From contig JAFVGI010000023.1 of assembly GCA_017475005.1 (NCBI GenBank), forward strand, positions 1 to 57,270: a DNA stretch of 57,270 nucleotides, given 5' to 3'. Under the pieces are notes generated by a model. It saw only the letters and a program-made list of their open reading frames with translations, searched no databases and had not been told where the DNA came from. Below are positions 1 to 57,270 of the stretch, one piece after another; positions within the stretch are counted from its first letter, which is position 1; each line of letters starts with the position of its first letter. Both the position numbers and the translations under genes were made by a program. This DNA is from Prevotella sp. (lineage in GTDB: Bacteria > Bacteroidota > Bacteroidia > Bacteroidales > Bacteroidaceae).

Positions 1-415
1 TATATTTATTATTATATATATATTATTATATATCAATAAGTTATAAGACTATGAAGATATCGTGTTTCAGTTAAGGGGTATCCTTTTTTTCGAACTGAGA
101 TTTGAGACTGAGACTGTTTTACCCATTTATTATATAAAAGCCTCTTCCCTACAAGGCCTATTAGAGAAACATATCAAAAGGCATTCCCTAACTAGAAAAA
201 TAGTTTTCCCTAACTGGGAAGGAAGTTTTGTTATTCAAAGAAGGGCATACTGCTGTTCCCGACACGCCGTTTCGTGCCCCTCGATACGCCGTATCGTGAT
301 TGCTCGTCCGCCGTTTCGTAAAAAGCATACTTCTTGGGCAAAAGAATGGCTCCAAATAAAAAATTGGGCAATTGTTTTGAAGATTGAGAAAAAATGTTTA
401 ATTTTGCGGGCGGTT
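1..415. other. AT-rich region without a recognisable gene
   Basis: The first 60 bases are almost pure A/T. No reading frame here looks like a protein: the one long plus frame (from 62) gives a low-complexity, basic, Cys-rich translation unlike any family I know. The region holds small ordered elements instead: three TTCCCT starts at 145, 184 and 206, the inverted repeat TTCCC-taact-GGGAA at 206-220, AACTA/TAGTT around 190-205, and three 22-base tandem repeats at 261-326. I see no clear promoter pointing into the window. Confidence 0.6.
261..326. repeat. three tandem 22-bp imperfect repeats, core CGCCGTWTCGT
   Basis: Units run 261-282, 283-304 and 305-326 and share the 11-base core CGCCGTTTCGT or CGCCGTATCGT at exactly 22-base phasing, two helical turns. 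The middle unit contains a perfect hairpin, CGATAC-gcc-GTATCG (282-296). The units are too short and too few for a CRISPR array. An array of protein-binding sites or the remnant of a small mobile repeat are both possible. Confidence 0.6.
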
Positions 416-463
416 ATGCAAGACAAGCATCTTTATATCATTAGTGGTCCGAATGGTGCATAA
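416..463 (+). pseudogene. truncated start of a P-loop (zeta-toxin-like) ATPase
   Basis: An ATG followed by 14 codons reads QDKHLYIISGPNGA and then hits TAA. This resembles the first beta strand and the beginning of the Walker A loop of zeta-toxin/AAA-type kinases, which usually continue with GKTT or GKST. The lysine, the threonine and the whole remaining domain are missing, so no function can remain. The next frame, from 465, does not resemble the rest of such a protein. With only 15 residues a chance match is possible. Confidence 0.35.
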
Positions 464-464
464 T

Positions 465-653
465 ATGATGGCGCTGTATGAAGGAACAACCATCATAAAC
501 ATCGTCGTAGAGTGTCAAAAGGAATACCAACCGAAATACTTCAGTATGAGCAGGAAAGAATGGTTACATCTTATACGCGACTATGTAAGGAAGGTAACAG
601 AACGTCCAGAGCTGCGCGATGAAGAAACATTCAGATACGAAATGGCAGGATAA
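465..653 (+). CDS. small hypothetical protein or gene remnant
   Basis: This 62-residue frame begins MMALYEGTTI and ends YEMAG, with plausible codon use and a mix of hydrophobic and charged residues. It lies 24 bases before the YjbQ gene on the same strand. I recognise no domain. It overlaps nothing convincing, but it starts just after the truncated P-loop fragment, so it may be the 3' end of a gene damaged by a deletion. A GTG at 444 could extend it by 7 residues. No clear ribosome-binding site is visible, as is usual in this phylum. Confidence 0.3.
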   Translation: MMALYEGTTIINIVVECQKEYQPKYFSMSRKEWLHLIRDYVRKVTERPELRDEETFRYEMAG

Positions 654-677
654 ATTCTGACTGAAAATAGTATAAAT

Positions 678-1091
678 ATGATACAACAAATAGAAATAAT
701 CCTGAAGCCAAAGCATAGAGGATTCCACTTGGTGACGAGCGAAATAATGAGCCAGTTGCCGAAACTTCCGAAGACTGGCATGGTGAACATATTTACCAAG
801 CATACGAGTTGCGGACTTAGCATTAACGAGAATGCTGATCCTGATGTTCGCGTAGATATGGAAACAATATTCAACCGCATCGTTCCGGAGAACAGACCTG
901 AATACGAGCATACACTGGAGGGGGCTGATGATATGCCGGCGCATGCAAAATCTACTTTGAGCGGTGTGAGCATCACAATCCCCATTACTGATGGACGACT
1001 GAATCTTGGCACTTGGCAAGGGATATACTTCTGCGAATACAGGAATTGCGGCGGTGCCAGAGAGTTGGTAGTAACGATTATTGGGGAGTAG
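678..1091 (+). CDS. yjbQ: YjbQ/UPF0047 family protein
   Basis: The 137-residue product matches the YjbQ family along its whole length, which is normal for the family. Landmarks are HTSCGLSINENADPDV near residues 42-57, DDMPAHAKS near 83-91, and the C-terminal WQGIYFCEYRNCGG. The clustered His, Asp, Cys and Glu residues fit a small metal- or phosphate-binding trimer. Members have been linked to a weak thiamine-phosphate-synthase activity, but the physiological role is unsettled. No thiamine genes are nearby. The start is ATG 678. Confidence 0.9.
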   Translation: MIQQIEIILKPKHRGFHLVTSEIMSQLPKLPKTGMVNIFTKHTSCGLSINENADPDVRVDMETIFNRIVPENRPEYEHTLEGADDMPAHAKSTLSGVSITIPITDGRLNLGTWQGIYFCEYRNCGGARELVVTIIGE

Positions 1092-1225
1092 ATTATTGAA
1101 GGCTGATGATTTATTACTCCTGCCCTAAAAAAGTATATACAACTACCCTAAAAAATGAACCTATGGTTCGTGAGGCATTTATACCGGTTTCGTGAGCCTG
1201 GTTAAAGAAAATTATTTCCCTTTTT

Positions 1226-1257
1226 CTTGCATTTCTCATAACTTAATCGTAATTTTG
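1226..1257 (+). promoter_or_regulatory. Bacteroidetes promoter for the DUF4923 gene
   Basis: The -33 box is CTTG at 1226-1229, then 20 bases, then -7 box TAATTTTG at 1250-1257. The spacer half ACTTAATCG is nearly identical to that of the promoter at 37093-37124. Transcription would begin near 1264, giving a leader of about 43 bases. Confidence 0.75.
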
Positions 1258-1306
1258 CAGCAGAAATCCAATAATAAAACGTAGAAAAACGTAAAAAAAT
1301 AGGGTT

Positions 1307-1945
1307 ATGAGGAAAGTGTGTATTTTCTGGATGGTATTGCTCCTGGCTGTCGTGAATACGGCTTGTGCACAGGATGTAAAGACTGTGGTTGACAGCGTAA
1401 AGTCAAACGTGAAGGACAGCAGCATGAAAGAGGCTGTCTCGAATATCGCGGATGCTTTTAAGGCCAAGAAGGCCGAAGCAGAGGAGATGATTGGCACGTG
1501 GCATTATGTGGAACCTGCTGTTTATGCCACGAAGGGTAACCTGCTGTATAAACTCGCAGGAAACAGTGTGGCAAACCAACTGGAGAAGGTGCTCAACGAA
1601 TACATCAAGAAATGTGACATTACACCGGAGAATTGTATATTTACTTTTAACAGTGACGGAACGTTCGACCGCGATGTGGTCGGGCGTAAGGCTCATGGTG
1701 TATGGATGGTAGGCGGCCCAAGACTACTGCTGGGCATCAACAAAGTACTGACAGCTGATGTCATGACGCATCATGACGGCGACAAACTGATGTTTCTTAT
1801 CGATATTGACAAGCTGATGAATATACTCAAACTGTTAGGGGCAATGAAGGATAACAAGACGAATAAGACGCTGATAAAACTTACAAAGGCTATTCCAACT
1901 CTTCAGGCTGGTTTCTCGTTTCAGAAGATGAAAGGGGGGAATTAA
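1307..1945 (+). CDS. secreted DUF4923 (lipocalin-like) protein
   Basis: The 212-residue protein begins with a signal peptide (hydrophobic core about residues 5-18) ending TACAQ; the Cys could be lipidated, but the lipobox is weak. The mature part carries the GTWHYVEPAV motif near 63 that marks the DUF4923 family of Bacteroidetes, followed by an FNSDGTFDRDV turn and a GVWMVGG strand typical of a small lipocalin-like barrel. Function is unknown. The gene has its own promoter and is followed by a strong terminator, so it is probably monocistronic. Confidence 0.75.
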   Translation: MRKVCIFWMVLLLAVVNTACAQDVKTVVDSVKSNVKDSSMKEAVSNIADAFKAKKAEAEEMIGTWHYVEPAVYATKGNLLYKLAGNSVANQLEKVLNEYIKKCDITPENCIFTFNSDGTFDRDVVGRKAHGVWMVGGPRLLLGINKVLTADVMTHHDGDKLMFLIDIDKLMNILKLLGAMKDNKTNKTLIKLTKAIPTLQAGFSFQKMKGGN

Positions 1946-1963
1946 GAGTTAAGAGTTAAGAGG
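1941..1963. repeat. word-repeat tract, unit TTAAGAG
   Basis: Directly after the stop codon the word TTAAGAG is repeated three times. The same word recurs, in either orientation, at 49517-49542 and 51928-51948. Confidence 0.75.
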
Positions 1964-1981
1964 TTATTGTATATAAAAAAA

Positions 1982-2016
1982 CCGGAAGGATGTTGCCATC
2001 TTTCCGGATTTTTATT
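1982..2016. terminator. bidirectional intrinsic terminator
   Basis: CCGGAAGGATG (1982-1992) pairs with CATCTTTCCGG (1997-2007) around a TTGC loop, with one G-U pair. T-rich sequence follows on the plus side and an A-run precedes it, giving a T-run on the minus side. It can serve both the DUF4923 gene and the small minus-strand gene. Confidence 0.85.
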
Positions 2017-2032
2017 TTTAGTTTACGATTTC

Positions 2033-2054
2033 TATAACCGATAACCGTTAACCG
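2033..2054. repeat. word-repeat tract, unit ATAACCG/TTAACCG
   Basis: Three consecutive copies of a 7-8-base word, (A/T)TAACCG, end just before the stop codon of the small acidic protein. The same word is seen at 49451-49468 (complement) and 51958-51980. Confidence 0.7.
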
Positions 2055-2055
2055 C

Positions 2056-2217
2056 TTACTGCTCTGTTTCTGCTTCTACTTCGTTGGCTTCTACGCCTTG
2101 CTGGATGATGTTTTCACCTTTCTGGACAACATCTTCGGAAGCTTCTTCTACTTCGGCTTCGCTTTCTGACTCTGACAAATCAATAGCTTCTACCTTGCCA
2201 TCGAGGATTGCCTTCAT
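2056..2217 (-). CDS. small acidic hypothetical protein
   Basis: From ATG 2217 the frame encodes 53 residues, MKAILDGKVEAIDLSES onward, with a Glu-rich tail ending ETEQ. Codon use is strongly coding-like. The open frame continues upstream without ATG or GTG (a TTG at 2253 is possible) until a TGA near 2291, so this may be the 3' remnant of a longer gene. I recognise no domain; the acidic, low-complexity second half is probably disordered. It faces the DUF4923 gene across a shared terminator. Confidence 0.4.
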   Translation of the reverse strand: MKAILDGKVEAIDLSESESEAEVEEASEDVVQKGENIIQQGVEANEVEAETEQ

Positions 2218-2459
2218 ATCGTTGGCATCCAACTCAACAGTATAGTATAACAAGTAAAAATGTTTTTCAGGTTTGGAACAAACCGAGGTTTTTGCTCACG
2301 AAGTATGTGATGGCTCTGTAAGAGACAAAGATAAAAGGGAGATATTTTTATCTAAGAGTTTGCTCTTAAGGAAAAATAGATGCCTTGCATCGCAAAGGGC
2401 GGTAAAGCCCGACACATACAAAGTGAGGGTTTTTCTGGTTTTTGTTAAAAATATATCCG
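2218..2459. other. gap without a recognised gene
   Basis: This 240-base gap holds a TTAAGAG-tttg-CTCTTA-type inverted repeat near 2352-2370 and ends in CGCTAAACGCTAAAC words (2458-2472) over the maf stop. A plus-strand frame crosses it but does not look coding. Confidence 0.5.
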
Positions 2460-3161
2460 CTAAACGCTAAACTTCCTTATCTCCTCATATATTCTCTGTA
2501 CTGGGAGGCCCATGACGTTATAGTAGGAGCCTCGGATGCCGGTGATGCCGATATAGCCTATCCATTCCTGGATGCCGTAGGCACCGGCTTTGTCGAGGGG
2601 ATTGTATTTCTCGACATAATAGGTTATCTCTTCATCGGAGAGTTCCTTGAAGGTGACATCGGAGCATACGGTGCCGCTGACGGTTTTGTCGGCTGTCTGC
2701 AGGCAGTAGCCGGTATATACCTGATGGGTCTTGCCGCTGAGCTTGCGCAGCATGGCGCATGCATCGGCCGCATCATGGGGCTTACCGAGTATCTCACCAT
2801 CACAAACGACGATAGTGTCGGCGGTCAATATAATTGACAATTGACAATTGACAGTTGATAATTGAGAGTTGAAGAGTGAAGAATTTTCGTTAAGGTTAAC
2901 GTTTTTATAGGCTTTTGCTTTTTTGCGGGCGATGTATTCTGCTACTTCGTGGGGTGGAAGCGTGGGTGGATAGGATTCGTCGATGCCTTGCAAAACGAAT
3001 ACATCGTAAGGAATGCCGAGACCTGCCAGCAATTCCTTACGACGTGGAGAATTAGATGCGAGAATTATCTTCAATTTTGAATTACGAATTTTGAAGTAGG
3101 AAGTACGATGTGTCGCTACGCGAGGAAGAAGGACGAAGTACGAAGTAACATCAAATATCAA
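2460..3161 (-). CDS. maf: Maf/YhdE nucleotide pyrophosphatase, repeat-modified
   Basis: Maf proteins hydrolyse non-canonical and canonical nucleoside triphosphates to monophosphates. Core motifs are present: KIILASNSPRRKELL near 31-45, LTADTIVVCDGEILGKP near 112-128, LSGKTHQVYTGYCL, and the C-terminal GAYGIQEW and GSYYNVMGLPV. Two parts are atypical. A stretch of about 20 residues (NENSSLFNSQLSTVNCQLS) just before the catalytic TADT strand is encoded by a TCAATTG-type word repeat (2831-2890). About 30 residues before KIILASN are encoded by another repeat tract; TTG at 3071 would give the canonical MKIILASN start, whereas ATG 3161 gives the long form. The stop overlaps a CGCTAAA repeat. It is the last gene after radA and maeB. 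The identification is firm; the activity of the altered protein is not. Confidence 0.88.
   Translation of the reverse strand: MIFDVTSYFVLLPRVATHRTSYFKIRNSKLKIILASNSPRRKELLAGLGIPYDVFVLQGIDESYPPTLPPHEVAEYIARKKAKAYKNVNLNENSSLFNSQLSTVNCQLSIILTADTIVVCDGEILGKPHDAADACAMLRKLSGKTHQVYTGYCLQTADKTVSGTVCSDVTFKELSDEEITYYVEKYNPLDKAGAYGIQEWIGYIGITGIRGSYYNVMGLPVQRIYEEIRKFSV
2831..2890. repeat. word-repeat tract inside maf, unit AATTGACA
   Basis: AATTGACA is repeated about three times, then degenerates to AGTTGATAATTGAGAGTTG and GAAGAGTGAAGAATTTTCG. The tract is translated in frame on the minus strand as the extra segment of Maf. The part GAAGAGTGAAGAATT recurs at 50891-50905 and AATTTTCG at 51948-51956. Confidence 0.8.
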
Positions 3162-3240
3162 ACTTCAAACCTCCACCTCGGCAAAGCCGATACATCATAA
3201 TTCAAACTTCCAACTTGAAACTTGGAACTTGGAACTACAA
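3069..3240. repeat. word-repeat region between maeB and maf
   Basis: Successive words appear: AATTTTGAA twice (near 3073 and 3087), GAAGTA/GAAGTACGA four times, then CAAACTTC twice and finally AACTTG-GA three times (3211-3236). The region spans the maeB-maf gap and supplies the N-terminal extension of maf. Confidence 0.7.
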
Positions 3241-3241
3241 C

Positions 3242-5533
3242 CTACCTTCTGCTGCGGGCGAGTTTGTCGATATATGCGTCGATTACTGCTACTGCTGTGA
3301 TATTGACGATATCGCGGACACCTGAGTCGAAGTCGGTGAAGTGGATTGGTTTGTTAAGACCCATCTGGATAGGACCGATTACCTCTGTCTCAGGTGAGAA
3401 CTGCTGAATGAGCTTATAAGCAGAGTTTGCAGCAGAGAGGTTGGTGAATATCATAGAGTTGACCACCTCACCATGCAGGCGCAGGAATGGATATTTCTCA
3501 TCGCGACGCTCGTGGTCGAGGGCAAGGTCAATGGACATCTCGCCATCAATCTTCAGACTTGGATATTCTTCCTGCATCTCACGAACTACATCTGCCATCA
3601 GCTTTGGTGAGCCGTCCTTGTCAACACCGAAGTTAGAATAGGATATCATAGCAATCTTCGGTTCGTCATTGAAGAAACGGATGGTATCGGCAGTAAGACG
3701 GGCGATATCCTTGAGTACTTCCTTGTCCGGAGAACGGTTTACGAGGGTATCTGCGATATAGTATGTTCCGCGCTTGCTGTTGATGATATGCATAGTGCCG
3801 AAGTGCTTGTACTTCGGACGGATGCCGATTACCTCAGTAGCGGCCTTGATGGTGTTGGAGAACTTAGTATAGACACCTGTGATGAAGGCATCGGCCTCGC
3901 CTGTCTCGACCATCATCATGCCGAAGTAGTTGCGTTCAAACATCTTATCATTTGCCTCTTCGAAGTTATATCCCTCGCGGCAACGCTTCTCTGCCAACAG
4001 CTTTGCATAACGCTCACGACGCTCGCGCTGATTGTCGTGACGAAGGTTTACTATCTCGATGCCTTCGAGAGAGAGCTCCAGCTCTGCTGCCTGCTTCTTT
4101 ATCATCTCGTCATTACCGAGCAGGATAGGATAACAGAGTCCTTCGTTATATGCCTGTACGGCAGCCTTTATCATTGTTGGGTGCAGTCCTTCTGCAAAGA
4201 CCACCTTCTGCGGATGCTTGCGGGCTGTCTCGTAGAGCTTCTGGGTGAGGGATGTCTCCTGTCCCATGCGCAGACGCAGCTGGCGCTTGTATTTCTCCCA
4301 GTCGGTGATAGGCTTTCTCGCTACTCCACTGTCCATCGCTGCCTTAGCAACAGCAGAAGACACCTCAGTAATAAGGCGTGGGTCAACTGGCTTTGGTATG
4401 AAATAGTCAGGTCCGAAAGTGAGGTTGTTTACGCCATATACATTATTTACGACATCAGGAACGGGCTGCTTAGCGAGGTCGGCAATGGCATGCACTGCTG
4501 CTATCTTCATCTCCTCGTTGATGGCCTTGGCATTAACATCGAGGGCACCACGGAAGATATAAGGGAATCCGATGACGTTGTTTATCTGGTTAGGATGGTC
4601 GGTACGGCCTGTTGACATCAGCACATCAGGACGTGCTGCCATAGCATCCTCGTAGGATATCTCCGGAGTAGGATTGGCAAGGGCGAAGACGATAGGATGA
4701 TGTGCCATAGAGCGTATCATATCCTGTGTCACGATATTACCCTTTGAGAGTCCCAGGAAGACATCTGCATCCTGCATAGCCTCAGCAAGGGTATGCACAT
4801 CGCGGCGGTCGGTAGCGAAGAACTTCTTCTGCTCGTTGAGTCCCTCACGGTCGGAAGTGATGACACCACGTGAATCGAGCATCACGATATTCTCGCGCTT
4901 TGCTCCCAATGCCACATAGAGGCGGGTACACATGATGGCTGCTGCTCCGGCACCGCTGACTACAATCTTCACATCCTCAATCTTCTTCTTTGCCACCTCA
5001 AGGGCATTGATGAGTCCGGCAGCAGAGATGATAGCTGTTCCGTGTTGGTCGTCGTGCATCACAGGGATGTCGAGATTCTTCTTCAGGCGCTCCTCGATAT
5101 AGAAACACTCAGGAGCCTTGATATCCTCAAGATTGATACCGCCAAAGGTAGGAGCGATGCGCTCTACTGCCTCGCAGAACTTCTCAGGGTCTTTCTCATT
5201 GACTTCGATATCGAAGACATCGATGCCACCATATATCTTAAAGAGGAGGCCCTTACCCTCCATAACAGGCTTTCCGGACATAGCACCGATGTCACCGAGT
5301 CCCAGAACGGCAGTACCGTTAGAGATAACAGCAACGAGATTTCCCTTGTCGGTATATCTGTATGCATCATCGGGGTTATTCTGAATCTCAAGACAGGGAT
5401 ATGCCACACCTGGCGAATAAGCCAGCGAGAGGTCTGTCTGGGTGTGATATGCCTTGGTAGGCATCACTTCAATCTTTCCTGGGCGGCCTTCCTCATGATA
5501 CTGAAGGGCGGCCTCTTTTGTAATCTTTGCCAT
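3242..5533 (-). CDS. maeB: NADP-dependent malic enzyme fused to a phosphotransacetylase-like domain
   Basis: The 763-residue protein has the two-part build of MaeB. Residues about 1-430 form the malic enzyme, which oxidatively decarboxylates malate to pyruvate: YSPGVAYPC near 38, [10 protein letters not shown] near 158 with metal/substrate Asp residues, and the Rossmann loop SGAGAAAIM near 193. Residues about 430-763 resemble phosphate acetyltransferase ([39 protein letters not shown]); in MaeB this part is usually regulatory. The start [10 protein letters not shown] fits homologues. It lies 22 bases after radA and probably shares its transcript. It supplies cytosolic pyruvate and NADPH. Confidence 0.95.
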
Positions 5534-5555
5534 AATTTTATTTCAATCTTTTTAC

Positions 5556-6935
5556 TTAACCAAACAATTCGCGCAGTGCTTCTTCGACCTTGCGAACGGG
5601 ATGTATGTTTATGTTGTTGAACTTTGTTTTATCTATCTTATTTCTGTAAGGGACGATAATATCGGTGAATCCCAGTTTCTCTGCTTCTGCTATGCGTTGC
5701 TCTATGCGTGCCACCGGTCGCACCTCACCGCTCAGTCCTACCTCGCCACACATGCAGTAGCCGCTCTCTATCGGGGTATCGACATTGCTGGAGAGGACAG
5801 CAGCGATGACGCTGAGGTCCATTGCCATATCTGTCACTTTCAGACCACCGGCGATATTGAGGAAGACATCCTTTTGTGCCAACTTAAAGCCTACACGTTT
5901 CTCGAGAACTGCCAGCAGCATATTGAGGCGTCGCTGGTCGAAGCCTGTAGCAGAGCGCTGTGGGGTGCCATAGGCAGCAGTGCTGACGAGGGCTTGTGTC
6001 TCGACGAGGAAAGGTCGCATACCTTCTACGGCAGCAGATATCGCAACGCCACTCATCCCTTCCCTATCGTCGCTGAGCAGCAGTTCTGACGGATTGCTGA
6101 CAGGACGAAGACCATTCTGCTGCATCTCATAGATGCCCAGCTCTGACGTAGAGCCAAAGCGGTTCTTTATGCTACGCAGTATGCGGTAGATACCCTGTCT
6201 GTCGCCCTCGAACTGTATGACAGCATCTACGATGTGTTCAAGTATCTTCGGACCGGCAATGGTACCTTCCTTATTGATATGACCGATGAGGATTACGGGA
6301 ACGCCACTCGTCTTTGCATAACGAAGCAAGGCGGAGGTGCACTCCCTGATTTGTGTAATGCTGCCAGGAGCGGAGTCGGCAGCTTCTGTCTCCATTGTCT
6401 GTATGGAATCGACGATGATAAGGTCTGGAGCAGCATCGCGAACAGAGTCAAAAATCTTCTCAAGGCTCGTCTCACAAAGTACCGATACGTTTTCGTTATG
6501 TCCCCCACCCTGCATATTGGCAGAGATTCTGTCGGCTCTCAGCTTCAGCTGATGGGCACTCTCTTCGCCAGAGACATAAAGGACATTGGTGCCAGGCATA
6601 CGCATAATAGTCTGCAAGGTAAGGGTACTCTTGCCGATACCAGGGTCACCACCCAGCAATACTATACTGCCTGGAACGAGGCCACCGCCCAACACCCTGT
6701 TGAGTTCCTCGTCGTGCATATCCATACGAGAAACATCCTGCAAAGGAATATCCTTCAGCAGCTGCGGCGCAACGGCTGACTTCGCAACATGCCGAAGGCT
6801 CTGCTGAGCACTATCTGCCTTGATGCGAATCTCACGAAAAGTGTTCCATTCATTGCAAGAGGGGCATTTGCCAATCCATTTTGCGGACTCCTGACCACAA
6901 TTCTCACAAACGTATGCTATCTTATCTTTCGCCAT
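5556..6935 (-). CDS. radA: DNA repair protein RadA
   Basis: RadA is a RecA-like, DnaB-type ATPase that extends recombination intermediates. The 459-residue frame from ATG 6935 shows an N-terminal zinc finger (CENCG, CPSC), Walker A GGDPGIGKST near 95, the RadA signature KNRFGST, and a C-terminal Lon-like domain. An in-frame ATG at 7010 exists, but it would add 25 residues not found in RadA and lies upstream of the promoter at 6944-6974, so I reject it. First gene of radA-maeB-maf. Confidence 0.95.
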   Translation of the reverse strand: MAKDKIAYVCENCGQESAKWIGKCPSCNEWNTFREIRIKADSAQQSLRHVAKSAVAPQLLKDIPLQDVSRMDMHDEELNRVLGGGLVPGSIVLLGGDPGIGKSTLTLQTIMRMPGTNVLYVSGEESAHQLKLRADRISANMQGGGHNENVSVLCETSLEKIFDSVRDAAPDLIIVDSIQTMETEAADSAPGSITQIRECTSALLRYAKTSGVPVILIGHINKEGTIAGPKILEHIVDAVIQFEGDRQGIYRILRSIKNRFGSTSELGIYEMQQNGLRPVSNPSELLLSDDREGMSGVAISAAVEGMRPFLVETQALVSTAAYGTPQRSATGFDQRRLNMLLAVLEKRVGFKLAQKDVFLNIAGGLKVTDMAMDLSVIAAVLSSNVDTPIESGYCMCGEVGLSGEVRPVARIEQRIAEAEKLGFTDIIVPYRNKIDKTKFNNINIHPVRKVEEALRELFG

Positions 6936-6943
6936 ACAGGCTG

Positions 6944-7009
6944 CAAAGTTACGAAAAAACGAGCGAAATGCAAAAGAAAATCGAAATTTTCTTTTCATTT
7001 CCGAGTGCA
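6944..7009 (-). promoter_or_regulatory. radA promoter with palindrome over the -33 box
   Basis: Read on the minus strand: -33 TTTG (6974-6971), 19-base spacer, -7 TAACTTTG (6951-6944), only 8 bases before the ATG. A perfect 10-bp inverted repeat with a 4-base centre (6972-6981 and 6986-6995) overlaps the -33 box, and a CACTCGGAAA motif lies beyond it. The same arrangement occurs at 34199-34255. A second TAACTTTG at 7035-7028 may be an upstream promoter. Confidence 0.75.
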
Positions 7010-7057
7010 TAGTAACTTCGGCACAGCCAAAGTTACGAAAAAAATAAAGAAAACGAA

Positions 7058-7095
7058 AACAAAAAAAAATCCTGCAACAGTAATATTGCAGGATT
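7058..7095 (-). terminator. glgB terminator
   Basis: TTGCAGGATT (7086-7095 on plus) pairs perfectly with AATCCTGCAA (7068-7077) around an 8-base loop. On the minus strand a run of nine T follows. It ends the MORN-yhcH-glgB unit just before the radA promoter. Confidence 0.85.
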
Positions 7096-7113
7096 CTTTT
7101 ATAGAAATTTCTT

Positions 7114-9303
7114 CTACTTTTTCTTTGTAGCTGCAGCTTTCGTTTTGGTTTTCGTTGCTGCTACAGTTTTCTTTTTGGTTTTCGTTTTCGTTTCTGCTGC
7201 AGTTTTCGTTTTGGTTTTCGTTTTCGTTGCTGCAGTTTTCGTTGCTGCTGCAGTCTTCTTCGCCGGAGCCGCAGCAACCTTCTTCTTCAGCACGACAGCG
7301 GAGCGTGCAGGGATATAGAGTTGCAGCCAACCCTTACCATCCTCAGCATACATCGGGTCGAAATTAGTGAAGTGTGCCACACTATCGTCAGAGAATCCGA
7401 AGCCACCGTAGTCAGGAGAATCGGTATTGAGCACTACATTATATTCGCCCAATGGTACGAGGAAGCCATAGTCGGTATAAGAACGTGTTGGAGAGAAATT
7501 AAAGACATAGAGCAGGTCACCACGCATGAATGCCATAATCTGGTCGCCCTCGTTAATCCATATCTCCTGAACAGGAGTGAGGTTGAAGTCTTTCTGGGAT
7601 TTCATCACCTCTATCATCTTACGGTCGAAATCACCGAGCCAATGATAGCACAGTTCCTTATTGTCAACAAGATTCCACTGACGGCGGGCATACTTACAGC
7701 TCCATCCGTTACCCTCGCGAGGGAAGTCAATCCATTCTGGATGTCCCCACTCATTACCCATGAAGTTGAGGTAGCCGCCTCCCATAGTAGAAGAGGTAAC
7801 AAGGCGTATCATCTTATGGAGAGCAATACCGCGACGAGCCATCTCGTTTTCGTCACCCTTCTTGAAGTGCCAATACATATCGGCATCGATGAGACGGAAG
7901 ATGATGGTCTTATCGCCCACAAGAGCCTGGTCGTGTGACTCTGCATAAGAGATGGTCTTCTCGTCAGCACGACGGTTGGTCATCTCCCAGAAGATATCAC
8001 GAGGATTCCATTGCTCATCACTCTTCTCCTTAATCATCTTTATCCAATAGTCAGGAAGTCCCATTGCAAGACGATAGTTGAAGCCGAGACCACCATCCTC
8101 AAACTTCGCAGCAAGACCTGGCATACCGGACATCTCTTCTGCTATAGTGATGGCATTCTTATTCACCTCGTGGATAACCTGATTGGCAAGGGCAAGATAG
8201 CAAAGAGCATTATCGTCCTCTCCACCATTGAAGTAGTCGGCATAGCCTCCAAAGTCAACACCAAGGCCATGATTATAGTACAGCATTGAGGTAACACCAT
8301 CGAAGCGGAAACCATCGAAATGGAATTCGTCAAGCCAATACTTACAGTTAGACAGCAGGAAGTGCATCACCTGGTCTTTACCATAGTCGAAGCAGAGGCT
8401 GTCCCACTGGTTGTGCTCGCGACGGTCACCAGGATAGAAATACTGGTTTGGATCACCACAGAGATTTCCCAAGCCCTCAACCTCATTCTTCACAGCATGA
8501 GAGTGAACGAGGTCCATGATGACAGCAAGTCCGTTCTGGTGGGCCTCATCAACCAGCTGCTTCAGTTCCTCCGGAGTACCGAAGCGACTTGATGGAGCGA
8601 AGAAATTAGATACATGGTATCCGAAAGAACCATAATAGGGATGCTCCTGAATGGCCATTATCTGTATGCAGTTATATCCCTCCTTGACGATGCGTGGAAG
8701 GATTTTCTCACGGAATTCTGTATATGTACCAACCTTCTCGGCATCCTGTGCCATACCGATGTGGCACTCATAGATGAGAAGCGGTGTAGTATCAGGCTTG
8801 AAGGTCTTTTTCTTCCACTTATACTCCTTTTCCGGTGCCCACACCTGAGCAGAGAATATCTTTGTCTCATCATCCTGTACCACACGACGCACCCATGCAG
8901 GAATACGCTCTCCCTGACCGCCAGGCCACTTTACAAGCATCTTGTAGAGGTCACCATGCTTCAGAGCTGTCTTAGGGAGTTTTATCTCCCAATCCTGTCC
9001 GTTCTTACTCTTCTTGAGGGCATACTTGGGGGATTCCTTCCACTTGTTGAAATCACCGATAAGGTAGATTTCTGTAGCATTAGGAGCCCACTCACGGAAA
9101 ATCCACTCGCCTTTCTCATTGCGATGCAGGCCGTAATAGAGGTAGCCTGTTGCAAAGTCTGACAGTTTCATCTTACCGCCATTAGTGAGATGATCTATCA
9201 TCCACAAAGCATGATCATGACGACCCTGAATGGCATTCTCGAATGGTTCCAGCCAAGGATCATTGGCAACGATGCCAATATGTTTTGGAGTTGTTTCTTT
9301 CAT
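7114..9303 (-). CDS. glgB: 1,4-alpha-glucan branching enzyme with a (KT)n tail
   Basis: GlgB introduces alpha-1,6 branches into glycogen. The 729-residue protein has an N-terminal CBM48 module (FREWAPNATEIYLIGDFN near 69-86) and a GH13 barrel: DLVHSHAVKN, the nucleophile segment FRFDGVTSML, the acid/base segment AEEMSGMPG, and ESHDQALVGD. The build resembles the eukaryotic-type branching enzymes usual in Bacteroidetes. About 55 residues at the C-terminus are odd: Ala/Thr/Lys runs (TKTKTKTK) coded by AAAACG/AAAACC hexamers, as in the uvrA linker. The tail is probably dispensable for catalysis. It follows the YhcH gene by 36 bases and ends at a strong terminator. Confidence 0.95.
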   Translation of the reverse strand: MKETTPKHIGIVANDPWLEPFENAIQGRHDHALWMIDHLTNGGKMKLSDFATGYLYYGLHRNEKGEWIFREWAPNATEIYLIGDFNKWKESPKYALKKSKNGQDWEIKLPKTALKHGDLYKMLVKWPGGQGERIPAWVRRVVQDDETKIFSAQVWAPEKEYKWKKKTFKPDTTPLLIYECHIGMAQDAEKVGTYTEFREKILPRIVKEGYNCIQIMAIQEHPYYGSFGYHVSNFFAPSSRFGTPEELKQLVDEAHQNGLAVIMDLVHSHAVKNEVEGLGNLCGDPNQYFYPGDRREHNQWDSLCFDYGKDQVMHFLLSNCKYWLDEFHFDGFRFDGVTSMLYYNHGLGVDFGGYADYFNGGEDDNALCYLALANQVIHEVNKNAITIAEEMSGMPGLAAKFEDGGLGFNYRLAMGLPDYWIKMIKEKSDEQWNPRDIFWEMTNRRADEKTISYAESHDQALVGDKTIIFRLIDADMYWHFKKGDENEMARRGIALHKMIRLVTSSTMGGGYLNFMGNEWGHPEWIDFPREGNGWSCKYARRQWNLVDNKELCYHWLGDFDRKMIEVMKSQKDFNLTPVQEIWINEGDQIMAFMRGDLLYVFNFSPTRSYTDYGFLVPLGEYNVVLNTDSPDYGGFGFSDDSVAHFTNFDPMYAEDGKGWLQLYIPARSAVVLKKKVAAAPAKKTAAATKTAATKTKTKTKTAAETKTKTKKKTVAATKTKTKAAATKKK
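7140..7275. repeat. AAAACG/AAAACC hexamer tract in glgB
   Basis: On the minus strand the coding sequence consists largely of AAAACG, AAAACC and GCAGC words, giving (KT)n and Ala runs. The string ACGAAAACGAAAACCAAAAC also occurs in the uvrA linker (40527-40546). Confidence 0.8.
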
Positions 9304-9339
9304 AATACCTTTTATATTATGGTTATAAATTTTTTCTGA

Positions 9340-9789
9340 TTACATTTTCACCTTGAAGACAGCCTTCTTGAATTCCGGTGCACCAGAGATACATGGTGTG
9401 TGACCGTCCTGGGGCAGGAACATTGCAAACATTCCCGGATGGCAGACAACATAAGAAGAACTTGGCTGACCAGGATATTTCGTCAGGTCTTTTTCTGCAT
9501 TATACTCTGCCTGAACAGTGATATCATTAAGCGGCATATAGCCATAGACCTCATCACCATCAAGAGGTATCTGGATGTCGAGCATATTACGATGTGTCTC
9601 CATTACTGCCTCTTCCTTGGTCTTACCTTTCTGGTTGATGATATTTACGAAAAGGTCCTTGCCCTTTATCTCATGCTTTCCAGCCTCCAACTGCATGAGA
9701 TCATTATTCTCAATAAAACTTACTACATCAGCGAACAGAGGATTCAGGGGAATGTAGTTTTTCAGATTGTCTAATGTGTCGATAATCAT
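9340..9789 (-). CDS. YhcH/YjgK/YiaL family protein
   Basis: The 149-residue product fits the YhcH/YjgK/YiaL (DUF386) family of small cupin-like proteins, which includes the EbgC beta-galactosidase subunit. Signatures are ETHRNMLDIQIPLDG near 64-78, GYMPLND, and the late strand MFAMFLPQDGHTPCI with a metal-binding His. Family members act on sugars or sialic-acid-type substrates, possibly as anomerases; the substrate here is unknown. It sits between the MORN gene (23 bases) and glgB (36 bases), so a carbohydrate role is plausible. Confidence 0.85.
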   Translation of the reverse strand: MIIDTLDNLKNYIPLNPLFADVVSFIENNDLMQLEAGKHEIKGKDLFVNIINQKGKTKEEAVMETHRNMLDIQIPLDGDEVYGYMPLNDITVQAEYNAEKDLTKYPGQPSSSYVVCHPGMFAMFLPQDGHTPCISGAPEFKKAVFKVKM

Positions 9790-9812
9790 TTTCTTAAAGG
9801 TTTTATATAGGT

Positions 9813-10679
9813 TTATTTTACTACTTCTTCATCATCTACATACATAACTTCACGACGGCGGCCTTCTTTTGACATTTCAATGGCTTTTCCGTTTCTCATA
9901 CCATTTTTGTATGTGCCTCGGAACTTGCGACCATCAGCGTAATAGACAGACATCTCTCCATCAAACTTTCCGTTTAAGAAAGTGCCTTCATATCTGTCGC
10001 CGCCTTTCTTTGTCAACTTTCCTTTTCCGTTCTGTTTGTCATCTTTCCACTGACCCACATATACGTCACCGTTTGCCCACACGAAAGTTCCGGTACCACT
10101 CTTCAGTCCTTTTTCGAAATGGCCTACATATCTGTCTCCGTTCTTACATTTGAATATGCCTTCTCCCGTACGTTCTCCGTTGACATAATCTCCTTCGTAT
10201 GAATCTCCATTACTGAAATTGTATATTCCCTTGCCGTTCTGCAAGTCATCACGCCACATACCGAGATAGACGTCTCCGTTGGCATATTGATATTCGCCCT
10301 TACCGACTCGCTTATTGTTGCTCCAGAAACCGTCATATCGGCTTTTATCTTTCCACGCGAAGATACCACGACCATCTTTCATATCATTTCTCCAATCGCC
10401 ATCGTAGTATTCGCCTGTGACATAAGTATATATACCCTTTCCCTGACGTTTGCCTTTAACATAGGTGCCAACATATTGATCACCATTATTATATGACATT
10501 ACGCCCTTACCATGAGGCACACCGCGCGACCTGTGTCCCTGATATACGCCCTGCTCCATAGTATAACTGGGATCAGGAATCGTATTCTGAGCCTGTAATC
10601 CAATTGATGGTATCAGTAAAAACGAAATGCACAGAAGGGTTCTCTGCAGATATATTATAGCGATTTTTTCAAATTTCAT
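9813..10679 (-). CDS. secreted MORN-repeat protein
   Basis: From ATG 10679 this is a 288-residue protein with a signal peptide (hydrophobic stretch about residues 5-28, cleavage near LQAQ) and nine to ten MORN repeats of about 23 residues. A typical unit is YEGDYVNGERTGEGIF. MORN repeats form an extended beta sheet for lipid or protein contact. A longer frame to 10718 exists, but the -7 box TATCTTTG (10691-10684) lies inside it, favouring the shorter start. First gene of a probable MORN-yhcH-glgB operon, divergent from kdsB. The ligand is unknown. Confidence 0.85.
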   Translation of the reverse strand: MKFEKIAIIYLQRTLLCISFLLIPSIGLQAQNTIPDPSYTMEQGVYQGHRSRGVPHGKGVMSYNNGDQYVGTYVKGKRQGKGIYTYVTGEYYDGDWRNDMKDGRGIFAWKDKSRYDGFWSNNKRVGKGEYQYANGDVYLGMWRDDLQNGKGIYNFSNGDSYEGDYVNGERTGEGIFKCKNGDRYVGHFEKGLKSGTGTFVWANGDVYVGQWKDDKQNGKGKLTKKGGDRYEGTFLNGKFDGEMSVYYADGRKFRGTYKNGMRNGKAIEMSKEGRRREVMYVDDEEVVK

Positions 10680-10683
10680 GTGC

Positions 10684-10691
10684 CAAAGATA
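10684..10691 (-). promoter_or_regulatory. -7 box of the MORN gene
   Basis: On the minus strand TATCTTTG ends 4 bases before ATG 10679. No good -33 box is visible. The spacing implies a leaderless or nearly leaderless transcript. Confidence 0.55.
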
Positions 10692-10786
10692 CAAAAATAT
10701 TATAGAATAAGATATCATACATCATTTTTTTTAGTGTTTTTTTAGAAAAAAACACAGTAAGATAGACGTTAGGGGAAAACTTTTAT

Positions 10787-10794
10787 TAACTTTG
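10787..10794 (+). promoter_or_regulatory. -7 box of kdsB
   Basis: TAACTTTG ends 4 bases before the kdsB ATG; a convincing -33 box is not seen. If real, the transcript is leaderless. Confidence 0.55.
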
Positions 10795-10798
10795 CAGC

Positions 10799-11569
10799 AT
10801 GAATTTTATAGCAATTATTCCAGCCAGATATGCATCAACACGTTTTCCCGGCAAGCCATTGGCTATGCTTGGGGAGAAAAGTGTGATACAGCGAGTTTAC
10901 GAACAGGTGACAAAACAGTTGCCAGCATGTGTAGCAACCGACAATGAACGCATATTTGAACACGTTAAATCGTTTGGAGGCAACGTTGTGATGACACGCA
11001 CCGACCACAAGAGTGGCACAGACAGGATAGAAGAAGCTGTTGAGAAACTCTGCGCTACAAAAGAGTTGAATATCTCTGACGATACTGTCATTGTTAACGT
11101 ACAGGGAGACGAACCTTTTATTCAGCCAGAACAGATAAAGACACTTTGCGAATGTTTTAACAACAAGACAACAGATATTGCCACACTGGGTATAAAATTC
11201 AAAACCCTTGATGCCATAAAAAATCCCAATTCGCCAAAGATAATCCTTGACAACAAGGGATTTGCGATGTATTTCAGCAGGTCTGTCATCCCTTATATTC
11301 GTGGCAAGGAAGAAGCTGAATGGCTACAGTCATTTGATTTCCTGAAGCATATCGGTATGTATGCTTATCGCAGAAATATACTGAAAGAAGTAACAGCACT
11401 TCCTCTGTCTTCATTAGAAATAGCAGAAAGTCTGGAGCAACTGCGTTGGCTGCAGAACGGATACAAGATAAAGGTCGGAGAGACAATGCAGGAGACAATA
11501 GGTATCGACACTCCGGAAGACTTGGAGGCCGCAATAAAGAAAATAAATACTGAGCATATTTCTGGATGA
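10799..11569 (+). CDS. kdsB: 3-deoxy-manno-octulosonate cytidylyltransferase
   Basis: KdsB activates KDO with CTP to CMP-KDO for lipid A core assembly in the cytosol. The 256-residue length is typical. Motifs: IIPARYASTRFPGKPLAML at the N-terminus (nucleotide binding), ATDNERI, NVQGDEPFI near 99, HIGMYAYRR near 183, and LEIAESLEQLRWLQNGY near 210. The start is fixed by the N-terminal motif. The stop overlaps the next ATG (ATGA), so the two genes are translationally coupled. Confidence 0.97.
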   Translation: MNFIAIIPARYASTRFPGKPLAMLGEKSVIQRVYEQVTKQLPACVATDNERIFEHVKSFGGNVVMTRTDHKSGTDRIEEAVEKLCATKELNISDDTVIVNVQGDEPFIQPEQIKTLCECFNNKTTDIATLGIKFKTLDAIKNPNSPKIILDNKGFAMYFSRSVIPYIRGKEEAEWLQSFDFLKHIGMYAYRRNILKEVTALPLSSLEIAESLEQLRWLQNGYKIKVGETMQETIGIDTPEDLEAAIKKINTEHISG

Positions 11570-12315
11570 ACCCTATAATATTAGAAAACTATATCACGAT
11601 ATTGCGCGCTGGGGCATTTAAGAGCAAGGATAACGAAATCATCCCCATGTCGTTGCACAAATGGCACGTATTGGGGAAAATGGCTAAAGAGCATCATGTG
11701 CAAGGCTTTCTGTCCAACGGAATAAATCACATCAAGGAATCACGAGCCTCTAATATTCCCAATATCACTATTGTAGAGCAATCCGACATAGCAGCAGAAG
11801 ATGCCAATGAGAATTTCAATGCATCCAAGGCATTTCTTTCCTATAACTCTACAAAACGCAAGTGGGAGGAACTACGTGAAGAGGAGATGAGTGATATACA
11901 CAATATCTCCGATGAAACGCTACAACTCCTTGACATCATAATAATGAATGCTGATTACACCATAGACTCTATGGTGAATATTGAAGGAGTATTGCTGCTC
12001 GGACGGTTTATTCGCGAAAACAAGAAGGCTATTGACTATACAAAACTCAACAAATGGCTTGCAATGACGAAAATGGTGTCAATGGCTGAGATGTTGGGAA
12101 CAATACTTATAGAATTCTTTGACTTTTCACAAGATGAGCTTCCCTTTATGAAAACTCAGGTGAAGAATTCTAATAAGATTTTTACACAAACGCTGGAACA
12201 CACTTTTCGGAAGCAACGCACTCCCCTACTGACTTGCTTACATCTCGCAACATTCGAGACGTTGTATCATCGTTTTTCCAGAGTTATATCTGTTGTAAGA
12301 GACGTAGAAGAATAA
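11566..12315 (+). CDS. hypothetical protein coupled to kdsB
   Basis: The 249-residue soluble protein overlaps the kdsB stop by four bases. The start, ENYITILRAGAF then HKWHVLGKMAKEHHVQGFL, recalls the beginning of the NTP_transf_5 (uncharacterised nucleotidyltransferase) family, but the aspartate motif of that family's catalytic core is not visible, so catalysis is doubtful. The rest is mostly helical with many charged residues. Coupling with kdsB suggests a link to surface polysaccharide, but I cannot assign a function. Confidence 0.7.
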   Translation: MNPIILENYITILRAGAFKSKDNEIIPMSLHKWHVLGKMAKEHHVQGFLSNGINHIKESRASNIPNITIVEQSDIAAEDANENFNASKAFLSYNSTKRKWEELREEEMSDIHNISDETLQLLDIIIMNADYTIDSMVNIEGVLLLGRFIRENKKAIDYTKLNKWLAMTKMVSMAEMLGTILIEFFDFSQDELPFMKTQVKNSNKIFTQTLEHTFRKQRTPLLTCLHLATFETLYHRFSRVISVVRDVEE

Positions 12316-12335
12316 CATCCTCTACTTTCTGTTTT

Positions 12336-12761
12336 CTATAAAGACCACCAATGCTTTTTCTTTGGTGGTTCAGGAATCTCTCTGCCGCTCTCTTCAAGTA
12401 TTACCTGTTCCCAGGTGATTCCTTCTTTTATGATGCGGTATATGGTACCCCAATCCGGGATACCACCAATATTACGATCATCAATCCACATATCCACCTT
12501 CAGCTTTCGGGAGAAGTGCACATTGCGCTCCACATCTTCTTCGGGAAAATCTTTATTGACAGCATAGAATTCCACACCACGCTCCTTGCACCAATTCACA
12601 GCATCATCGAGCAATTTTCCCTCTCTGACACTCCATAATATCAGTTGATGCCTATCAGCAATAAGGGCCTTTAATGTATCAATTGCGAAAGGTCGCTCCC
12701 TTCCTATCTCAGGATAAGCGTGCTCAACAATTGTACCATCAAAATCTACTGCTATAGTCAT
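12336..12761 (-). CDS. small HAD-superfamily hydrolase (BT0820-like)
   Basis: The 141-residue protein begins MTIAVDFDGTIVE, the HAD nucleophile motif with both Asp residues. It continues with LILWSVREG (motif II region) and a late MWIDDRNIGG acidic motif. It lacks a large cap domain, as in the small BT0820-type phosphatases common in Bacteroides. The substrate is unknown. It lies 29 bases downstream of the tyrosine autokinase gene and probably shares its transcript. Its last codons form an ACCACCAA/TTGGTGGT hairpin at the convergent junction with the gene after kdsB. Confidence 0.85.
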   Translation of the reverse strand: MTIAVDFDGTIVEHAYPEIGRERPFAIDTLKALIADRHQLILWSVREGKLLDDAVNWCKERGVEFYAVNKDFPEEDVERNVHFSRKLKVDMWIDDRNIGGIPDWGTIYRIIKEGITWEQVILEESGREIPEPPKKKHWWSL

Positions 12762-12790
12762 AATCTATTTTTACAATGAGACTATTTCCC

Positions 12791-15337
12791 TTATTTTGTT
12801 TTTATGGAATCATCATCAGGATTGCCATAATGGCTGCTGCTGTATGAACCATAGCCGTATCCATAGCCATATTTGCCATATCCATAGCCACCATACTTAC
12901 CATACTTTCCGTATCTGCCATATCCGTAAGCATAGCCATACTTTCTCTGGGACATATCGATACCATTAATAGCAATACAAGCATGTGGTAACTTGTTTGT
13001 ATATGCCAAATTATTAAGCATCTTGAAGGCTGTTTTTTCTGTATAATCCGCACGCACTACAATGACAGACACATCTGCTATGCGAGCAAGAGAAAGCGTA
13101 TCAGATACGAGTCCGATAGGAGCTGTATCAACCATTACATAGTCATACTCCTTACGCAGAATCTCGAAGAGCTGATCCAACGTATTCTTGGAAATAAGTT
13201 CTGCCGGGTTTGGTGGAATTGGACCTGCCAACAACACATCCAGGTTTTTGTTAACACCAGACGGAACAATGGCATCTTTCACATCTTCCACAGTAACTTT
13301 CTGCATGCTCAACAATGTTGTAACGCCTTTATCTGTCTTAGGCATTTCAAACAGACTTGCCAAACGAGGACGACGGATATCAAGACCCACCATAACAACC
13401 TTTTTGCCAAGCAGGGCATAGCTGACAGCAAGGTTACCTGTTACGAATGTCTTACCTTCACCAGAAGTGGATGATGTGAACAATACTACATTTTTGCCTT
13501 CCTCAAGCATAAATTGTAAGTTCGTACGCATGCCTCGGAAGATTTCTTCCATCTGGTTGTTCCTGTTTTCGTGAACAACGATATCGCCCTTCGTCTTGTG
13601 ACGGCTGTTTGCGACAGCAATATCAGCAACAATCGGCAACTTGGAGAGTTTCTCCACATCCTCATGTCCCTCAATTCTGAATCGCAAGAGTTCTATCAAG
13701 ACAATAATTGCAACAGGAATTGCAAAGCCCATGATGAGTGCAATAAGCATTACAATCATACTCTTTGGACTTACCTTTCCAGCATATTCAGGAACATCGA
13801 TCATCTTACCCTTATCAACTGTTGCAGCCAGAGAAATACTGTTTTCCTCACGTTTCTGCAAAAGCATGATATAAAGGTTTGACTTCACCGTCTGTTCACG
13901 ACCTATCTCTGTCAGCACACGTTCCTGCGAAGGAGACTGGGACAACTGTCCAGAATACTTAGCATACTTCTCATAAATATTCTTGCGTTCCATCTCCAAC
14001 TGACGCTTTGCATGATCCAGAGAACGCTTAATAGCAAGGAACAAATCATCCAACTGAGTCGTTTTGATTTCTGCAGCAGGAGAGATTTCGGAAGCAGAAC
14101 GCAATAATTTCTGACGTTCCAGCGCTATAACGTTATATTGTGTAATCAAAGATGCTGTTGCAGCATCAGACAATCCTACATTGGAAGGCAATGTCTGATA
14201 TTTATTCTGAGGCTGGTTCATATAATCCCTGATACTCTCGAGAAGAAGTATCTGGGTATTTTTATCCTTTACCTCATTATCCGCAGCATCAGACTGAGTG
14301 AATGATGCTGCAGCATTAGCCATTGCATCAGGAATGTTGTTGCCGCGTTTGAAGTGTTCTATGGCACCATCAGTACTACCTAATTCAACATCTATCTTCC
14401 TGATACGATCGTTGATAAACACCTCCGTACGACGAGCAATAGTATTTTTATCTTCGTTGGCCTGATAATTATATTTTTCTACCAGGCAGTTCAAGTAATC
14501 CAGAGCTCTATCTACCACAACATCATTCAGGGACAACTCTGCAATTGTTGTAGTTTTTGAAACAGGGCTGACACTTATCATCCTTGCATACGCCATAGCA
14601 GTAGCACGTGGGTTATAGATAGAAGCTTTTATATAGCTATTCAAATCCCACGATTTCATATATTTAGAATCTGCTATTATAGACAAGCGTCCAACAGAAG
14701 TAGGTATAGACATTGGCAGTTTCCCTACGCGGCTGAAAGTACGTTTACTCTTATCCCTTGAAATGAAATCTCCTTCAACAGAGAATTGTCCACCTTCAAG
14801 ACGTGTTATCTTTATGTTTACGACAGTTGCAAGTTTTTCCAGACTCGCCTCATCCACATCCACTTTGACAGGAAGGTGACCATATATTGCATTATCCTTG
14901 ACACGTCCTTCGCCATAGTATTCAACATACAGCTTCAGCTCCTTTACGGCATCATAGGCCAATGTTTTTGAGGCCAGAATCTCCAACTCATTGTCAAAGC
15001 CATTCGTCATTGTCATCATACCAAGGTTCTCTGCTGCCTGGATAGAGTTCATAGAACGACTTCGAGGCATGTTATCATCATCCTTGATGAGCAACTTGGC
15101 ATTGACATTATAAACTGAAGGAGTATACCTGAGGTACACAGCCGCTACAGAAAGACAAATAATTATAGAGAATACAAACCATTGCCAATATAGGACAATC
15201 ATTCTGATGAAAAAACCTAGGTTTAGAAAACTAGTGTCAAACTGATCTTCTAATTGTGCCTCTGACTGTATTGACTGATCTTGTGAAAGATTCTGGGACA
15301 TCTGCTGTCCTATGTTATTTTGTTCGTTTACGCTCAT
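12791..15337 (-). CDS. Wzc-like polysaccharide co-polymerase/tyrosine autokinase
   Basis: The 848-residue inner-membrane protein has an N-terminal Wzz domain with a first membrane helix near residues 45-70, a long coiled periplasmic part, and a second helix near 520-545. A cytoplasmic BY-kinase domain follows: Walker A TSSTSGEGKTF near 610, Walker A' VGLDIRRPRL, and Walker B VMVDTAPIG. It ends in a Tyr cluster (YGYGRYGKYGKYGGYG) for autophosphorylation. Such proteins control chain length and export of capsule or exopolysaccharide. No wza, flippase or glycosyltransferase cluster is adjacent, which is unusual. ATG 15361 is rejected because it lies inside the promoter; ATG 15337 is used. Confidence 0.92.
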   Translation of the reverse strand: MSVNEQNNIGQQMSQNLSQDQSIQSEAQLEDQFDTSFLNLGFFIRMIVLYWQWFVFSIIICLSVAAVYLRYTPSVYNVNAKLLIKDDDNMPRSRSMNSIQAAENLGMMTMTNGFDNELEILASKTLAYDAVKELKLYVEYYGEGRVKDNAIYGHLPVKVDVDEASLEKLATVVNIKITRLEGGQFSVEGDFISRDKSKRTFSRVGKLPMSIPTSVGRLSIIADSKYMKSWDLNSYIKASIYNPRATAMAYARMISVSPVSKTTTIAELSLNDVVVDRALDYLNCLVEKYNYQANEDKNTIARRTEVFINDRIRKIDVELGSTDGAIEHFKRGNNIPDAMANAAASFTQSDAADNEVKDKNTQILLLESIRDYMNQPQNKYQTLPSNVGLSDAATASLITQYNVIALERQKLLRSASEISPAAEIKTTQLDDLFLAIKRSLDHAKRQLEMERKNIYEKYAKYSGQLSQSPSQERVLTEIGREQTVKSNLYIMLLQKREENSISLAATVDKGKMIDVPEYAGKVSPKSMIVMLIALIMGFAIPVAIIVLIELLRFRIEGHEDVEKLSKLPIVADIAVANSRHKTKGDIVVHENRNNQMEEIFRGMRTNLQFMLEEGKNVVLFTSSTSGEGKTFVTGNLAVSYALLGKKVVMVGLDIRRPRLASLFEMPKTDKGVTTLLSMQKVTVEDVKDAIVPSGVNKNLDVLLAGPIPPNPAELISKNTLDQLFEILRKEYDYVMVDTAPIGLVSDTLSLARIADVSVIVVRADYTEKTAFKMLNNLAYTNKLPHACIAINGIDMSQRKYGYAYGYGRYGKYGKYGGYGYGKYGYGYGYGSYSSSHYGNPDDDSIKTK

Positions 15338-15358
15338 AGCTATTAATACATTTGGCCG

Positions 15359-15385
15359 CAAAATTACTATTTTTTCAAAAAATAG
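15359..15385 (-). promoter_or_regulatory. wzc promoter -7 box with adjoining palindrome
   Basis: On the minus strand the -7 box TAATTTTG occupies 15366-15359. Immediately upstream is a perfect palindrome, CTATTTTTT-c-AAAAAATAG (15367-15385), placed where a repressor or activator dimer could act. Confidence 0.6.
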
Positions 15386-15460
15386 CGGTAAAATACAGAA
15401 ATGTTTATTAAAAATAGTACATTTTTTTGATATAAAGTATGTTTTTCCATATTATTTTTC

Positions 15461-15468
15461 TAATTTTG
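15461..15468 (+). promoter_or_regulatory. -7 box of the gene at 15478
   Basis: TAATTTTG is followed by TGGCCAATT and then ATG 15478. The string TAATTTTGTGGCCAA mirrors TAATTTTGCGGCCAA of the divergent wzc promoter with a single change. Confidence 0.6.
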
Positions 15469-15477
15469 TGGCCAATT

Positions 15478-16086
15478 ATGGAAATATTTTCATTTTTTAG
15501 GAAGAAAGAAGACAATATAAAAGTCGGTGGTATGCAGGATTACATGATGCTAGTCCGTGTATATTTTCAATCTGCAATAGCATCTCAAGTAGGAATCAAC
15601 AATCTTGCTATGCTCCCCGACCTTCGTGTTTTCAAATCAACATTTAAGGTGCGTACAGAGCACAACAAGTTGGGTATCGGTGAAAAGACAGCATGCAAAA
15701 AGATGCTCAAGAGTATGTATGGTATGAATGACGACTTCTTCAAAGAAATCGACAAGAGCATATCCAAGAATTGTCACAAGATACAAGATGTGCAGACATA
15801 CATGTATCAGTTTCAGGGATTTACTCAGGACATCATGATGCTAATGGGAAATCTCATGAAATTCAAGATGCGTCTGCCGTCGTTCTTTAAGAAAGCCATC
15901 TATGCAATGACTGAGAAGACTGTGACAGAGATATTCACCAAGAACGATTATACAGACCCCGGTACTCTAAAGACAGTTGCTGCTGTACGCAAGTACAACC
16001 AACGTCTGGGTTTTACGCAACAGTGGATAACAGATTTCGTTTTCCAGATTGTGATGCTGGCTAAAAAAGAAAAGCCACAGGAGTAA
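15478..16086 (+). CDS. conserved hypothetical protein upstream of zapA
   Basis: From ATG 15478 the protein has 202 residues, MEIFSFFRKKEDN onward. I choose this start because an in-frame ATG at 15439 precedes the -7 box. The sequence is helical and basic with many Met and Phe residues (FQGFTQDIMMLMGNLMKFK) but no clear membrane helix. I recognise no domain. Its stop is directly followed by the ATG of the coiled-coil gene, then zapA and rny, so it belongs to a division/RNA-turnover operon. The basic patches would suit nucleic acid or membrane contact. Confidence 0.75.
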   Translation: MEIFSFFRKKEDNIKVGGMQDYMMLVRVYFQSAIASQVGINNLAMLPDLRVFKSTFKVRTEHNKLGIGEKTACKKMLKSMYGMNDDFFKEIDKSISKNCHKIQDVQTYMYQFQGFTQDIMMLMGNLMKFKMRLPSFFKKAIYAMTEKTVTEIFTKNDYTDPGTLKTVAAVRKYNQRLGFTQQWITDFVFQIVMLAKKEKPQE

Positions 16087-16365
16087 ATGAATATCAAGAT
16101 TTTTGCCTCACAAGTACGCCAACTGATACTTCAGCTACGTAAGTTGAAGCAAGAGAAGGCTGACCTTGAGGCAATGGTCCAGAAGTTGAAGGAAGAGAAT
16201 GTTCAGGCTACTCAAGCGCTTAAGGCTATGCAAGTGGAATACAATTCTCTTGTAATGGGGAAAATGCTTCATATTACCGATAACGACCTTGAAACATCAA
16301 AACAGCGCATAAACAACATGATACGCACTGTTGACAGATGTATCACAATATTGAGTGAAAAGTGA
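16087..16365 (+). CDS. small coiled-coil protein next to ZapA
   Basis: The 92-residue protein is almost wholly coiled coil: LILQLRKLKQEKADLEAMV and LKEENVQATQALKAM show clear heptads. It starts at the base after the previous stop and overlaps the GTG of zapA by GTGA. The size and context recall ZapB-like division proteins, but the sequence itself only shows a short coiled coil. A joint role with ZapA at the Z-ring is an inference. Confidence 0.75.
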   Translation: MNIKIFASQVRQLILQLRKLKQEKADLEAMVQKLKEENVQATQALKAMQVEYNSLVMGKMLHITDNDLETSKQRINNMIRTVDRCITILSEK

Positions 16366-16643
16366 AACAACACATAACATTAAACATACACGACACAGTA
16401 ATCTCTATAATGGTCCCACAGGAAGATGAGGCCAAATATCGTGAAGCCGGCACCCTTATAAACGAAAGGCTAAATACTTATTTTAACTACTATAAGGATG
16501 CCAAAAGCAACAAGGAAATTTACTTTTACGCAATGATTGACATTGCTCTCAAATATATAAACGAATCAAAAAGAAATGACACAAAACCAATAATAAACAT
16601 TTTAGAAGAACTCAATAAAGAAATAGAAGAAAGTTTAAAATAA
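16362..16643 (+). CDS. zapA: cell division protein ZapA
   Basis: ZapA binds FtsZ and bundles protofilaments. The 93-residue product fits PF05164: an N-terminal beta segment (ITLNIHDTVISIMVPQEDEAKYREAG), the conserved INERLN, then a long helix (EIYFYAMIDIALKYI) ending in a dimerising coil. Start GTG 16362 overlaps the preceding stop, indicating coupled translation. rny follows after 18 bases. Confidence 0.9.
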   Translation: MKQHITLNIHDTVISIMVPQEDEAKYREAGTLINERLNTYFNYYKDAKSNKEIYFYAMIDIALKYINESKRNDTKPIINILEELNKEIEESLK

Positions 16644-16661
16644 ATCTTTAGATTACACAAC

Positions 16662-18194
16662 ATGATACTTACATTAGCAATACTCGCAGCGCTGATAATC
16701 GGCGGACTATGCGGATACTTGATTTTCAGATATGTTATCAAGTTCAAATATAACGAGATGCTTGCCAATGCTGAAAAGGCATCAGAAGTTATAAAGGAAA
16801 AGAAACTCCTGGAAGTAAAGGAGAAGTTTATTAACAAGAAAGCAGAACTGGAGCAAGAGATACAACAACGCAACCAAAAGATGCAGCAGACTGAAAACCA
16901 GTTGAAGCAGCGTGAAATGAATCTCAACCAGCGTCAGGAAGAAACCAACAAACACAAGCAGGAACTTTCACAGTTACAGAGTCGTCTCGACACCCAGCGT
17001 AATGCTTTGACCGTAAAGGAGCAGGAACTGGAATCCATGATTCATAAAGAGCGCGAAAAACTGGAGCAGCTTTCAGGCCTTTCTGCCGAAGAGGCAAAGA
17101 ATCACCTCATTGAAAGCATGAAGGACGAGGCGCGCACTAATGCCCAGTCTTACATTAACGAAATAATGGACGAGGCAAAGATAAATGCCAATAACGAAGC
17201 CCGTAAGATTGTCATCAAGACTATTCAAAGAGTTGCAACAGAAGCAGCCGTTGAGAATTCTGTTTCTGTCTTCCATATTGAGAACGACGATGTAAAGGGC
17301 CGTATTATCGGACGTGAGGGACGTAATATCCGTGCTCTCGAAGCTGCCTGCGGAGTTGAAATCGTTGTGGATGACACTCCAGAAGCTATCGTTATTTCTG
17401 CATTTGACCCAATTCGTCGTGAGACCTGTCGCCTTTCTCTTCACCAACTTGTTGCAGACGGTCGTATCCACCCTGCACGCATCGAAGAAGTTGTTGCAAA
17501 GGTAAAGAAGCAGCTTGAGCAAGAGGTTATCGAGACTGGTAAGCGCACAGCCATAGACCTTGGAATACACGGCCTGCACCCAGAACTGGTACGCATTATC
17601 GGTAAGATGAAATATCGTTCTTCTTACGGACAGAATCTTCTGCAGCATGCTCGTGAGACAGCAAATCTCTGTGCTGTGATGGCAGCAGAGTTAGGTCTTA
17701 ATGCCAAGAAGGCAAAACGTGCCGGACTCCTACACGATATTGGTAAGGTGCCTGATGAGGACCTCGAAATGCCACACGCTCTCTATGGTGCAAAGATTGC
17801 TGCACAGTATAAGGAGAAGCCAGAAATATGCAATGCCATCGGTGCTCACCATGATGAAATGGAGATGGAATCTCTCATTGCTCCGATTGTACAGATATGT
17901 GATGCCATCAGTGGTGCAAGACCTGGTGCACGCCGTGAGATTGTTGAGGCATACATCAAGCGTCTCAATGACCTTGAGGCTATTGCAATGTCTTACCCTG
18001 GTGTTCAGAAGACTTACGCTATTCAGGCAGGACGCGAATTACGTGTCATCGTTGGTGCAGACAAGATTACCGATGCTGAAATAGAAACACTCTCTAATGA
18101 CATCGCTACAAAGATACAGAATGAGATGACATATCCGGGACAGGTTAAGATTACTGTTATCCGTGAAACACGTTCTATTTCTTATGCTAAATAA
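16662..18194 (+). CDS. rny: ribonuclease Y
   Basis: RNase Y is a membrane-anchored endoribonuclease that starts mRNA decay. The 510-residue protein has an N-terminal membrane helix (residues 2-22), a long coiled coil rich in Gln/Glu/Lys to about 185, a KH domain with [15 protein letters not shown] near 210, and an HD domain with [13 protein letters not shown] near 352. The C-terminus [15 protein letters not shown] is the usual family ending. Probably cotranscribed with zapA. Confidence 0.97.
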
Positions 18195-18222
18195 CTCCCC
18201 TTTCACTCCCCTTTAAATTATT

Positions 18223-18759
18223 ATGAAAAAGCTATTTGCAATTCTATATATCTTTATCGCTTCAACGTTATTCTCCTTTGCCCAGACCACTGCAACAGCC
18301 GTAAAGGTAGTATGCAAGGGAAAGAAGACTACATCTGTTAACGGTACCCTGTATGCGAAGAAAGCCTCTAAGGTTGCCATAATAAACGGTAAGGATGCAC
18401 TGGTCATGAACGGTACTGCTTTCACTATGAAGAAAGGTCCGCTGAAGGCAAAGACTGATGCCAACAAGGATATGCAGTACCGAACCTTCCACGATGTTCT
18501 TGAGAACTTGCTGCTGGACGGTAATACTGATGTTTCCAAGTATTCTGATACTAAAATCAGCAAGAATGGTAATACCACAACATACACCATTACTCCTAAT
18601 GCCGGCAACAAGAAGCTGATGTTCACCTCCTTCGTACTTACCGTTACTGGTAAAGAGTTGAAGTCCATACGTCTCAACCAGCAGAAAGGCAACTATACGG
18701 AGTATCTTTTCTCTAATTACAAGACGGGTGTAACGATTGACGACAAGGTCTTCAAGTGA
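18223..18759 (+). CDS. periplasmic LolA-like protein
   Basis: The 178-residue protein has a signal peptide ending FSFAQ. The rest is a run of beta strands with LMFTSFVLTVTGKELKSIRL and a terminal NYKTGVTIDDKVF, matching the LolA-like (LolA_2) lipoprotein-carrier fold in Bacteroidetes. It overlaps the following thioesterase gene by GTGA. LolA-like and hotdog thioesterase genes also occur side by side in aryl-polyene or flexirubin-type clusters, but no ketosynthase or carrier protein is present here. The fold call is moderate; the cargo is unknown. Confidence 0.6.
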   Translation: MKKLFAILYIFIASTLFSFAQTTATAVKVVCKGKKTTSVNGTLYAKKASKVAIINGKDALVMNGTAFTMKKGPLKAKTDANKDMQYRTFHDVLENLLLDGNTDVSKYSDTKISKNGNTTTYTITPNAGNKKLMFTSFVLTVTGKELKSIRLNQQKGNYTEYLFSNYKTGVTIDDKVFK

Positions 18760-19166
18760 AAAACATAACCCGCATACCTGTCAAATTCTCTGAGTTAGAC
18801 CCGATGTTCAGGGTCTGGCACGGGAATTATGTGAAATACTTTGAAGACGGACGCGAGGCTTTCGGGAAAGAATTTCCTGGATGCGACTACGACATCATGA
18901 TGAAGACAGGCATTACTGCGCCTATATATGATATAAAGGTAAGATGCCTTGCTCCTCTAAGTATGAATGACATTGCCGTCATACACACCACTTACGTTTT
19001 CAAGCCAGGTGCACGTCTGGATTATAAATACGAAATCTATCGGGAACAGGACGGAGTTCTATGCTGCACCGGTTCCACCACGCAATTGTTCATCGACCCT
19101 AATGGGGAGCAATTGCTTGAAGAGCCCGATTTCTATCTCGAATGGAAAAAGAAAAATGGTCTTTAG
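18756..19166 (+). CDS. acyl-CoA thioesterase, 4HBT/YbgC hotdog family
   Basis: The 136-residue product has the single hotdog fold: the N-terminal VKFSELDPMFRVWHGNYVKYFEDGR contains the D-P--V-H-NY catalytic motif of YbgC/FadM thioesterases, here with Leu before Asp-Pro. The ending is FYLEWKKKNGL. It starts at GTG 18756, overlapping the LolA-like stop. Its last codons form the left arm of the terminator hairpin. The acyl substrate is unknown. Confidence 0.85.
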   Translation: MKNITRIPVKFSELDPMFRVWHGNYVKYFEDGREAFGKEFPGCDYDIMMKTGITAPIYDIKVRCLAPLSMNDIAVIHTTYVFKPGARLDYKYEIYREQDGVLCCTGSTTQLFIDPNGEQLLEEPDFYLEWKKKNGL

Positions 19167-19188
19167 GAACTTTCCTAAGGACCATTTT
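19153..19188. terminator. bidirectional terminator between thioesterase and aroC
   Basis: A 16-bp stem (19153-19168 with 19173-19188, one G-U pair) encloses a 4-base loop. It begins in the last codons of the thioesterase and ends just before the aroC stop, with AAAA/TTTT flanks suiting termination in both directions. Confidence 0.85.
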
Positions 19189-19190
19189 CC

Positions 19191-20189
19191 TTATATTCTT
19201 GTCATTTTGCTTAACAAGTAATTATCCAATATCGTTATTGCCGCCATTGCCTCAACGATAGGCACTGCACGTGGTAATACGCAAGGGTCGTGGCGTCCTT
19301 TTACCTTTAGTACGGTGGATTCACCCTCTGAATTTATTGTTTCCTGCTCACGCAGCTGAGTTGCTATAGGCTTGAATGCTACGCGGAAATAAATATCCTC
19401 TCCATTACTGATGCCGCCCTGTATTCCTCCTGAGTTGTTCGACTTGAATCCGTCAGGGGTCATTATGTCGTTCTGCTCACTACCCTTCTGGTGCAAGCCC
19501 CCAAACCCTGCTCCATAGTCAAAGCCGTGGGCAGCATTTATCGACAGCATCGCAGCACCAAGCTGCTGGTGAAGCTTTCCGAATTCGGGTTCCCCTATTC
19601 CTACTGGGCATCCTTTTATATTACATGTTATGACACCACCTATTGTATCGCCCTGCGCCTTCACCTCACGTATCAGGTTTTCCATTTCAGGAGTAAGGCT
19701 CTCCCCTACTATATCCCCTACCTGTGTGATGCGCGCTGCGATATCTACGCCTATCTGTTTCAGGGCCAGCTTGGCAAAAGCACCTGCCACAACGCGGGAA
19801 ATTGTTATGCGTGCGCTGCTTCTGCCTCCGCCGCGATGGTCTCTGATACCATACTTCATGTGATATGTGTAATCAGCATGCGAAGGTCTGAATACGTTTC
19901 TCAGGTCCTCATAGTCCTGAGAATGCTGGTTTGTATTGCGCACGATGAAGCCTATCGGTGTTCCCGTTGTCTTGTTATCGAAGACACCGCTCAGAATCTC
20001 CACCTCATCAGGCTCTTTTCGCGAAGTGGTAAGGTCTGACTGCCCTGGGCGCCTGCGTGCCAGTTCGCTCTGGATAAAGTCCATATCCACCTCTATACCT
20101 GCCGGCATACCGTCGATGACGCCACCGATGGCAGGTCCGTGACTTTCTCCAAAACTGGTCAACCGATATATGGTTCCAAATGTATTCAT
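19191..20189 (-). CDS. aroC: chorismate synthase
   Basis: AroC converts 5-enolpyruvylshikimate-3-phosphate to chorismate using reduced flavin. From ATG 20189 the product has 332 residues, slightly short for the family. Motifs: [20 protein letters not shown] at the N-terminus, [45 protein letters not shown], and the late [20 protein letters not shown]. It follows slyD by 11 bases and is probably cotranscribed from the slyD promoter. Confidence 0.97.
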
Positions 20190-20200
20190 TTTATTAAGGT

Positions 20201-20773
20201 TTAAGAGCAATTACCGCAACTGCCTCCGCAGTTGCTTTCTTTGTCGCAGTCGCCACCCTTGCAGCCTCCGCCTTTGCAGCCGCCTCCGCAACCACCGCAG
20301 CCACTGCCGGAAATGCTGTTTATGAGCTGTGTTATCTCTTCGTTCGTAGCCTCACGGCATTCCTTCACAGAGCCTTGGAAATTAAGGTCGCAACCAGCAA
20401 GCGGATGATTAAGGTCCAACTTTACCATATTATCCTCAAAGCCGACGATACGGGCCAGGAAGCGATTTCCGTCCTCATTCTGCAGAGGTATAATGGCCCC
20501 AACCCTCAGGTCAAACTGGCTCTCATCCTCCGGACGAGGAAGTGTTACTACACGCTCTGCCACATACTCTCCGTATGCCTCGTCTGCAGGTATAACGAAA
20601 TCGAATGTGTCACCTTGAGCAAGGTTTTCTATATTCTTCTCAAAACCAGGAATCGTTGTGCCGAAGCCAGAAATAAACACAAAAGGTTCTGCAGCGCTGG
20701 TTTCTTCTTCCAACTTACGCTCTCCATTCTTAACAGAGAACAGTTTGTAATCAAGTACGTAATATTTATTCAT
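20201..20773 (-). CDS. slyD: SlyD-type FKBP peptidyl-prolyl isomerase
   Basis: From ATG 20773 the 190-residue protein has the SlyD layout: an FKBP half ([27 protein letters not shown]), an inserted chaperone flap (residues about 75-125), and a C-terminal metal-binding tail. LDLNHPLAG is diagnostic. The tail is rich in Cys and Gly ([18 protein letters not shown] and onward) instead of His-rich as in E. coli, suggesting soft-metal binding. The start is fixed by a promoter whose -7 box lies 5 bases upstream. Confidence 0.93.
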
Positions 20774-20778
20774 GGGTG

Positions 20779-20810
20779 CAAAGGTACGAAAAAACGACAG
20801 AAAAGCCAAA
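20779..20810 (-). promoter_or_regulatory. slyD-aroC promoter
   Basis: Minus-strand -33 TTTG (20810-20807), 20-base spacer, -7 TACCTTTG (20786-20779). The -7 ends only 5 bases before ATG 20773, implying a leaderless mRNA. Confidence 0.8.
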
Positions 20811-20977
20811 TTTATTTATAATTTCACCCTAATTTCGGTAATATTCCGGTCCTAAATTCAGATTATTCCACCTATTCTCATTGCCATATAACTAATCACA
20901 TCAATAACAGCATATTATAACAACAGGAACTGCAAATCTTATCGCAATCTCTGCTGTAAATTCCGTATTTCTCACTT

Positions 20978-21664
20978 TTACCTTGTGTAGAACTTCATAC
21001 CGATTGAGCAACCGAAGATGTCTGAAAACTTAACACCGTTACCTTGAAATAGTGAGCGGATATAAAGGTCCGTTGTACTGATTTCATAGAACAATGACAT
21101 ACGGCTGAATATTATCTTCTTATCTTCAGGCAACTTGAACATTATGCGCTCACCCACTCCGACATTCAGGCGGAACTTGGTAGACATGAATTCATAGTAT
21201 TTGTCAGGATAGCGCCCTGGCTGACTCTTCCAAAATTCATGTCCATAGACAGTATTAAGGTATATAGTCGCAGACAGCGGCTCAAAGTTCCACGACCCTT
21301 TAGTCTTCACATCAGAACTTGGATTTAGACACACTCTCCAAGGAATGTAGTTACCCTTCAATGTTGTTGTAAACTTTGGGCGTGAAGAATCATGCTTTGG
21401 TATAAAGCCGAAGAGCAAATCCAATTCCCACTTCCTGTTCTTTCCGTAACTCCAGCCCACACCAGCAGACAGAGTACCCATGTTGCCGGCATTCTGGATA
21501 AGAAAATGTGTTGGGATAAGCGATGCCCAAGCCTGTTGTCTTCTCTGCATACGCCTTTCATATTTGGTATTCTGTACTTGTTGTACACTTATGCTGTCAT
21601 CTGCCAAAACACATACTGCACATGCCAGCAGAATAAAGCTAATAACGAATCTGTTCAATTTCAT
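20978..21664 (-). CDS. predicted outer-membrane barrel protein
   Basis: The 228-residue protein has a signal peptide (RFVISFILLACAVCVLA) and alternating amphipathic strands rich in Tyr/Trp/Phe, such as WSYGKNRKWELDLLFGFI, ending in SIGMKFYTR. This fits a small beta barrel of unknown family. Its start overlaps the end of the phosphoesterase gene by 26 bases, so the two are translated together. Function unknown; a surface partner of the lipoprotein phosphoesterase is a guess from context. Confidence 0.65.
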   Translation of the reverse strand: MKLNRFVISFILLACAVCVLADDSISVQQVQNTKYERRMQRRQQAWASLIPTHFLIQNAGNMGTLSAGVGWSYGKNRKWELDLLFGFIPKHDSSRPKFTTTLKGNYIPWRVCLNPSSDVKTKGSWNFEPLSATIYLNTVYGHEFWKSQPGRYPDKYYEFMSTKFRLNVGVGERIMFKLPEDKKIIFSRMSLFYEISTTDLYIRSLFQGNGVKFSDIFGCSIGMKFYTR

Positions 21665-22466
21665 AACCGTCTGGGCTTATTGTCATTATACGATAGTTAC
21701 GGTGGCTGGCACAATCAATAGCATAGAACATCAATCCATCTCCATAGATATCAGAGACAGTATCGTTGTGATCATGACCATATATACAACACATCAAACC
21801 TGGAAATAGATCAAGATATCTGCGGAAAGCCTTGCATACATTATTGTTAAACTGGTCGCTGTATGGTGCAGCATGCATTACAATAACTGTGCGGTCGAAA
21901 AGTTCCTTGTCCTTCTTCACCTGTTCCTCCATGTAGTCGAAATTAGGGACTGCAGCCAGATAGTCATACTCTGTAGCATTGGTATTCAGACACACAAACT
22001 TCACACGACCGGCGATAAAGGAGAAGTTCAAATCACCATACATCTTTTCGTAGGTCTGGTTTCCTGTTCCAAGGAAGTCATGATTTCCAATAAGAGCCAC
22101 GAATGGACAATGCAAGCCAAGCAATATTTCTCGTGACCATTCAAACTCATCACCCGTTGCTGTATCCGTCAAGTCACCGCAATGCACCACAAAGTCAATG
22201 TCACCTCTGCGATTAATATCTTCAATCTGGTCCTTGGCATCATTCAGCCACAAATGCGTATCGCTGATGAATGCCACACGAAAGGTTTTCTTGTCAGCAC
22301 ACTGACTTTCAATAATAGCCATCTGTCGTGCATTGATATTTAAATCTCCATCAACATTCACATCGTAGGGATGTGTCTTGAAACACGACGAAAGCATAAG
22401 GACTGTAATCCCCACAAGCATCTTGGGGATTATTCCTTCAACTGTTCTTAAAATAAATAGTTTCAC
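21639..22466 (-). CDS. lipoprotein calcineurin-like metallophosphoesterase
   Basis: The 275-residue protein starts with a signal peptide and lipobox LMLSSC (Cys near 28). The catalytic metal-binding motifs appear in order: ISDTHLW near 69, HCGDLTD near 93, IGNHDF near 124, VMHAAPY near 197, and YGHDHND near 230. It is probably anchored in the periplasm or outer membrane and hydrolyses a phosphomonoester or diester of unknown nature. It is the first gene of a pair with the barrel protein and has its own promoter. Confidence 0.88.
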   Translation of the reverse strand: MKLFILRTVEGIIPKMLVGITVLMLSSCFKTHPYDVNVDGDLNINARQMAIIESQCADKKTFRVAFISDTHLWLNDAKDQIEDINRRGDIDFVVHCGDLTDTATGDEFEWSREILLGLHCPFVALIGNHDFLGTGNQTYEKMYGDLNFSFIAGRVKFVCLNTNATEYDYLAAVPNFDYMEEQVKKDKELFDRTVIVMHAAPYSDQFNNNVCKAFRRYLDLFPGLMCCIYGHDHNDTVSDIYGDGLMFYAIDCASHRNYRIMTISPDGYEIEQIRY

Positions 22467-22500
22467 GATATACTTATTTGAAAAAATTACAATTACAGCG

Positions 22501-22534
22501 CAAATATATAAAAAAAATAAGATAAAAAAGCAAA
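22501..22534 (-). promoter_or_regulatory. probable promoter of the phosphoesterase gene
   Basis: Minus-strand TTTG (22534-22531), 22-base spacer, TATATTTG (22508-22501), 34 bases before the ATG. The spacer is slightly long. Confidence 0.5.
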
Positions 22535-22589
22535 ATTGTTAATTTATTTTACGTATTCTCCACACTATACCATAAAAAAGAAAAAAAGA

Positions 22590-22650
22590 GCATAAAAAAG
22601 TCCGCCCAGAACCACTATAACAAATGTTATCGTAAGAACTGAAGCGGACT
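22590..22650 (-). terminator. terminator of the candidate small RNA
   Basis: A 7-bp GC-rich clamp AGTCCGC/GCGGACT encloses an inner stem with an AAAT/ATTT loop. T6 follows, and a second T7 run lies ten bases on. Confidence 0.75.
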
Positions 22651-22806
22651 ACCCACCTTAAAAAAGTTTCCTATTGAGATTGGGACGCCGAAGCATCCCG
22701 TCAATTTTTCTATTCGTAGTGCTTTTTGCGACTGCAAAGCTGCGATTAAGCGAGAGCAAAAGAACTTGTTCTGTTTGCCGAGCGTGAGCAGGTTCGCAGG
22801 AGTTTA
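22591..22806 (-). ncRNA. candidate small RNA
   Basis: A minus-strand transcript of about 215 bases is bounded by a full promoter (22844-22813) and a terminator. Inside are a GAACAAGTTC palindrome (22772-22761), a hairpin GGGATGC-TTCG-GCGTCCC (22699-22682) closed as the very stable C(UUCG)G tetraloop, and a terminal stem AGTCCGC/GCGGACT (22650-22644 with 22605-22599) with an inner ATAAC/GTTAT arm, followed by TTTTTT and TTTTTTT. No convincing frame starts after the transcription start. It lies between the ilv operon and the phosphoesterase gene. I do not recognise it as 6S, SRP RNA or tmRNA. Confidence 0.6.
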
Positions 22807-22819
22807 CGACTGCAAAGAT
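22725..22819. repeat. 16-bp direct repeat pair flanking a promoter-like segment
   Basis: TTTGCGACTGCAAAG (from 22725) and TTTACGACTGCAAAG (from 22803) are direct repeats about 78 bases apart. The segment between contains CGATTAAGCGAG and CCGAGCGTGA, words also present next to the promoter at 34199-34255. Confidence 0.6.
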
Positions 22820-22844
22820 AGGACTATTCCCACTTCCATACAAA
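22813..22844 (-). promoter_or_regulatory. promoter of the candidate small RNA
   Basis: Minus-strand -33 TTTG (22844-22841), exactly 20 bases, -7 TATCTTTG (22820-22813): a full match to the Bacteroidetes consensus. It points away from ilvC, so it cannot drive the ilv genes. Confidence 0.75.
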
Positions 22845-22893
22845 CATTTCAAGACATTTCTTTGTGTACGAACACATTTTTTGACTATAATCA

Positions 22894-22927
22894 ATTACCC
22901 CCATTGACATCAGTCAACGGGGGTAAT
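22894..22927. terminator. strong hairpin after ilvC
   Basis: ATTACCCCC-a-TTGAC pairs with GTCAA-c-GGGGGTAAT (15 positions, one mismatch) around ATCA, 32 bases past the ilvC stop. There is no clean T-run, so it may protect the mRNA 3' end as much as terminate. Confidence 0.65.
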
Positions 22928-22958
22928 ATTTATCGTAAATTATCGACTAATTCGAAGA

Positions 22959-24002
22959 TTAGTTGTTTTCTGGACGCAGCTTACGAACTGTCTCTGCTGT
23001 ACGCCACATTTCAGACTCGTGGAGAGCAGCAAGTTCCTTCTCCAGACCTACGCGGTAGTCAGGCTTAGAGTTTGCATCGATAGAAATCTGAGCCTCGTTG
23101 CCACACTTAACAGAAGCATAGAGCTTCTCAACAACTGGCTTGATAGCATCATGGAATGGGCCCATCCAGTCGAGAGCACCACGCTGTGCTGTTGTAGAGC
23201 AGTTAGCGTACATCCAGTCCATACCCTTGGCAGCGAAGAGAGGCATGAGTGACTGTGTCAGCTCTTCTACTGTCTCGTTGAATGCCTCAGAAGGAGTATG
23301 TCCGTTCTCACGGAGCACCTCATACTGTGCCAGGAGCAGACCCTGGATTGCACCCATAAGAGATCCACGCTCACCAGTGAGGTCAGAAGTAGCCTCGCGC
23401 TGGAATGTTGTCTCAAAGAGGTAGCCGGAACCGATACCGATACCCAGAGCAAGTGTACGGTCAAGAGCCTTGCCTGTAGCATCCTGATATACTGCGTATG
23501 AAGAGTTCAGACCACGACCCTCGAGGAACATAGTACGGAGAGATGTACCAGAACCCTTAGGAGCAACCATGATAACGTCGATATCCTTGCCAGGAACGCA
23601 GCCAGTGCGGTCGCTCCATGTGATAGCGAAGCCATGAGAGAAGTAAAGAGCCTTGCCAGGAGTGAGATACTTCTGCAGGGTTGGCCATACAGACATCACA
23701 GCAGCATCAGAGAGCAGACACATAACGATAGTGCCCTTCTCAGCAGCCTCCTCAATAGAGAACAATGTCTCGCCTGGTACCCAACCGTCAGCAATAGCCT
23801 TCTCGAAGGTCTTGCCCTGACGCTGACCAACGATAACGTTGAAACCATTGTCGCGGAGGTTACAAGCCTGTCCAGGACCCTGTACACCATAACCGATTAC
23901 TGCGATAGTCTCATCCTTCAGGATTTCACGAGCCTTCTCGAGTGGAAACTCTTCACGTGTCATTACCTCTTCGATAACTCCACCAAAATTCATTTTTGCC
24001 AT
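22959..24002 (-). CDS. ilvC: ketol-acid reductoisomerase
   Basis: IlvC isomerises and reduces acetolactate or acetohydroxybutyrate in valine and isoleucine synthesis. The 347-residue product is a class I-like enzyme: Rossmann motif VIGYGVQGPGQ near 36, the cofactor loop VGQRQGKTF near 57, VAPKGSGTSLR near 147, and metal-ligand segments in the C-terminal knotted domain (DLTGERGSLMGAIQG, ETVEEL). It is the last gene of the ilv operon, 29 bases after the acyl-ACP thioesterase. Confidence 0.97.
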   Translation of the reverse strand: MAKMNFGGVIEEVMTREEFPLEKAREILKDETIAVIGYGVQGPGQACNLRDNGFNVIVGQRQGKTFEKAIADGWVPGETLFSIEEAAEKGTIVMCLLSDAAVMSVWPTLQKYLTPGKALYFSHGFAITWSDRTGCVPGKDIDVIMVAPKGSGTSLRTMFLEGRGLNSSYAVYQDATGKALDRTLALGIGIGSGYLFETTFQREATSDLTGERGSLMGAIQGLLLAQYEVLRENGHTPSEAFNETVEELTQSLMPLFAAKGMDWMYANCSTTAQRGALDWMGPFHDAIKPVVEKLYASVKCGNEAQISIDANSKPDYRVGLEKELAALHESEMWRTAETVRKLRPENN

Positions 24003-24031
24003 AGTTTCTTTTGTTTTAAAAATTAAACGTG

Positions 24032-24784
24032 TTATTTTTGTTTGAAAGATAATTTTACTCTACATAGTTCTGTCTCTTTATCATCCCCTACTCTACACAA
24101 CTTGAAAGAATAGGTCTGTCCTCCCTCATCGATATGATATATTCTGACAGTATCTCCGAAATGTCCCTCTGCAACATATGCTATCTCCATGCGACGCAGC
24201 TGGTAGTTTCTGTAATGGTCCAAAGAGAATATATCCATCACATGATCCACATACTTCATCGAGTTGAGGTGTCCGTTGACATCGATGTCCGAATATTTCA
24301 CCTTGAACTCCGTGTATTCCGTCATATCCGGTGTCTGCACCCTCGATACATTATCCATTTCGCAAGGCTTCTCTGGATACAGATACTCCATTATCCTGCC
24401 TTCATGGATAGCGAGGATATCCTGCGGCTCACGTGTCTTGGTGTCTATCATTGCCCATATCGACTTGCCATAGCCATACACCTTGCCGTCCTCAGACTTA
24501 ATGCACCAGTTACGTTTAGTGAAGAATTTCATGGCATTCTCCACCCATGTCTCGATACATAGTGGCGTATGCTCTGTCGGCATCTCTGTCATTTCTATGG
24601 CAAGACGTGAAAACACCCATGTCTTGTTGATAGTGTTCAGATATGTCATTCCGAAATTCCTCATCGTAGAATGCACATCAGCAGCATTCAGCATAGCATT
24701 GCCGAGATGCCCGATGCACAACTCATGATTAAAGTCGCAATGGAACGTATCCGCCGTATATGAATATCTTTCTACCTTATCCAC
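24032..24784 (-). CDS. acyl-ACP thioesterase
   Basis: The 250-residue protein has the double-hotdog build of the FatA/FatB-like family (PF01643). The second hotdog contains VKYSDIDVNGHLNSMKYVDH near 163-182 with the conserved Asn/His of the active site. The first carries HCDFNHELCIGHLGNAML. It releases free fatty acids from acyl carrier protein. Its GTG start overlaps the ilvN stop by one base and ilvC follows, so it is embedded in the branched-chain amino-acid operon. Confidence 0.9.
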   Translation of the reverse strand: MDKVERYSYTADTFHCDFNHELCIGHLGNAMLNAADVHSTMRNFGMTYLNTINKTWVFSRLAIEMTEMPTEHTPLCIETWVENAMKFFTKRNWCIKSEDGKVYGYGKSIWAMIDTKTREPQDILAIHEGRIMEYLYPEKPCEMDNVSRVQTPDMTEYTEFKVKYSDIDVNGHLNSMKYVDHVMDIFSLDHYRNYQLRRMEIAYVAEGHFGDTVRIYHIDEGGQTYSFKLCRVGDDKETELCRVKLSFKQK

Positions 24785-25326
24785 TATTCTATTTCCTCAC
24801 CTCTTTCATTAAGAAATTTAGACACCTCTTCCTGACAAGAGCGTGTTACTGCTATGCGTCCAGAGCGAGTAAACTGCAATACGCATCCAGGAGTCTTGTG
24901 TAACTCATGGAAGAGAGCTACGATATCGTCTGTCTTTCCCTGACTCACTACTACGCAGAAAGTCTCGTTAACCTCCGTAAAACGGGCTTTAGCATGACGT
25001 ATGGCATGAGAAACCGCTGGAGTCTTCACCACCACATCAGTAGCAAGTTTGAAGAGAGCAACTTCCACGAGGAACAGGTCGGCATTAGTGTAGAAATGTG
25101 CCTTTACGACGTCAATCTTCTTCTCTATCTGCTTTACGACCTTCTTCATCATCTCCTCGTCGGAGTATGCCGTAATGGTATATTTGTGTATGCCCTTAAT
25201 TGAAGAAGGACTTACGTTGAGTGACTCGATATTTATCTGTCTGCGCGTAAATACAGCAGTTATCTGATTGAGGATACCTGCAATATTTTCTGTATATACC
25301 TGTAATGTAAAAAGTTTCTGTTCCAT
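24784..25326 (-). CDS. ilvN: acetolactate synthase small (regulatory) subunit
   Basis: The 180-residue protein has an N-terminal ACT domain (TLQVYTENIAGILNQITAVFTRRQINIESLNV) that senses valine, and the C-terminal IlvN/IlvH domain. It tunes IlvB activity. The ATG overlaps the ilvB stop (TGATG); an in-frame TTG three bases upstream is less likely. This tight coupling supports subunit stoichiometry. Confidence 0.95.
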   Translation of the reverse strand: MEQKLFTLQVYTENIAGILNQITAVFTRRQINIESLNVSPSSIKGIHKYTITAYSDEEMMKKVVKQIEKKIDVVKAHFYTNADLFLVEVALFKLATDVVVKTPAVSHAIRHAKARFTEVNETFCVVVSQGKTDDIVALFHELHKTPGCVLQFTRSGRIAVTRSCQEEVSKFLNERGEEIE

Positions 25327-27047
25327 CAATATTCAACGTTTAGTTGCATCTCGTCAACAGCTTTTCCAGGAGCTGTCATTGGTTCTACATTCATATCGGG
25401 TTTGATGATTGTCTCAAGGAAGAAGGCACCCTTCGAGGTCAGCATCTTCTCTATTGCAGCAGGCAGGTCCTCACGCTTCTCGACCTTGAGATATGGGATA
25501 TTGTATGCCTCCGCAATCTTTGAAAAGTCAGGGTTACACATTGGTGTGAACGACTGTTTCTTATTGAAGAACATATCTTGCCACTGGCGTACGTTGCCGA
25601 GATAGCTATTGTTGAGGAGAATCATCTTTACAGGAATGTCGTATTCCATTATGGTACCCAGTTCCTGTATCACCATCTGCAGGCCTCCGTCGCCCATAAA
25701 GCAGCATACTGTTCTGTCAGGTGCTCCATATGTGGCACCCATAGCAGCAGGCAGGCCGTAGCCCATTGTTCCCAAGCCGCCGGAAGTAGCTATTGAGCGA
25801 GGCACGTGATACTTGAAGTATCTGCATGACATCATCTGATTCTGACCAACGTCGGTAACAAGTATCGGAGCACCTATCTTGTCCTCCATAGAATAAGCCA
25901 TCTTTGCAACATCGTGTGCCACCTCTCCCATCAGCAGCGGTCCGCTGGTAGGCTTGGTTGCAGGTGTTATGACATTCTCTATTTCCTTTTGTCTCAGAGG
26001 TTGGAATGACTCTTTCCAATCACTATGGTCAGCCTTGTTCACAAGTTCTGTGAGTGCAGGGAGTGACACCTTACAGTCAGCAACGACAGAGACATCAGTC
26101 TTCACACACTTGTCAATCTCCGACGGGTCGATGTCGAGGTGTATTATCTTTGCCTGCTTGGCATATCTTGACAAGTCGCCTGTCACACGGTCAGAGAAGC
26201 GCATGCCGATAGCGATAAGCACGTCGGCCTCCTGCTCCTTCAGGTTTACAGAATAAGAGCCATGCATTCCCAGCATACCCATATTCAGCGGATGGTTTGA
26301 AGGCAAAGCAGAAAGTCCGAGAAGTGTTCTGCCTGCAGGGATGTCAGCCTTCTCAAGGAAGGTCTTCAGTTCCTCCTGGGCATTACCCAGTTCCACACCC
26401 TGTCCCACGAGAGCCATTGGCTTCTTGGCATTGTTGATAAGTTCCGCTGCAGCCTTTATCTTATCCATCTTCAGCTCAGGATAAGGCACATAAGAACGGA
26501 TGAAGTCAACCTTTGCTGGCTTGTAGTCTATCTTTGCCGTCTGGGCATTCTTTGTGAAGTCGAGCACTACAGGGCCTGGACGACCTGATTTAGCAATATA
26601 AAAGGCTCTTGACACAGCCCATGCCACATCCTCTGCCCTACGAATCTGGTAAGCCCATTTTGTTATTGGCTGTGCCACACCCACAAGGTCAACCTCCTGG
26701 AAGGCATCAGTACCCAGAACGCCTGTTGCTACCTGTCCTGCGATAACGACAATCGGTGTAGAGTCCATCATGGCGTCGGCAACGCCTGTCAGAGTATTTG
26801 TGACACCAGGTCCTGATGTAACAATACATACGCCCACGTCTCCTGATACTCTCGCGTAGCCCTCTGCAGCGTGTGCAGCAGCCTGCTCATGACGTACCAA
26901 AATGTGGTCGAAGGCCTTCTTCTCACCACGTGTATAATCGTATATGGCATCATAGGTCGGCATTATGCTGCCGCCTGGATAGCCGAATATAGTCTTTACC
27001 CCCTGCTCTTTCAGGGATAACATTAATGCTTCTGAACCAGTAATCAT
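25326..27047 (-). CDS. ilvB: acetolactate synthase large subunit
   Basis: IlvB condenses pyruvate with pyruvate or 2-ketobutyrate using thiamine diphosphate and FAD. In the 573 residues one sees the N-terminal ThDP-PYR domain (FGYPGGSIMPTYDA, HEQAAAHAAEGYAR with the catalytic Glu), the central domain, and the ThDP-PP motif GDGGLQMVIQELGT near 449 followed by NNSYLGNVRQWQ. It lies 9 bases after ilvD. Confidence 0.97.
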   Translation of the reverse strand: MITGSEALMLSLKEQGVKTIFGYPGGSIMPTYDAIYDYTRGEKKAFDHILVRHEQAAAHAAEGYARVSGDVGVCIVTSGPGVTNTLTGVADAMMDSTPIVVIAGQVATGVLGTDAFQEVDLVGVAQPITKWAYQIRRAEDVAWAVSRAFYIAKSGRPGPVVLDFTKNAQTAKIDYKPAKVDFIRSYVPYPELKMDKIKAAAELINNAKKPMALVGQGVELGNAQEELKTFLEKADIPAGRTLLGLSALPSNHPLNMGMLGMHGSYSVNLKEQEADVLIAIGMRFSDRVTGDLSRYAKQAKIIHLDIDPSEIDKCVKTDVSVVADCKVSLPALTELVNKADHSDWKESFQPLRQKEIENVITPATKPTSGPLLMGEVAHDVAKMAYSMEDKIGAPILVTDVGQNQMMSCRYFKYHVPRSIATSGGLGTMGYGLPAAMGATYGAPDRTVCCFMGDGGLQMVIQELGTIMEYDIPVKMILLNNSYLGNVRQWQDMFFNKKQSFTPMCNPDFSKIAEAYNIPYLKVEKREDLPAAIEKMLTSKGAFFLETIIKPDMNVEPMTAPGKAVDEMQLNVEY

Positions 27048-27056
27048 TATTATTTC

Positions 27057-28904
27057 TTAGTCTTCTATTATTCTTACACCACCTTTGTCGGCAGATGATA
27101 CAGATTGTGCATAAGCTCTCAGCGCCTTGCTCACTACACGGTTTCTCTTCAGCGGCTGCTGTGGACGTGCTGCAAGTTCTTCGTCACTGAGTTTTACGTT
27201 GATAGTACGGCTTGGAATATCAATCACGATGATGTCGCCATCCTTTACCTTTCCGATATTACCGCCGCTGGCAGCCTCAGGGGAGATGTGTCCTATTGAG
27301 AGTCCTGATGTACCTCCAGAGAAACGTCCGTCAGTAATCAGGGCACATTCCTTACCCATGTGCATTGACTTGATGTATGATGTAGGATACAGCATCTCCT
27401 GCATGCCAGGACCACCCTTTGGTCCTTCGTGTGTAATTACCACGCAGTCGCCTTTCTTCACTTTTCCGCCAAGGATTCCTTCACAAGCGTCTTCCTGTGA
27501 ATCGAATACTACAGCAGGGCCCTCGAAATGCCACAGTTCTGGAGCCACACCGGCAGTCTTCACCACACAGCCGTCCTGAGCGATATTACCAAAGAGTACA
27601 GCCATACCGCCATCCTTAGTGTATGCATGTTCTATGTCGCGGATACAGCCATTCTCTCTGTCTGTATCGAGCTCATCCCAGTATGTCTCCTGAGAACCCA
27701 TGACATTAGAGAATTTTCCGCCAGGAGCACATCCGTAGATATCGCCTACTTCTTTTGTCACCACAGCCATAGGGTTGTTGGTCCATTTTCCGTCAGCACC
27801 CAGTGTGAGGCCTGTGATAGAGTATTTCTGTATATCCTCTCCAAGAGTCGCACCATTTACGCGCTTGCAAGAGAGGTCGAGCAGGTTACCCTTTGCCAGT
27901 TCACCCAATATGCCGAGTATGCCGCCTGCCCTATTCTCCTCCTGGATAGAATATTTCTGCCAGTTAGGAGCCAGCTTGCAGAGGAAAGGAACCTTTCTGC
28001 TCAGAGCATCGATATCACTCATCTTGAAATCAACCTCTGCCTCCTGTGCAACAGCCAGCAGGTGGAGCACAGTATTTGTTGAAGCACCCATAGCGATGTC
28101 AAGAGTCATAGCATTCAAGAAAGCAGCACGTGTAGCGATGCTTCTTGGCAATACGCTCTCGTCGCCATCCTCATAGTATGCCAAAGCATTCTTTACTATT
28201 ATCTGGGCAGCCTTCTTAAAGAGGTTTATCCTGTTCTTATGTGTAGCCAGTATAGAACCGTTTCCTGGCAATGACAGTCCTATTGCCTCTGTCAAAGAGT
28301 TCATAGAGTTTGCGGTGAACATACCTGAGCAAGCACCACATCCTGGGCAAGCCATACTCTCCACCTGTGCCAGTTCTTCATCAGAAACAGTAGGGTCACC
28401 ACCCTTAATCATTGCTGTGATAAGGTCGGCATTCTCACCATTCAGCTTATGTGACTCCATTGGTCCGCCTGAGACAAAGACAGCAGGAATATTCAGACGC
28501 ATAGCAGCCATCAGCATACCTGGTGTCACCTTGTCGCAGTTTGAGATACACACCATAGCATCAGCCTTGTGTGCATTCACCATATACTCTACAGAGTCAG
28601 CAATCACATCGCGTGAAGGAAGTGAATAGAGCATTCCGTCATGACCCATTGCAATGCCATCATCCACAGCAATTGTGTTGAATTCTGCTGCATAGCAACC
28701 AAGTTTCTCTATCTCGGCCTTTACTATCTGTCCAATCTCATGCAGATGTGTATGTCCTGGTACAAACTGTGTGAAAGAGTTGACTATTGCAATAATAGGC
28801 TTTCCGAATTGCTCTCTCTTCATACCGTTAGCTACCCACAGAGCTCTTGCTCCTGCCATACGGCGACCTTCTGTGCAGACTGAACTGCGTAACTGATGTT
28901 TCAT
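27057..28904 (-). CDS. ilvD: dihydroxy-acid dehydratase
   Basis: IlvD dehydrates dihydroxy acids to the keto acids of valine and isoleucine with an iron-sulphur cluster. The 615-residue protein shows the cluster cysteines in [12 protein letters not shown] near 122 and [19 protein letters not shown] near 190, plus the C-terminal [19 protein letters not shown]. It starts 36 bases after secA, and I see no separate promoter or leader attenuator in that gap. First of ilvD-ilvB-ilvN-thioesterase-ilvC. Confidence 0.97.
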
Positions 28905-28940
28905 ATTTCCTTATTTTCTTCGCGTGCGCGTTCTATAATA

Positions 28941-31900
28941 TTAAATATTCTTTCCGTGACAATGCTTATACTTCTTCCCTGAACCACAAGGACATGGGTC
29001 ATTAGGACGTGGTGTCTTAGTGTTCACGATAGGAATTCTTGGCATCTGCTGCTGTGATGGATCAATATATTTCGGCTTATCCATACCATCGCCCATCTGT
29101 GGTGGCACCATAGGTGTTCCGTCAGCATTCAGTTGTGCCTTGTTTGTAGTATATTGTGGACGTTCAGGTTTGCGAGGCAGTGGTGCCTGTGCCTCCTGAG
29201 GTGCCTCCTCCTTGTGTATGTGGATACGTGATAATGTAGAGCAGATGGTATCATTCATCTGATTTATCATATTGTCCCACAGCTTTACTGACTCCAGCTT
29301 GAATATCAGCAATGGATCTTTCTGCTCATATGATGCATTCTGTGATGAATGTCTCAGTTCATCGAGTTGTCTGAGGTTCTCCTTCCAGTTGTCGTCAATG
29401 GTGTGGAGCATTATCATCTTCTCAAACTCCTTCATCACATTGGTACATCCGCATTCATAGCATTCCTTCAGGTCGAATGACATACGATATATCATCTTCA
29501 TATCCGTCAACGGAATGAGTATGCGTTCGAAGTGTGCATTAGGATTCTCTACAATTTCTTTTACTACAGGAGCAGCCTCATCACGAACCTTGTCCACATG
29601 AGCTTTGAAGTGTGACATTGCCTGCTGGAATGCTTCCTCCTCCATCTTTTCACGTGGCATAGTAGCAAATTCCTCCTGTGTAAATGGGAATTCCATATAG
29701 AAGAGTTTCAGGAACATCTCCTTGCATCCCTCGTAGTCATTATTGTTTAGAACATACAGCACTCTGTCCCAAATGGTATTCGTGATATCCATACCTATGC
29801 GCTCTCCCATGAGGGCATGTCTGCGCTTCTCGTATATAACAGTACGCTGTTTGTTCATCACATCATCATACTCCAACAGTCTCTTACGGATACCGAAGTT
29901 GTTTTCTTCAACCTTCTTCTGAGCACGTTCGATGCTTCGTGAAATCATTGGTGCCTCTATGCGCTCGCCCTCTTCGAAACCCAACCGGTCCATCACTCTT
30001 GCTATTCTCTCGGAAGCAAAGAGTCTCATCAGTTTGTCTTCCAACGAAACATAGAATACAGAAGAACCTGGGTCACCCTGACGTCCTGCACGACCTCTCA
30101 ACTGCCTGTCCACGCGACGGCTCTCATGACGCTCTGTACCAATGATGGCAAGACCGCCGGCAGCCTTTACTTCGTCAGTCAGTTTAATATCAGTACCACG
30201 ACCAGCCATATTGGTTGCGATGGTAACAGCACCCAGTCCATTAACGCTCTTACCAGCCTCAGCAACAATCAGAGACTCACGAGCATGTTCCTTCGCATTC
30301 AGCACGTTGTGAGGTATCTTACGCATGCTGAGCATACGAGATATCAATTCAGATATTTCCACAGAGGTGGTACCCACCAGACATGGGCGTCCGGCATTGC
30401 GCATTTCCTCTATCTCATCGATGACGGCCTTGTACTTTTCACGATTTGTCTTATATACTCGGTCGTCCATATCCTTACGTATCACAGGACGGTTGGTAGG
30501 AATCTCAACGACGTCGAGTTTGTAGATATCCCAAAACTCACCGGCCTCTGTCGAAGCAGTACCTGTCATACCTGCCAGTTTGTGATACATGCGGAAATAG
30601 TTCTGCAGAGTAATGGTAGCATATGTCTGTGTAGCAGCCTCTACCTTCACGTGCTCCTTTGCCTCAACAGCCTGATGCAGTCCGTCACTCCAGCGGCGAC
30701 CTTCCATTATACGACCAGTCTGTTCATCAACAATCTTCACCTCATTGTTGATTACGACATATTCATCATCTTTATTATACAAAGAATAAGCTTTCAGCAA
30801 CTGCTGCAGGGTATGTACGCGTTCCGACTGCTCTGAGAAATGGCTCAACAGCTGGTCTTTCTTCTCCAGACGTTCTTCGTCAGACAGTCCTGTTTCTGCC
30901 TCCAATGCTGACAGCTCTGTGGTGATATCTGGAATAACAAACAAGTCTTTGTTACCCACCTGTTGAGAGAGCCATTCTACGCCCTTATCGGTAAGATCCG
31001 CACTATGCATCTTCTCATCGATGACGAAATACAGAGGTGCTATCGCCTCAGGCATCTTGCGGTTGTTGTTCTCCATGTATATCTCTTCCGTATTGAGCAT
31101 TCCACTCTTGATACCATCTTCTGAGAGATACTTCACAAGAGGTGTATTCTTTGGAAGAGCCTTATATGAACGGTACAGTGAGAGAAAACCGTCAGCAGTC
31201 ATCTGCTTGTCGTCTGTCTCCTGTCCCTTTGCAATCATCTGCTTTGCGTCAGCCAGCAATTGTGTAGCGAGTTTCCTCTGTACTCCAAACAATTTCTCCA
31301 CGAGAGGCTGATACTCCTCAAACATCTGCACATCACCCTTTGGCACAGGACCAGAGATGATAAGAGGTGTTCGGGCATCGTCAATCAACACTGAGTCCAC
31401 CTCATCGACAATGGCGTAGTTATGCTTTCTCTGCACCAGGTCTTCTGGTTGCATAGCCATATTGTCACGCAGATAGTCGAAGCCGAATTCGTTGTTGGTA
31501 CCAAATGTGATATCTGCCTGATAAGCCTTTCTGCGTTCCTCGCTGTTAGGTCTGTGCTTGTCGATACAATCCACACTCAATCCGTGGAACATATACAGAG
31601 GACCCATCCATTCCGAGTCACGTTTTGCCAGATAGTCATTCACAGTAACCACATGAACACCATTACCAGTCAGGGCATTCAGGAATACTGGACAAGTAGC
31701 GACAAGTGTCTTACCTTCACCGGTTGCCATCTCGGCTATCTTACCCTGGTGCAATACAATGCCACCGAAGAGCTGCACATCATAGTGCACCATTTCCCAT
31801 TTCAGATCATTGCCGCCAGCGGTCCAGTGATTATGATATATCGCTTTGTCACCGTCAATGGTGATGAAGTCCTTGCTTGGGTCCGCAGCCAGTTCACGAT

Positions 31901-32303
31901 CGAAATCTGTTGCGGTAACTACAGTCTCCTCATTCTCCGAGAATCTACGTGCTGTCTCCTTTACTATTGAGAATGCTACAGGATACACCTCATTCAGGGC
32001 CTCCTCCAATTTGTCGAGGACCTCCTTATCCAGTTTGTCTATCTGGTTGAAGATAGGCTCACGTTCATCAATCGATGTCTCCTCTATCTTAGCCTTCAGT
32101 TCTTCAATCTGGGCTTTCAACTCCTTTACAGAGCCCTGCACAAACTGCTGTATCTCCTTGCTCTTTGCACGGAGTTCATCATTTGTCAAAGCCTGGATAG
32201 CAGGATATGCTTCCTTTACTTTATCAACCAGCGGTTGAATCTTCTTTATATCTCTACTTGACTTATTGCCAAAAAGTGCTGATAGTATAGAATTAATATT
32301 CAT
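28941..32303 (-). CDS. secA: preprotein translocase ATPase SecA
   Basis: SecA drives protein export through SecYEG. The 1120-residue length is the large form usual in Bacteroidetes, with an extra charged helical segment near residues 55-110. Walker [12 protein letters not shown] is near 195, [16 protein letters not shown] near 295, and the second helicase half holds [11 protein letters not shown] and [17 protein letters not shown] Pro/Gln-rich linker leads to the C-terminal zinc motif [16 protein letters not shown], which binds SecB or ribosomes in other bacteria. It has a good promoter with a leader of about 65 bases. Confidence 0.98.
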
Positions 32304-32374
32304 TTTCTTCGTTTTATGTTACTCTCGCACGTGACGCATCATACGTGTACGCACACAAGTACGATATTGGGGTG

Positions 32375-32406
32375 CAAAGTTATAAAAAAAAATACAAATC
32401 GGCAAA
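32375..32406 (-). promoter_or_regulatory. secA promoter
   Basis: Minus-strand -33 TTTG (32406-32403), 20 bases, -7 TAACTTTG (32382-32375). The leader (about 32368-32304) contains several ACGTG/CGTAC words and may fold, but no known riboswitch is evident. Confidence 0.75.
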
Positions 32407-32434
32407 CATCCATAATATTTTTAACCAATTTTTA

Positions 32435-32464
32435 TTGCATATTGCAAAAATATTTATATCTTTG
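32435..32464 (+). promoter_or_regulatory. promoter of the barrel gene at 32511
   Basis: TTG (32435-32437), 19 bases, TATCTTTG (32457-32464). It is divergent from the secA promoter; the two -33 boxes are about 29 bases apart. Confidence 0.75.
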
Positions 32465-32510
32465 TAGCAGATTTCTATCCTTATTTATTCATTAATTAAT
32501 TCCTAGAGCT

Positions 32511-33215
32511 ATGAAAAAAATCGTGATGATGGCAGTAGCTGCCTTTATGGCTACAGTAAGTGCTAACGCACAGTTTGAGAAAGGCACATGGTCATTGCAA
32601 CCATACATGGGTGGTGTTATCTCATCTGTTACAAACGTAGATAATTTTGACATTGACGATGGTATAGAACTGAAGAAAAGAATGACTGTTGGTTACATCA
32701 TCGGTGGTGAAGCAGAATATCAGTTTGCCAAGAAATTCAGCATCGCAGCAGGTGTGAACTACACTTCTCAGGGTTGTGGTTGGAAAGACATTGACTATTG
32801 GGAAGGACCAGTAAAAGTTGAGGTTAAGGACCAGAGCGACATTCTTGGTTATATCAAGATTCCTATCGTAGCTAACTACTATATTTTCAAGGGCTTTGCT
32901 TTTAAGGCCGGTGTTCAGTTCGGTTTCTTGGTTACCTCTAAGTTTTATGCACATGGAAAAGCCGACATGGACGTTTTGGGAGATGGTGTTAACAGAAGGG
33001 TAGATCTTTACGGCACTGTTGATATGAAGGATCAATACAAAAAGTTTGATTTCTCTATTCCTATTGGCGTTTCTTACCAGTTCAAGGTGCCCATCGTAAT
33101 CGACGCTCGCTATCAGCTAGGTCTGACCAGACTGAACAAGGAAACATTCCCTGGTGTAAAGAACAGCAAGAACAGCGTGTTTACTCTGACTGTTGGTTAC
33201 AAGTTCGCCCTCTAA
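32511..33215 (+). CDS. PorT-like outer-membrane beta-barrel protein
   Basis: The 234-residue protein has a clean signal peptide (MKKIVMMAVAAFMATVSANA) and the OMP_b-brl_2/PorT pattern: GTWSLQPYMGGVISSVT, EYQFAKKFSIAAGVNYTSQG, YIKIPIVANYYIF near 120, and a C-terminal VFTLTVGYKFAL suited to Bam recognition. Function unknown; probably a small porin-like or adhesion barrel. It has its own promoter and terminator, so it is a single-gene unit. Confidence 0.88.
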   Translation: MKKIVMMAVAAFMATVSANAQFEKGTWSLQPYMGGVISSVTNVDNFDIDDGIELKKRMTVGYIIGGEAEYQFAKKFSIAAGVNYTSQGCGWKDIDYWEGPVKVEVKDQSDILGYIKIPIVANYYIFKGFAFKAGVQFGFLVTSKFYAHGKADMDVLGDGVNRRVDLYGTVDMKDQYKKFDFSIPIGVSYQFKVPIVIDARYQLGLTRLNKETFPGVKNSKNSVFTLTVGYKFAL

Positions 33216-33235
33216 ACAACTGAACATAACAAATA

Positions 33236-33274
33236 AAAAAACTGGAAGCATAAAGAACTTCCAGTTTTTTTTCT
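33236..33274 (+). terminator. terminator after the barrel gene
   Basis: AAAACTGGAAG (33238-33248) pairs with CTTCCAGTTTT (33258-33268) around a 9-base loop and is followed by T8. The A-run upstream gives a T-run on the minus strand, so it may also end the acetyltransferase transcript. Confidence 0.88.
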
Positions 33275-33306
33275 ATTCGATAGAAATTTTTCTCCAGCGA
33301 AGAAAA

Positions 33307-33852
33307 TCAAAGTTTTTTTATAATGCGGGCAGGATTGCCCCCAACAACGGCATTATCTGGCACGTCTTTTGTAACAACAGCACCTGCTCCCACAATAGCA
33401 TTACGACCTATTGTTACTCCAGGACATATAATAGCCCCCATACCTATCCACGCATTTTCCTTAATGGTAACCTTTCCAAAATGCATAAGGTTATGTCTGT
33501 CATAAGGATCATGATTTACAGTAGCTATCTTTACCTCAGGAGCTATGAGGACATTATCCTTTATCTCCACCTTCCCAGGAGAGATAATAGTGGCGCCCTT
33601 GTTGATAGTAACATTTTTCCCTATCTTCATCCTACAGCCACAATCGCAATAGAATGGAGAAACAATAACACTACTATCATCCATCTCGCATTGAAAAAGT
33701 TCCTCCAAAAGGCCCTTATAATCAGGATCAGTAGGCTTTTTGGAAGATATCTGCAAACATAGTGCATGACTGCGTATCATCTCCCCCTCTATGGCAATCA
33801 TGCGAGGGTCCTTTTTATCGCCGGAACCAGTGGCGTCAATTCCTTCAAACAT
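33307..33852 (-). CDS. maltose/galactoside-type O-acetyltransferase
   Basis: The 181-residue protein matches the Maa/LacA group of left-handed beta-helix acetyltransferases, which acetylate a sugar from acetyl-CoA. It has an N-terminal helical cap (MIRSHALCLQ), then hexapeptide turns (VTINKGATIISPG, VTIKENAWIGMGAIICPGV, NAIVGAGAVVTKDVPDNAVVGGNPAR). The catalytic His lies in the ATVNHDPYDR segment. Its substrate is unknown. It follows the Dabb gene by 8 bases. Confidence 0.92.
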   Translation of the reverse strand: MFEGIDATGSGDKKDPRMIAIEGEMIRSHALCLQISSKKPTDPDYKGLLEELFQCEMDDSSVIVSPFYCDCGCRMKIGKNVTINKGATIISPGKVEIKDNVLIAPEVKIATVNHDPYDRHNLMHFGKVTIKENAWIGMGAIICPGVTIGRNAIVGAGAVVTKDVPDNAVVGGNPARIIKKL

Positions 33853-33860
33853 CGTGATAA

Positions 33861-34166
33861 CTACACTTCAAAATCGAGGCAGGTTCTTTGTACAGTATAA
33901 GGACGAACCTTGTTATTGGCAACTGCCACATGCTCTGGATGGGTAGCATAAGCCTTCAGGGCTGCTTCGCTCTCAAGGGTGCTGTCGAGCATCACATCAG
34001 CATTTGATGATTCCAAGCGACCATCAATATTCACTTTCGCATCTATAAGGCCAGGCACCTTACCAACAAGTCCTTCCAAGCCCTCTTTAATACCAACCTT
34101 TACGGCATTCTTCTCTTCTTCTGACAACTCTGGATTCAATGTCCACAAAATTACATGTTTTACCAT
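33861..34166 (-). CDS. Dabb (stress-responsive A/B barrel) domain protein
   Basis: From ATG 34166 this is a 101-residue protein, MVKHVILWTL onward. It has the ferredoxin-like dimeric alpha/beta fold of PF07876: KHVILW strand, GLEGLVGKVPGLIDAKVNIDG, DVMLDSTLES, and AYATHPEHVAVANNKVRP with a conserved HP-H pattern. Such proteins bind small hydrophobic or acidic ligands; the role here is unknown. It is first of a two-gene unit with the acetyltransferase. Confidence 0.88.
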   Translation of the reverse strand: MVKHVILWTLNPELSEEEKNAVKVGIKEGLEGLVGKVPGLIDAKVNIDGRLESSNADVMLDSTLESEAALKAYATHPEHVAVANNKVRPYTVQRTCLDFEV

Positions 34167-34198
34167 AATCAATATTTTTTGTTATTTCAACTTGGGCA

Positions 34199-34255
34199 CA
34201 AAGGTACGATTAAGCGAGTGAATATGCAAATTTATTTGCAATTTTCCGAGCGTGA
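34199..34255 (-). promoter_or_regulatory. promoter of the Dabb-acetyltransferase unit
   Basis: Minus-strand -33 TTTG (34230-34227), 20 bases containing CTCGCTTAATCG, -7 TACCTTTG (34206-34199). The palindrome TGCAAAT-tt-ATTTGCA (34225-34240) covers the -33 box, and TCACGCTCGG lies beyond (34255-34246). Similar layout to the radA promoter. Confidence 0.8.
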
Positions 34256-34318
34256 ATACCCTCGACGAATATTAAAGTTATAAAAAAATCCGTACGAAGA
34301 CAAAAACTCGAATAAAAA

Positions 34319-34350
34319 TTTGTTTTTTTGCTCGCATAATCGTAACTTTG
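34319..34350 (+). promoter_or_regulatory. promoter of the PAP2 phosphatase gene
   Basis: TTTG (34319-34322), 20 bases ending GCTCGCATAATCG, TAACTTTG (34343-34350), 25 bases before the ATG. The spacer end resembles the other ATCG-TAACTTTG promoters. Confidence 0.8.
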
Positions 34351-34375
34351 CAAACGATTTTGAAAAATAGATAGT

Positions 34376-35098
34376 ATGAAAAAGACATTAACAACGATAT
34401 TTGTACTTTTTGCAGCAGTAGTGAGTATTTCTGCTCAGAGGGCTACATATCTCACTACGGAGCAATTACCAAACCTAATAAAGTGTCTGCCAGCCCCACC
34501 AGCTTTCGACAGCCCTGAGTTTGCATACGACATTGTGCGATATGCATGGGGAAAGCAGCAACGCGAAGACCCTAACCGTGTTGCTATCGCAAAGGGTGAT
34601 GCACAATGGCAACCTCTCGATTCGTTGTTCCACCGATTTGCTGTTCCTTTCGGCTTGGAAGTAACACAGGAGGGGACGCCTGAGATATATAAACTGCTTA
34701 CTACGGCAGTCTACACCATTGACCAGATGCGTGTGGCTCCAAAGGCTTATTATAAGCGCCAGCGACCCTTTGAACGCTATGGCGAGCCAACGCTGACAGG
34801 GGAAGATAATTCTTTGCGTGGTGAGGGCAGCTATCCTTCCGGACATGCTCTGAGAGGTCAGACATGTGCCTTGGTGATGGCGCAGATAGCACCAGAGAAT
34901 GCTGACACCCTATTCTATCGTGCCCATATCTATGCTCTAAGCCGCGTCATTGCTGGAGCTCACTGGCAAAGCGATGTGGATGCCAGTCGCAACGGAGCTA
35001 CCATCGGATATTGTGTCCTGCAGAATTGCCCTGCCTTTATGGAACAAATGAAAAAGGCACAGAAAGAGTATAGGAAGATTAAAGGAATAAAAAATTAA
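34376..35098 (+). CDS. periplasmic PAP2-family acid phosphatase
   Basis: The 240-residue protein has a signal peptide (ending VSISAQ) and the three class A acid phosphatase/PAP2 motifs: KAYYKRQRPF near 121-130, GSYPSGHA near 150-157, and SRVIAGAHWQSDVDASR near 189-205, each with its catalytic His or Arg. The fit is to soluble PhoN/PhoC-type nonspecific phosphatases rather than lipid phosphatases, since no membrane helices follow. The DUF3078 gene starts 15 bases later. Confidence 0.92.
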   Translation: MKKTLTTIFVLFAAVVSISAQRATYLTTEQLPNLIKCLPAPPAFDSPEFAYDIVRYAWGKQQREDPNRVAIAKGDAQWQPLDSLFHRFAVPFGLEVTQEGTPEIYKLLTTAVYTIDQMRVAPKAYYKRQRPFERYGEPTLTGEDNSLRGEGSYPSGHALRGQTCALVMAQIAPENADTLFYRAHIYALSRVIAGAHWQSDVDASRNGATIGYCVLQNCPAFMEQMKKAQKEYRKIKGIKN

Positions 35099-35113
35099 GA
35101 TATTAAGAAAGAA

Positions 35114-36274
35114 ATGAGGCTACTGTCCACCATATTTTTACTTATAACAATGTGTGTCACTGGGACATGGGCGCAGACTTCGAGTTTTCGTCTGTTCTCA
35201 CCACTGAAATACTACCCTACTGTTACGAAGGATATCATGAATCGTGACAGTGCCGACCAGTCATTGGAAGACAGAATATTGCTGGATATGTATATCAAAC
35301 ACCCTGAATTAGTGGAAAAAGATATAGAAACAGGGACATCTGCCAACGTCGGGACTTCTCCAGAAACGCCTCCTTCGCTATCGCTGACAGACACGACAAA
35401 GGTACTGCCTATTGCGACTATGGAGGTACCAATAAAGAAGCCTACACAACCAATAGACTTGTATGTCACAAAACCTCACTTCTGGACCTTCATGGGGGAC
35501 TACTTCCTGCAATTTATGCAGAACCACGTTTCTGACAACTGGTATCAGAGTGGCAACAAGAGTTGGGCGATGTTGGGAACAGTAACCTTGCAATATAACT
35601 ATGACAATGCAAGGAAACTGAAATTCAACAACAAACTGGAGATGCGATTGGGATTCCATACCTCTGATGCGGATACCATAAACAAATTCAAGACATCAGA
35701 AGACCTGATACGTTATACAGGAAGATTTGACCGCCAGGCACACAAACAATGGTATTATGCCTTGCAGGTATTGGCATATACGCAGTTTACAAGGGGACTA
35801 AAGGATAACGACAAGAAGACCTATTCGGACTTCATGTCACCTTTCACTCTCAACGTCTCTCTGGGTATGGATTACTTCGTTGAGACGAAGAACAAGAAAC
35901 TGAAGGGTATCATCCACCTCGCACCATTGGCCTTTAACTTCAAATATGTAGATCGTAAAGCTTTAGCAGCAGCAAACGGCATAACAACAGACCATCACAC
36001 ATTGGAGGATTTCGGTTCGCAGACGACAATAGAACTGGAATGGAAACCTATTGTTGATTTGCTTTCGTGGAAGACACGCTTTTATGCCTACACTACATAC
36101 CACAAGTTGCTCGTAGAATGGGAAAACACTATTTCGCTTAAAGTGAACAGATTCCTCTCAACAAACCTGTTCCTGTATCCACGATTTGATGACAGCGTAA
36201 AGCCTATAGAACCAGGACACACTTTACTGCAGTTTAAGGAATATTTCTCCTTCGGCTTCAGCTATAGTATGTAG
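35114..36274 (+). CDS. DUF3078 family predicted outer-membrane protein
   Basis: The 386-residue protein has a signal peptide ending TWAQ, a Ser/Thr/Pro-rich stretch near residues 70-115, and then the DUF3078 body: NHVSDNWYQSGNKSWAML near 136, LKFNNKLEMRLGFHTSD, and closing aromatic strands ending FSFGFSYSM. The pattern suggests a beta barrel in the outer membrane. Function unknown. It is coupled with the upstream acid phosphatase. Confidence 0.82.
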   Translation: MRLLSTIFLLITMCVTGTWAQTSSFRLFSPLKYYPTVTKDIMNRDSADQSLEDRILLDMYIKHPELVEKDIETGTSANVGTSPETPPSLSLTDTTKVLPIATMEVPIKKPTQPIDLYVTKPHFWTFMGDYFLQFMQNHVSDNWYQSGNKSWAMLGTVTLQYNYDNARKLKFNNKLEMRLGFHTSDADTINKFKTSEDLIRYTGRFDRQAHKQWYYALQVLAYTQFTRGLKDNDKKTYSDFMSPFTLNVSLGMDYFVETKNKKLKGIIHLAPLAFNFKYVDRKALAAANGITTDHHTLEDFGSQTTIELEWKPIVDLLSWKTRFYAYTTYHKLLVEWENTISLKVNRFLSTNLFLYPRFDDSVKPIEPGHTLLQFKEYFSFGFSYSM

Positions 36275-36304
36275 TTGATTGGTTAACAGTTTTTGGCCTT
36301 TGTT

Positions 36305-37066
36305 TTATTGTTCTGGGTCAATAGGGTCGTCCTTGGTGTAACCACGCAGGATATTAACGTCTTTCTTTATCTTAAAGACCTGACCATCAGCGCCTTTAGC
36401 AGTACATAGGATAAAATATGTACCTTGTTTTACCTGATGTCCATTATATGACCCATCCCAGCCTTCACCATTTACATCGTTCCACTCATAGAGTTTCTGT
36501 CCCCAACGATTGAAGATAATAGCACGAAACTCCACAATACTCTTGAATGTCTTTGGCTTAAAGAAATCATTTATGCCATCACCATTGGGAGAGAAGGCAT
36601 TAGGGAAAGTCAACTCGCTCTCGCTGGCCTTAATGGTAAGCGGAGTAGCATCATAGGTGTAATAATCACGTTTAAACTCTATCACTTCCATCTGACCAAT
36701 TGACGAATTCCATCTTTCAAAAGTAGCATAGAGTGCGATGGAATCAGTACCAGCAGAGGAAAACTGTATCGTTGGGTTTTCTTCATATCGAGTGATATAA
36801 GGATTATCAAGACTACCATCCTTATGACACACTCGCCATTCATATTTCATATCCCATCCGTCACCATTCGTAACATTCATATAGAAAGTAGCATTAATGG
36901 GGGCAGAACCCTCATATTCCGTAACATGCTCAACAGTAGCGCCATCAGCACCAACGGCATTAAACCATATCTCTAATGATGGTTGAGCATTTGCTTCAAC
37001 GCCCAAAAACAGAAAAATAACGGAAAAGAGAACCGAAAGGGGGAAGTATGATAATATTTTATGCAT
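36305..37066 (-). CDS. secreted protein with gliding-motility-type C-terminal domain
   Basis: The 253-residue protein has a signal peptide ending EANAQ, a PKD-like middle (ATFYMNVTNGDGWDMKYEWRV), and a C-terminal CHU_C/gliding-type domain: LTFPNAFSPNGDGINDFF near 152 followed by FNRWGQKLYEW and the final NILRG. This module marks export by the type IX secretion system (type B). No other secretion component is in the window. The protein is nearly all sorting domain, so it may be a small surface or structural protein. Confidence 0.85.
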   Translation of the reverse strand: MHKILSYFPLSVLFSVIFLFLGVEANAQPSLEIWFNAVGADGATVEHVTEYEGSAPINATFYMNVTNGDGWDMKYEWRVCHKDGSLDNPYITRYEENPTIQFSSAGTDSIALYATFERWNSSIGQMEVIEFKRDYYTYDATPLTIKASESELTFPNAFSPNGDGINDFFKPKTFKSIVEFRAIIFNRWGQKLYEWNDVNGEGWDGSYNGHQVKQGTYFILCTAKGADGQVFKIKKDVNILRGYTKDDPIDPEQ

Positions 37067-37092
37067 AAAGAATATAAAAAATTAATTTTTTA

Positions 37093-37124
37093 TTTGCATT
37101 TCTCGTAACTTAATCGTAACTTTG
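37093..37124 (+). promoter_or_regulatory. promoter of the binding-protein/barrel/uvrA unit
   Basis: TTTG (37093-37096), 20 bases ending ACTTAATCG, TAACTTTG (37117-37124). A perfect 20-bp palindrome (37074-37093) of A6/T6 arms abuts the -33 box. Sequence from -33 to -7 differs from the promoter at 1226-1257 at only a few positions. Confidence 0.85.
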
Positions 37125-37153
37125 CACGCTGAAAAGAAAAACCTGTATATTTA

Positions 37154-38221
37154 ATGAAACGTTTAACTTCATTTTTTATTGCATTCATCATCTGTTGCAA
37201 CTTATTTGCACAAGATACTCTGAAAGTTGGCGTTATGTTGCCACTTCACAAGATTGACGGCGATGGCAGACGCATGTTAGAGTACTATCGTGGCCTGCTA
37301 TTGGGCATCGAAGACCTAAAGAAACAAGGAAAGAATATTGCTGTCCACGCATGGAATATGCCAGCAAATGGCGATGCACGAACAGTCCTCGTGAGAGAAG
37401 GGGCTTCTAACTGCAACATCATTTTTGGCCCACTATACTCTAAGTATGTGAAGGTGATAGCAGACTTCTGCAAGGCATACAACATAAAACTCGTTATTCC
37501 TTTCTCCATAACGGGTGATCATGTGAACCAATATCCTAATATCTATCAGGTATATCAGCCACAGTCTTGGATAGACGAGACAACAGTGCAGCGCATAATG
37601 ATAAACTTCACAGGCTATCACCCAGTAATTGTGAACTGCAACGACACCCTTTCTAAAAAGGGAACCTTTACCAATCTGCTGAGACAGGCATACGACACAA
37701 GAGGAATACAATATAACATCACAAATGTGCTGAATCCTGATGACACCTTTGAGAAAGCATTCTCAACAAAGAGGAAGAATCTCGTCATCCTCAACAGCGG
37801 ACGTTCACCAGAACTGACCAAAGTGATTACAAAGCTGGACACCCTCAAAGCACATAATCCGGAATTGGAGATTACAATGTTCGGATATAACGAATGGCTA
37901 ATGTATGCAAAGTATAACAAGTCAAACTTTGAGAAATATAACGTACACCTGCCATCAAATTACTATTACAACGAAAATGGCAAACAAGTGAAAGCACTTG
38001 AGGACAGATATTTCCGTAACTTCCACGAGAATATGCAATATGCCCTCCCCCGTTTTGCCATTACTGGTTATGATCACGCTATGTATTTCATAGGACAATC
38101 AACGAGATGGCTACAGACACCATTGGACTTTGAGAAAATACCTGGCGGAGGATATCGTAACAAAGCATATTATCTCATCCACTACAAGCCAACAGGAGGT
38201 GTGGAAGCTGTTAAATACTAA
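37154..38221 (+). CDS. periplasmic substrate-binding-like protein (type 1 fold)
   Basis: The 355-residue secreted protein (signal peptide ending NLFAQ) resembles type 1 periplasmic binding proteins of the Leu/Ile/Val class: TLKVGVMLPLHKIDGDGRRM at the N-terminus, NIIFGPLYSKYVKVIADFC near 88, IKLVIPFSI, and YDHAMYFIG near 309. No ABC transporter genes are adjacent, so it may be a stand-alone sensor or an LppC-like envelope factor. Its stop overlaps the next ATG (TAATG). Confidence 0.75.
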   Translation: MKRLTSFFIAFIICCNLFAQDTLKVGVMLPLHKIDGDGRRMLEYYRGLLLGIEDLKKQGKNIAVHAWNMPANGDARTVLVREGASNCNIIFGPLYSKYVKVIADFCKAYNIKLVIPFSITGDHVNQYPNIYQVYQPQSWIDETTVQRIMINFTGYHPVIVNCNDTLSKKGTFTNLLRQAYDTRGIQYNITNVLNPDDTFEKAFSTKRKNLVILNSGRSPELTKVITKLDTLKAHNPELEITMFGYNEWLMYAKYNKSNFEKYNVHLPSNYYYNENGKQVKALEDRYFRNFHENMQYALPRFAITGYDHAMYFIGQSTRWLQTPLDFEKIPGGGYRNKAYYLIHYKPTGGVEAVKY

Positions 38222-39027
38222 TGCGCAGACAACTTCATATCATAATCGCACTCTGCTTTATGCTACTCCTACCCCTTAATACGAGGGCGCAGGTGGGAGA
38301 TTATCGCAACACCTTCAGCGTAGGTGTCAGCGGAGGGTATATCCTGACAAAGATGAGTTTTATCACTGCTGTACCACAAACAATGCTTGGAGGTATGACA
38401 GGTGGTGTATCATTCAGATATACTTCCGAGAAATATTTCTCCACACTATGTGCCATACAAGCAGAGGTGAACTATGCACAAAAGGGTTGGAAAGAGAAAA
38501 TAGAAACGTATGACAATGCTCCTGTCATAAATCCCAAAACAGGTGTTGCAGAAGAATATCAAAGACGCATCAATTATATTGACATTCCTATCTTCGCACA
38601 CCTCTCATGGGGAAAGGAAAACAAGGGTTTCAATGGCTTTGTAAACCTTGGACCACAGTTCGGTTTCTGTATCGGAGAATCGACGAAGAAGACTTACGAT
38701 ATCCCATATACGAAGGTTAACACAGAAAAAGGTGCTTTCGCTGAACAGGGAATAACACAATTCTCAAGTCGTCAGGGCCGCATAAGCATTGTAGAGGCAC
38801 AGGAAACGATGCCCGTAGAACATAAGTTTGACTATGGCATCACCTTTGGTGCAGGCGTGGAAGCATGCTTCAACAAGGTTGGACGCTTTGACTTGGAGGG
38901 ACGTTTCTACTACGGACTTGGAAACATCTATGGCGACTCTAAAAAAGACTACTTCGGAGCCTCTAACCATACTACCGTTTACATAAAACTTTCTTACTTC
39001 TATGACCTCAAGAAAAACAAATATTGA
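38221..39027 (+). CDS. PorT-like outer-membrane beta-barrel protein
   Basis: The 268-residue protein has a signal peptide ending NTRAQ and the PorT/OMP_b-brl_2 strand pattern: [40 protein letters not shown] near 118, [13 protein letters not shown], and a closing [15 protein letters not shown]. It starts on the last base of the preceding stop and overlaps uvrA by 26 bases, so the three genes form one tight unit. Function unknown. Confidence 0.85.
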
Positions 39028-41521
39028 AGTCTTAGGAGCAAGAGTGCACAACCTCAAGAATATTGATGTTACAATACCACGAAACAGTCTGACCGTCATA
39101 ACAGGTCTCTCTGGTTCTGGCAAATCATCGTTGGCTTTCGATACTATCTATGCAGAAGGACAACGACGATATATCGAGACATTCTCGGCCTATGCCCGTA
39201 ATTTCTTAGGAAACATGGAGCGTCCTGACGTGGACGAGATCAAGGGATTATCGCCAGTTATCTCTATAGAACAAAAGACAACGAACAAGAATCCCCGCTC
39301 TACTGTTGGTACTACCACAGAGGTCTATGACTTTCTCCGATTGCTCTTTGCCAGAGCTGGTACAGCATATAGCTATGCCACAGGAGAGAAGATGGTGAAA
39401 TATACAGAAGACCAGTTGGTAGGGATGATTCTGGAACGCTATGCCAACAAGAAGATTTACATCCTTGCTCCATTGGTAAGAAACAGAAAGGGCCACTACA
39501 GGGAACTCTTCGAGCAGATGATGAAGAAGGGGTTTCTGCAGGTGCGCATTGATGGCGAGCTGCAAGAGATGACCCATGGCATGAAACTCGACAGATACAA
39601 CAACCACAATATTGAGGTGGTGGTTGACAAGTTGAAAGTCAGCGATGATGAGCAGCGTGTTCGCAAAAGTGTAGAGGTAGCGATGAGACAGGGCGAAGGC
39701 CTTATCATGATTATGGATAAGGACACAGAAGAAACAAGATATTTCTCTAAGAGGCTGATGTGTCCTACCACAGGAATGGCATATAGAGATCCTGCTCCTA
39801 ATGTTTTCTCTTTTAACTCTCCCGAAGGGGCTTGTCCATATTGCAAGGGATTAGGATTCGTCTCTGACGAAGACCCTTTGGCGGAAGCAGAGATAAAAAA
39901 TGTAGAGGAAGAGGAAATGAGGGAATATGCTATCTGTCCTGCCTGCAAAGGAAAGAGATTATCCCAGGAAGCATTGTCATATCGCTTGCATGACAAGAAT
40001 ATTGCAGACCTCGCTGACATGGATCTGGACGAACTCTACGAATGGCTGGAGAAAGTACCACAGCATCTGGAGCAACGTCAGAACGAGATAGCTGGGGAGA
40101 TACTGAAAGAAATCCGAACCCGATTGAAATTCATGCTTGATGTGGGGTTGGAATATCTTGCCCTCAGCAGACCATCATACACCTTGTCAGGAGGCGAAAG
40201 CCAACGCATCAGATTGGCAACACAGATAGGTTCACAACTGGTTAATGTGCTATACATCCTCGACGAGCCATCAATAGGACTACATCATAGCGACAACAAA
40301 AAACTCATCAGTTCATTACAGAAATTACGTGACTTGGGAAATACCGTTATAGTAGTGGAACACGATGAGGAAATGATGTTGGCAGCAGATTACGTTATAG
40401 ACATAGGTCCTGGAGCAGGCAGAAAAGGTGGTGAAGTCGTTTTTCAGGGTACACCAGAACAACTGTTAAAGACAGACACCCTGACAGCAAAATATCTTAA
40501 CGGCACCATAAAGCGTATTGATAAAACGAAAACGAAAACCAAAACCAAAACGAAAACGGAAACCAAAACAGAGACGGAAATAGGGAATGCCATCACCCTT
40601 AAGGGTTGTACTGGCAATAATCTGAAGAATGTCACTGTCAGTTTTCCACTTGGAAAGATGATTCTCGTCACTGGTGTCAGCGGTTCTGGAAAATCAACAC
40701 TTATCAACGAGACGCTACAGCCCATTCTGTCGCAACATTTCTATCGCTCGGAGAAGGCTCCTCTACCCTATGACTCCATTGAAGGTATAGAATATATAGA
40801 TAAGGTGGTAAGCATCGACCAGTCACCAATAGGCAGAACGCCACGAAGCAATCCTGCCACATATACTGGTGTCTTTTCCGACATCCGTTCGCTATTCATA
40901 AATCTTCCAGAAGCAAAGATTAGAGGTTACAAACCTGGACGCTTTTCCTTCAACGTCGCAGGAGGACGCTGTGAGACCTGTAACGGTAACGGATACAGGA
41001 CAATAGAGATGAACTTCCTGCCAGATGTCTATGTACCGTGTGAGGTATGTCAGGGAAAGCGCTATAATCGTGAAACTCTTGAGGTGAGATACAAAGGCAA
41101 GAGTATTGCTGATGTGCTTGATATGACAATCAATCAGGCAGTAGAGTTCTTTGAGAATATGCCAAAGATACTCCGCAAAATAAAAACACTGCAGGATGTT
41201 GGCTTGGGATATGTGAAACTGGGACAATCCTCAACAACACTCTCTGGTGGTGAGAGTCAGCGTGTGAAACTGGCCACAGAGTTATCGAAACGAGACACTG
41301 GAAAAACCCTTTATATACTTGACGAACCTACTACAGGATTACACTTTGAAGACATCAGGGTGCTAATGCTGATATTACGTAAACTCGTTGACAAAGGCAA
41401 CACTGTTATCATCATAGAGCACAACCTCGATGTTATACGCCAAGCCGACCATATCATTGATATGGGTCCTGGAGGAGGAAGAAAAGGGGGACAAGTAGTC
41501 TCAGTTACTGAAATTCCTTAA
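39002..41521 (+). CDS. uvrA: excinuclease ABC subunit UvrA, shortened
   Basis: UvrA recognises DNA damage for nucleotide excision repair. Both ABC ATPases are present: Walker [14 protein letters not shown] near 34 and [13 protein letters not shown] near 562, and two LSGGES signatures. The UvrB-binding part ([14 protein letters not shown]) is intact. At 839 residues it is about 100 shorter than usual: between the first zinc pair (CPYC) and second (CPACKGKRL) only about 30 residues remain where most UvrA proteins have about 130. The linker before the second ATPase is a (KT)n run coded by AAAACG/AAAACC hexamers. It overlaps the upstream barrel gene by 26 bases and the convergent guanylyltransferase by 17. 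Confidence 0.93.
40524..40580. repeat. AAAACG/AAAACC hexamer tract in uvrA
   Basis: About nine consecutive hexamers encode [18 protein letters not shown] in the linker before the second ATPase. The word and part of the exact order match the glgB tail. Confidence 0.85.
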
Positions 41522-42563
41522 TGCGCTGCTCTTCTGACAGTTTACAGATAAGCAGTTTTCCATCGCGTTCAGCAACAATAAATCCGTCAAGACCCTGAAC
41601 GACAACTTCCTTGAGACCATTGACATTGATAATACAATTTACCGTATCAAAGGTTCTGACAGCAGACGCCTGACTGATAACACCATTCTTATTGGCATCT
41701 TTCTTGACAAGAGTATGAAGAGAACCCCAGGTTCCTAAATCACTCCATCCAAAGTCTGCAGGACATACAAATATCTCATCTGCTTTCTCCATAATGGCAT
41801 AGTCAACAGAGATATTGTCACATTCCGCATAACGCTCAGCAATGATTTCTTTCTCCTTTGGAGTACCAAAGACACCATTGTCAAACATCTGCTCAAAAAT
41901 ACGGGCAATACCAGGCTGATACATCCTGAAGGCATTGACAACAGTGCTGACATTCCACACAAAGATACCAGCATTCCAAAAATAGTTGTTATGCTTGATA
42001 TACTCCTGTGCCGTTTCCAGATTTGGCTTCTCACGGAAACTCTCTACACGAAAGATTTCCTTGTTGCTCATACTCTGAGCCGAGAGATTTGCTTGAATAT
42101 ATCCATATCCTGTTTCAGGACGTGTCGGTTTCATACCAAGAGTAACGATAGCATCCGATTCTGCAGCAAATTGCAATGACGCCTTGATAACCCTCTGAAA
42201 CTCCTGCATATCAGTAACGATGTGGTCACTGGGGCTCACACAAATGCTGGCTTTTTCGTCTTTCGCCTTTATACGGTATGATACATAGGCGATGCAGGGA
42301 GCTGTATTCCTGCGACATGGCTCAGAGAGAATATTTTCTTCTGGTATCTCAGGAAGCTGTTCGTGCACCTTCTGTGCATATATTTCTCCTGTTACTACCC
42401 AAACGTTTTCTGGGGCACAGATACCTTTGAAACGGTCATATGTAAGCTGAATAAGCGAACGACCAACTCCAAGAACATCAATAAACTGTTTTGGATTCTC
42501 CGTGGTACTCATAGGCCAGAATCTGCTACCAATACCACCTGCCATAATCACAAGATGATTCAT
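41505..42563 (-). CDS. manC: mannose-1-phosphate guanylyltransferase
   Basis: The enzyme makes GDP-mannose from mannose-1-phosphate and GTP for glycans and GDP-fucose. The 352-residue length is that of the single-domain form without the isomerase. Motifs: [14 protein letters not shown] at the N-terminus, [20 protein letters not shown] near 82, VSPSDHIV near 110, SFREKP near 175, and [12 protein letters not shown] near 268. It starts 12 bases after rpoD, so it is cotranscribed with the sigma factor. Confidence 0.95.
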
Positions 42564-42575
42564 AATTCTTCTCTC

Positions 42576-43448
42576 TTAACCTAAATATTTTATCAATATC
42601 TTCGCATTTCCAGAGTCACGAAGTTTCAGGATTGCTTTCTCACGAATCTGACGAACACGCTCTCGTGTAAGTCCCAGTTCGTCACCAATTTCCTCCAAAC
42701 CTTTTTCTGGACATCCTATGCCAAAGCATTCACGGATGATTATTATTTCACGATCCTTCAGCACCCTGCCAAGTACAGCATTCAACTCGTGAGCCATTGA
42801 CTCATGGTCCACACCTTTGTCAGTACGAGTATCATCACCACTCGCCATAACATCCAGCATACAGTTTTCCTCGCCATCCTGGAATGGTGCATCGATAGAC
42901 ACGTGATGACCATCAGCCATAAGACTCTGGCTTATCTTCTCTTCATCGATATTGGTTACCTCTGAAAGTTCTCCAACACTTGGGTGGCGCTGGTTCTCCT
43001 GCTCAAACTTATTGATTTCGTGATTAATCTTATTCAATGAGCCAACCTGGTTCAGTGGCAGACGCACAATACGGCTCTGCTCTGCAATAGCCTGAAGAAT
43101 GCTCTGACGAATCCACCATACGGCATAAGAGATAAACTTAAAGCCACGTGTCTCATCAAACTTCTCAGCAGCCTTTATCAGACCTATATTACCCTCGTCA
43201 ATAAGGTCAGTAAGTGACAATCCCTGATGCTGATATTGCTTCGCCACAGAAACGACAAAACGCAAGTTAGCAGTGACAAGTTTCTCCTTGGCACGCTCTG
43301 CTGCAGGACCACCCTTACGGATTATTTGCGCCAACTCTATTTCCTCATCGATGGTAATAAGTGGTGCACGGCCAATTTCCACGAGGTACTTGTCAAGTGC
43401 CTCACTCGAACGATTGGTAATACTCTTCTGAATCTTTAACTGTCTCAT
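42576..43448 (-). CDS. rpoD: primary RNA polymerase sigma factor (Bacteroidetes type)
   Basis: The 290-residue sigma-70 factor lacks region 1.1, as expected for the primary sigma of Bacteroidetes that reads TTTG/TANNTTTG promoters. Regions visible: 1.2 (EALDKYLVEIGRAPLIT), 2 (LVTANLRFVVSVAKQYQHQG, DLIDEGNIGLIKAAEKFD, FISYAVWWIRQSILQ), 3 (RHPSVGELSEVTNID) and 4 (GLEEIGDELGLTRERVRQIREKA). It lies 43 bases downstream of tRNA-Arg with no evident promoter of its own. Confidence 0.96.
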   Translation of the reverse strand: MRQLKIQKSITNRSSEALDKYLVEIGRAPLITIDEEIELAQIIRKGGPAAERAKEKLVTANLRFVVSVAKQYQHQGLSLTDLIDEGNIGLIKAAEKFDETRGFKFISYAVWWIRQSILQAIAEQSRIVRLPLNQVGSLNKINHEINKFEQENQRHPSVGELSEVTNIDEEKISQSLMADGHHVSIDAPFQDGEENCMLDVMASGDDTRTDKGVDHESMAHELNAVLGRVLKDREIIIIRECFGIGCPEKGLEEIGDELGLTRERVRQIREKAILKLRDSGNAKILIKYLG

Positions 43449-43491
43449 CTATAGATCTTCTTACTGTTTTCTTTCCTACTAAAATATCCAG

Positions 43492-43565
43492 TGACCCCGA
43501 TGGGATTCAAACCCATGACCTCAGGAACCGGAATCCTGCGCTCTATTCAGCTAAGCTACGGAGCC
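43492..43565 (-). tRNA. tRNA-Arg (anticodon CCG)
   Basis: The 74-base cloverleaf folds: acceptor GGCTCCG with CGGGGTC (one G-U and one U-G pair), D arm, anticodon stem CAGGA/TCCTG with loop TTCCGGT giving anticodon CCG (43529-43531), T stem ATGGG/CCCAT, discriminator A. CCA is not encoded. A -7 box TAACTTTG (43627-43620) lies about 55 bases upstream. Confidence 0.95.
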
Positions 43566-43711
43566 TATTATAATAATCCGTGTGCGCTCACATACGCTGC
43601 GCAGGGGAAAATTCGGTTGCAAAGTTACAAAAAGAATTTGATATACACGCACAAAAGCTCAAAAATAATGTTATAAAATGATAAAAAGCAATTTTGCAGC
43701 ATATTTTTTTA

Positions 43712-43719
43712 TATCTTTG
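43712..43719 (+). promoter_or_regulatory. -7 box of parA
   Basis: TATCTTTG lies 28 bases before the parA ATG; the nearest TTTG (43693-43696) is only 15 bases upstream, so the -33 is uncertain. Confidence 0.55.
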
Positions 43720-43747
43720 CACGCGAATTATGTAAAGAAAATTCGCT

Positions 43748-44530
43748 ATGAAAAAAAGACTTGGTAAGATAATTGCTCTGGCAAACCAAAAAGGTGGTGT
43801 TGGTAAAACCACTACTACCATAAACCTTGCCGCATCCCTGGCTACTCTTGACAGACAAGTGTTGGTCATTGATGCCGACCCGCAGGCTAACGCTTCCAGC
43901 GGATTGGGAGTTGACATGCAGTCTATCGAATGTTCACTATACGATTGTATTTCTGGAAACATAGATGTTCGAGAGGCTATCTACACAACCGATGTTACAG
44001 GACTCGATATCATCCCCAGCAACATAAACCTTGCTGGTGCTGAGATAGAAATGATAAAGATGGAAAACAGGGAGTATGTCATAAAGAATGCCCTGGAGCC
44101 TCTACGTCAGGAGTATGACTACATCTTCATTGACTGCTCACCATCATTGGGCCTCATCACTGTCAACGCCCTTACGGCAGCAGACTCAATCATTATTCCT
44201 GTACAGTGTGAATACTTCGCACTCGAAGGAATAGGAAAGCTTCTTAACACCATAAAACTCATTAAGGGACGTTTGAATACAAAACTTGAGATAGAAGGCT
44301 TCTTGCTGACTATGTACGACAACCGTCTGAAGTTGTGTAACCAGATATATGATGAAGTAAAGCGCCACTTCCAGGAGTTGGTATTCAAAACCGTTATACA
44401 GCGTAACGTAAAACTTGCAGAATGTCCTTCTCACGGACTTCCTGTAATCCTCTATGACGTTAATGCTGCAGGCACCAAGAACCACTTGGCGCTGGCAAAA
44501 GAAATTATCAGCAGGGAAAAGCAAAAATAA
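43748..44530 (+). CDS. parA: chromosome-partitioning ATPase ParA (Soj)
   Basis: ParA moves replication origins together with ParB. The 260-residue product has the deviant Walker A ANQKGGVGKTTTTINLAASLA near 12-32, the switch IDADPQANASSGLG, and Walker B FIDCSPSLGLI. It lacks an N-terminal HTH, as in chromosomal Soj-type proteins. parB follows after 9 bases. Confidence 0.97.
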   Translation: MKKRLGKIIALANQKGGVGKTTTTINLAASLATLDRQVLVIDADPQANASSGLGVDMQSIECSLYDCISGNIDVREAIYTTDVTGLDIIPSNINLAGAEIEMIKMENREYVIKNALEPLRQEYDYIFIDCSPSLGLITVNALTAADSIIIPVQCEYFALEGIGKLLNTIKLIKGRLNTKLEIEGFLLTMYDNRLKLCNQIYDEVKRHFQELVFKTVIQRNVKLAECPSHGLPVILYDVNAAGTKNHLALAKEIISREKQK

Positions 44531-44539
44531 CAACATAAT

Positions 44540-45418
44540 ATGGCAGTAAGAAAAAAATATAACGCATTGGGCCGAGGTCTTGATGCCCTTATTTCTACCG
44601 ATGACATCCACCCACAAGGCTCATCGACCATCAATGAGGTGGCAATAGACCTTATTGACGCAAATCCTGACCAGCCGCGTCGTGATTTCGACCAGCAGGG
44701 ACTTGAGGAGTTGGCATCTTCTATAAAAGAGTTGGGCATCATACAGCCTATCACCCTCCGTGAGATGGAAGGAGGACGTTTCCAGATTATCGCTGGCGAA
44801 CGCCGTTGGAGAGCTTCACAGCTTATTGGTATGAAAGCAATACCTGCCTACATTCGTACCATATCCGATGAGACAGTAATGGAGCTGGCTCTCGTAGAGA
44901 ACATCCAACGTGAAGACCTCAATGCCATAGAAATAGCATTAGCATATCAGCATCTGCTCGATACAGACGGCATGACACAGGATAAGGTTTCAGAACGCGT
45001 AGGAAAGAGCCGTGCGGCAATATCAAACCACTTACGCCTCCTTCGCCTGCCAGCACAGATACAGTTGGCATTGCAGAAGAAAGAAATCGATATGGGACAT
45101 GCCAGAGCACTTCTCTCTCTCGACTCACCTTCTACACAGATCAAGGTGTTCAAGGAGATTCTGAAGCACAATTTCAGTGTTCGACAGGTAGAGGAATTTG
45201 TTACTCGTCTGAAGAATGGCGAAGATGTGCAGTCAGGAGCCAAGACCATAAAGGGAAAAGCCCAGATGCCTGAAAAATATATCGTCATTCGCGATGCCAT
45301 CTCAAAAGCTCTTGGTGCTAATGTTTCTATCTCGTGCACTTCTGCTGGAAAGGGAAAAATCACTATCCCATTTACCTCAGAGAAGCAACTGAAAGAAATC
45401 ATGAAGGCTATTGAGTAA
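44540..45418 (+). CDS. parB: chromosome-partitioning protein ParB (Spo0J)
   Basis: ParB binds parS sites and spreads as a CTP-dependent clamp. The 292-residue protein shows LGRGLDALIS at the N-terminus (ParA contact), the CTP-binding motifs QPRRDFDQQGLEELASSIKE near 49-68 and GERRWRAS near 95, ENIQREDLNAIEIA, the HTH region (DKVSERVGKSRAAISNHLRLLRL), and a C-terminal dimer domain. Its stop overlaps the next ATG (TAATG). Confidence 0.97.
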   Translation: MAVRKKYNALGRGLDALISTDDIHPQGSSTINEVAIDLIDANPDQPRRDFDQQGLEELASSIKELGIIQPITLREMEGGRFQIIAGERRWRASQLIGMKAIPAYIRTISDETVMELALVENIQREDLNAIEIALAYQHLLDTDGMTQDKVSERVGKSRAAISNHLRLLRLPAQIQLALQKKEIDMGHARALLSLDSPSTQIKVFKEILKHNFSVRQVEEFVTRLKNGEDVQSGAKTIKGKAQMPEKYIVIRDAISKALGANVSISCTSAGKGKITIPFTSEKQLKEIMKAIE

Positions 45419-46155
45419 TGCGGAAGGTATTCATTCTTTTTACTCTTTACTCACTGTTTTTTTCTTTCCCTGCCCTTGCGCAGAGCGAGAGGAAGGATTC
45501 TATTGCACCTGCCGTTACAGAAATTGCTGACACAGTATCCGACAATATCGGAGCCGAAATAGCGCAGCAGGCCGATTCCGCCCTTAATGCAGAAAAACCT
45601 CTGAAGGAACTCAAGATAAAGCAGAAACGCGACTGGACCACATGGAAGCCTGACCCGAAGAGGGCTCTTTGGCTTGCCCTCATACTACCAGGAGCGGGAC
45701 AGATATACAACAGAAAATATTGGAAACTGCCAATTGTCTATGGTGGTTTCATTGGCTGTGCCTATGCTATGAGGTGGAACAACCAGATGTATCTGGATTA
45801 TTCACAGGCTTATCTCGATATTATGGATGACGACCCTAATACTGCCAGCTATCAACAGTTCCTACACCTAGGCAATCAAATCAATTCCTCCAACATAGAA
45901 CGCTATAAGGAAGTATTCCGTTCACGTAGAGACCGCTATCGCCGTTGGCGAGACCTCAGCTTCTTTGTTATGCTGGGAGTTTATGCTCTCTCTGTTATAG
46001 ATGCTTATGTCGATGCCTCGCTATCGACCTTCGATATCTCTGATGACCTCTCACTGCATGTGCAGCCGGCCATCATAAACAATAAGATGACAGTCTCTCC
46101 AAACTCGCCTCTCAGCAACAACGCCATAGGCATACGGAGTTCACTGAATTTCTAA
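45418..46155 (+). CDS. DUF5683 family envelope protein
   Basis: The 245-residue protein has a signal peptide (FPALAQ), a Glu/Ala-rich mature start, and the DUF5683 core WKPDPKRALWLALILPGAGQIYNRKYW near 79, followed by YGGFIGCAYAM and a second hydrophobic helix FFVMLGVYALSVIDAYVDA. It is probably in the inner membrane. Function unknown; the steady position between parB and the lytic transglycosylase links chromosome segregation with envelope growth by context only. Confidence 0.82.
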   Translation: MRKVFILFTLYSLFFSFPALAQSERKDSIAPAVTEIADTVSDNIGAEIAQQADSALNAEKPLKELKIKQKRDWTTWKPDPKRALWLALILPGAGQIYNRKYWKLPIVYGGFIGCAYAMRWNNQMYLDYSQAYLDIMDDDPNTASYQQFLHLGNQINSSNIERYKEVFRSRRDRYRRWRDLSFFVMLGVYALSVIDAYVDASLSTFDISDDLSLHVQPAIINNKMTVSPNSPLSNNAIGIRSSLNF

Positions 46156-46183
46156 ACCTGACCTACCTAAAAAATACTCTACT

Positions 46184-47419
46184 ATGCTAAACAAATTTCT
46201 CTACATATTCCTCATGGTTTTCACCTGCAGCAATGCCTTCTCACAAAGCGTGCTGCCAACAGCTTCTGACTCTCTTCGTGCCCGACAGAGTAATCTCAAT
46301 GCCATGGAGTATGTCTTCGACGAAGACGAGATTCCTGAGAGTATGAATCAAGAGATGGAAGACCTGCTGAGAGATTATAATGCTCAGCACTATCTGTTTG
46401 TCGATTCTGACTGCGTACAGATGCCGACTGGTCCCATATTTACCAAGGAAGAGACCATTGAGCGCCTTCGTCGCATGCCAACAATTATCGAGATGCCGTG
46501 GAATGAGGTAGTACAGAATTACATCGACCGCTATGCCAATAAGCTGCGCCGTCATGTGAGCCTGATGCTGGGAGCACAGAATCTGTATATGGAGATTTTT
46601 GAGGAGGCTCTTGAGACCTATGGCCTTCCCCTCGAACTGAGATATCTGCCTGTCATAGAGTCAGCCCTTAATCCTAACGCCGTAAGCCATGCTGGTGCAG
46701 GTGGCCTGTGGCAGTTTATGGTGGCAACAGGACAGCGCTATGGTCTTCGAGTAAACAGCCTTGTCGATGAACGCCGTGATCCTACGAAGTCATCCTATGC
46801 AGCAGCACATTATCTGTATGACTTATACCAGATTTTCAACGATTGGCATCTGGTTATCGCTGCATATAATGCTGGCCCTGGAAACATACAGAAAGCCATC
46901 ACACGAGCAGGCGGTTCACGCGACTATTGGGAGATATACCCATTCCTGCCAGCAGAGACACGAGGATATGTGCCTGCATTCATTGCAGCAAACTATATCA
47001 TGACATTCTATCGCGACCATAATATCTGCCCTATGAAGACAACACTTCCGCAACAGGCTGATACTATTGTCGTAACAAAGAATCTTCATTTCAAACAGAT
47101 TTCAGAGGTTATCGGAATACCTATCGAAGAACTCCGCGCCTTCAATCCGCAATATCGCCACGATATCATAACGGGATATACCGAACCGACAGACTTCCGC
47201 ATGCCGACTGAATATGTGAAACTATACATTGCCAACGAAGACTCCATCTGGGCTTATGATGTCTCAAATCTCATGAAGCGCGACCAGGTAGAGGTAAGGT
47301 CTTACTCTTCCACAAGGTCTTACTCCCGCCACTACTCCAAGAAGTCTTCAAAAAAGGCTGTCAGCAAGAGTTCACGCAAAGCCACCACCCGCAAGTCTTC
47401 ACGCAAAAGAAGAAAGTGA
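46184..47419 (+). CDS. mltD: membrane-bound lytic murein transglycosylase (MltD-like)
   Basis: The 411-residue secreted protein cleaves peptidoglycan glycan strands. After a signal peptide (SNAFSQ) it has an SLT domain with the catalytic Glu in VIESALNPNAVSHAGAGGLWQFM near 159-181 and AYNAGPGNIQKAI near 228. One LysM-like segment (LHFKQISEVIGIPIEELRAFN) and a very basic Ser/Lys/Arg tail follow. The stop codon lies in a TGACCTT word repeat. Confidence 0.92.
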   Translation: MLNKFLYIFLMVFTCSNAFSQSVLPTASDSLRARQSNLNAMEYVFDEDEIPESMNQEMEDLLRDYNAQHYLFVDSDCVQMPTGPIFTKEETIERLRRMPTIIEMPWNEVVQNYIDRYANKLRRHVSLMLGAQNLYMEIFEEALETYGLPLELRYLPVIESALNPNAVSHAGAGGLWQFMVATGQRYGLRVNSLVDERRDPTKSSYAAAHYLYDLYQIFNDWHLVIAAYNAGPGNIQKAITRAGGSRDYWEIYPFLPAETRGYVPAFIAANYIMTFYRDHNICPMKTTLPQQADTIVVTKNLHFKQISEVIGIPIEELRAFNPQYRHDIITGYTEPTDFRMPTEYVKLYIANEDSIWAYDVSNLMKRDQVEVRSYSSTRSYSRHYSKKSSKKAVSKSSRKATTRKSSRKRRK

Positions 47420-47448
47420 CCTTAGACCTTTGACCTTTGACCTTTGAC
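47417..47448. repeat. word-repeat tract, unit TTTGACC
   Basis: TGACCTT-AGACCTT-TGACCTT-TGACCTT-TGAC fills the gap between mltD and rel and includes the mltD stop codon. Confidence 0.8.
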
Positions 47449-47455
47449 AAAAGAA

Positions 47456-49453
47456 ATGCAAACAACAGACGAACTATATGAATCCTTGGTGAAGGGTTAC
47501 ATGGAGTCCGCCCACCGTAAGAAGGTGGACCTGATACAGAAAGCATACAATTTTGCTTGCCATGCCCATGAGGGTGCTACACGCCCTTGTGGCGAACCTT
47601 ATATGATACACCCACTCTCTGTTGCTATCATAGCATCACAGGAGATGGGACTTGGCTCTACCAGCATCTGTGCTGCCCTGCTCCATGACTCTATAAAGGA
47701 TACCGACTATACCATTGATGATATTGAGAATATCTTTGGCACAAAGATAGCACAGATTGTTGACGGACTGACAAAGCTTTCTGGCGGCATCTTTGGTGCC
47801 CAAGCCGAAGCAGATGCCGAGAAACTCAAGAAACTTCTTCTCACCATGAGTGAGGACATCCGCGTCATCCTTATCAAGATATGCGACCGCCTCGACAATA
47901 TGCGCCACATAGAGCGCGAAGAGAAGGAGAAGCGCAGCAAGATTGCCGGTGAGACTCTATATCTCTATGCACCCCTTGCCAATCGACTCGGATTAAATAC
48001 CATAAAGTCCGAACTCGAAGACCTCGCCTTCCGCTATGAATACCCAAAGGAGTATGCCAAGATAGAGAAGAACCTGCAGCATACCAATGCACAGCGTGAG
48101 ACATTGTTCGAGGCCTTCACGGCACCCATAAGGAAAGAACTTGACAAGATGGGTATCAAATACACCATCAAGGCCCGCGTCAAGAGTCCCTACTCTATTT
48201 GGAATAAGATGCAGAAGAAGAATGTCTCCTTCGACGAGATATACGACATTCTTGCTGTTCGCATCATCTATGAACCCAAGTCACGGGAGGACGAGGTTGA
48301 TGATTGTTTCCGCATCTATGTAGCCCTCAGCCGCATGTATAAGTCCCATCCGGGACGTCTTCGCGACTGGCTCTCCCACCCTAAGGCCAATGGCTACAGG
48401 GCTCTTCATGTCACCCTCATGAGTAAGCAGGGACAGTGGATAGAAGTGCAGATACGTTCTACCCACATGGACGATATTGCGGAACAGGGTTTTGCTGCCC
48501 ATTGGAAGTATAAGGATGATGCTGACCCTATGAATACCGAGAAGGTTACAGAGGACGAACTCAACGGATGGCTGCAGACCATCAAGGAGATTCTCGACGA
48601 CCCACAGCCGGATGCTATGGATTTCCTCGATGCCATAAAGCTCAATCTCTTTGCCTCCGAGATATTCGTCTTCACCCCGAAGGGCGACATCATCACGATG
48701 CCAGCAAACTGTACGGCACTCGATTTTGCCTTCCAGATACACACCTTCCTCGGCACCCATTGCATTGGTGCAAAGGTGAACCATCGCCTCGTGCCGCTGT
48801 CACAGCATCTGAAGGGTGGCGACCAGGTAGAAATCATCACGTCGTCTTCGCAGCATGTACATCCCGACTGGCTCAACTATGTTACTACTGCCAAGGCTCG
48901 CAACAAGATACAGTCGCTCTTGCGAAAACAGGAACGTGAGCAGGCCCGTGCAGGAGAGGAGATTCTCAAGGCGTGGCTGGAGCAGAATGGTCTCACCATC
49001 ACCACACAATCCCTCGACCGCCTTCGTGAGAGTCACATGAGCGGCACCAACGAACGCCTGCTCATCGATATTGCCAATGGTGATATCACTCTCGACCAGC
49101 GCGACCTCAACTGCGTACTATACGGTCCAAAGAATGCCGATAACAAACTGCATAAGAAGGGATGGCGCAGATATGTGCCATTCATGAAGGCCAAAGAGGC
49201 AAAGGTGATTACTGAGCGAGATATCACATACACCATCTCCCTGCGTGGCATCGACCGCAAAGGTATGCTGAAAGATGTTTCGACATTGCTCTACGAACAG
49301 TTCGACATCAACATCCTAAAACTCAACATCCAGACCAACGACGGCATCTTCTCCTGCGAAGCAGTCTTCAAAGTACGCGATAACACCATCCTCGATACCA
49401 TCATCCAAAAGATGAAAGAAATCGAAGGCATCAAGAAAGTACAGAAGAAGTAA
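47456..49453 (+). CDS. rel: RelA/SpoT family (p)ppGpp enzyme, hydrolase site altered
   Basis: From ATG 47456 the 665-residue protein has an HD domain (about 25-180), a synthetase domain (about 230-350) with YDILAVRII, WLSHPKANGYRALHVTLM and QWIEVQIRS, a TGS domain (about 390-450), and an ACT domain at the end. The synthetase residues look intact. The hydrolase motif normally reads HD-x-x-ED; here it reads HDSIKD (H77, D78, K81, D82), so the catalytic Glu is Lys, while R43, H52, D144 and N148 remain. The protein may therefore be synthesis-only, or controlled by a second Rel elsewhere. An in-frame TTG at 47444 inside the repeat is rejected as the start. Confidence 0.93.
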   Translation: MQTTDELYESLVKGYMESAHRKKVDLIQKAYNFACHAHEGATRPCGEPYMIHPLSVAIIASQEMGLGSTSICAALLHDSIKDTDYTIDDIENIFGTKIAQIVDGLTKLSGGIFGAQAEADAEKLKKLLLTMSEDIRVILIKICDRLDNMRHIEREEKEKRSKIAGETLYLYAPLANRLGLNTIKSELEDLAFRYEYPKEYAKIEKNLQHTNAQRETLFEAFTAPIRKELDKMGIKYTIKARVKSPYSIWNKMQKKNVSFDEIYDILAVRIIYEPKSREDEVDDCFRIYVALSRMYKSHPGRLRDWLSHPKANGYRALHVTLMSKQGQWIEVQIRSTHMDDIAEQGFAAHWKYKDDADPMNTEKVTEDELNGWLQTIKEILDDPQPDAMDFLDAIKLNLFASEIFVFTPKGDIITMPANCTALDFAFQIHTFLGTHCIGAKVNHRLVPLSQHLKGGDQVEIITSSSQHVHPDWLNYVTTAKARNKIQSLLRKQEREQARAGEEILKAWLEQNGLTITTQSLDRLRESHMSGTNERLLIDIANGDITLDQRDLNCVLYGPKNADNKLHKKGWRRYVPFMKAKEAKVITERDITYTISLRGIDRKGMLKDVSTLLYEQFDINILKLNIQTNDGIFSCEAVFKVRDNTILDTIIQKMKEIEGIKKVQKK

Positions 49454-49547
49454 CGGTTAACGGTTATAGAAACACTACACGCTACACGCTAAACACTACA
49501 CGCTAAACACTACACACTTAACTCTTAACTCTTAACTCTTAATTTAA
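49451..49547. repeat. compound word-repeat tract between rel and the pectinesterase gene
   Basis: Three word families follow each other: TAACGGT (twice, overlapping the rel stop), ACACTACACGCTAA (about four partial copies), then ACTCTTA (four copies, 49517-49542). It fills nearly the whole intergenic gap. Confidence 0.85.
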
Positions 49548-49549
49548 TA

Positions 49550-50428
49550 ATGCCCCGCATTTTCTCATTCTTTATTTTTTCATTTTTTCATTTTTTCATA
49601 CTTACCGCGTCAGCACAGTTTGACACTATCGTAGTGGCACACGATGGCACTGGCGATTGTCGTAGTGTTGCGGAGGCTATCAACAAATGTCGTGCCCTGA
49701 TGGATACCCAACGCGTTATATATATTAAAAAAGGTGTCTATAAGGAAAAGCTCGTCATCCCCTCCCATCTCACCCACATCCAACTGAGGGGTGAGGACCG
49801 TGATTCAACCATCATCACCTACGACGACCATGCCAACATCAATAATATGGGCACCTTCAATACCTATACCCTCAAGGTGTCAGGTCAGGAGATTGTCATC
49901 TGCGACCTCACCATCGAAAATAATGCTCCACAGCTGGGACAGGCAGTGGCCCTCTTTGCCGATGGCGACGGGCAGTACTATGTCAACTGCCCCTTCTTGG
50001 GTAATCAGGACACCGTCTATACTGGCCCGGGAAAAGCTACGCAACATTTTGATGACTGCATCATCGAAGGCACTACCGATTTCATCTTCGGACCTGCAAC
50101 AGCATACTTCGACAATTGTACCATCATAAGCAAGAAAAACTCCTACATCACCGCCGCTGCCACCCCTAAGGATGTGGAGGTGGGATATGTCTTCACCAAC
50201 TGCTATCTGAAGGCAGCCCCAGGAGTTACGAAGTGCTATCTCGGACGTCCGTGGAGGCCCTATGCCTATACCCACTTTCAAGACTGCTGGTTTGGCTCAC
50301 ATATATGCCCTGAAGGATGGGACAACTGGCGCAATCCAGAGAACGAAAAGACAGCCCGCTATTCCGAAGCCCGCAACTACGGCCCCGGCGCCGACACCTC
50401 AAAACGCGTAAAATGGGCGAAACACTGA
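49550..50428 (+). CDS. secreted pectinesterase (CE8 family)
   Basis: Pectinesterase removes methyl esters from homogalacturonan. The 292-residue protein has the CE8 beta-helix motifs: GTFNTYTLKV near 100, GNQDTVY near 151 with a catalytic Asp, GTTDFIFG near 174 with the second Asp, and LGRPWRPYAY near 233. The signal peptide is unusually Phe-rich (FSFFIFSFFHFFI) because it is coded by an ATTTTTTC word repeat (49575-49598). No other pectin genes are adjacent, so it is an isolated enzyme. Confidence 0.95.
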   Translation: MPRIFSFFIFSFFHFFILTASAQFDTIVVAHDGTGDCRSVAEAINKCRALMDTQRVIYIKKGVYKEKLVIPSHLTHIQLRGEDRDSTIITYDDHANINNMGTFNTYTLKVSGQEIVICDLTIENNAPQLGQAVALFADGDGQYYVNCPFLGNQDTVYTGPGKATQHFDDCIIEGTTDFIFGPATAYFDNCTIISKKNSYITAAATPKDVEVGYVFTNCYLKAAPGVTKCYLGRPWRPYAYTHFQDCWFGSHICPEGWDNWRNPENEKTARYSEARNYGPGADTSKRVKWAKH

Positions 50429-50447
50429 AGTTTAAAGTTAAGATAAT

Positions 50448-50483
50448 GGCGTAGCATGCAATCAAGCATTCTATGCCTTTTTT
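50448..50483 (+). terminator. terminator after the pectinesterase gene
   Basis: GGCGTAGCATGC (50448-50459) pairs with GCATTCTATGCC (50466-50477) with one mismatch and one G-U pair around a 6-base loop, followed by T6. Confidence 0.8.
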
Positions 50484-50889
50484 ACTTCTCAAATCGCAGC
50501 AGCGGTGTTATCCTCTCCATTGTTTTGGCATCGAAGGAAGGGAGGGCAGCGATATCGGTGGCGCTGGTGATGGCGCCTGCGACACGTCGCAAGGTAATTA
50601 TATCGCGCGCCTGCGCGTAATTTATAAGAGGATGGGCATCCAACTCTTTCTGCGACCATTTATTGACATATATCTCCGGAAAATCCTGCGACGCCGTCAT
50701 ATACGTCAGTGCCGTCTCAGGAAAATTACGTATTACAAGCAGTTCTTCTGGTGACGAAAATGCCTGCCTGCGCTTACGCAACTCCACTATACGCATAGCA
50801 AAATAATCTCCAATGCCCGGAATGCGCTTCAACAAAGCTGTATCGGCTGTATTAATATCAACAGTCTCGCCATAGCGGAGTTTTCTAAG

Positions 50890-51003
50890 TGAAGAGTGAA
50901 GAATTATTATCACCTTGAACTTCTTGAACTCCTTGAACCTTTGAACTATTTGAACTATTTGAAATCTTTGAACTTCTTGAACTCTTTGAACTTCTTGAAC
51001 TCT
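50890..51003. repeat. word-repeat tract, 9-bp unit TTGAACTCT/TTGAACTTC
   Basis: About ten 9-base words, variants of TTGAACTTC, follow one another. Because the unit is nine bases it stays in frame and encodes SSKSSRSSK-type repeats in piece B of the HHH gene. The left end, GAAGAGTGAAGAATT, is shared with the tract in maf. Confidence 0.9.
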
Positions 51004-51221
51004 TTATGACATCTGCTGCCATTACCTCGGGTTTGATGGTGATGTATGGTTCCAGCTGACGATATTTCTCCAGCGTCAACCCATAGAGACGTGCAAAGTC
51101 TTCCTTAACACGATAGCGTCCACCACGGGAACGGTATTTCAGAATATTACGGACCTGTTGTCGCGAGAGTCCCAACGATAAGAGCTGTGACTCAGAAGCG
51201 GTGTTGGGGTCGAAGTTAGTT

Positions 51222-51252
51222 AGGTGAAGGTGAAAGGTGAAAGGTGAAAGTT
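51222..51252. repeat. word-repeat tract, unit AGGTGAA
   Basis: AGGTGAA is repeated about four times at the break between pieces A and B of the HHH gene and introduces an in-frame stop on the minus strand. Confidence 0.85.
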
Positions 51253-51415
51253 ATCGAAATTCTCCGACAGAACCGTTTTGGAACTTGAACCGCTTAAACT
51301 TTCTTGAACCCTTGAATTTTTTAAACTTCCATCGTTCTGTTCCGACAAATAGGGGAACAGGACGATGGATACTATTATCACCAGTGCGAGGACGATAGCA
51401 GCATCGCGGTCGCTA

Positions 51416-51919
51416 CTATTGAAACGCCTCAGGAATTTCATGCTTCCATGTGGGATAGGATTCCTTGAGCAGGTGCTTGTTATAGAAATGTGGATTGCCC
51501 GTCACCTCGGGGCCGAGGAATTCAGGCTTTGCAAAGTCTTCGTCGGCACTGCCCAGTTCGACCTCTGCGAACAGCAATCCGTCGTTGGCACCATGAAAGT
51601 CATCAACCTCAAAGGTGTGGCCCTCATAGGGTATGAGATAGCGTGTCTTCTCTATCAATCCTCCATGACACAGACGCAGCATCTCTTCTGCATCAGCAAC
51701 GGGTATCTCGCGTTCAAACTCATAGCGTGACAATCCGCCATCGAGAGAGGGGCCCTTGATGGTGAGGAATGCCTTTTCGCCATAAAGGCGCACACGCACC
51801 GTTGCACCCTTTACATCCATATAACCCTGACAGATAAGGGAACGGGATACGGACGGGGTGACGAAGCGAGAGAAGAAACACTCGCGATGAACCAGGAATT
51901 TACGTTCTATCTCCTGCAC
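51416..51919 (-). CDS. CYTH-domain protein (triphosphate tunnel enzyme)
   Basis: The 167-residue protein starts with EIERKFLV, the CYTH signature, and continues with alternating Arg/Lys/Glu strands (ATVRVRLYGEKAFLTIKG, YEFEREI, KTRYLIPY, EVDDFHG, FAEVELGS) that line the acidic/basic tunnel of this family. Small bacterial members are usually inorganic tripolyphosphatases; adenylate cyclase activity is less likely. It lies 71 bases after the small membrane protein, across a repeat tract. Confidence 0.9.
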   Translation of the reverse strand: MQEIERKFLVHRECFFSRFVTPSVSRSLICQGYMDVKGATVRVRLYGEKAFLTIKGPSLDGGLSRYEFEREIPVADAEEMLRLCHGGLIEKTRYLIPYEGHTFEVDDFHGANDGLLFAEVELGSADEDFAKPEFLGPEVTGNPHFYNKHLLKESYPTWKHEIPEAFQ

Positions 51920-51924
51920 CTTAA

Positions 51925-51985
51925 ATAAATTAAGAGTTAAGAGTTAAGAATTTTCGCTAACCGCTAACCGATAACCGTTAAACGT
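51925..51985. repeat. word-repeat tract, units TTAAGAG and CGCTAACC/ATAACCG
   Basis: TTAAGAG words lead into AATTTTCG, then CGCTAACC, CGATAACC and GTTAAACG words. The same combination of words is found near 1941, 2033, 2880 and 49451. Confidence 0.85.
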
Positions 51986-51990
51986 TACTA

Positions 51991-52143
51991 CTACGACACC
52001 ATCACGATGCTGTATATGGCATAAACAACGCCGAGGGCGATGAGGATACCGAATATCCAGTTGATGACGTTACGACCTTCTTTTTCTTGTTTTGCTGCAT
52101 ATGCCTCTTTCTTGGCATTGCGAATTGCTTTACTTGTTTTCAT
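51991..52143 (-). CDS. 50-residue single-pass membrane protein
   Basis: ATG 52143 opens a 50-codon frame: a basic start (MKTSKAIRNAKKEAYAAKQE) followed by a membrane helix (VINWIFGILIALGVVYAIYS) and stop TAG. It lies 25 bases after prfB on the same strand and has coding-like codon use. The layout, a charged cytoplasmic stretch plus one helix, is that of small membrane modulators. I know no function. Confidence 0.7.
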   Translation of the reverse strand: MKTSKAIRNAKKEAYAAKQEKEGRNVINWIFGILIALGVVYAIYSIVMVS

Positions 52144-52168
52144 ATTTTTTGGATTTTTAAAGGGGATT

Positions 52169-53287
52169 CTACTTATTATTCAGTGCCATGAGGTATGCTT
52201 TGATGAAGCCGTCGAGTTTTCCGTCCATGACGGCATCAACGTCTGTTGTCTGATATCCCGTGCGATGGTCTTTCACACGGCGGTCGTCAAAGACATAGGA
52301 GCGTATCTGACTACCCCACTCTATCTTCAACTTGCTGGCCTCTATCTCTGCCTGTGCCTCCATACGCTTCTTCATGGCGCGATCATAGAGTTGGGACTTC
52401 AACAGGCGCATAGCATTCTCACGGTTCTGCTGCTGCTTTCGCGATTCGGTATTTGCGATAAGTATCTCTTCTTCCTCTCCTGTATCAGGGTCTTGGTACA
52501 TATAGCGCAGTCGCACACCTGTCTCCACCTTGTTGACATTCTGTCCACCAGCACCGCTGGAGCGGAAGGTGTCCCACGAAACACGTGCAGGATCTACATA
52601 CACCTCTATGGTATCATCCACCAATGGTGTTACGAATACGGAAGCGAACGATGTCATACGCTTACCCTGTGCATTATACGGCGATACACGCACGAGGCGA
52701 TGCACACCACTCTCGGACTTCAGATATCCGTAGGCATTATCACCTGTAGCATTCTCTATCTGCATCGTGACAGACTTGATGCCTGCATCGTCTGCCTCAA
52801 GCAAATCGACGACAGTAACCTTATAGCCACCCTTCTCGGCCCATCGCATATACATACGCATGAGCATCTGTGCCCAGTCCTGCGCCTCTGTACCACCAGC
52901 ACCACTGTTTATCTTCAGCACTGCATCCATAGAGTCTTCCTCCTGACGCAGCATATTCTTCAGTTCGAGAGCCTCAACGGCATGCAAAGCACGTTCGTAG
53001 GCACGGTCAACCTCTTCTTCGGTGAGCATCTCATCACGATAGAACTCCATAGACAGTTGCAGCTCATCAGCCGATGAACGCACCTCGTTATAGCCCTCTA
53101 TCCATTTGCGCAACTCACCGACCACCTTCATCTGGGCACGAGCCCTTTCGGGGTCATCCCAAAAATCAGGTGCCTGTGTGCGAAGGTCTTCTTCCTCAAA
53201 TTCTATTTTTTTGCGCTCTATATCAAGATAGGTATAGAGCGCTTCAGCGCGGTCTGTTATATCCTTAACCTGTTCCTGTGTTACCAT
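52169..53287 (-). CDS. prfB: peptide chain release factor 2
   Basis: RF2 ends translation at UGA and UAA. The 372-residue product has SGAGGQNVNKVET near 255 with the GGQ catalytic loop, and the tripeptide anticodon region GVHRLVRVSPYNAQGKR, with SPY where E. coli has SPF. The frame is open from MVTQEQVKD through LDIERKKIEFEEEDL, so the programmed +1 frameshift of many prfB genes is absent. The ATG directly follows the acyl-CoA ligase stop. Confidence 0.97.
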   Translation of the reverse strand: MVTQEQVKDITDRAEALYTYLDIERKKIEFEEEDLRTQAPDFWDDPERARAQMKVVGELRKWIEGYNEVRSSADELQLSMEFYRDEMLTEEEVDRAYERALHAVEALELKNMLRQEEDSMDAVLKINSGAGGTEAQDWAQMLMRMYMRWAEKGGYKVTVVDLLEADDAGIKSVTMQIENATGDNAYGYLKSESGVHRLVRVSPYNAQGKRMTSFASVFVTPLVDDTIEVYVDPARVSWDTFRSSGAGGQNVNKVETGVRLRYMYQDPDTGEEEEILIANTESRKQQQNRENAMRLLKSQLYDRAMKKRMEAQAEIEASKLKIEWGSQIRSYVFDDRRVKDHRTGYQTTDVDAVMDGKLDGFIKAYLMALNNK

Positions 53288-55117
53288 TTACGAGATAATT
53301 TTTGCGTCTTCATCATACATGCGGTCAATGACATCCCTGTAATGCTGGCATATCACTGAACGCCTTGTCTTGAGTGTGTTTGTTATCTCTCCCTTCTCCA
53401 TAGAGAACGGTTCAGTGAGCAGAGTAAACCGCTTCACCTGTTCATATCCTGCCAATCCCTGCTGCAAGGTATTGATACGATTAAACAGCATTCGTATCAC
53501 CAACGGATTCTGGCACAGGTCCTCACGTCCCTTGAAAGGAATATCAAATTCGCGTGCGAACTCTTCCAGCAACGTATATGACGGCACTATCAATGCGCTG
53601 ACAAACTTACGTTCGTCGGCAATGACAGCAATCTGCTCTATATACTTATCCACCAGCAGCTTTGACTCCACTGCCTGTGGTGCGATATATTTTCCGTTGG
53701 ATGTCTTATAGAGGTCTTTTATTCTCTCTGTCAGGAACAGCTCACCATCACGCAGGTATCCTGCATCACCCGTACGGAAATAGCCATCTTCGGTAAACGA
53801 CTGTTTGTTGAGTTCATCACGGCGATAATATCCCTTGGTGATGGTAGGTCCCTTCAGGAGTATCTCACCATTCTCATCGATGCGAATATCGATGGTGCTT
53901 ATCGGGCGCCCCACAGAACCAACGGTATATGGCTCATCACGATGGTCACACGATACTGTTGCGAGACTTTCGGTAAGGCCATAGCCTACTATCATATTCA
54001 GGCCCAGAGAATGAACAAACTCCTCCACCTGCTGTGACACGACAGCGCCAGCCGTAGGGAAGATATTCGGATTCTCGATACCCAAACGCTTTCGTACCAA
54101 TGAGAGTATAGTCTTGTCGTACAACCTATATTTCAGCGCCAATGCCATTGGTGGCTTCTTGCCTTTGGCACGATATTCTATATTATATTTCCGACCTATC
54201 TTCAAGGCATTCTTAAAGATAGCGGCATGAACTGGCGATGCCTTGTCGATGGTATCCATCACCCCAGCATATACCTTCTCCCAAAAACGCGGCACTGCCG
54301 ACATACTCGTTGGGTGTGTCTCACGCATAGACTGCTGTATCTCATGAGGGTCGGTATTTATTATGAGGGTACTTCCCATCGTCATTGCGAGGAAGTCCCA
54401 TCCTCTCTCAAAGATATGTGTGATAGGCAGGAATGTTATTATCCTATCCTTTTCGTTGATAGGCACGCACTTGCTGTTGTCCCTGAATGCTGCAGCATAC
54501 TGTCCACAGGAAAGCATAACGCCCTTTGACTCGCCTGTGGTGCCAGAGGTATAGAGGATGTTTGCGATGTCGCTGTTATTCAGTTTGTCACGAGTATCAG
54601 CCAGCTGTGCCTCCAACTCCGGAGTCACCTTCACATTATCCAGGAAGTCATCAAAATAAATTGATGTAACGTCATGCTCCGCCAGTGATACCGCCTTGTC
54701 GTAGATTATGATACGTTCCAGCGAAGGACACAACGCCTGTACCCTGCGAGCCTTGTCATACTGCTCCTGTTCTCCCACAAAAATGACTCTTATCTGCGCA
54801 TCATCAATGATAAACTGCAACTGCTGCTCAGAACTCGTAGCATAGAAAGGAATAGACACTGCCCTGACGCCAAAAGCGCCAAAGTCAGTATATATATATT
54901 GAACGGCATTCTGGGAGAACACACCAATATTCTCCTGTGGCTGGATGCCATAGTCGAGAAGTGCCAAAGATACTCTGTTGACATTCTGTGAGAACTCAAT
55001 CCATGACACATTTTTCCACTCTGCGCTGCCGAATTCCTTATATTCCAACGCAGTACGTGAACCATATTTCTTGGCCTGTTCGTGGGGTATCAAGGCCAGG
55101 TGACAAACTGTTTGCAT
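53288..55117 (-). CDS. long-chain fatty-acid-CoA ligase (AMP-forming)
   Basis: From ATG 55117 the product has 609 residues. Adenylation motifs: NILYTSGTTGESKGVMLSCG near 186 (phosphate loop), FLPITHIFERGW near 233, YGLTESLATVSCD near 381, and YFRTGDAGYLRDGELFLTERIKDLYKTSNGKYIAP near 455-490. The size and C-terminal region fit FadD/FAA-type ligases of Bacteroidetes. ATG is preferred to TTG 55144, which sits inside the -7 box. First gene of ligase-prfB-small membrane protein-CYTH-HHH. Confidence 0.95.
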   Translation of the reverse strand: MQTVCHLALIPHEQAKKYGSRTALEYKEFGSAEWKNVSWIEFSQNVNRVSLALLDYGIQPQENIGVFSQNAVQYIYTDFGAFGVRAVSIPFYATSSEQQLQFIIDDAQIRVIFVGEQEQYDKARRVQALCPSLERIIIYDKAVSLAEHDVTSIYFDDFLDNVKVTPELEAQLADTRDKLNNSDIANILYTSGTTGESKGVMLSCGQYAAAFRDNSKCVPINEKDRIITFLPITHIFERGWDFLAMTMGSTLIINTDPHEIQQSMRETHPTSMSAVPRFWEKVYAGVMDTIDKASPVHAAIFKNALKIGRKYNIEYRAKGKKPPMALALKYRLYDKTILSLVRKRLGIENPNIFPTAGAVVSQQVEEFVHSLGLNMIVGYGLTESLATVSCDHRDEPYTVGSVGRPISTIDIRIDENGEILLKGPTITKGYYRRDELNKQSFTEDGYFRTGDAGYLRDGELFLTERIKDLYKTSNGKYIAPQAVESKLLVDKYIEQIAVIADERKFVSALIVPSYTLLEEFAREFDIPFKGREDLCQNPLVIRMLFNRINTLQQGLAGYEQVKRFTLLTEPFSMEKGEITNTLKTRRSVICQHYRDVIDRMYDEDAKIIS

Positions 55118-55141
55118 GATATAGGTTTCTGAATTTTGTTG

Positions 55142-55173
55142 CAAATTTAAGTAAAAAATTTGTACATTCCAAA
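55142..55173 (-). promoter_or_regulatory. acyl-CoA ligase/prfB promoter
   Basis: Minus-strand TTTG (55173-55170), 20 bases, TAAATTTG (55149-55142). It overlaps the divergent promoter at 55159-55190. Confidence 0.8.
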
Positions 55174-55190
55174 TTTTTTACTTAATTTTG
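55159..55190 (+). promoter_or_regulatory. promoter of the response regulator/phosphatase gene
   Basis: TTTG (55159-55162), 20 bases, TAATTTTG (55183-55190). It interleaves with the minus-strand promoter of the ligase, so polymerase cannot occupy both at once. Confidence 0.8.
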
Positions 55191-55220
55191 TCCCGAAAAA
55201 AATTAAAACACGCTACATAT

Positions 55221-56378
55221 ATGGTAAAAATACTAAGTGTTGACGACGAATTAGACCTGGAACTACTCCTAACTCAGTATTTCCGCAGAAAAATCCGCAA
55301 AGGAGAGTATGAGTTTTTCTTTGCACACAATGGCATTGAAGCTTTGCAAATGATGTTGGAGCATCCTGATATCGACATTGTACTCAGCGATATCAACATG
55401 CCGGAAATGGATGGTCTCACATTGTTGAAGAAGATTAACGACCGTCATAATCCTGCGCTGAAAGTCATTATGGTGAGTGCCTACGGTGAGATGAACAACA
55501 TCCGCACTGCCATGAACAATGGTGCCTTTGACTTTGCTACAAAGCCAATAGACCTTGATGACCTGCAGATAACCATCGACAAAGCTGTTGCCGAAATAGA
55601 ATTTGTCAAGCAGACACAGAAGGAGCATGGACAGTTAGTGGACATAAAGAGTGACCTGGCTCTTGCTGCAGAGATACAGATGGCTATCCTGCCAAAGATT
55701 GATACTGCAAAGAATCTGGATTCTAACGTTGACCTGTATGCCTTCATGAAGCCGGCAAAGGATGTGGGAGGTGACTTCTATGATTATTTCCGCATAGACG
55801 ATACCCACATTGGCTTCTGTATCGCTGACGTCAGCGGCAAGGGTGTTCCTGCTGCTATCTTCATGGCAGTGAGCCATACCCTACTCCGTATGGCAGGAAA
55901 GAAGAGCCTGGATGCTGTAGAGGTTATTACCGAGAGTAATTCCGTTCTGGCTGGAGAGAGTTTCAACTCTATGTTCGTCACCTTATTCTATGGTGTACTT
56001 GACACCAAGACTGGTGAGATACAATATGTGAATGCCGGTCACAATCCTCCATACATACTGAAGGCAAATGGCAGTGTAGAGGTACTTCCTAACTCTACCA
56101 ATATCTGTCTCGGTGTGATAGAAGATTATCAGTATAAGGGAGAGACCATAAAGCTGGAAGATGGCGACTGTATCGTAACCTTCACAGATGGTGTCACCGA
56201 AGCATGTTCACCCAGCGAAGAATTATATGGCGAAGCACGCTTGGAGGAACTTCTGAAGACCCATGCTGGGGATGACAGCAAAACAATTGTTAATGCCATC
56301 AGCGATGCAGTACACCAGCATGCAGCAGGTGCTGAACAGAGCGATGACATTACAGTATTGATTGTGAAGAAAGCGTGA
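55221..56378 (+). CDS. response regulator with SpoIIE-type PP2C phosphatase output
   Basis: The 385-residue protein has a REC domain (about 1-120): KILSVDDELD with acidic pocket, phosphoacceptor Asp in VLSDINMPEMDG, VMVSAYG, and FATKPID. A short coiled linker (AEIEFVKQTQKEHGQL) leads to a PPM/SpoIIE Ser/Thr phosphatase: DVGGDFYDYF near 185, DVSGKGVPAAIFMA near 207, NAGHNPPY near 275, VTFTDGVTEA, and EQSDDITVLIV at the end. Such proteins usually dephosphorylate a STAS anti-anti-sigma factor. Start TTG 55188 is rejected because it lies in the -7 box. The stop overlaps the next start (GTGA). Confidence 0.93.
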   Translation: MVKILSVDDELDLELLLTQYFRRKIRKGEYEFFFAHNGIEALQMMLEHPDIDIVLSDINMPEMDGLTLLKKINDRHNPALKVIMVSAYGEMNNIRTAMNNGAFDFATKPIDLDDLQITIDKAVAEIEFVKQTQKEHGQLVDIKSDLALAAEIQMAILPKIDTAKNLDSNVDLYAFMKPAKDVGGDFYDYFRIDDTHIGFCIADVSGKGVPAAIFMAVSHTLLRMAGKKSLDAVEVITESNSVLAGESFNSMFVTLFYGVLDTKTGEIQYVNAGHNPPYILKANGSVEVLPNSTNICLGVIEDYQYKGETIKLEDGDCIVTFTDGVTEACSPSEELYGEARLEELLKTHAGDDSKTIVNAISDAVHQHAAGAEQSDDITVLIVKKA

Positions 56379-57270
56379 ACCTAAAGAAATTTTCCAAAAA
56401 AAAGTTGGCAAGTAACATCAGTGGGGTGGCATCAGAAGTTGGCACCCACATTGCTATTGCTGTCATTGCCGGCCTCATAGTTTATGTCATTGCTTCTTCC
56501 GGTTACGAATCCGAGATTTCGGAATTAAATAGCCGCATTGAAGAGATGAAGTCAGCAGAACGCAATGCCCTCATCACAAAACGCATCAGCGAACAGATGG
56601 AAGACATCGCCTATGAACAGAAGGCTTTGTCTGACAAACAGAGAATGCGTGCCGAGGAGCAGTCGCGCCTTGCCGACATAGAAAGAGGTAAAGCAGAGTT
56701 GGAGCGAGGTCTTGCCGTGAAGGCAGAACAACAGGCACGTGCATCAGCAAAAGAGGCAGAGACGATGAGGGCCATAGCAGAACAGCAGAGTGCTCTTGCA
56801 ACACAAAATATGGAAGAGGCCCTGAAAGCCCGTTCACATGCCGACACTTTATTCTACCAGTCACTGGCACGTTCGCTGGCACAGACCTCTATCACACAGT
56901 ATAAATCAGGAGACAAGAGTCTGGCAACATTGTTGGCATATTCTGCTTGGTTTTATACTGACAAATTCAAAGGCAACGTTTATCATCAGGATATATACAC
57001 AGCATTGCTGGACAACGCACCAAGAGCAAAGATGCGCATAGGAGGGGTATCAGGAAATCCACGCGCTATGGTGAAGGTGCCCTACTCTCTCATCAAAGAT
57101 TCCAAGATGGGATATATCATCGCTACCGATTATGGAGAGATAAGCAATCTCACACCAAGACTAAATTCCGAAGGATTTATTGACAAGTATGATGAACAAA
57201 CCATCTTCAACAATCCCGATTACCTGTTCAGAGATGTCTGTATAGCCAATGGTGACATCCTGGCACTCGA
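56375..57270 (+). CDS. membrane-anchored coiled-coil protein, partial (runs off the window)
   Basis: GTG 56375 overlaps the phosphatase stop and the frame is open to the window end (298 codons). Residues about 20-40 form a membrane helix (THIAIAVIAGLIVYVIASS). Then comes a coiled coil of about 100 residues rich in Glu/Ala/Gln, followed by LARSLAQTSITQYKSGDKSLATLLAYSAWFYT and ALLDNAPRAKMRIGG. That last part recalls the segment before WD40-type propellers in large bacterial signalling proteins, and the strand-turn pattern after it (MGYIIATDYGEISNL) fits the start of a propeller. Probably a sensor partner of the phosphatase. The rest is unseen. Confidence 0.75.
   Translation, partial: MNLKKFSKKKLASNISGVASEVGTHIAIAVIAGLIVYVIASSGYESEISELNSRIEEMKSAERNALITKRISEQMEDIAYEQKALSDKQRMRAEEQSRLADIERGKAELERGLAVKAEQQARASAKEAETMRAIAEQQSALATQNMEEALKARSHADTLFYQSLARSLAQTSITQYKSGDKSLATLLAYSAWFYTDKFKGNVYHQDIYTALLDNAPRAKMRIGGVSGNPRAMVKVPYSLIKDSKMGYIIATDYGEISNLTPRLNSEGFIDKYDEQTIFNNPDYLFRDVCIANGDILAL

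Follow-up and report, generated by a model that had tools for sequence, protein, structure and literature searches.

Heptamer arrays in the window

The window (57,270 nucleotides of a Prevotella-like genome, referred to below as G000, whose assembly is 81% complete) carries short tandem words at and around the ends of genes, and inside some of them. The preliminary description announced at least nine such sites and named ten; its words and coordinates are correct to within a few bases. The features are the following.

1942–1962, plus strand: array of three TTAAGAG that overlaps the stop codon at the end of gene 1307–1945
2034–2054, plus strand: array ATAACCG ATAACCG TTAACCG, in a gap
2458–2472, unstranded: CGCTAAA, 2.1 copies, across the end of maf; a weak array of two copies
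2460–3161, minus strand: maf-like gene (PF02545), host of two sites
2830–2904, minus strand: drifting heptamer array with the junction AATTTTCG and GTTAAGG, in frame inside maf
3073–3224 (site 3069–3236), minus strand: one of the copies of a dispersed composite element, in which GATGTATCGGCTTTGCCGAGG and CTCGCGTAGCGACACATCGTA flank heptamer words; it covers the start of maf
47418–47448, plus strand: TGACCTT array, starting from the stop codon that ends the SLT-domain gene at 46184–47419
49451–49542, plus strand: two TAACGGT, words of the CTACACG/CTAAACA kind and four CTTAACT, from the relA/spoT stop codon (gene end 49453) to the next gene
50888–51005, minus strand: heptamers of the word AGTGAAG together with a TTGAACTTC array of period 9; the host is a helix-hairpin-helix gene, with an interruption of its reading frame at this place
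51222–51330, minus strand: AGGTGAA heptamers, accompanied by words of the TTGAAC type, in the 5' part of that helix-hairpin-helix gene
51922–51986 (65 bp), plus strand: composite insert of three TTAAGAG, the junction AATTTTCG and CTAACCG-type words, before a CYTH gene

The general unit is 7 bases, and not the range of 6 to 9 bases first given, with one added array of 9-base units at 50914–51001. The sites were also said to lie directly after or over stop codons, which holds for about half of the ten (1942, 2458 at the end of maf, 47418, 49451 and possibly 2034), while those at 2831, 3069–3236, 50890, 51222 and 51925 are in genes, over a start or before a gene. No Rfam family covers the arrays, the sole match above the gathering threshold in the window being a tRNA at 43492–43565.

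Tandem words are far above what base composition produces: at a score of at least 10, the window contains ten period-7 arrays and ten dinucleotide shuffles contain on average 0.0. The reuse of words between distant sites is above chance for TTAAGAGTTAAGAG (five matches, at 1942, 1949, 49522 and 49529 on the minus strand, and 51930), for TAACCGNTAACCG (five matches, at 2035, 2042, 49454 on the minus strand, 51958 and 51965) and for GAAGAGTGAAGAATT (two matches, at 2871 and 50891), none of which occurs in 100 shuffles. On the contrary, AATTTTCG alone, with two matches against a shuffle mean of 2.4, is at chance level and is meaningful only as the junction between two arrays. The 3' end of the dispersed composite element has 25 matches (at most one mismatch), against 0 control matches.

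The array inside maf belongs to a set of four different in-frame inserts found at the same position of the gene in four species. The lengths of the gap in G000 and in the sister species G041, G042 and G043 are 99, 171, 153 and 111 nt, respectively, all multiples of three, and a hairpin-like module is common to the inserts of G041 and G042. In maf, a housekeeping gene, the inserts show where new in-frame protein segments can come from.

A genome-wide family of heptamer repeats

The sites of the window are part of one genome-wide family of heptamer tandem repeats, which lie at gene ends for the most part and in some cases within genes. A total of 457 kb of G000 contains 93 period-7 arrays, against none in one shuffle of each stretch; these stretches come from contigs picked from a list of matches, so that densities are rough. 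Other repeat periods are rarer than period 7 in the same 457 kb. The sister species G041 has 99 arrays in 400 kb, where 8 of the 20 stretches (C1, C4) were picked near sequence matches, as were the stretches of the other sisters (G040, G042, G043 and G044).

The vocabularies of G000 and G041 are close (cosine 0.71, against a mean of 0.12 and a maximum of 0.24 for letter-shuffled words), and the 20 commonest words are all present in G041. A stop triplet, on either strand, occurs in 94% of 513 words, compared to 82% of letter-shuffled words (maximum 86%); counting distinct words only, the values are 85% and 74% (maximum 83%). This excess is modest.

The TTAAYTC array type occurs in 80 of 150 genomes of the genus and in 20 of 198 genomes of the phylum, own genome included in both counts, and distant families are among the carriers. 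Such arrays in distant families would require repeated origin or transfer, which counts against the explanation that we propose below. It is important to note that G004, although classed as array-rich, has no period-7 array at a score of 12 in the 100 kb read.

Position relative to genes

The preference for stop codons is real in the larger sample. With a crude ORF model, 15 of the 36 testable stop-side arrays (42%) are within 5 bp of the stop codon, compared to 10% for random placement within the same gaps, while 15% of 27 start-side arrays are within 5 bp of the start (8% in the control). Divergent gaps hold only 3 of 62 gap arrays, although 27 of 197 gaps are divergent. Since the same model covers 90% of the DNA and only 22 of the 93 period-7 arrays are inside ORFs, arrays are in excess outside coding regions. 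Periods that are multiples of three are found inside ORFs in 29 of 44 arrays, other periods in 23 of 113.

Orthologous gaps in sister species

All comparisons are between species only, and relA identity across these species is 80–91%. When 20 period-7 clusters of G000 (about 100 kb) are aligned to G041, 6 have at least 80% identity, 8 are at 50–80% and 6 are lower; for 22 clusters of G041 aligned to G000, the numbers are 2, 11 and 9, these identities depending on how repeats are aligned. At sites below 80% identity, a period-7 array of some kind is nevertheless present in the other species in 9 of 14 cases (G000 clusters) and 13 of 20 cases (G041 clusters).

The dynamics are mixed: some arrays change by copy number or by related words, which is what slippage would predict, and others have quite different words at one and the same site. 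The array at 47417 is common to G041 and G044 with different copy numbers, which points to slippage, at least between species; the 47418 gap contains other heptamer words in G040, G041, G042 and G044, and no array in G043. At 49451, TAACGGT is changed to TAAAGGT and G041 has TAACGGTTAAAGG words, while at 51222 G041 has AGTTGAG words. Related words of equal length are found at L036:7553 and at position 51227 of the window, and blocks of retained words are adjoined by new ones at L039:15181 and L042:3830. At C58:8520, the gap of G040 resembles that of G044, and the gap of G041, with unrelated words, differs from both, which suggests exchange between species as well.

Composite arrays at unlinked sites

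The 65-bp composite at 51922–51986 is absent from G041 and G042, the only two sisters in which the gap is readable. Over 56 bp, it has 93% identity with an array of a different contig (G000:C58:8540–8595), the identity runs across two word types and a junction, and none of 40 block-permuted controls matches as well. A target duplication over 4 bases and inverted ends were sought at this insert and neither was found.

Among the eight composites tested, in a search that covered about 19% of G000 and about 13% of G041, four match another place better than all permuted controls and four do not. Two of the five inserts present only in G041 beat all 40 controls, and the two successes in G000 represent the same match, counted once from each end, which leaves three independent cases. 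The three other G041 inserts and the maf array fail, with 24, 8, 4 and 2 of 40 controls equal or better, and nothing points to a copied source for them. The arrays seen only in G041 may be losses in G000 instead of gains.

Word junctions shared over all arrays are about twice as frequent as in the control (38, compared to a mean of 18), but the control maximum is 37, which makes overall junction sharing too weak as proof of copying. The idea that a shared vocabulary implies copying or insertion, put forward on the basis of the window only, thus holds for some arrays, such as the 51922 composite, where the sequence comparisons support it, and does not extend to junctions in general.

Origin of the arrays

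We propose, with a probability of about 0.58, that the arrays form a single, fast-turnover population of heptamers, in which slippage and ectopic copying between arrays would be filtered by selection. Replication slippage in a 7-base register would lengthen, shorten and homogenise arrays, and mutated words would take over; the slippage step is visible as differences between species. Occasionally, a piece of an array, sometimes with a word junction or a small hairpin module, would be copied elsewhere and land in an array-free gap or beside an existing array. The state that results from such copying is seen in a few cases, from which we infer the step itself; since several of the seven letters are the same from one common word to another, the probable agent would be recombination over short homologies or template switching, rather than a dedicated enzyme. 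Selection would then remove the arrays that damage genes, so that survivors would be found directly after a stop codon, in gaps between convergent or co-oriented genes, and within protein loops where they keep the frame: the positions are observed, and selection would be their cause. The stock of words would remain stable while single sites change, because the pool of words circulates.

The simplest alternative, which we find unlikely as a full account, is local slippage only: each array would have arisen where it stands, from a seed that is often a stop codon with the bases after it, and shared words would be the heptamers that slip most easily. Arrays do often begin with a stop codon (TGACCTT at 47418, TAACGGT at 49451, AATTAAGAG at 1942), and the modest excess of words with stop triplets, the related words of equal length at L036:7553 and 51227, the recurrence of identical words in distant genera and the level of overall junction sharing, which barely exceeds the control, are all consistent with this view. 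It is in part refuted by composite junctions at unlinked sites: local growth predicts neither the 51922 composite, which has a copy elsewhere and whose gap is array-free in two sisters, nor unrelated words in the same gaps at 47418 and C58:8520. Different words at the same sites and the 51922 composite indicate that slippage alone does not account for all arrays, even if slippage and concerted change are also plain in orthologous gaps, as at 47417 in G041 and G044 and in the step from TAACGGT to TAAAGGT at 49451. Selection of functional sites (translation control, termination or binding of a protein to DNA), as proposed for the TAACTGA repeats of Beggiatoaceae, would explain the preference for stop codons, the scarcity in divergent gaps and the shared vocabulary; we consider it very improbable, given that the words, and at some gaps the very presence of an array, vary between sister species, that arrays also occur within coding sequence, and that no tandem pair of TAACTGA occurs in 457 kb of G000 or in 400 kb of G041.

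A dedicated system (transposase, reverse transcriptase, terminal transferase or special polymerase) that writes or copies words is distinctly unlikely. It would fit the composite insertion at 51922, the 25 matches to the 3' end of the dispersed element and the module present in maf of both G041 and G042, but the 51922 insert has no target duplication, no match to the Y1/REP transposase (PF01797) is found in the G000 assembly, and RVT_1 has no match in G000, G040, G042 or G043. The absence of enzymes in G000 is weak evidence, because the assembly is only 81% complete. A reverse transcriptase that would track the repeats had been suggested; with classes defined from the counts of one pattern and from the sister species, RVT_1 is on the contrary found in 12 of 16 array-poor genomes (one match falling below the curated cut-off) but in only 6 of 15 distinct array-rich ones (G041 and G119, whose coordinates are identical, are one genome). 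Not being associated with the arrays, reverse transcriptases of the DGR or retron kind are rejected as their cause. Loss of mismatch repair is rejected too, a MutS_V match above cut-off being present in 32 of 32 entries. G000 has only one such match, of a lower-scoring type (120 bits), while the other 31 entries have a high-scoring one. A third, shorter MutS_V match (in a frame of mostly about 600–670 aa) occurs in 14 of the 16 array-poor genomes and in 5 of the 15 distinct array-rich ones (where one is a fragment), in the same classes and with completeness and kinship uncontrolled; this paralogue is a lead only. That the arrays are artefacts of metagenome assembly is scarcely credible: the nearest named relatives are metagenome bins, and TTAAYTC arrays occur in 27 of 68 high-quality genomes of the genus compared to 53 of the 82 others, but independent bins contain different and yet in-frame maf inserts, and genomes given as 97–99% complete (G004, G074, G099 and G119) carry arrays, so that this explanation is largely refuted.

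Beyond the slippage and copying that we propose, a more speculative and rather doubtful idea is that of an undescribed cellular process, which would move array pieces in a 7-base register between gene ends and protein loops. Each lineage would keep the same dictionary and rewrite its sentences before a conserved gene diverges by a tenth, and in-frame segments would be fed into housekeeping proteins such as Maf.

Comparison with known repeats

Heptamer repeats of cyanobacteria go by the name STRR (Mazel 1990). In the passages of PMC4679880 and PMC4692102 that cite Mrazek 2007, heptanucleotide long simple sequence repeats (LSSR) have a period of 7, occur at many, mainly intergenic loci, and a polymerase contact over 7 bases is proposed to explain that period. 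The arrays described here resemble LSSR and STRR in these respects, period 7 being found at many loci above chance; they appear to differ, as far as those passages go, in the mixed vocabulary of composites, in the few composites common to several loci and in the change of words at orthologous sites.

The TAACTGA direct repeats (MacGregor 2015, PMC4679880) are described in the cited sections as patchily distributed among bacteria, including five Bacteroidetes, with other heptamers mixed in, and relatives with shorter gaps lack obvious repeats. Heptamer arrays, patchy distribution and mixed-in heptamers are points of likeness. However, that system is presented as one word, mostly just before start codons in the main genome, while here tandem TAACTGA is absent from the sequences of G000 and G041 given above, the words are many and the stop side is favoured over positions just upstream of start codons.

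The GGGAATC and GGGGA(C/T)T heptamers of Xanthomonas and Nostoc (Rehm 2015, PMC4692102) have a degenerate consensus; the cited part of the paper counts 186 arrays in one Xanthomonas genome and 183 in another, placed close to stop codons or across them and under-represented between divergent genes, with the same gaps varying in array length and sequence between two species. The degenerate words, the siting at stop codons, the scarcity in divergent gaps and the variation between species are all found here. On the other hand, those repeats are G-rich, form quadruplexes and have a single consensus, and that part of PMC4692102 mentions no copying between loci.

The Rickettsia palindromic elements, according to the relevant section of a review (PMC10969869), are small dispersed modules of about 150 bp, in frame inside ORFs, that encode a conserved peptide. 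Dispersal and in-frame position are points in common, and the module that G041 and G042 have in common in maf comes close to this case, while the arrays here are mainly mosaics of heptamers and the 51922 insert has neither the terminal inverted repeats nor the target-site duplication of such elements or of MITEs. The tandem repeats of Borgs, in the corresponding passage of PMC9879509, evolve fast, lie between and inside genes and create new protein segments, as here; unlike those repeats, which are locus-unique and generally perfect, the arrays here are imperfect and have words common to several loci.

The initial statement that no described system fits was therefore too strong, at least with respect to the cited parts of PMC4679880 and PMC4692102, in which heptamer tandem repeats are published for several bacterial groups. 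The heptamer repeats themselves are already described, and what differs here is the fast turnover together with words common to many loci; it is unusual for words to move among sites in this way. Bacterial heptamer repeats are usually ascribed to slippage. With a constant dictionary, arrays that slip, arrays whose words differ at one site between close species and a composite where sisters have an empty gap, the spread of short satellites in bacteria becomes testable by genome comparison.

Abundance and distribution of heptamer arrays

Tandem repeats are present at all ten sites listed in the preliminary description, the coordinates of which are correct within a few bases. Their units were said to measure 6 to 9 bases; at the named sites the period is 7, and one array, which lies inside a gene (50914-51001), has period 9. 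The window contains ten period-7 arrays with a score of at least 10, against a mean of 0.0 across 10 shuffles. Period-6/18 arrays of the GTTTTC and AAAACG type also occur, at 7138-7258 and 40523-40580.

The assembly, in which the window is contig C13, amounts to 2.36 Mb in 72 contigs and is 81% complete. In the 457 kb that we sampled (the window and 20 stretches, designated L), 93 period-7 arrays reach the cut-off score of 12, and none does in one shuffle per stretch. Typical words, read on the C-rich strand, are CTTAACT, TTCACTC, TTGACCT, TTAACCG, CTCAATT and CTAAACT. The same DNA holds 15 arrays of period 6 (9 of them inside ORFs), 12 of period 11 (none inside ORFs) and 6 of period 9. An 11-base repeat family, AGTGAAAGGGG / CCCCTTTCACT, is found at window 18194-18214, L033:16436, L040:19134, L041:14163 and L048:11149.

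The sister species G041 has 99 period-7 arrays in 400 kb. At least one array is present in 7 of 14 further genomes of the genus, each represented by one 8-20 kb stretch. Within the genus, 80 of 150 genomes have the pattern TTAAYTCTTAAYTCTTAAY; across the phylum, 20 of 198 do, own genome counted in both cases.

Period-7 arrays in other genomes
G008: 11 in 100 kb
G022: 5 in 48 kb
G001: 1 in 40 kb
G016: 1 in 200 kb
G010: 0 within 120 kb
G004: 0 within 100 kb

Position relative to genes

A simple model of 363 ORFs, covering 90% of the DNA, assigns 62 of 98 array clusters to gaps, 31 to ORFs and 5 to ends, although some of the ORF matches may be false ORFs or extensions. Among the 36 gap arrays that have a stop codon next to them and could lie elsewhere in the gap, 15 are no more than 5 bp from that codon; when arrays are placed at random within these gaps, the share is 10%. 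The corresponding values for the start side are 15% of 27 arrays and, with random placement, 8%. Divergent gaps hold only 3 of the 62 gap arrays, although they make up 27 of all 197 gaps. Summed over the sample, 29 of 44 arrays with periods divisible by three are inside ORFs, and 23 of 113 with the remaining periods.

Some genes do contain heptamer arrays. In maf (PF02545), the array sits between the conserved YIARKKA.AY and LTADTIVVCD and reads KNVNLNENSSLFNSQLSTVNCQLSII in the own genome; it is replaced by other stretches of 50, 44 and 30 residues in G041, G042 and G043, whose Maf proteins are 79-92% identical to ours over the main matched stretches (G040 and G044 gave no match to maf). The gap measures 99, 171, 153 and 111 nt in the own genome, G041, G042 and G043, respectively, each length being divisible by three. 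Common to maf of G041 (L221) and G042 (L219) is a module, hairpin-like and about 80 bp long, that is read in frame as SKFLQSGVQTLGASGQAERSTLNSQL; a similar-looking stretch is seen in a G041-only insert opposite L043:10056. Two places in the helix-hairpin-helix gene (about 50482-51442) are occupied by arrays, and the frame of this gene is interrupted in the present assembly.

Comparison with sister species

Five close genomes, G040 to G044, were located via relA, whose first 1.7 kb is 80 to 91% identical to that of the own genome. We aligned 14 collinear blocks (about 100 kb) with G041. Identity is at least 80% for 6 of the 20 own-genome array clusters in these blocks, 50-80% for 8 and lower for 6; the figures for the 22 clusters of G041 are 2, 11 and 9. 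Where identity is below 80%, the other species nevertheless has some period-7 array in 9 of 14 (own) and 13 of 20 (G041) cases. Change between species is probably undercounted, since block ends often fall on arrays.

Part of this change is what ordinary slippage at orthologous gaps would produce. At gap 47417, GATGGATGAAGG and AGGTGAAA blocks are common to G041 and G044 in different numbers, and at L036:7553 and window 51227, AGGTGAA faces AGTTGAC or AGTTGAG at equal site and length, as expected of concerted change through slippage. A third type of difference consists of unrelated words, such as TTGACCT at gap 47417 of the own genome, or CTACACG/CTAAACA/CTTAACT at 49472 against TTAAAGG in G041, and of arrays present in one species only: at window 35080, 36275 and 52154, L048:1703, L043:10056 and L039:12152 in G041 (gain there or loss here), and at 51922 in the own genome.

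The vocabulary itself is shared. The cosine between array words of the own genome and of G041 is 0.71 (letter-shuffled words: mean 0.12, maximum 0.24), and the 20 commonest own-genome words all recur in G041, which shows that the dictionary is common to the species though arrays at single sites often differ. With pooled remoter members of the genus, the cosine is 0.31 (control maximum 0.25).

Probable copying of some composite arrays

Composites join several word types. The one at 51922 consists of three TTAAGAG, the junction AATTTTCG and CTAACCG-type words; AATTTTCG, put forward as a shared word, is at chance frequency when taken alone. Between the anchors there are 74 bases in the own genome, 4 in G041 and 2 in G042 (the two of five sisters in which the gap is readable); neither a target duplication over 4 bases nor an inverted end is seen. 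Over 56 bp the insert shows 93% identity to C58:8540-8595, whose flanks differ, and of 40 controls in which its heptamer blocks were permuted none matches any place as well; G041 has a less similar relative (86% identity over 58 bp).

The C58 site carries other arrays in the sisters: G040 is of the G044 type, and G041, G042 and G043 each differ. G040 (L227) and G044 (L226) have in common an array and an altered gap end that G041 lacks, although in relA it is G041 that is closer to G044; exchange between species is possible.

Of eight composites (three from the own genome, five from G041), four beat all 40 permuted controls and four failed to. The 51922 and C58 arrays form one pair, so that there are three independent cases. 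Over all arrays, 38 junction 13-mers are shared (permuted mean 18, maximum 37); given this narrow difference from the maximum, the arrays as a whole do not show copying of composites to be general.

A dispersed composite element, about 130-260 bp long, has two small hairpin-like blocks, CGGCTTTGCCG and TCGCGTMAGCGA, with heptamer words in between. Its 3' end, AGCGAYACATCRTA, occurs at 25 places with at most one mismatch (16 exact; reversed control 0).

Copies of the dispersed composite element
window 3073-3224
L033:10415-10676
L046:5799-5960
L047:19391-19535
L040:14739-14871

A repeat of about 200 bp at window 2260-2459 has two more copies on contig C30 (L039:6990-7193 and 1722-1892; 87-88% identity).

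Possible agent

A search for a reverse transcriptase correlating with the repeats had been suggested. RVT_1 is absent from the own genome, G040, G042 and G043, and is no commoner among array-rich genomes; PF01797 was not found in the own assembly (81% complete), and MutS_V is found in 32 of 32 entries examined. These three results favour slippage together with ectopic copying: slippage would act within arrays, template switching or short-homology recombination (the agent that we infer) would operate between them, and selection would leave arrays where harm is least.

Regarding MutS_V, the own assembly, 81% complete, has only a lower-scoring match, while all 31 remaining entries (30 distinct genomes) have a high-scoring one. 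A third, shorter MutS_V protein is present in 14 of 16 array-poor genomes and, among 15 distinct array-rich ones, in 5 (in one case as a fragment), a raw count over the 32 entries with no kinship or completeness correction.

Comparison with known repeats

Among the papers listed in searches of mainly open-access literature, we found no study of such arrays in Prevotella. According to PMC4679880, TAACTGA arrays occur in five Bacteroidetes as well as in Beggiatoaceae and Cyanobacteria, and in most of the genomes covered by Mrazek 2007, which it cites, heptamers were the class found most often. Other prokaryotic satellites are treated in PMC6749651 and PMC9879509, and Rickettsia palindromic elements lie in frame in genes (PMC10969869). 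The GGGAATC heptamers described in PMC4692102 are found near stop codons, are scarce between divergent genes, and vary both in length and in sequence from one Xanthomonas species to another (two species). On that description, they and the present arrays are alike in stop-codon proximity, in scarcity in divergent gaps and in variation between species, and we file the latter as a variant within the known kind of heptamer repeat.
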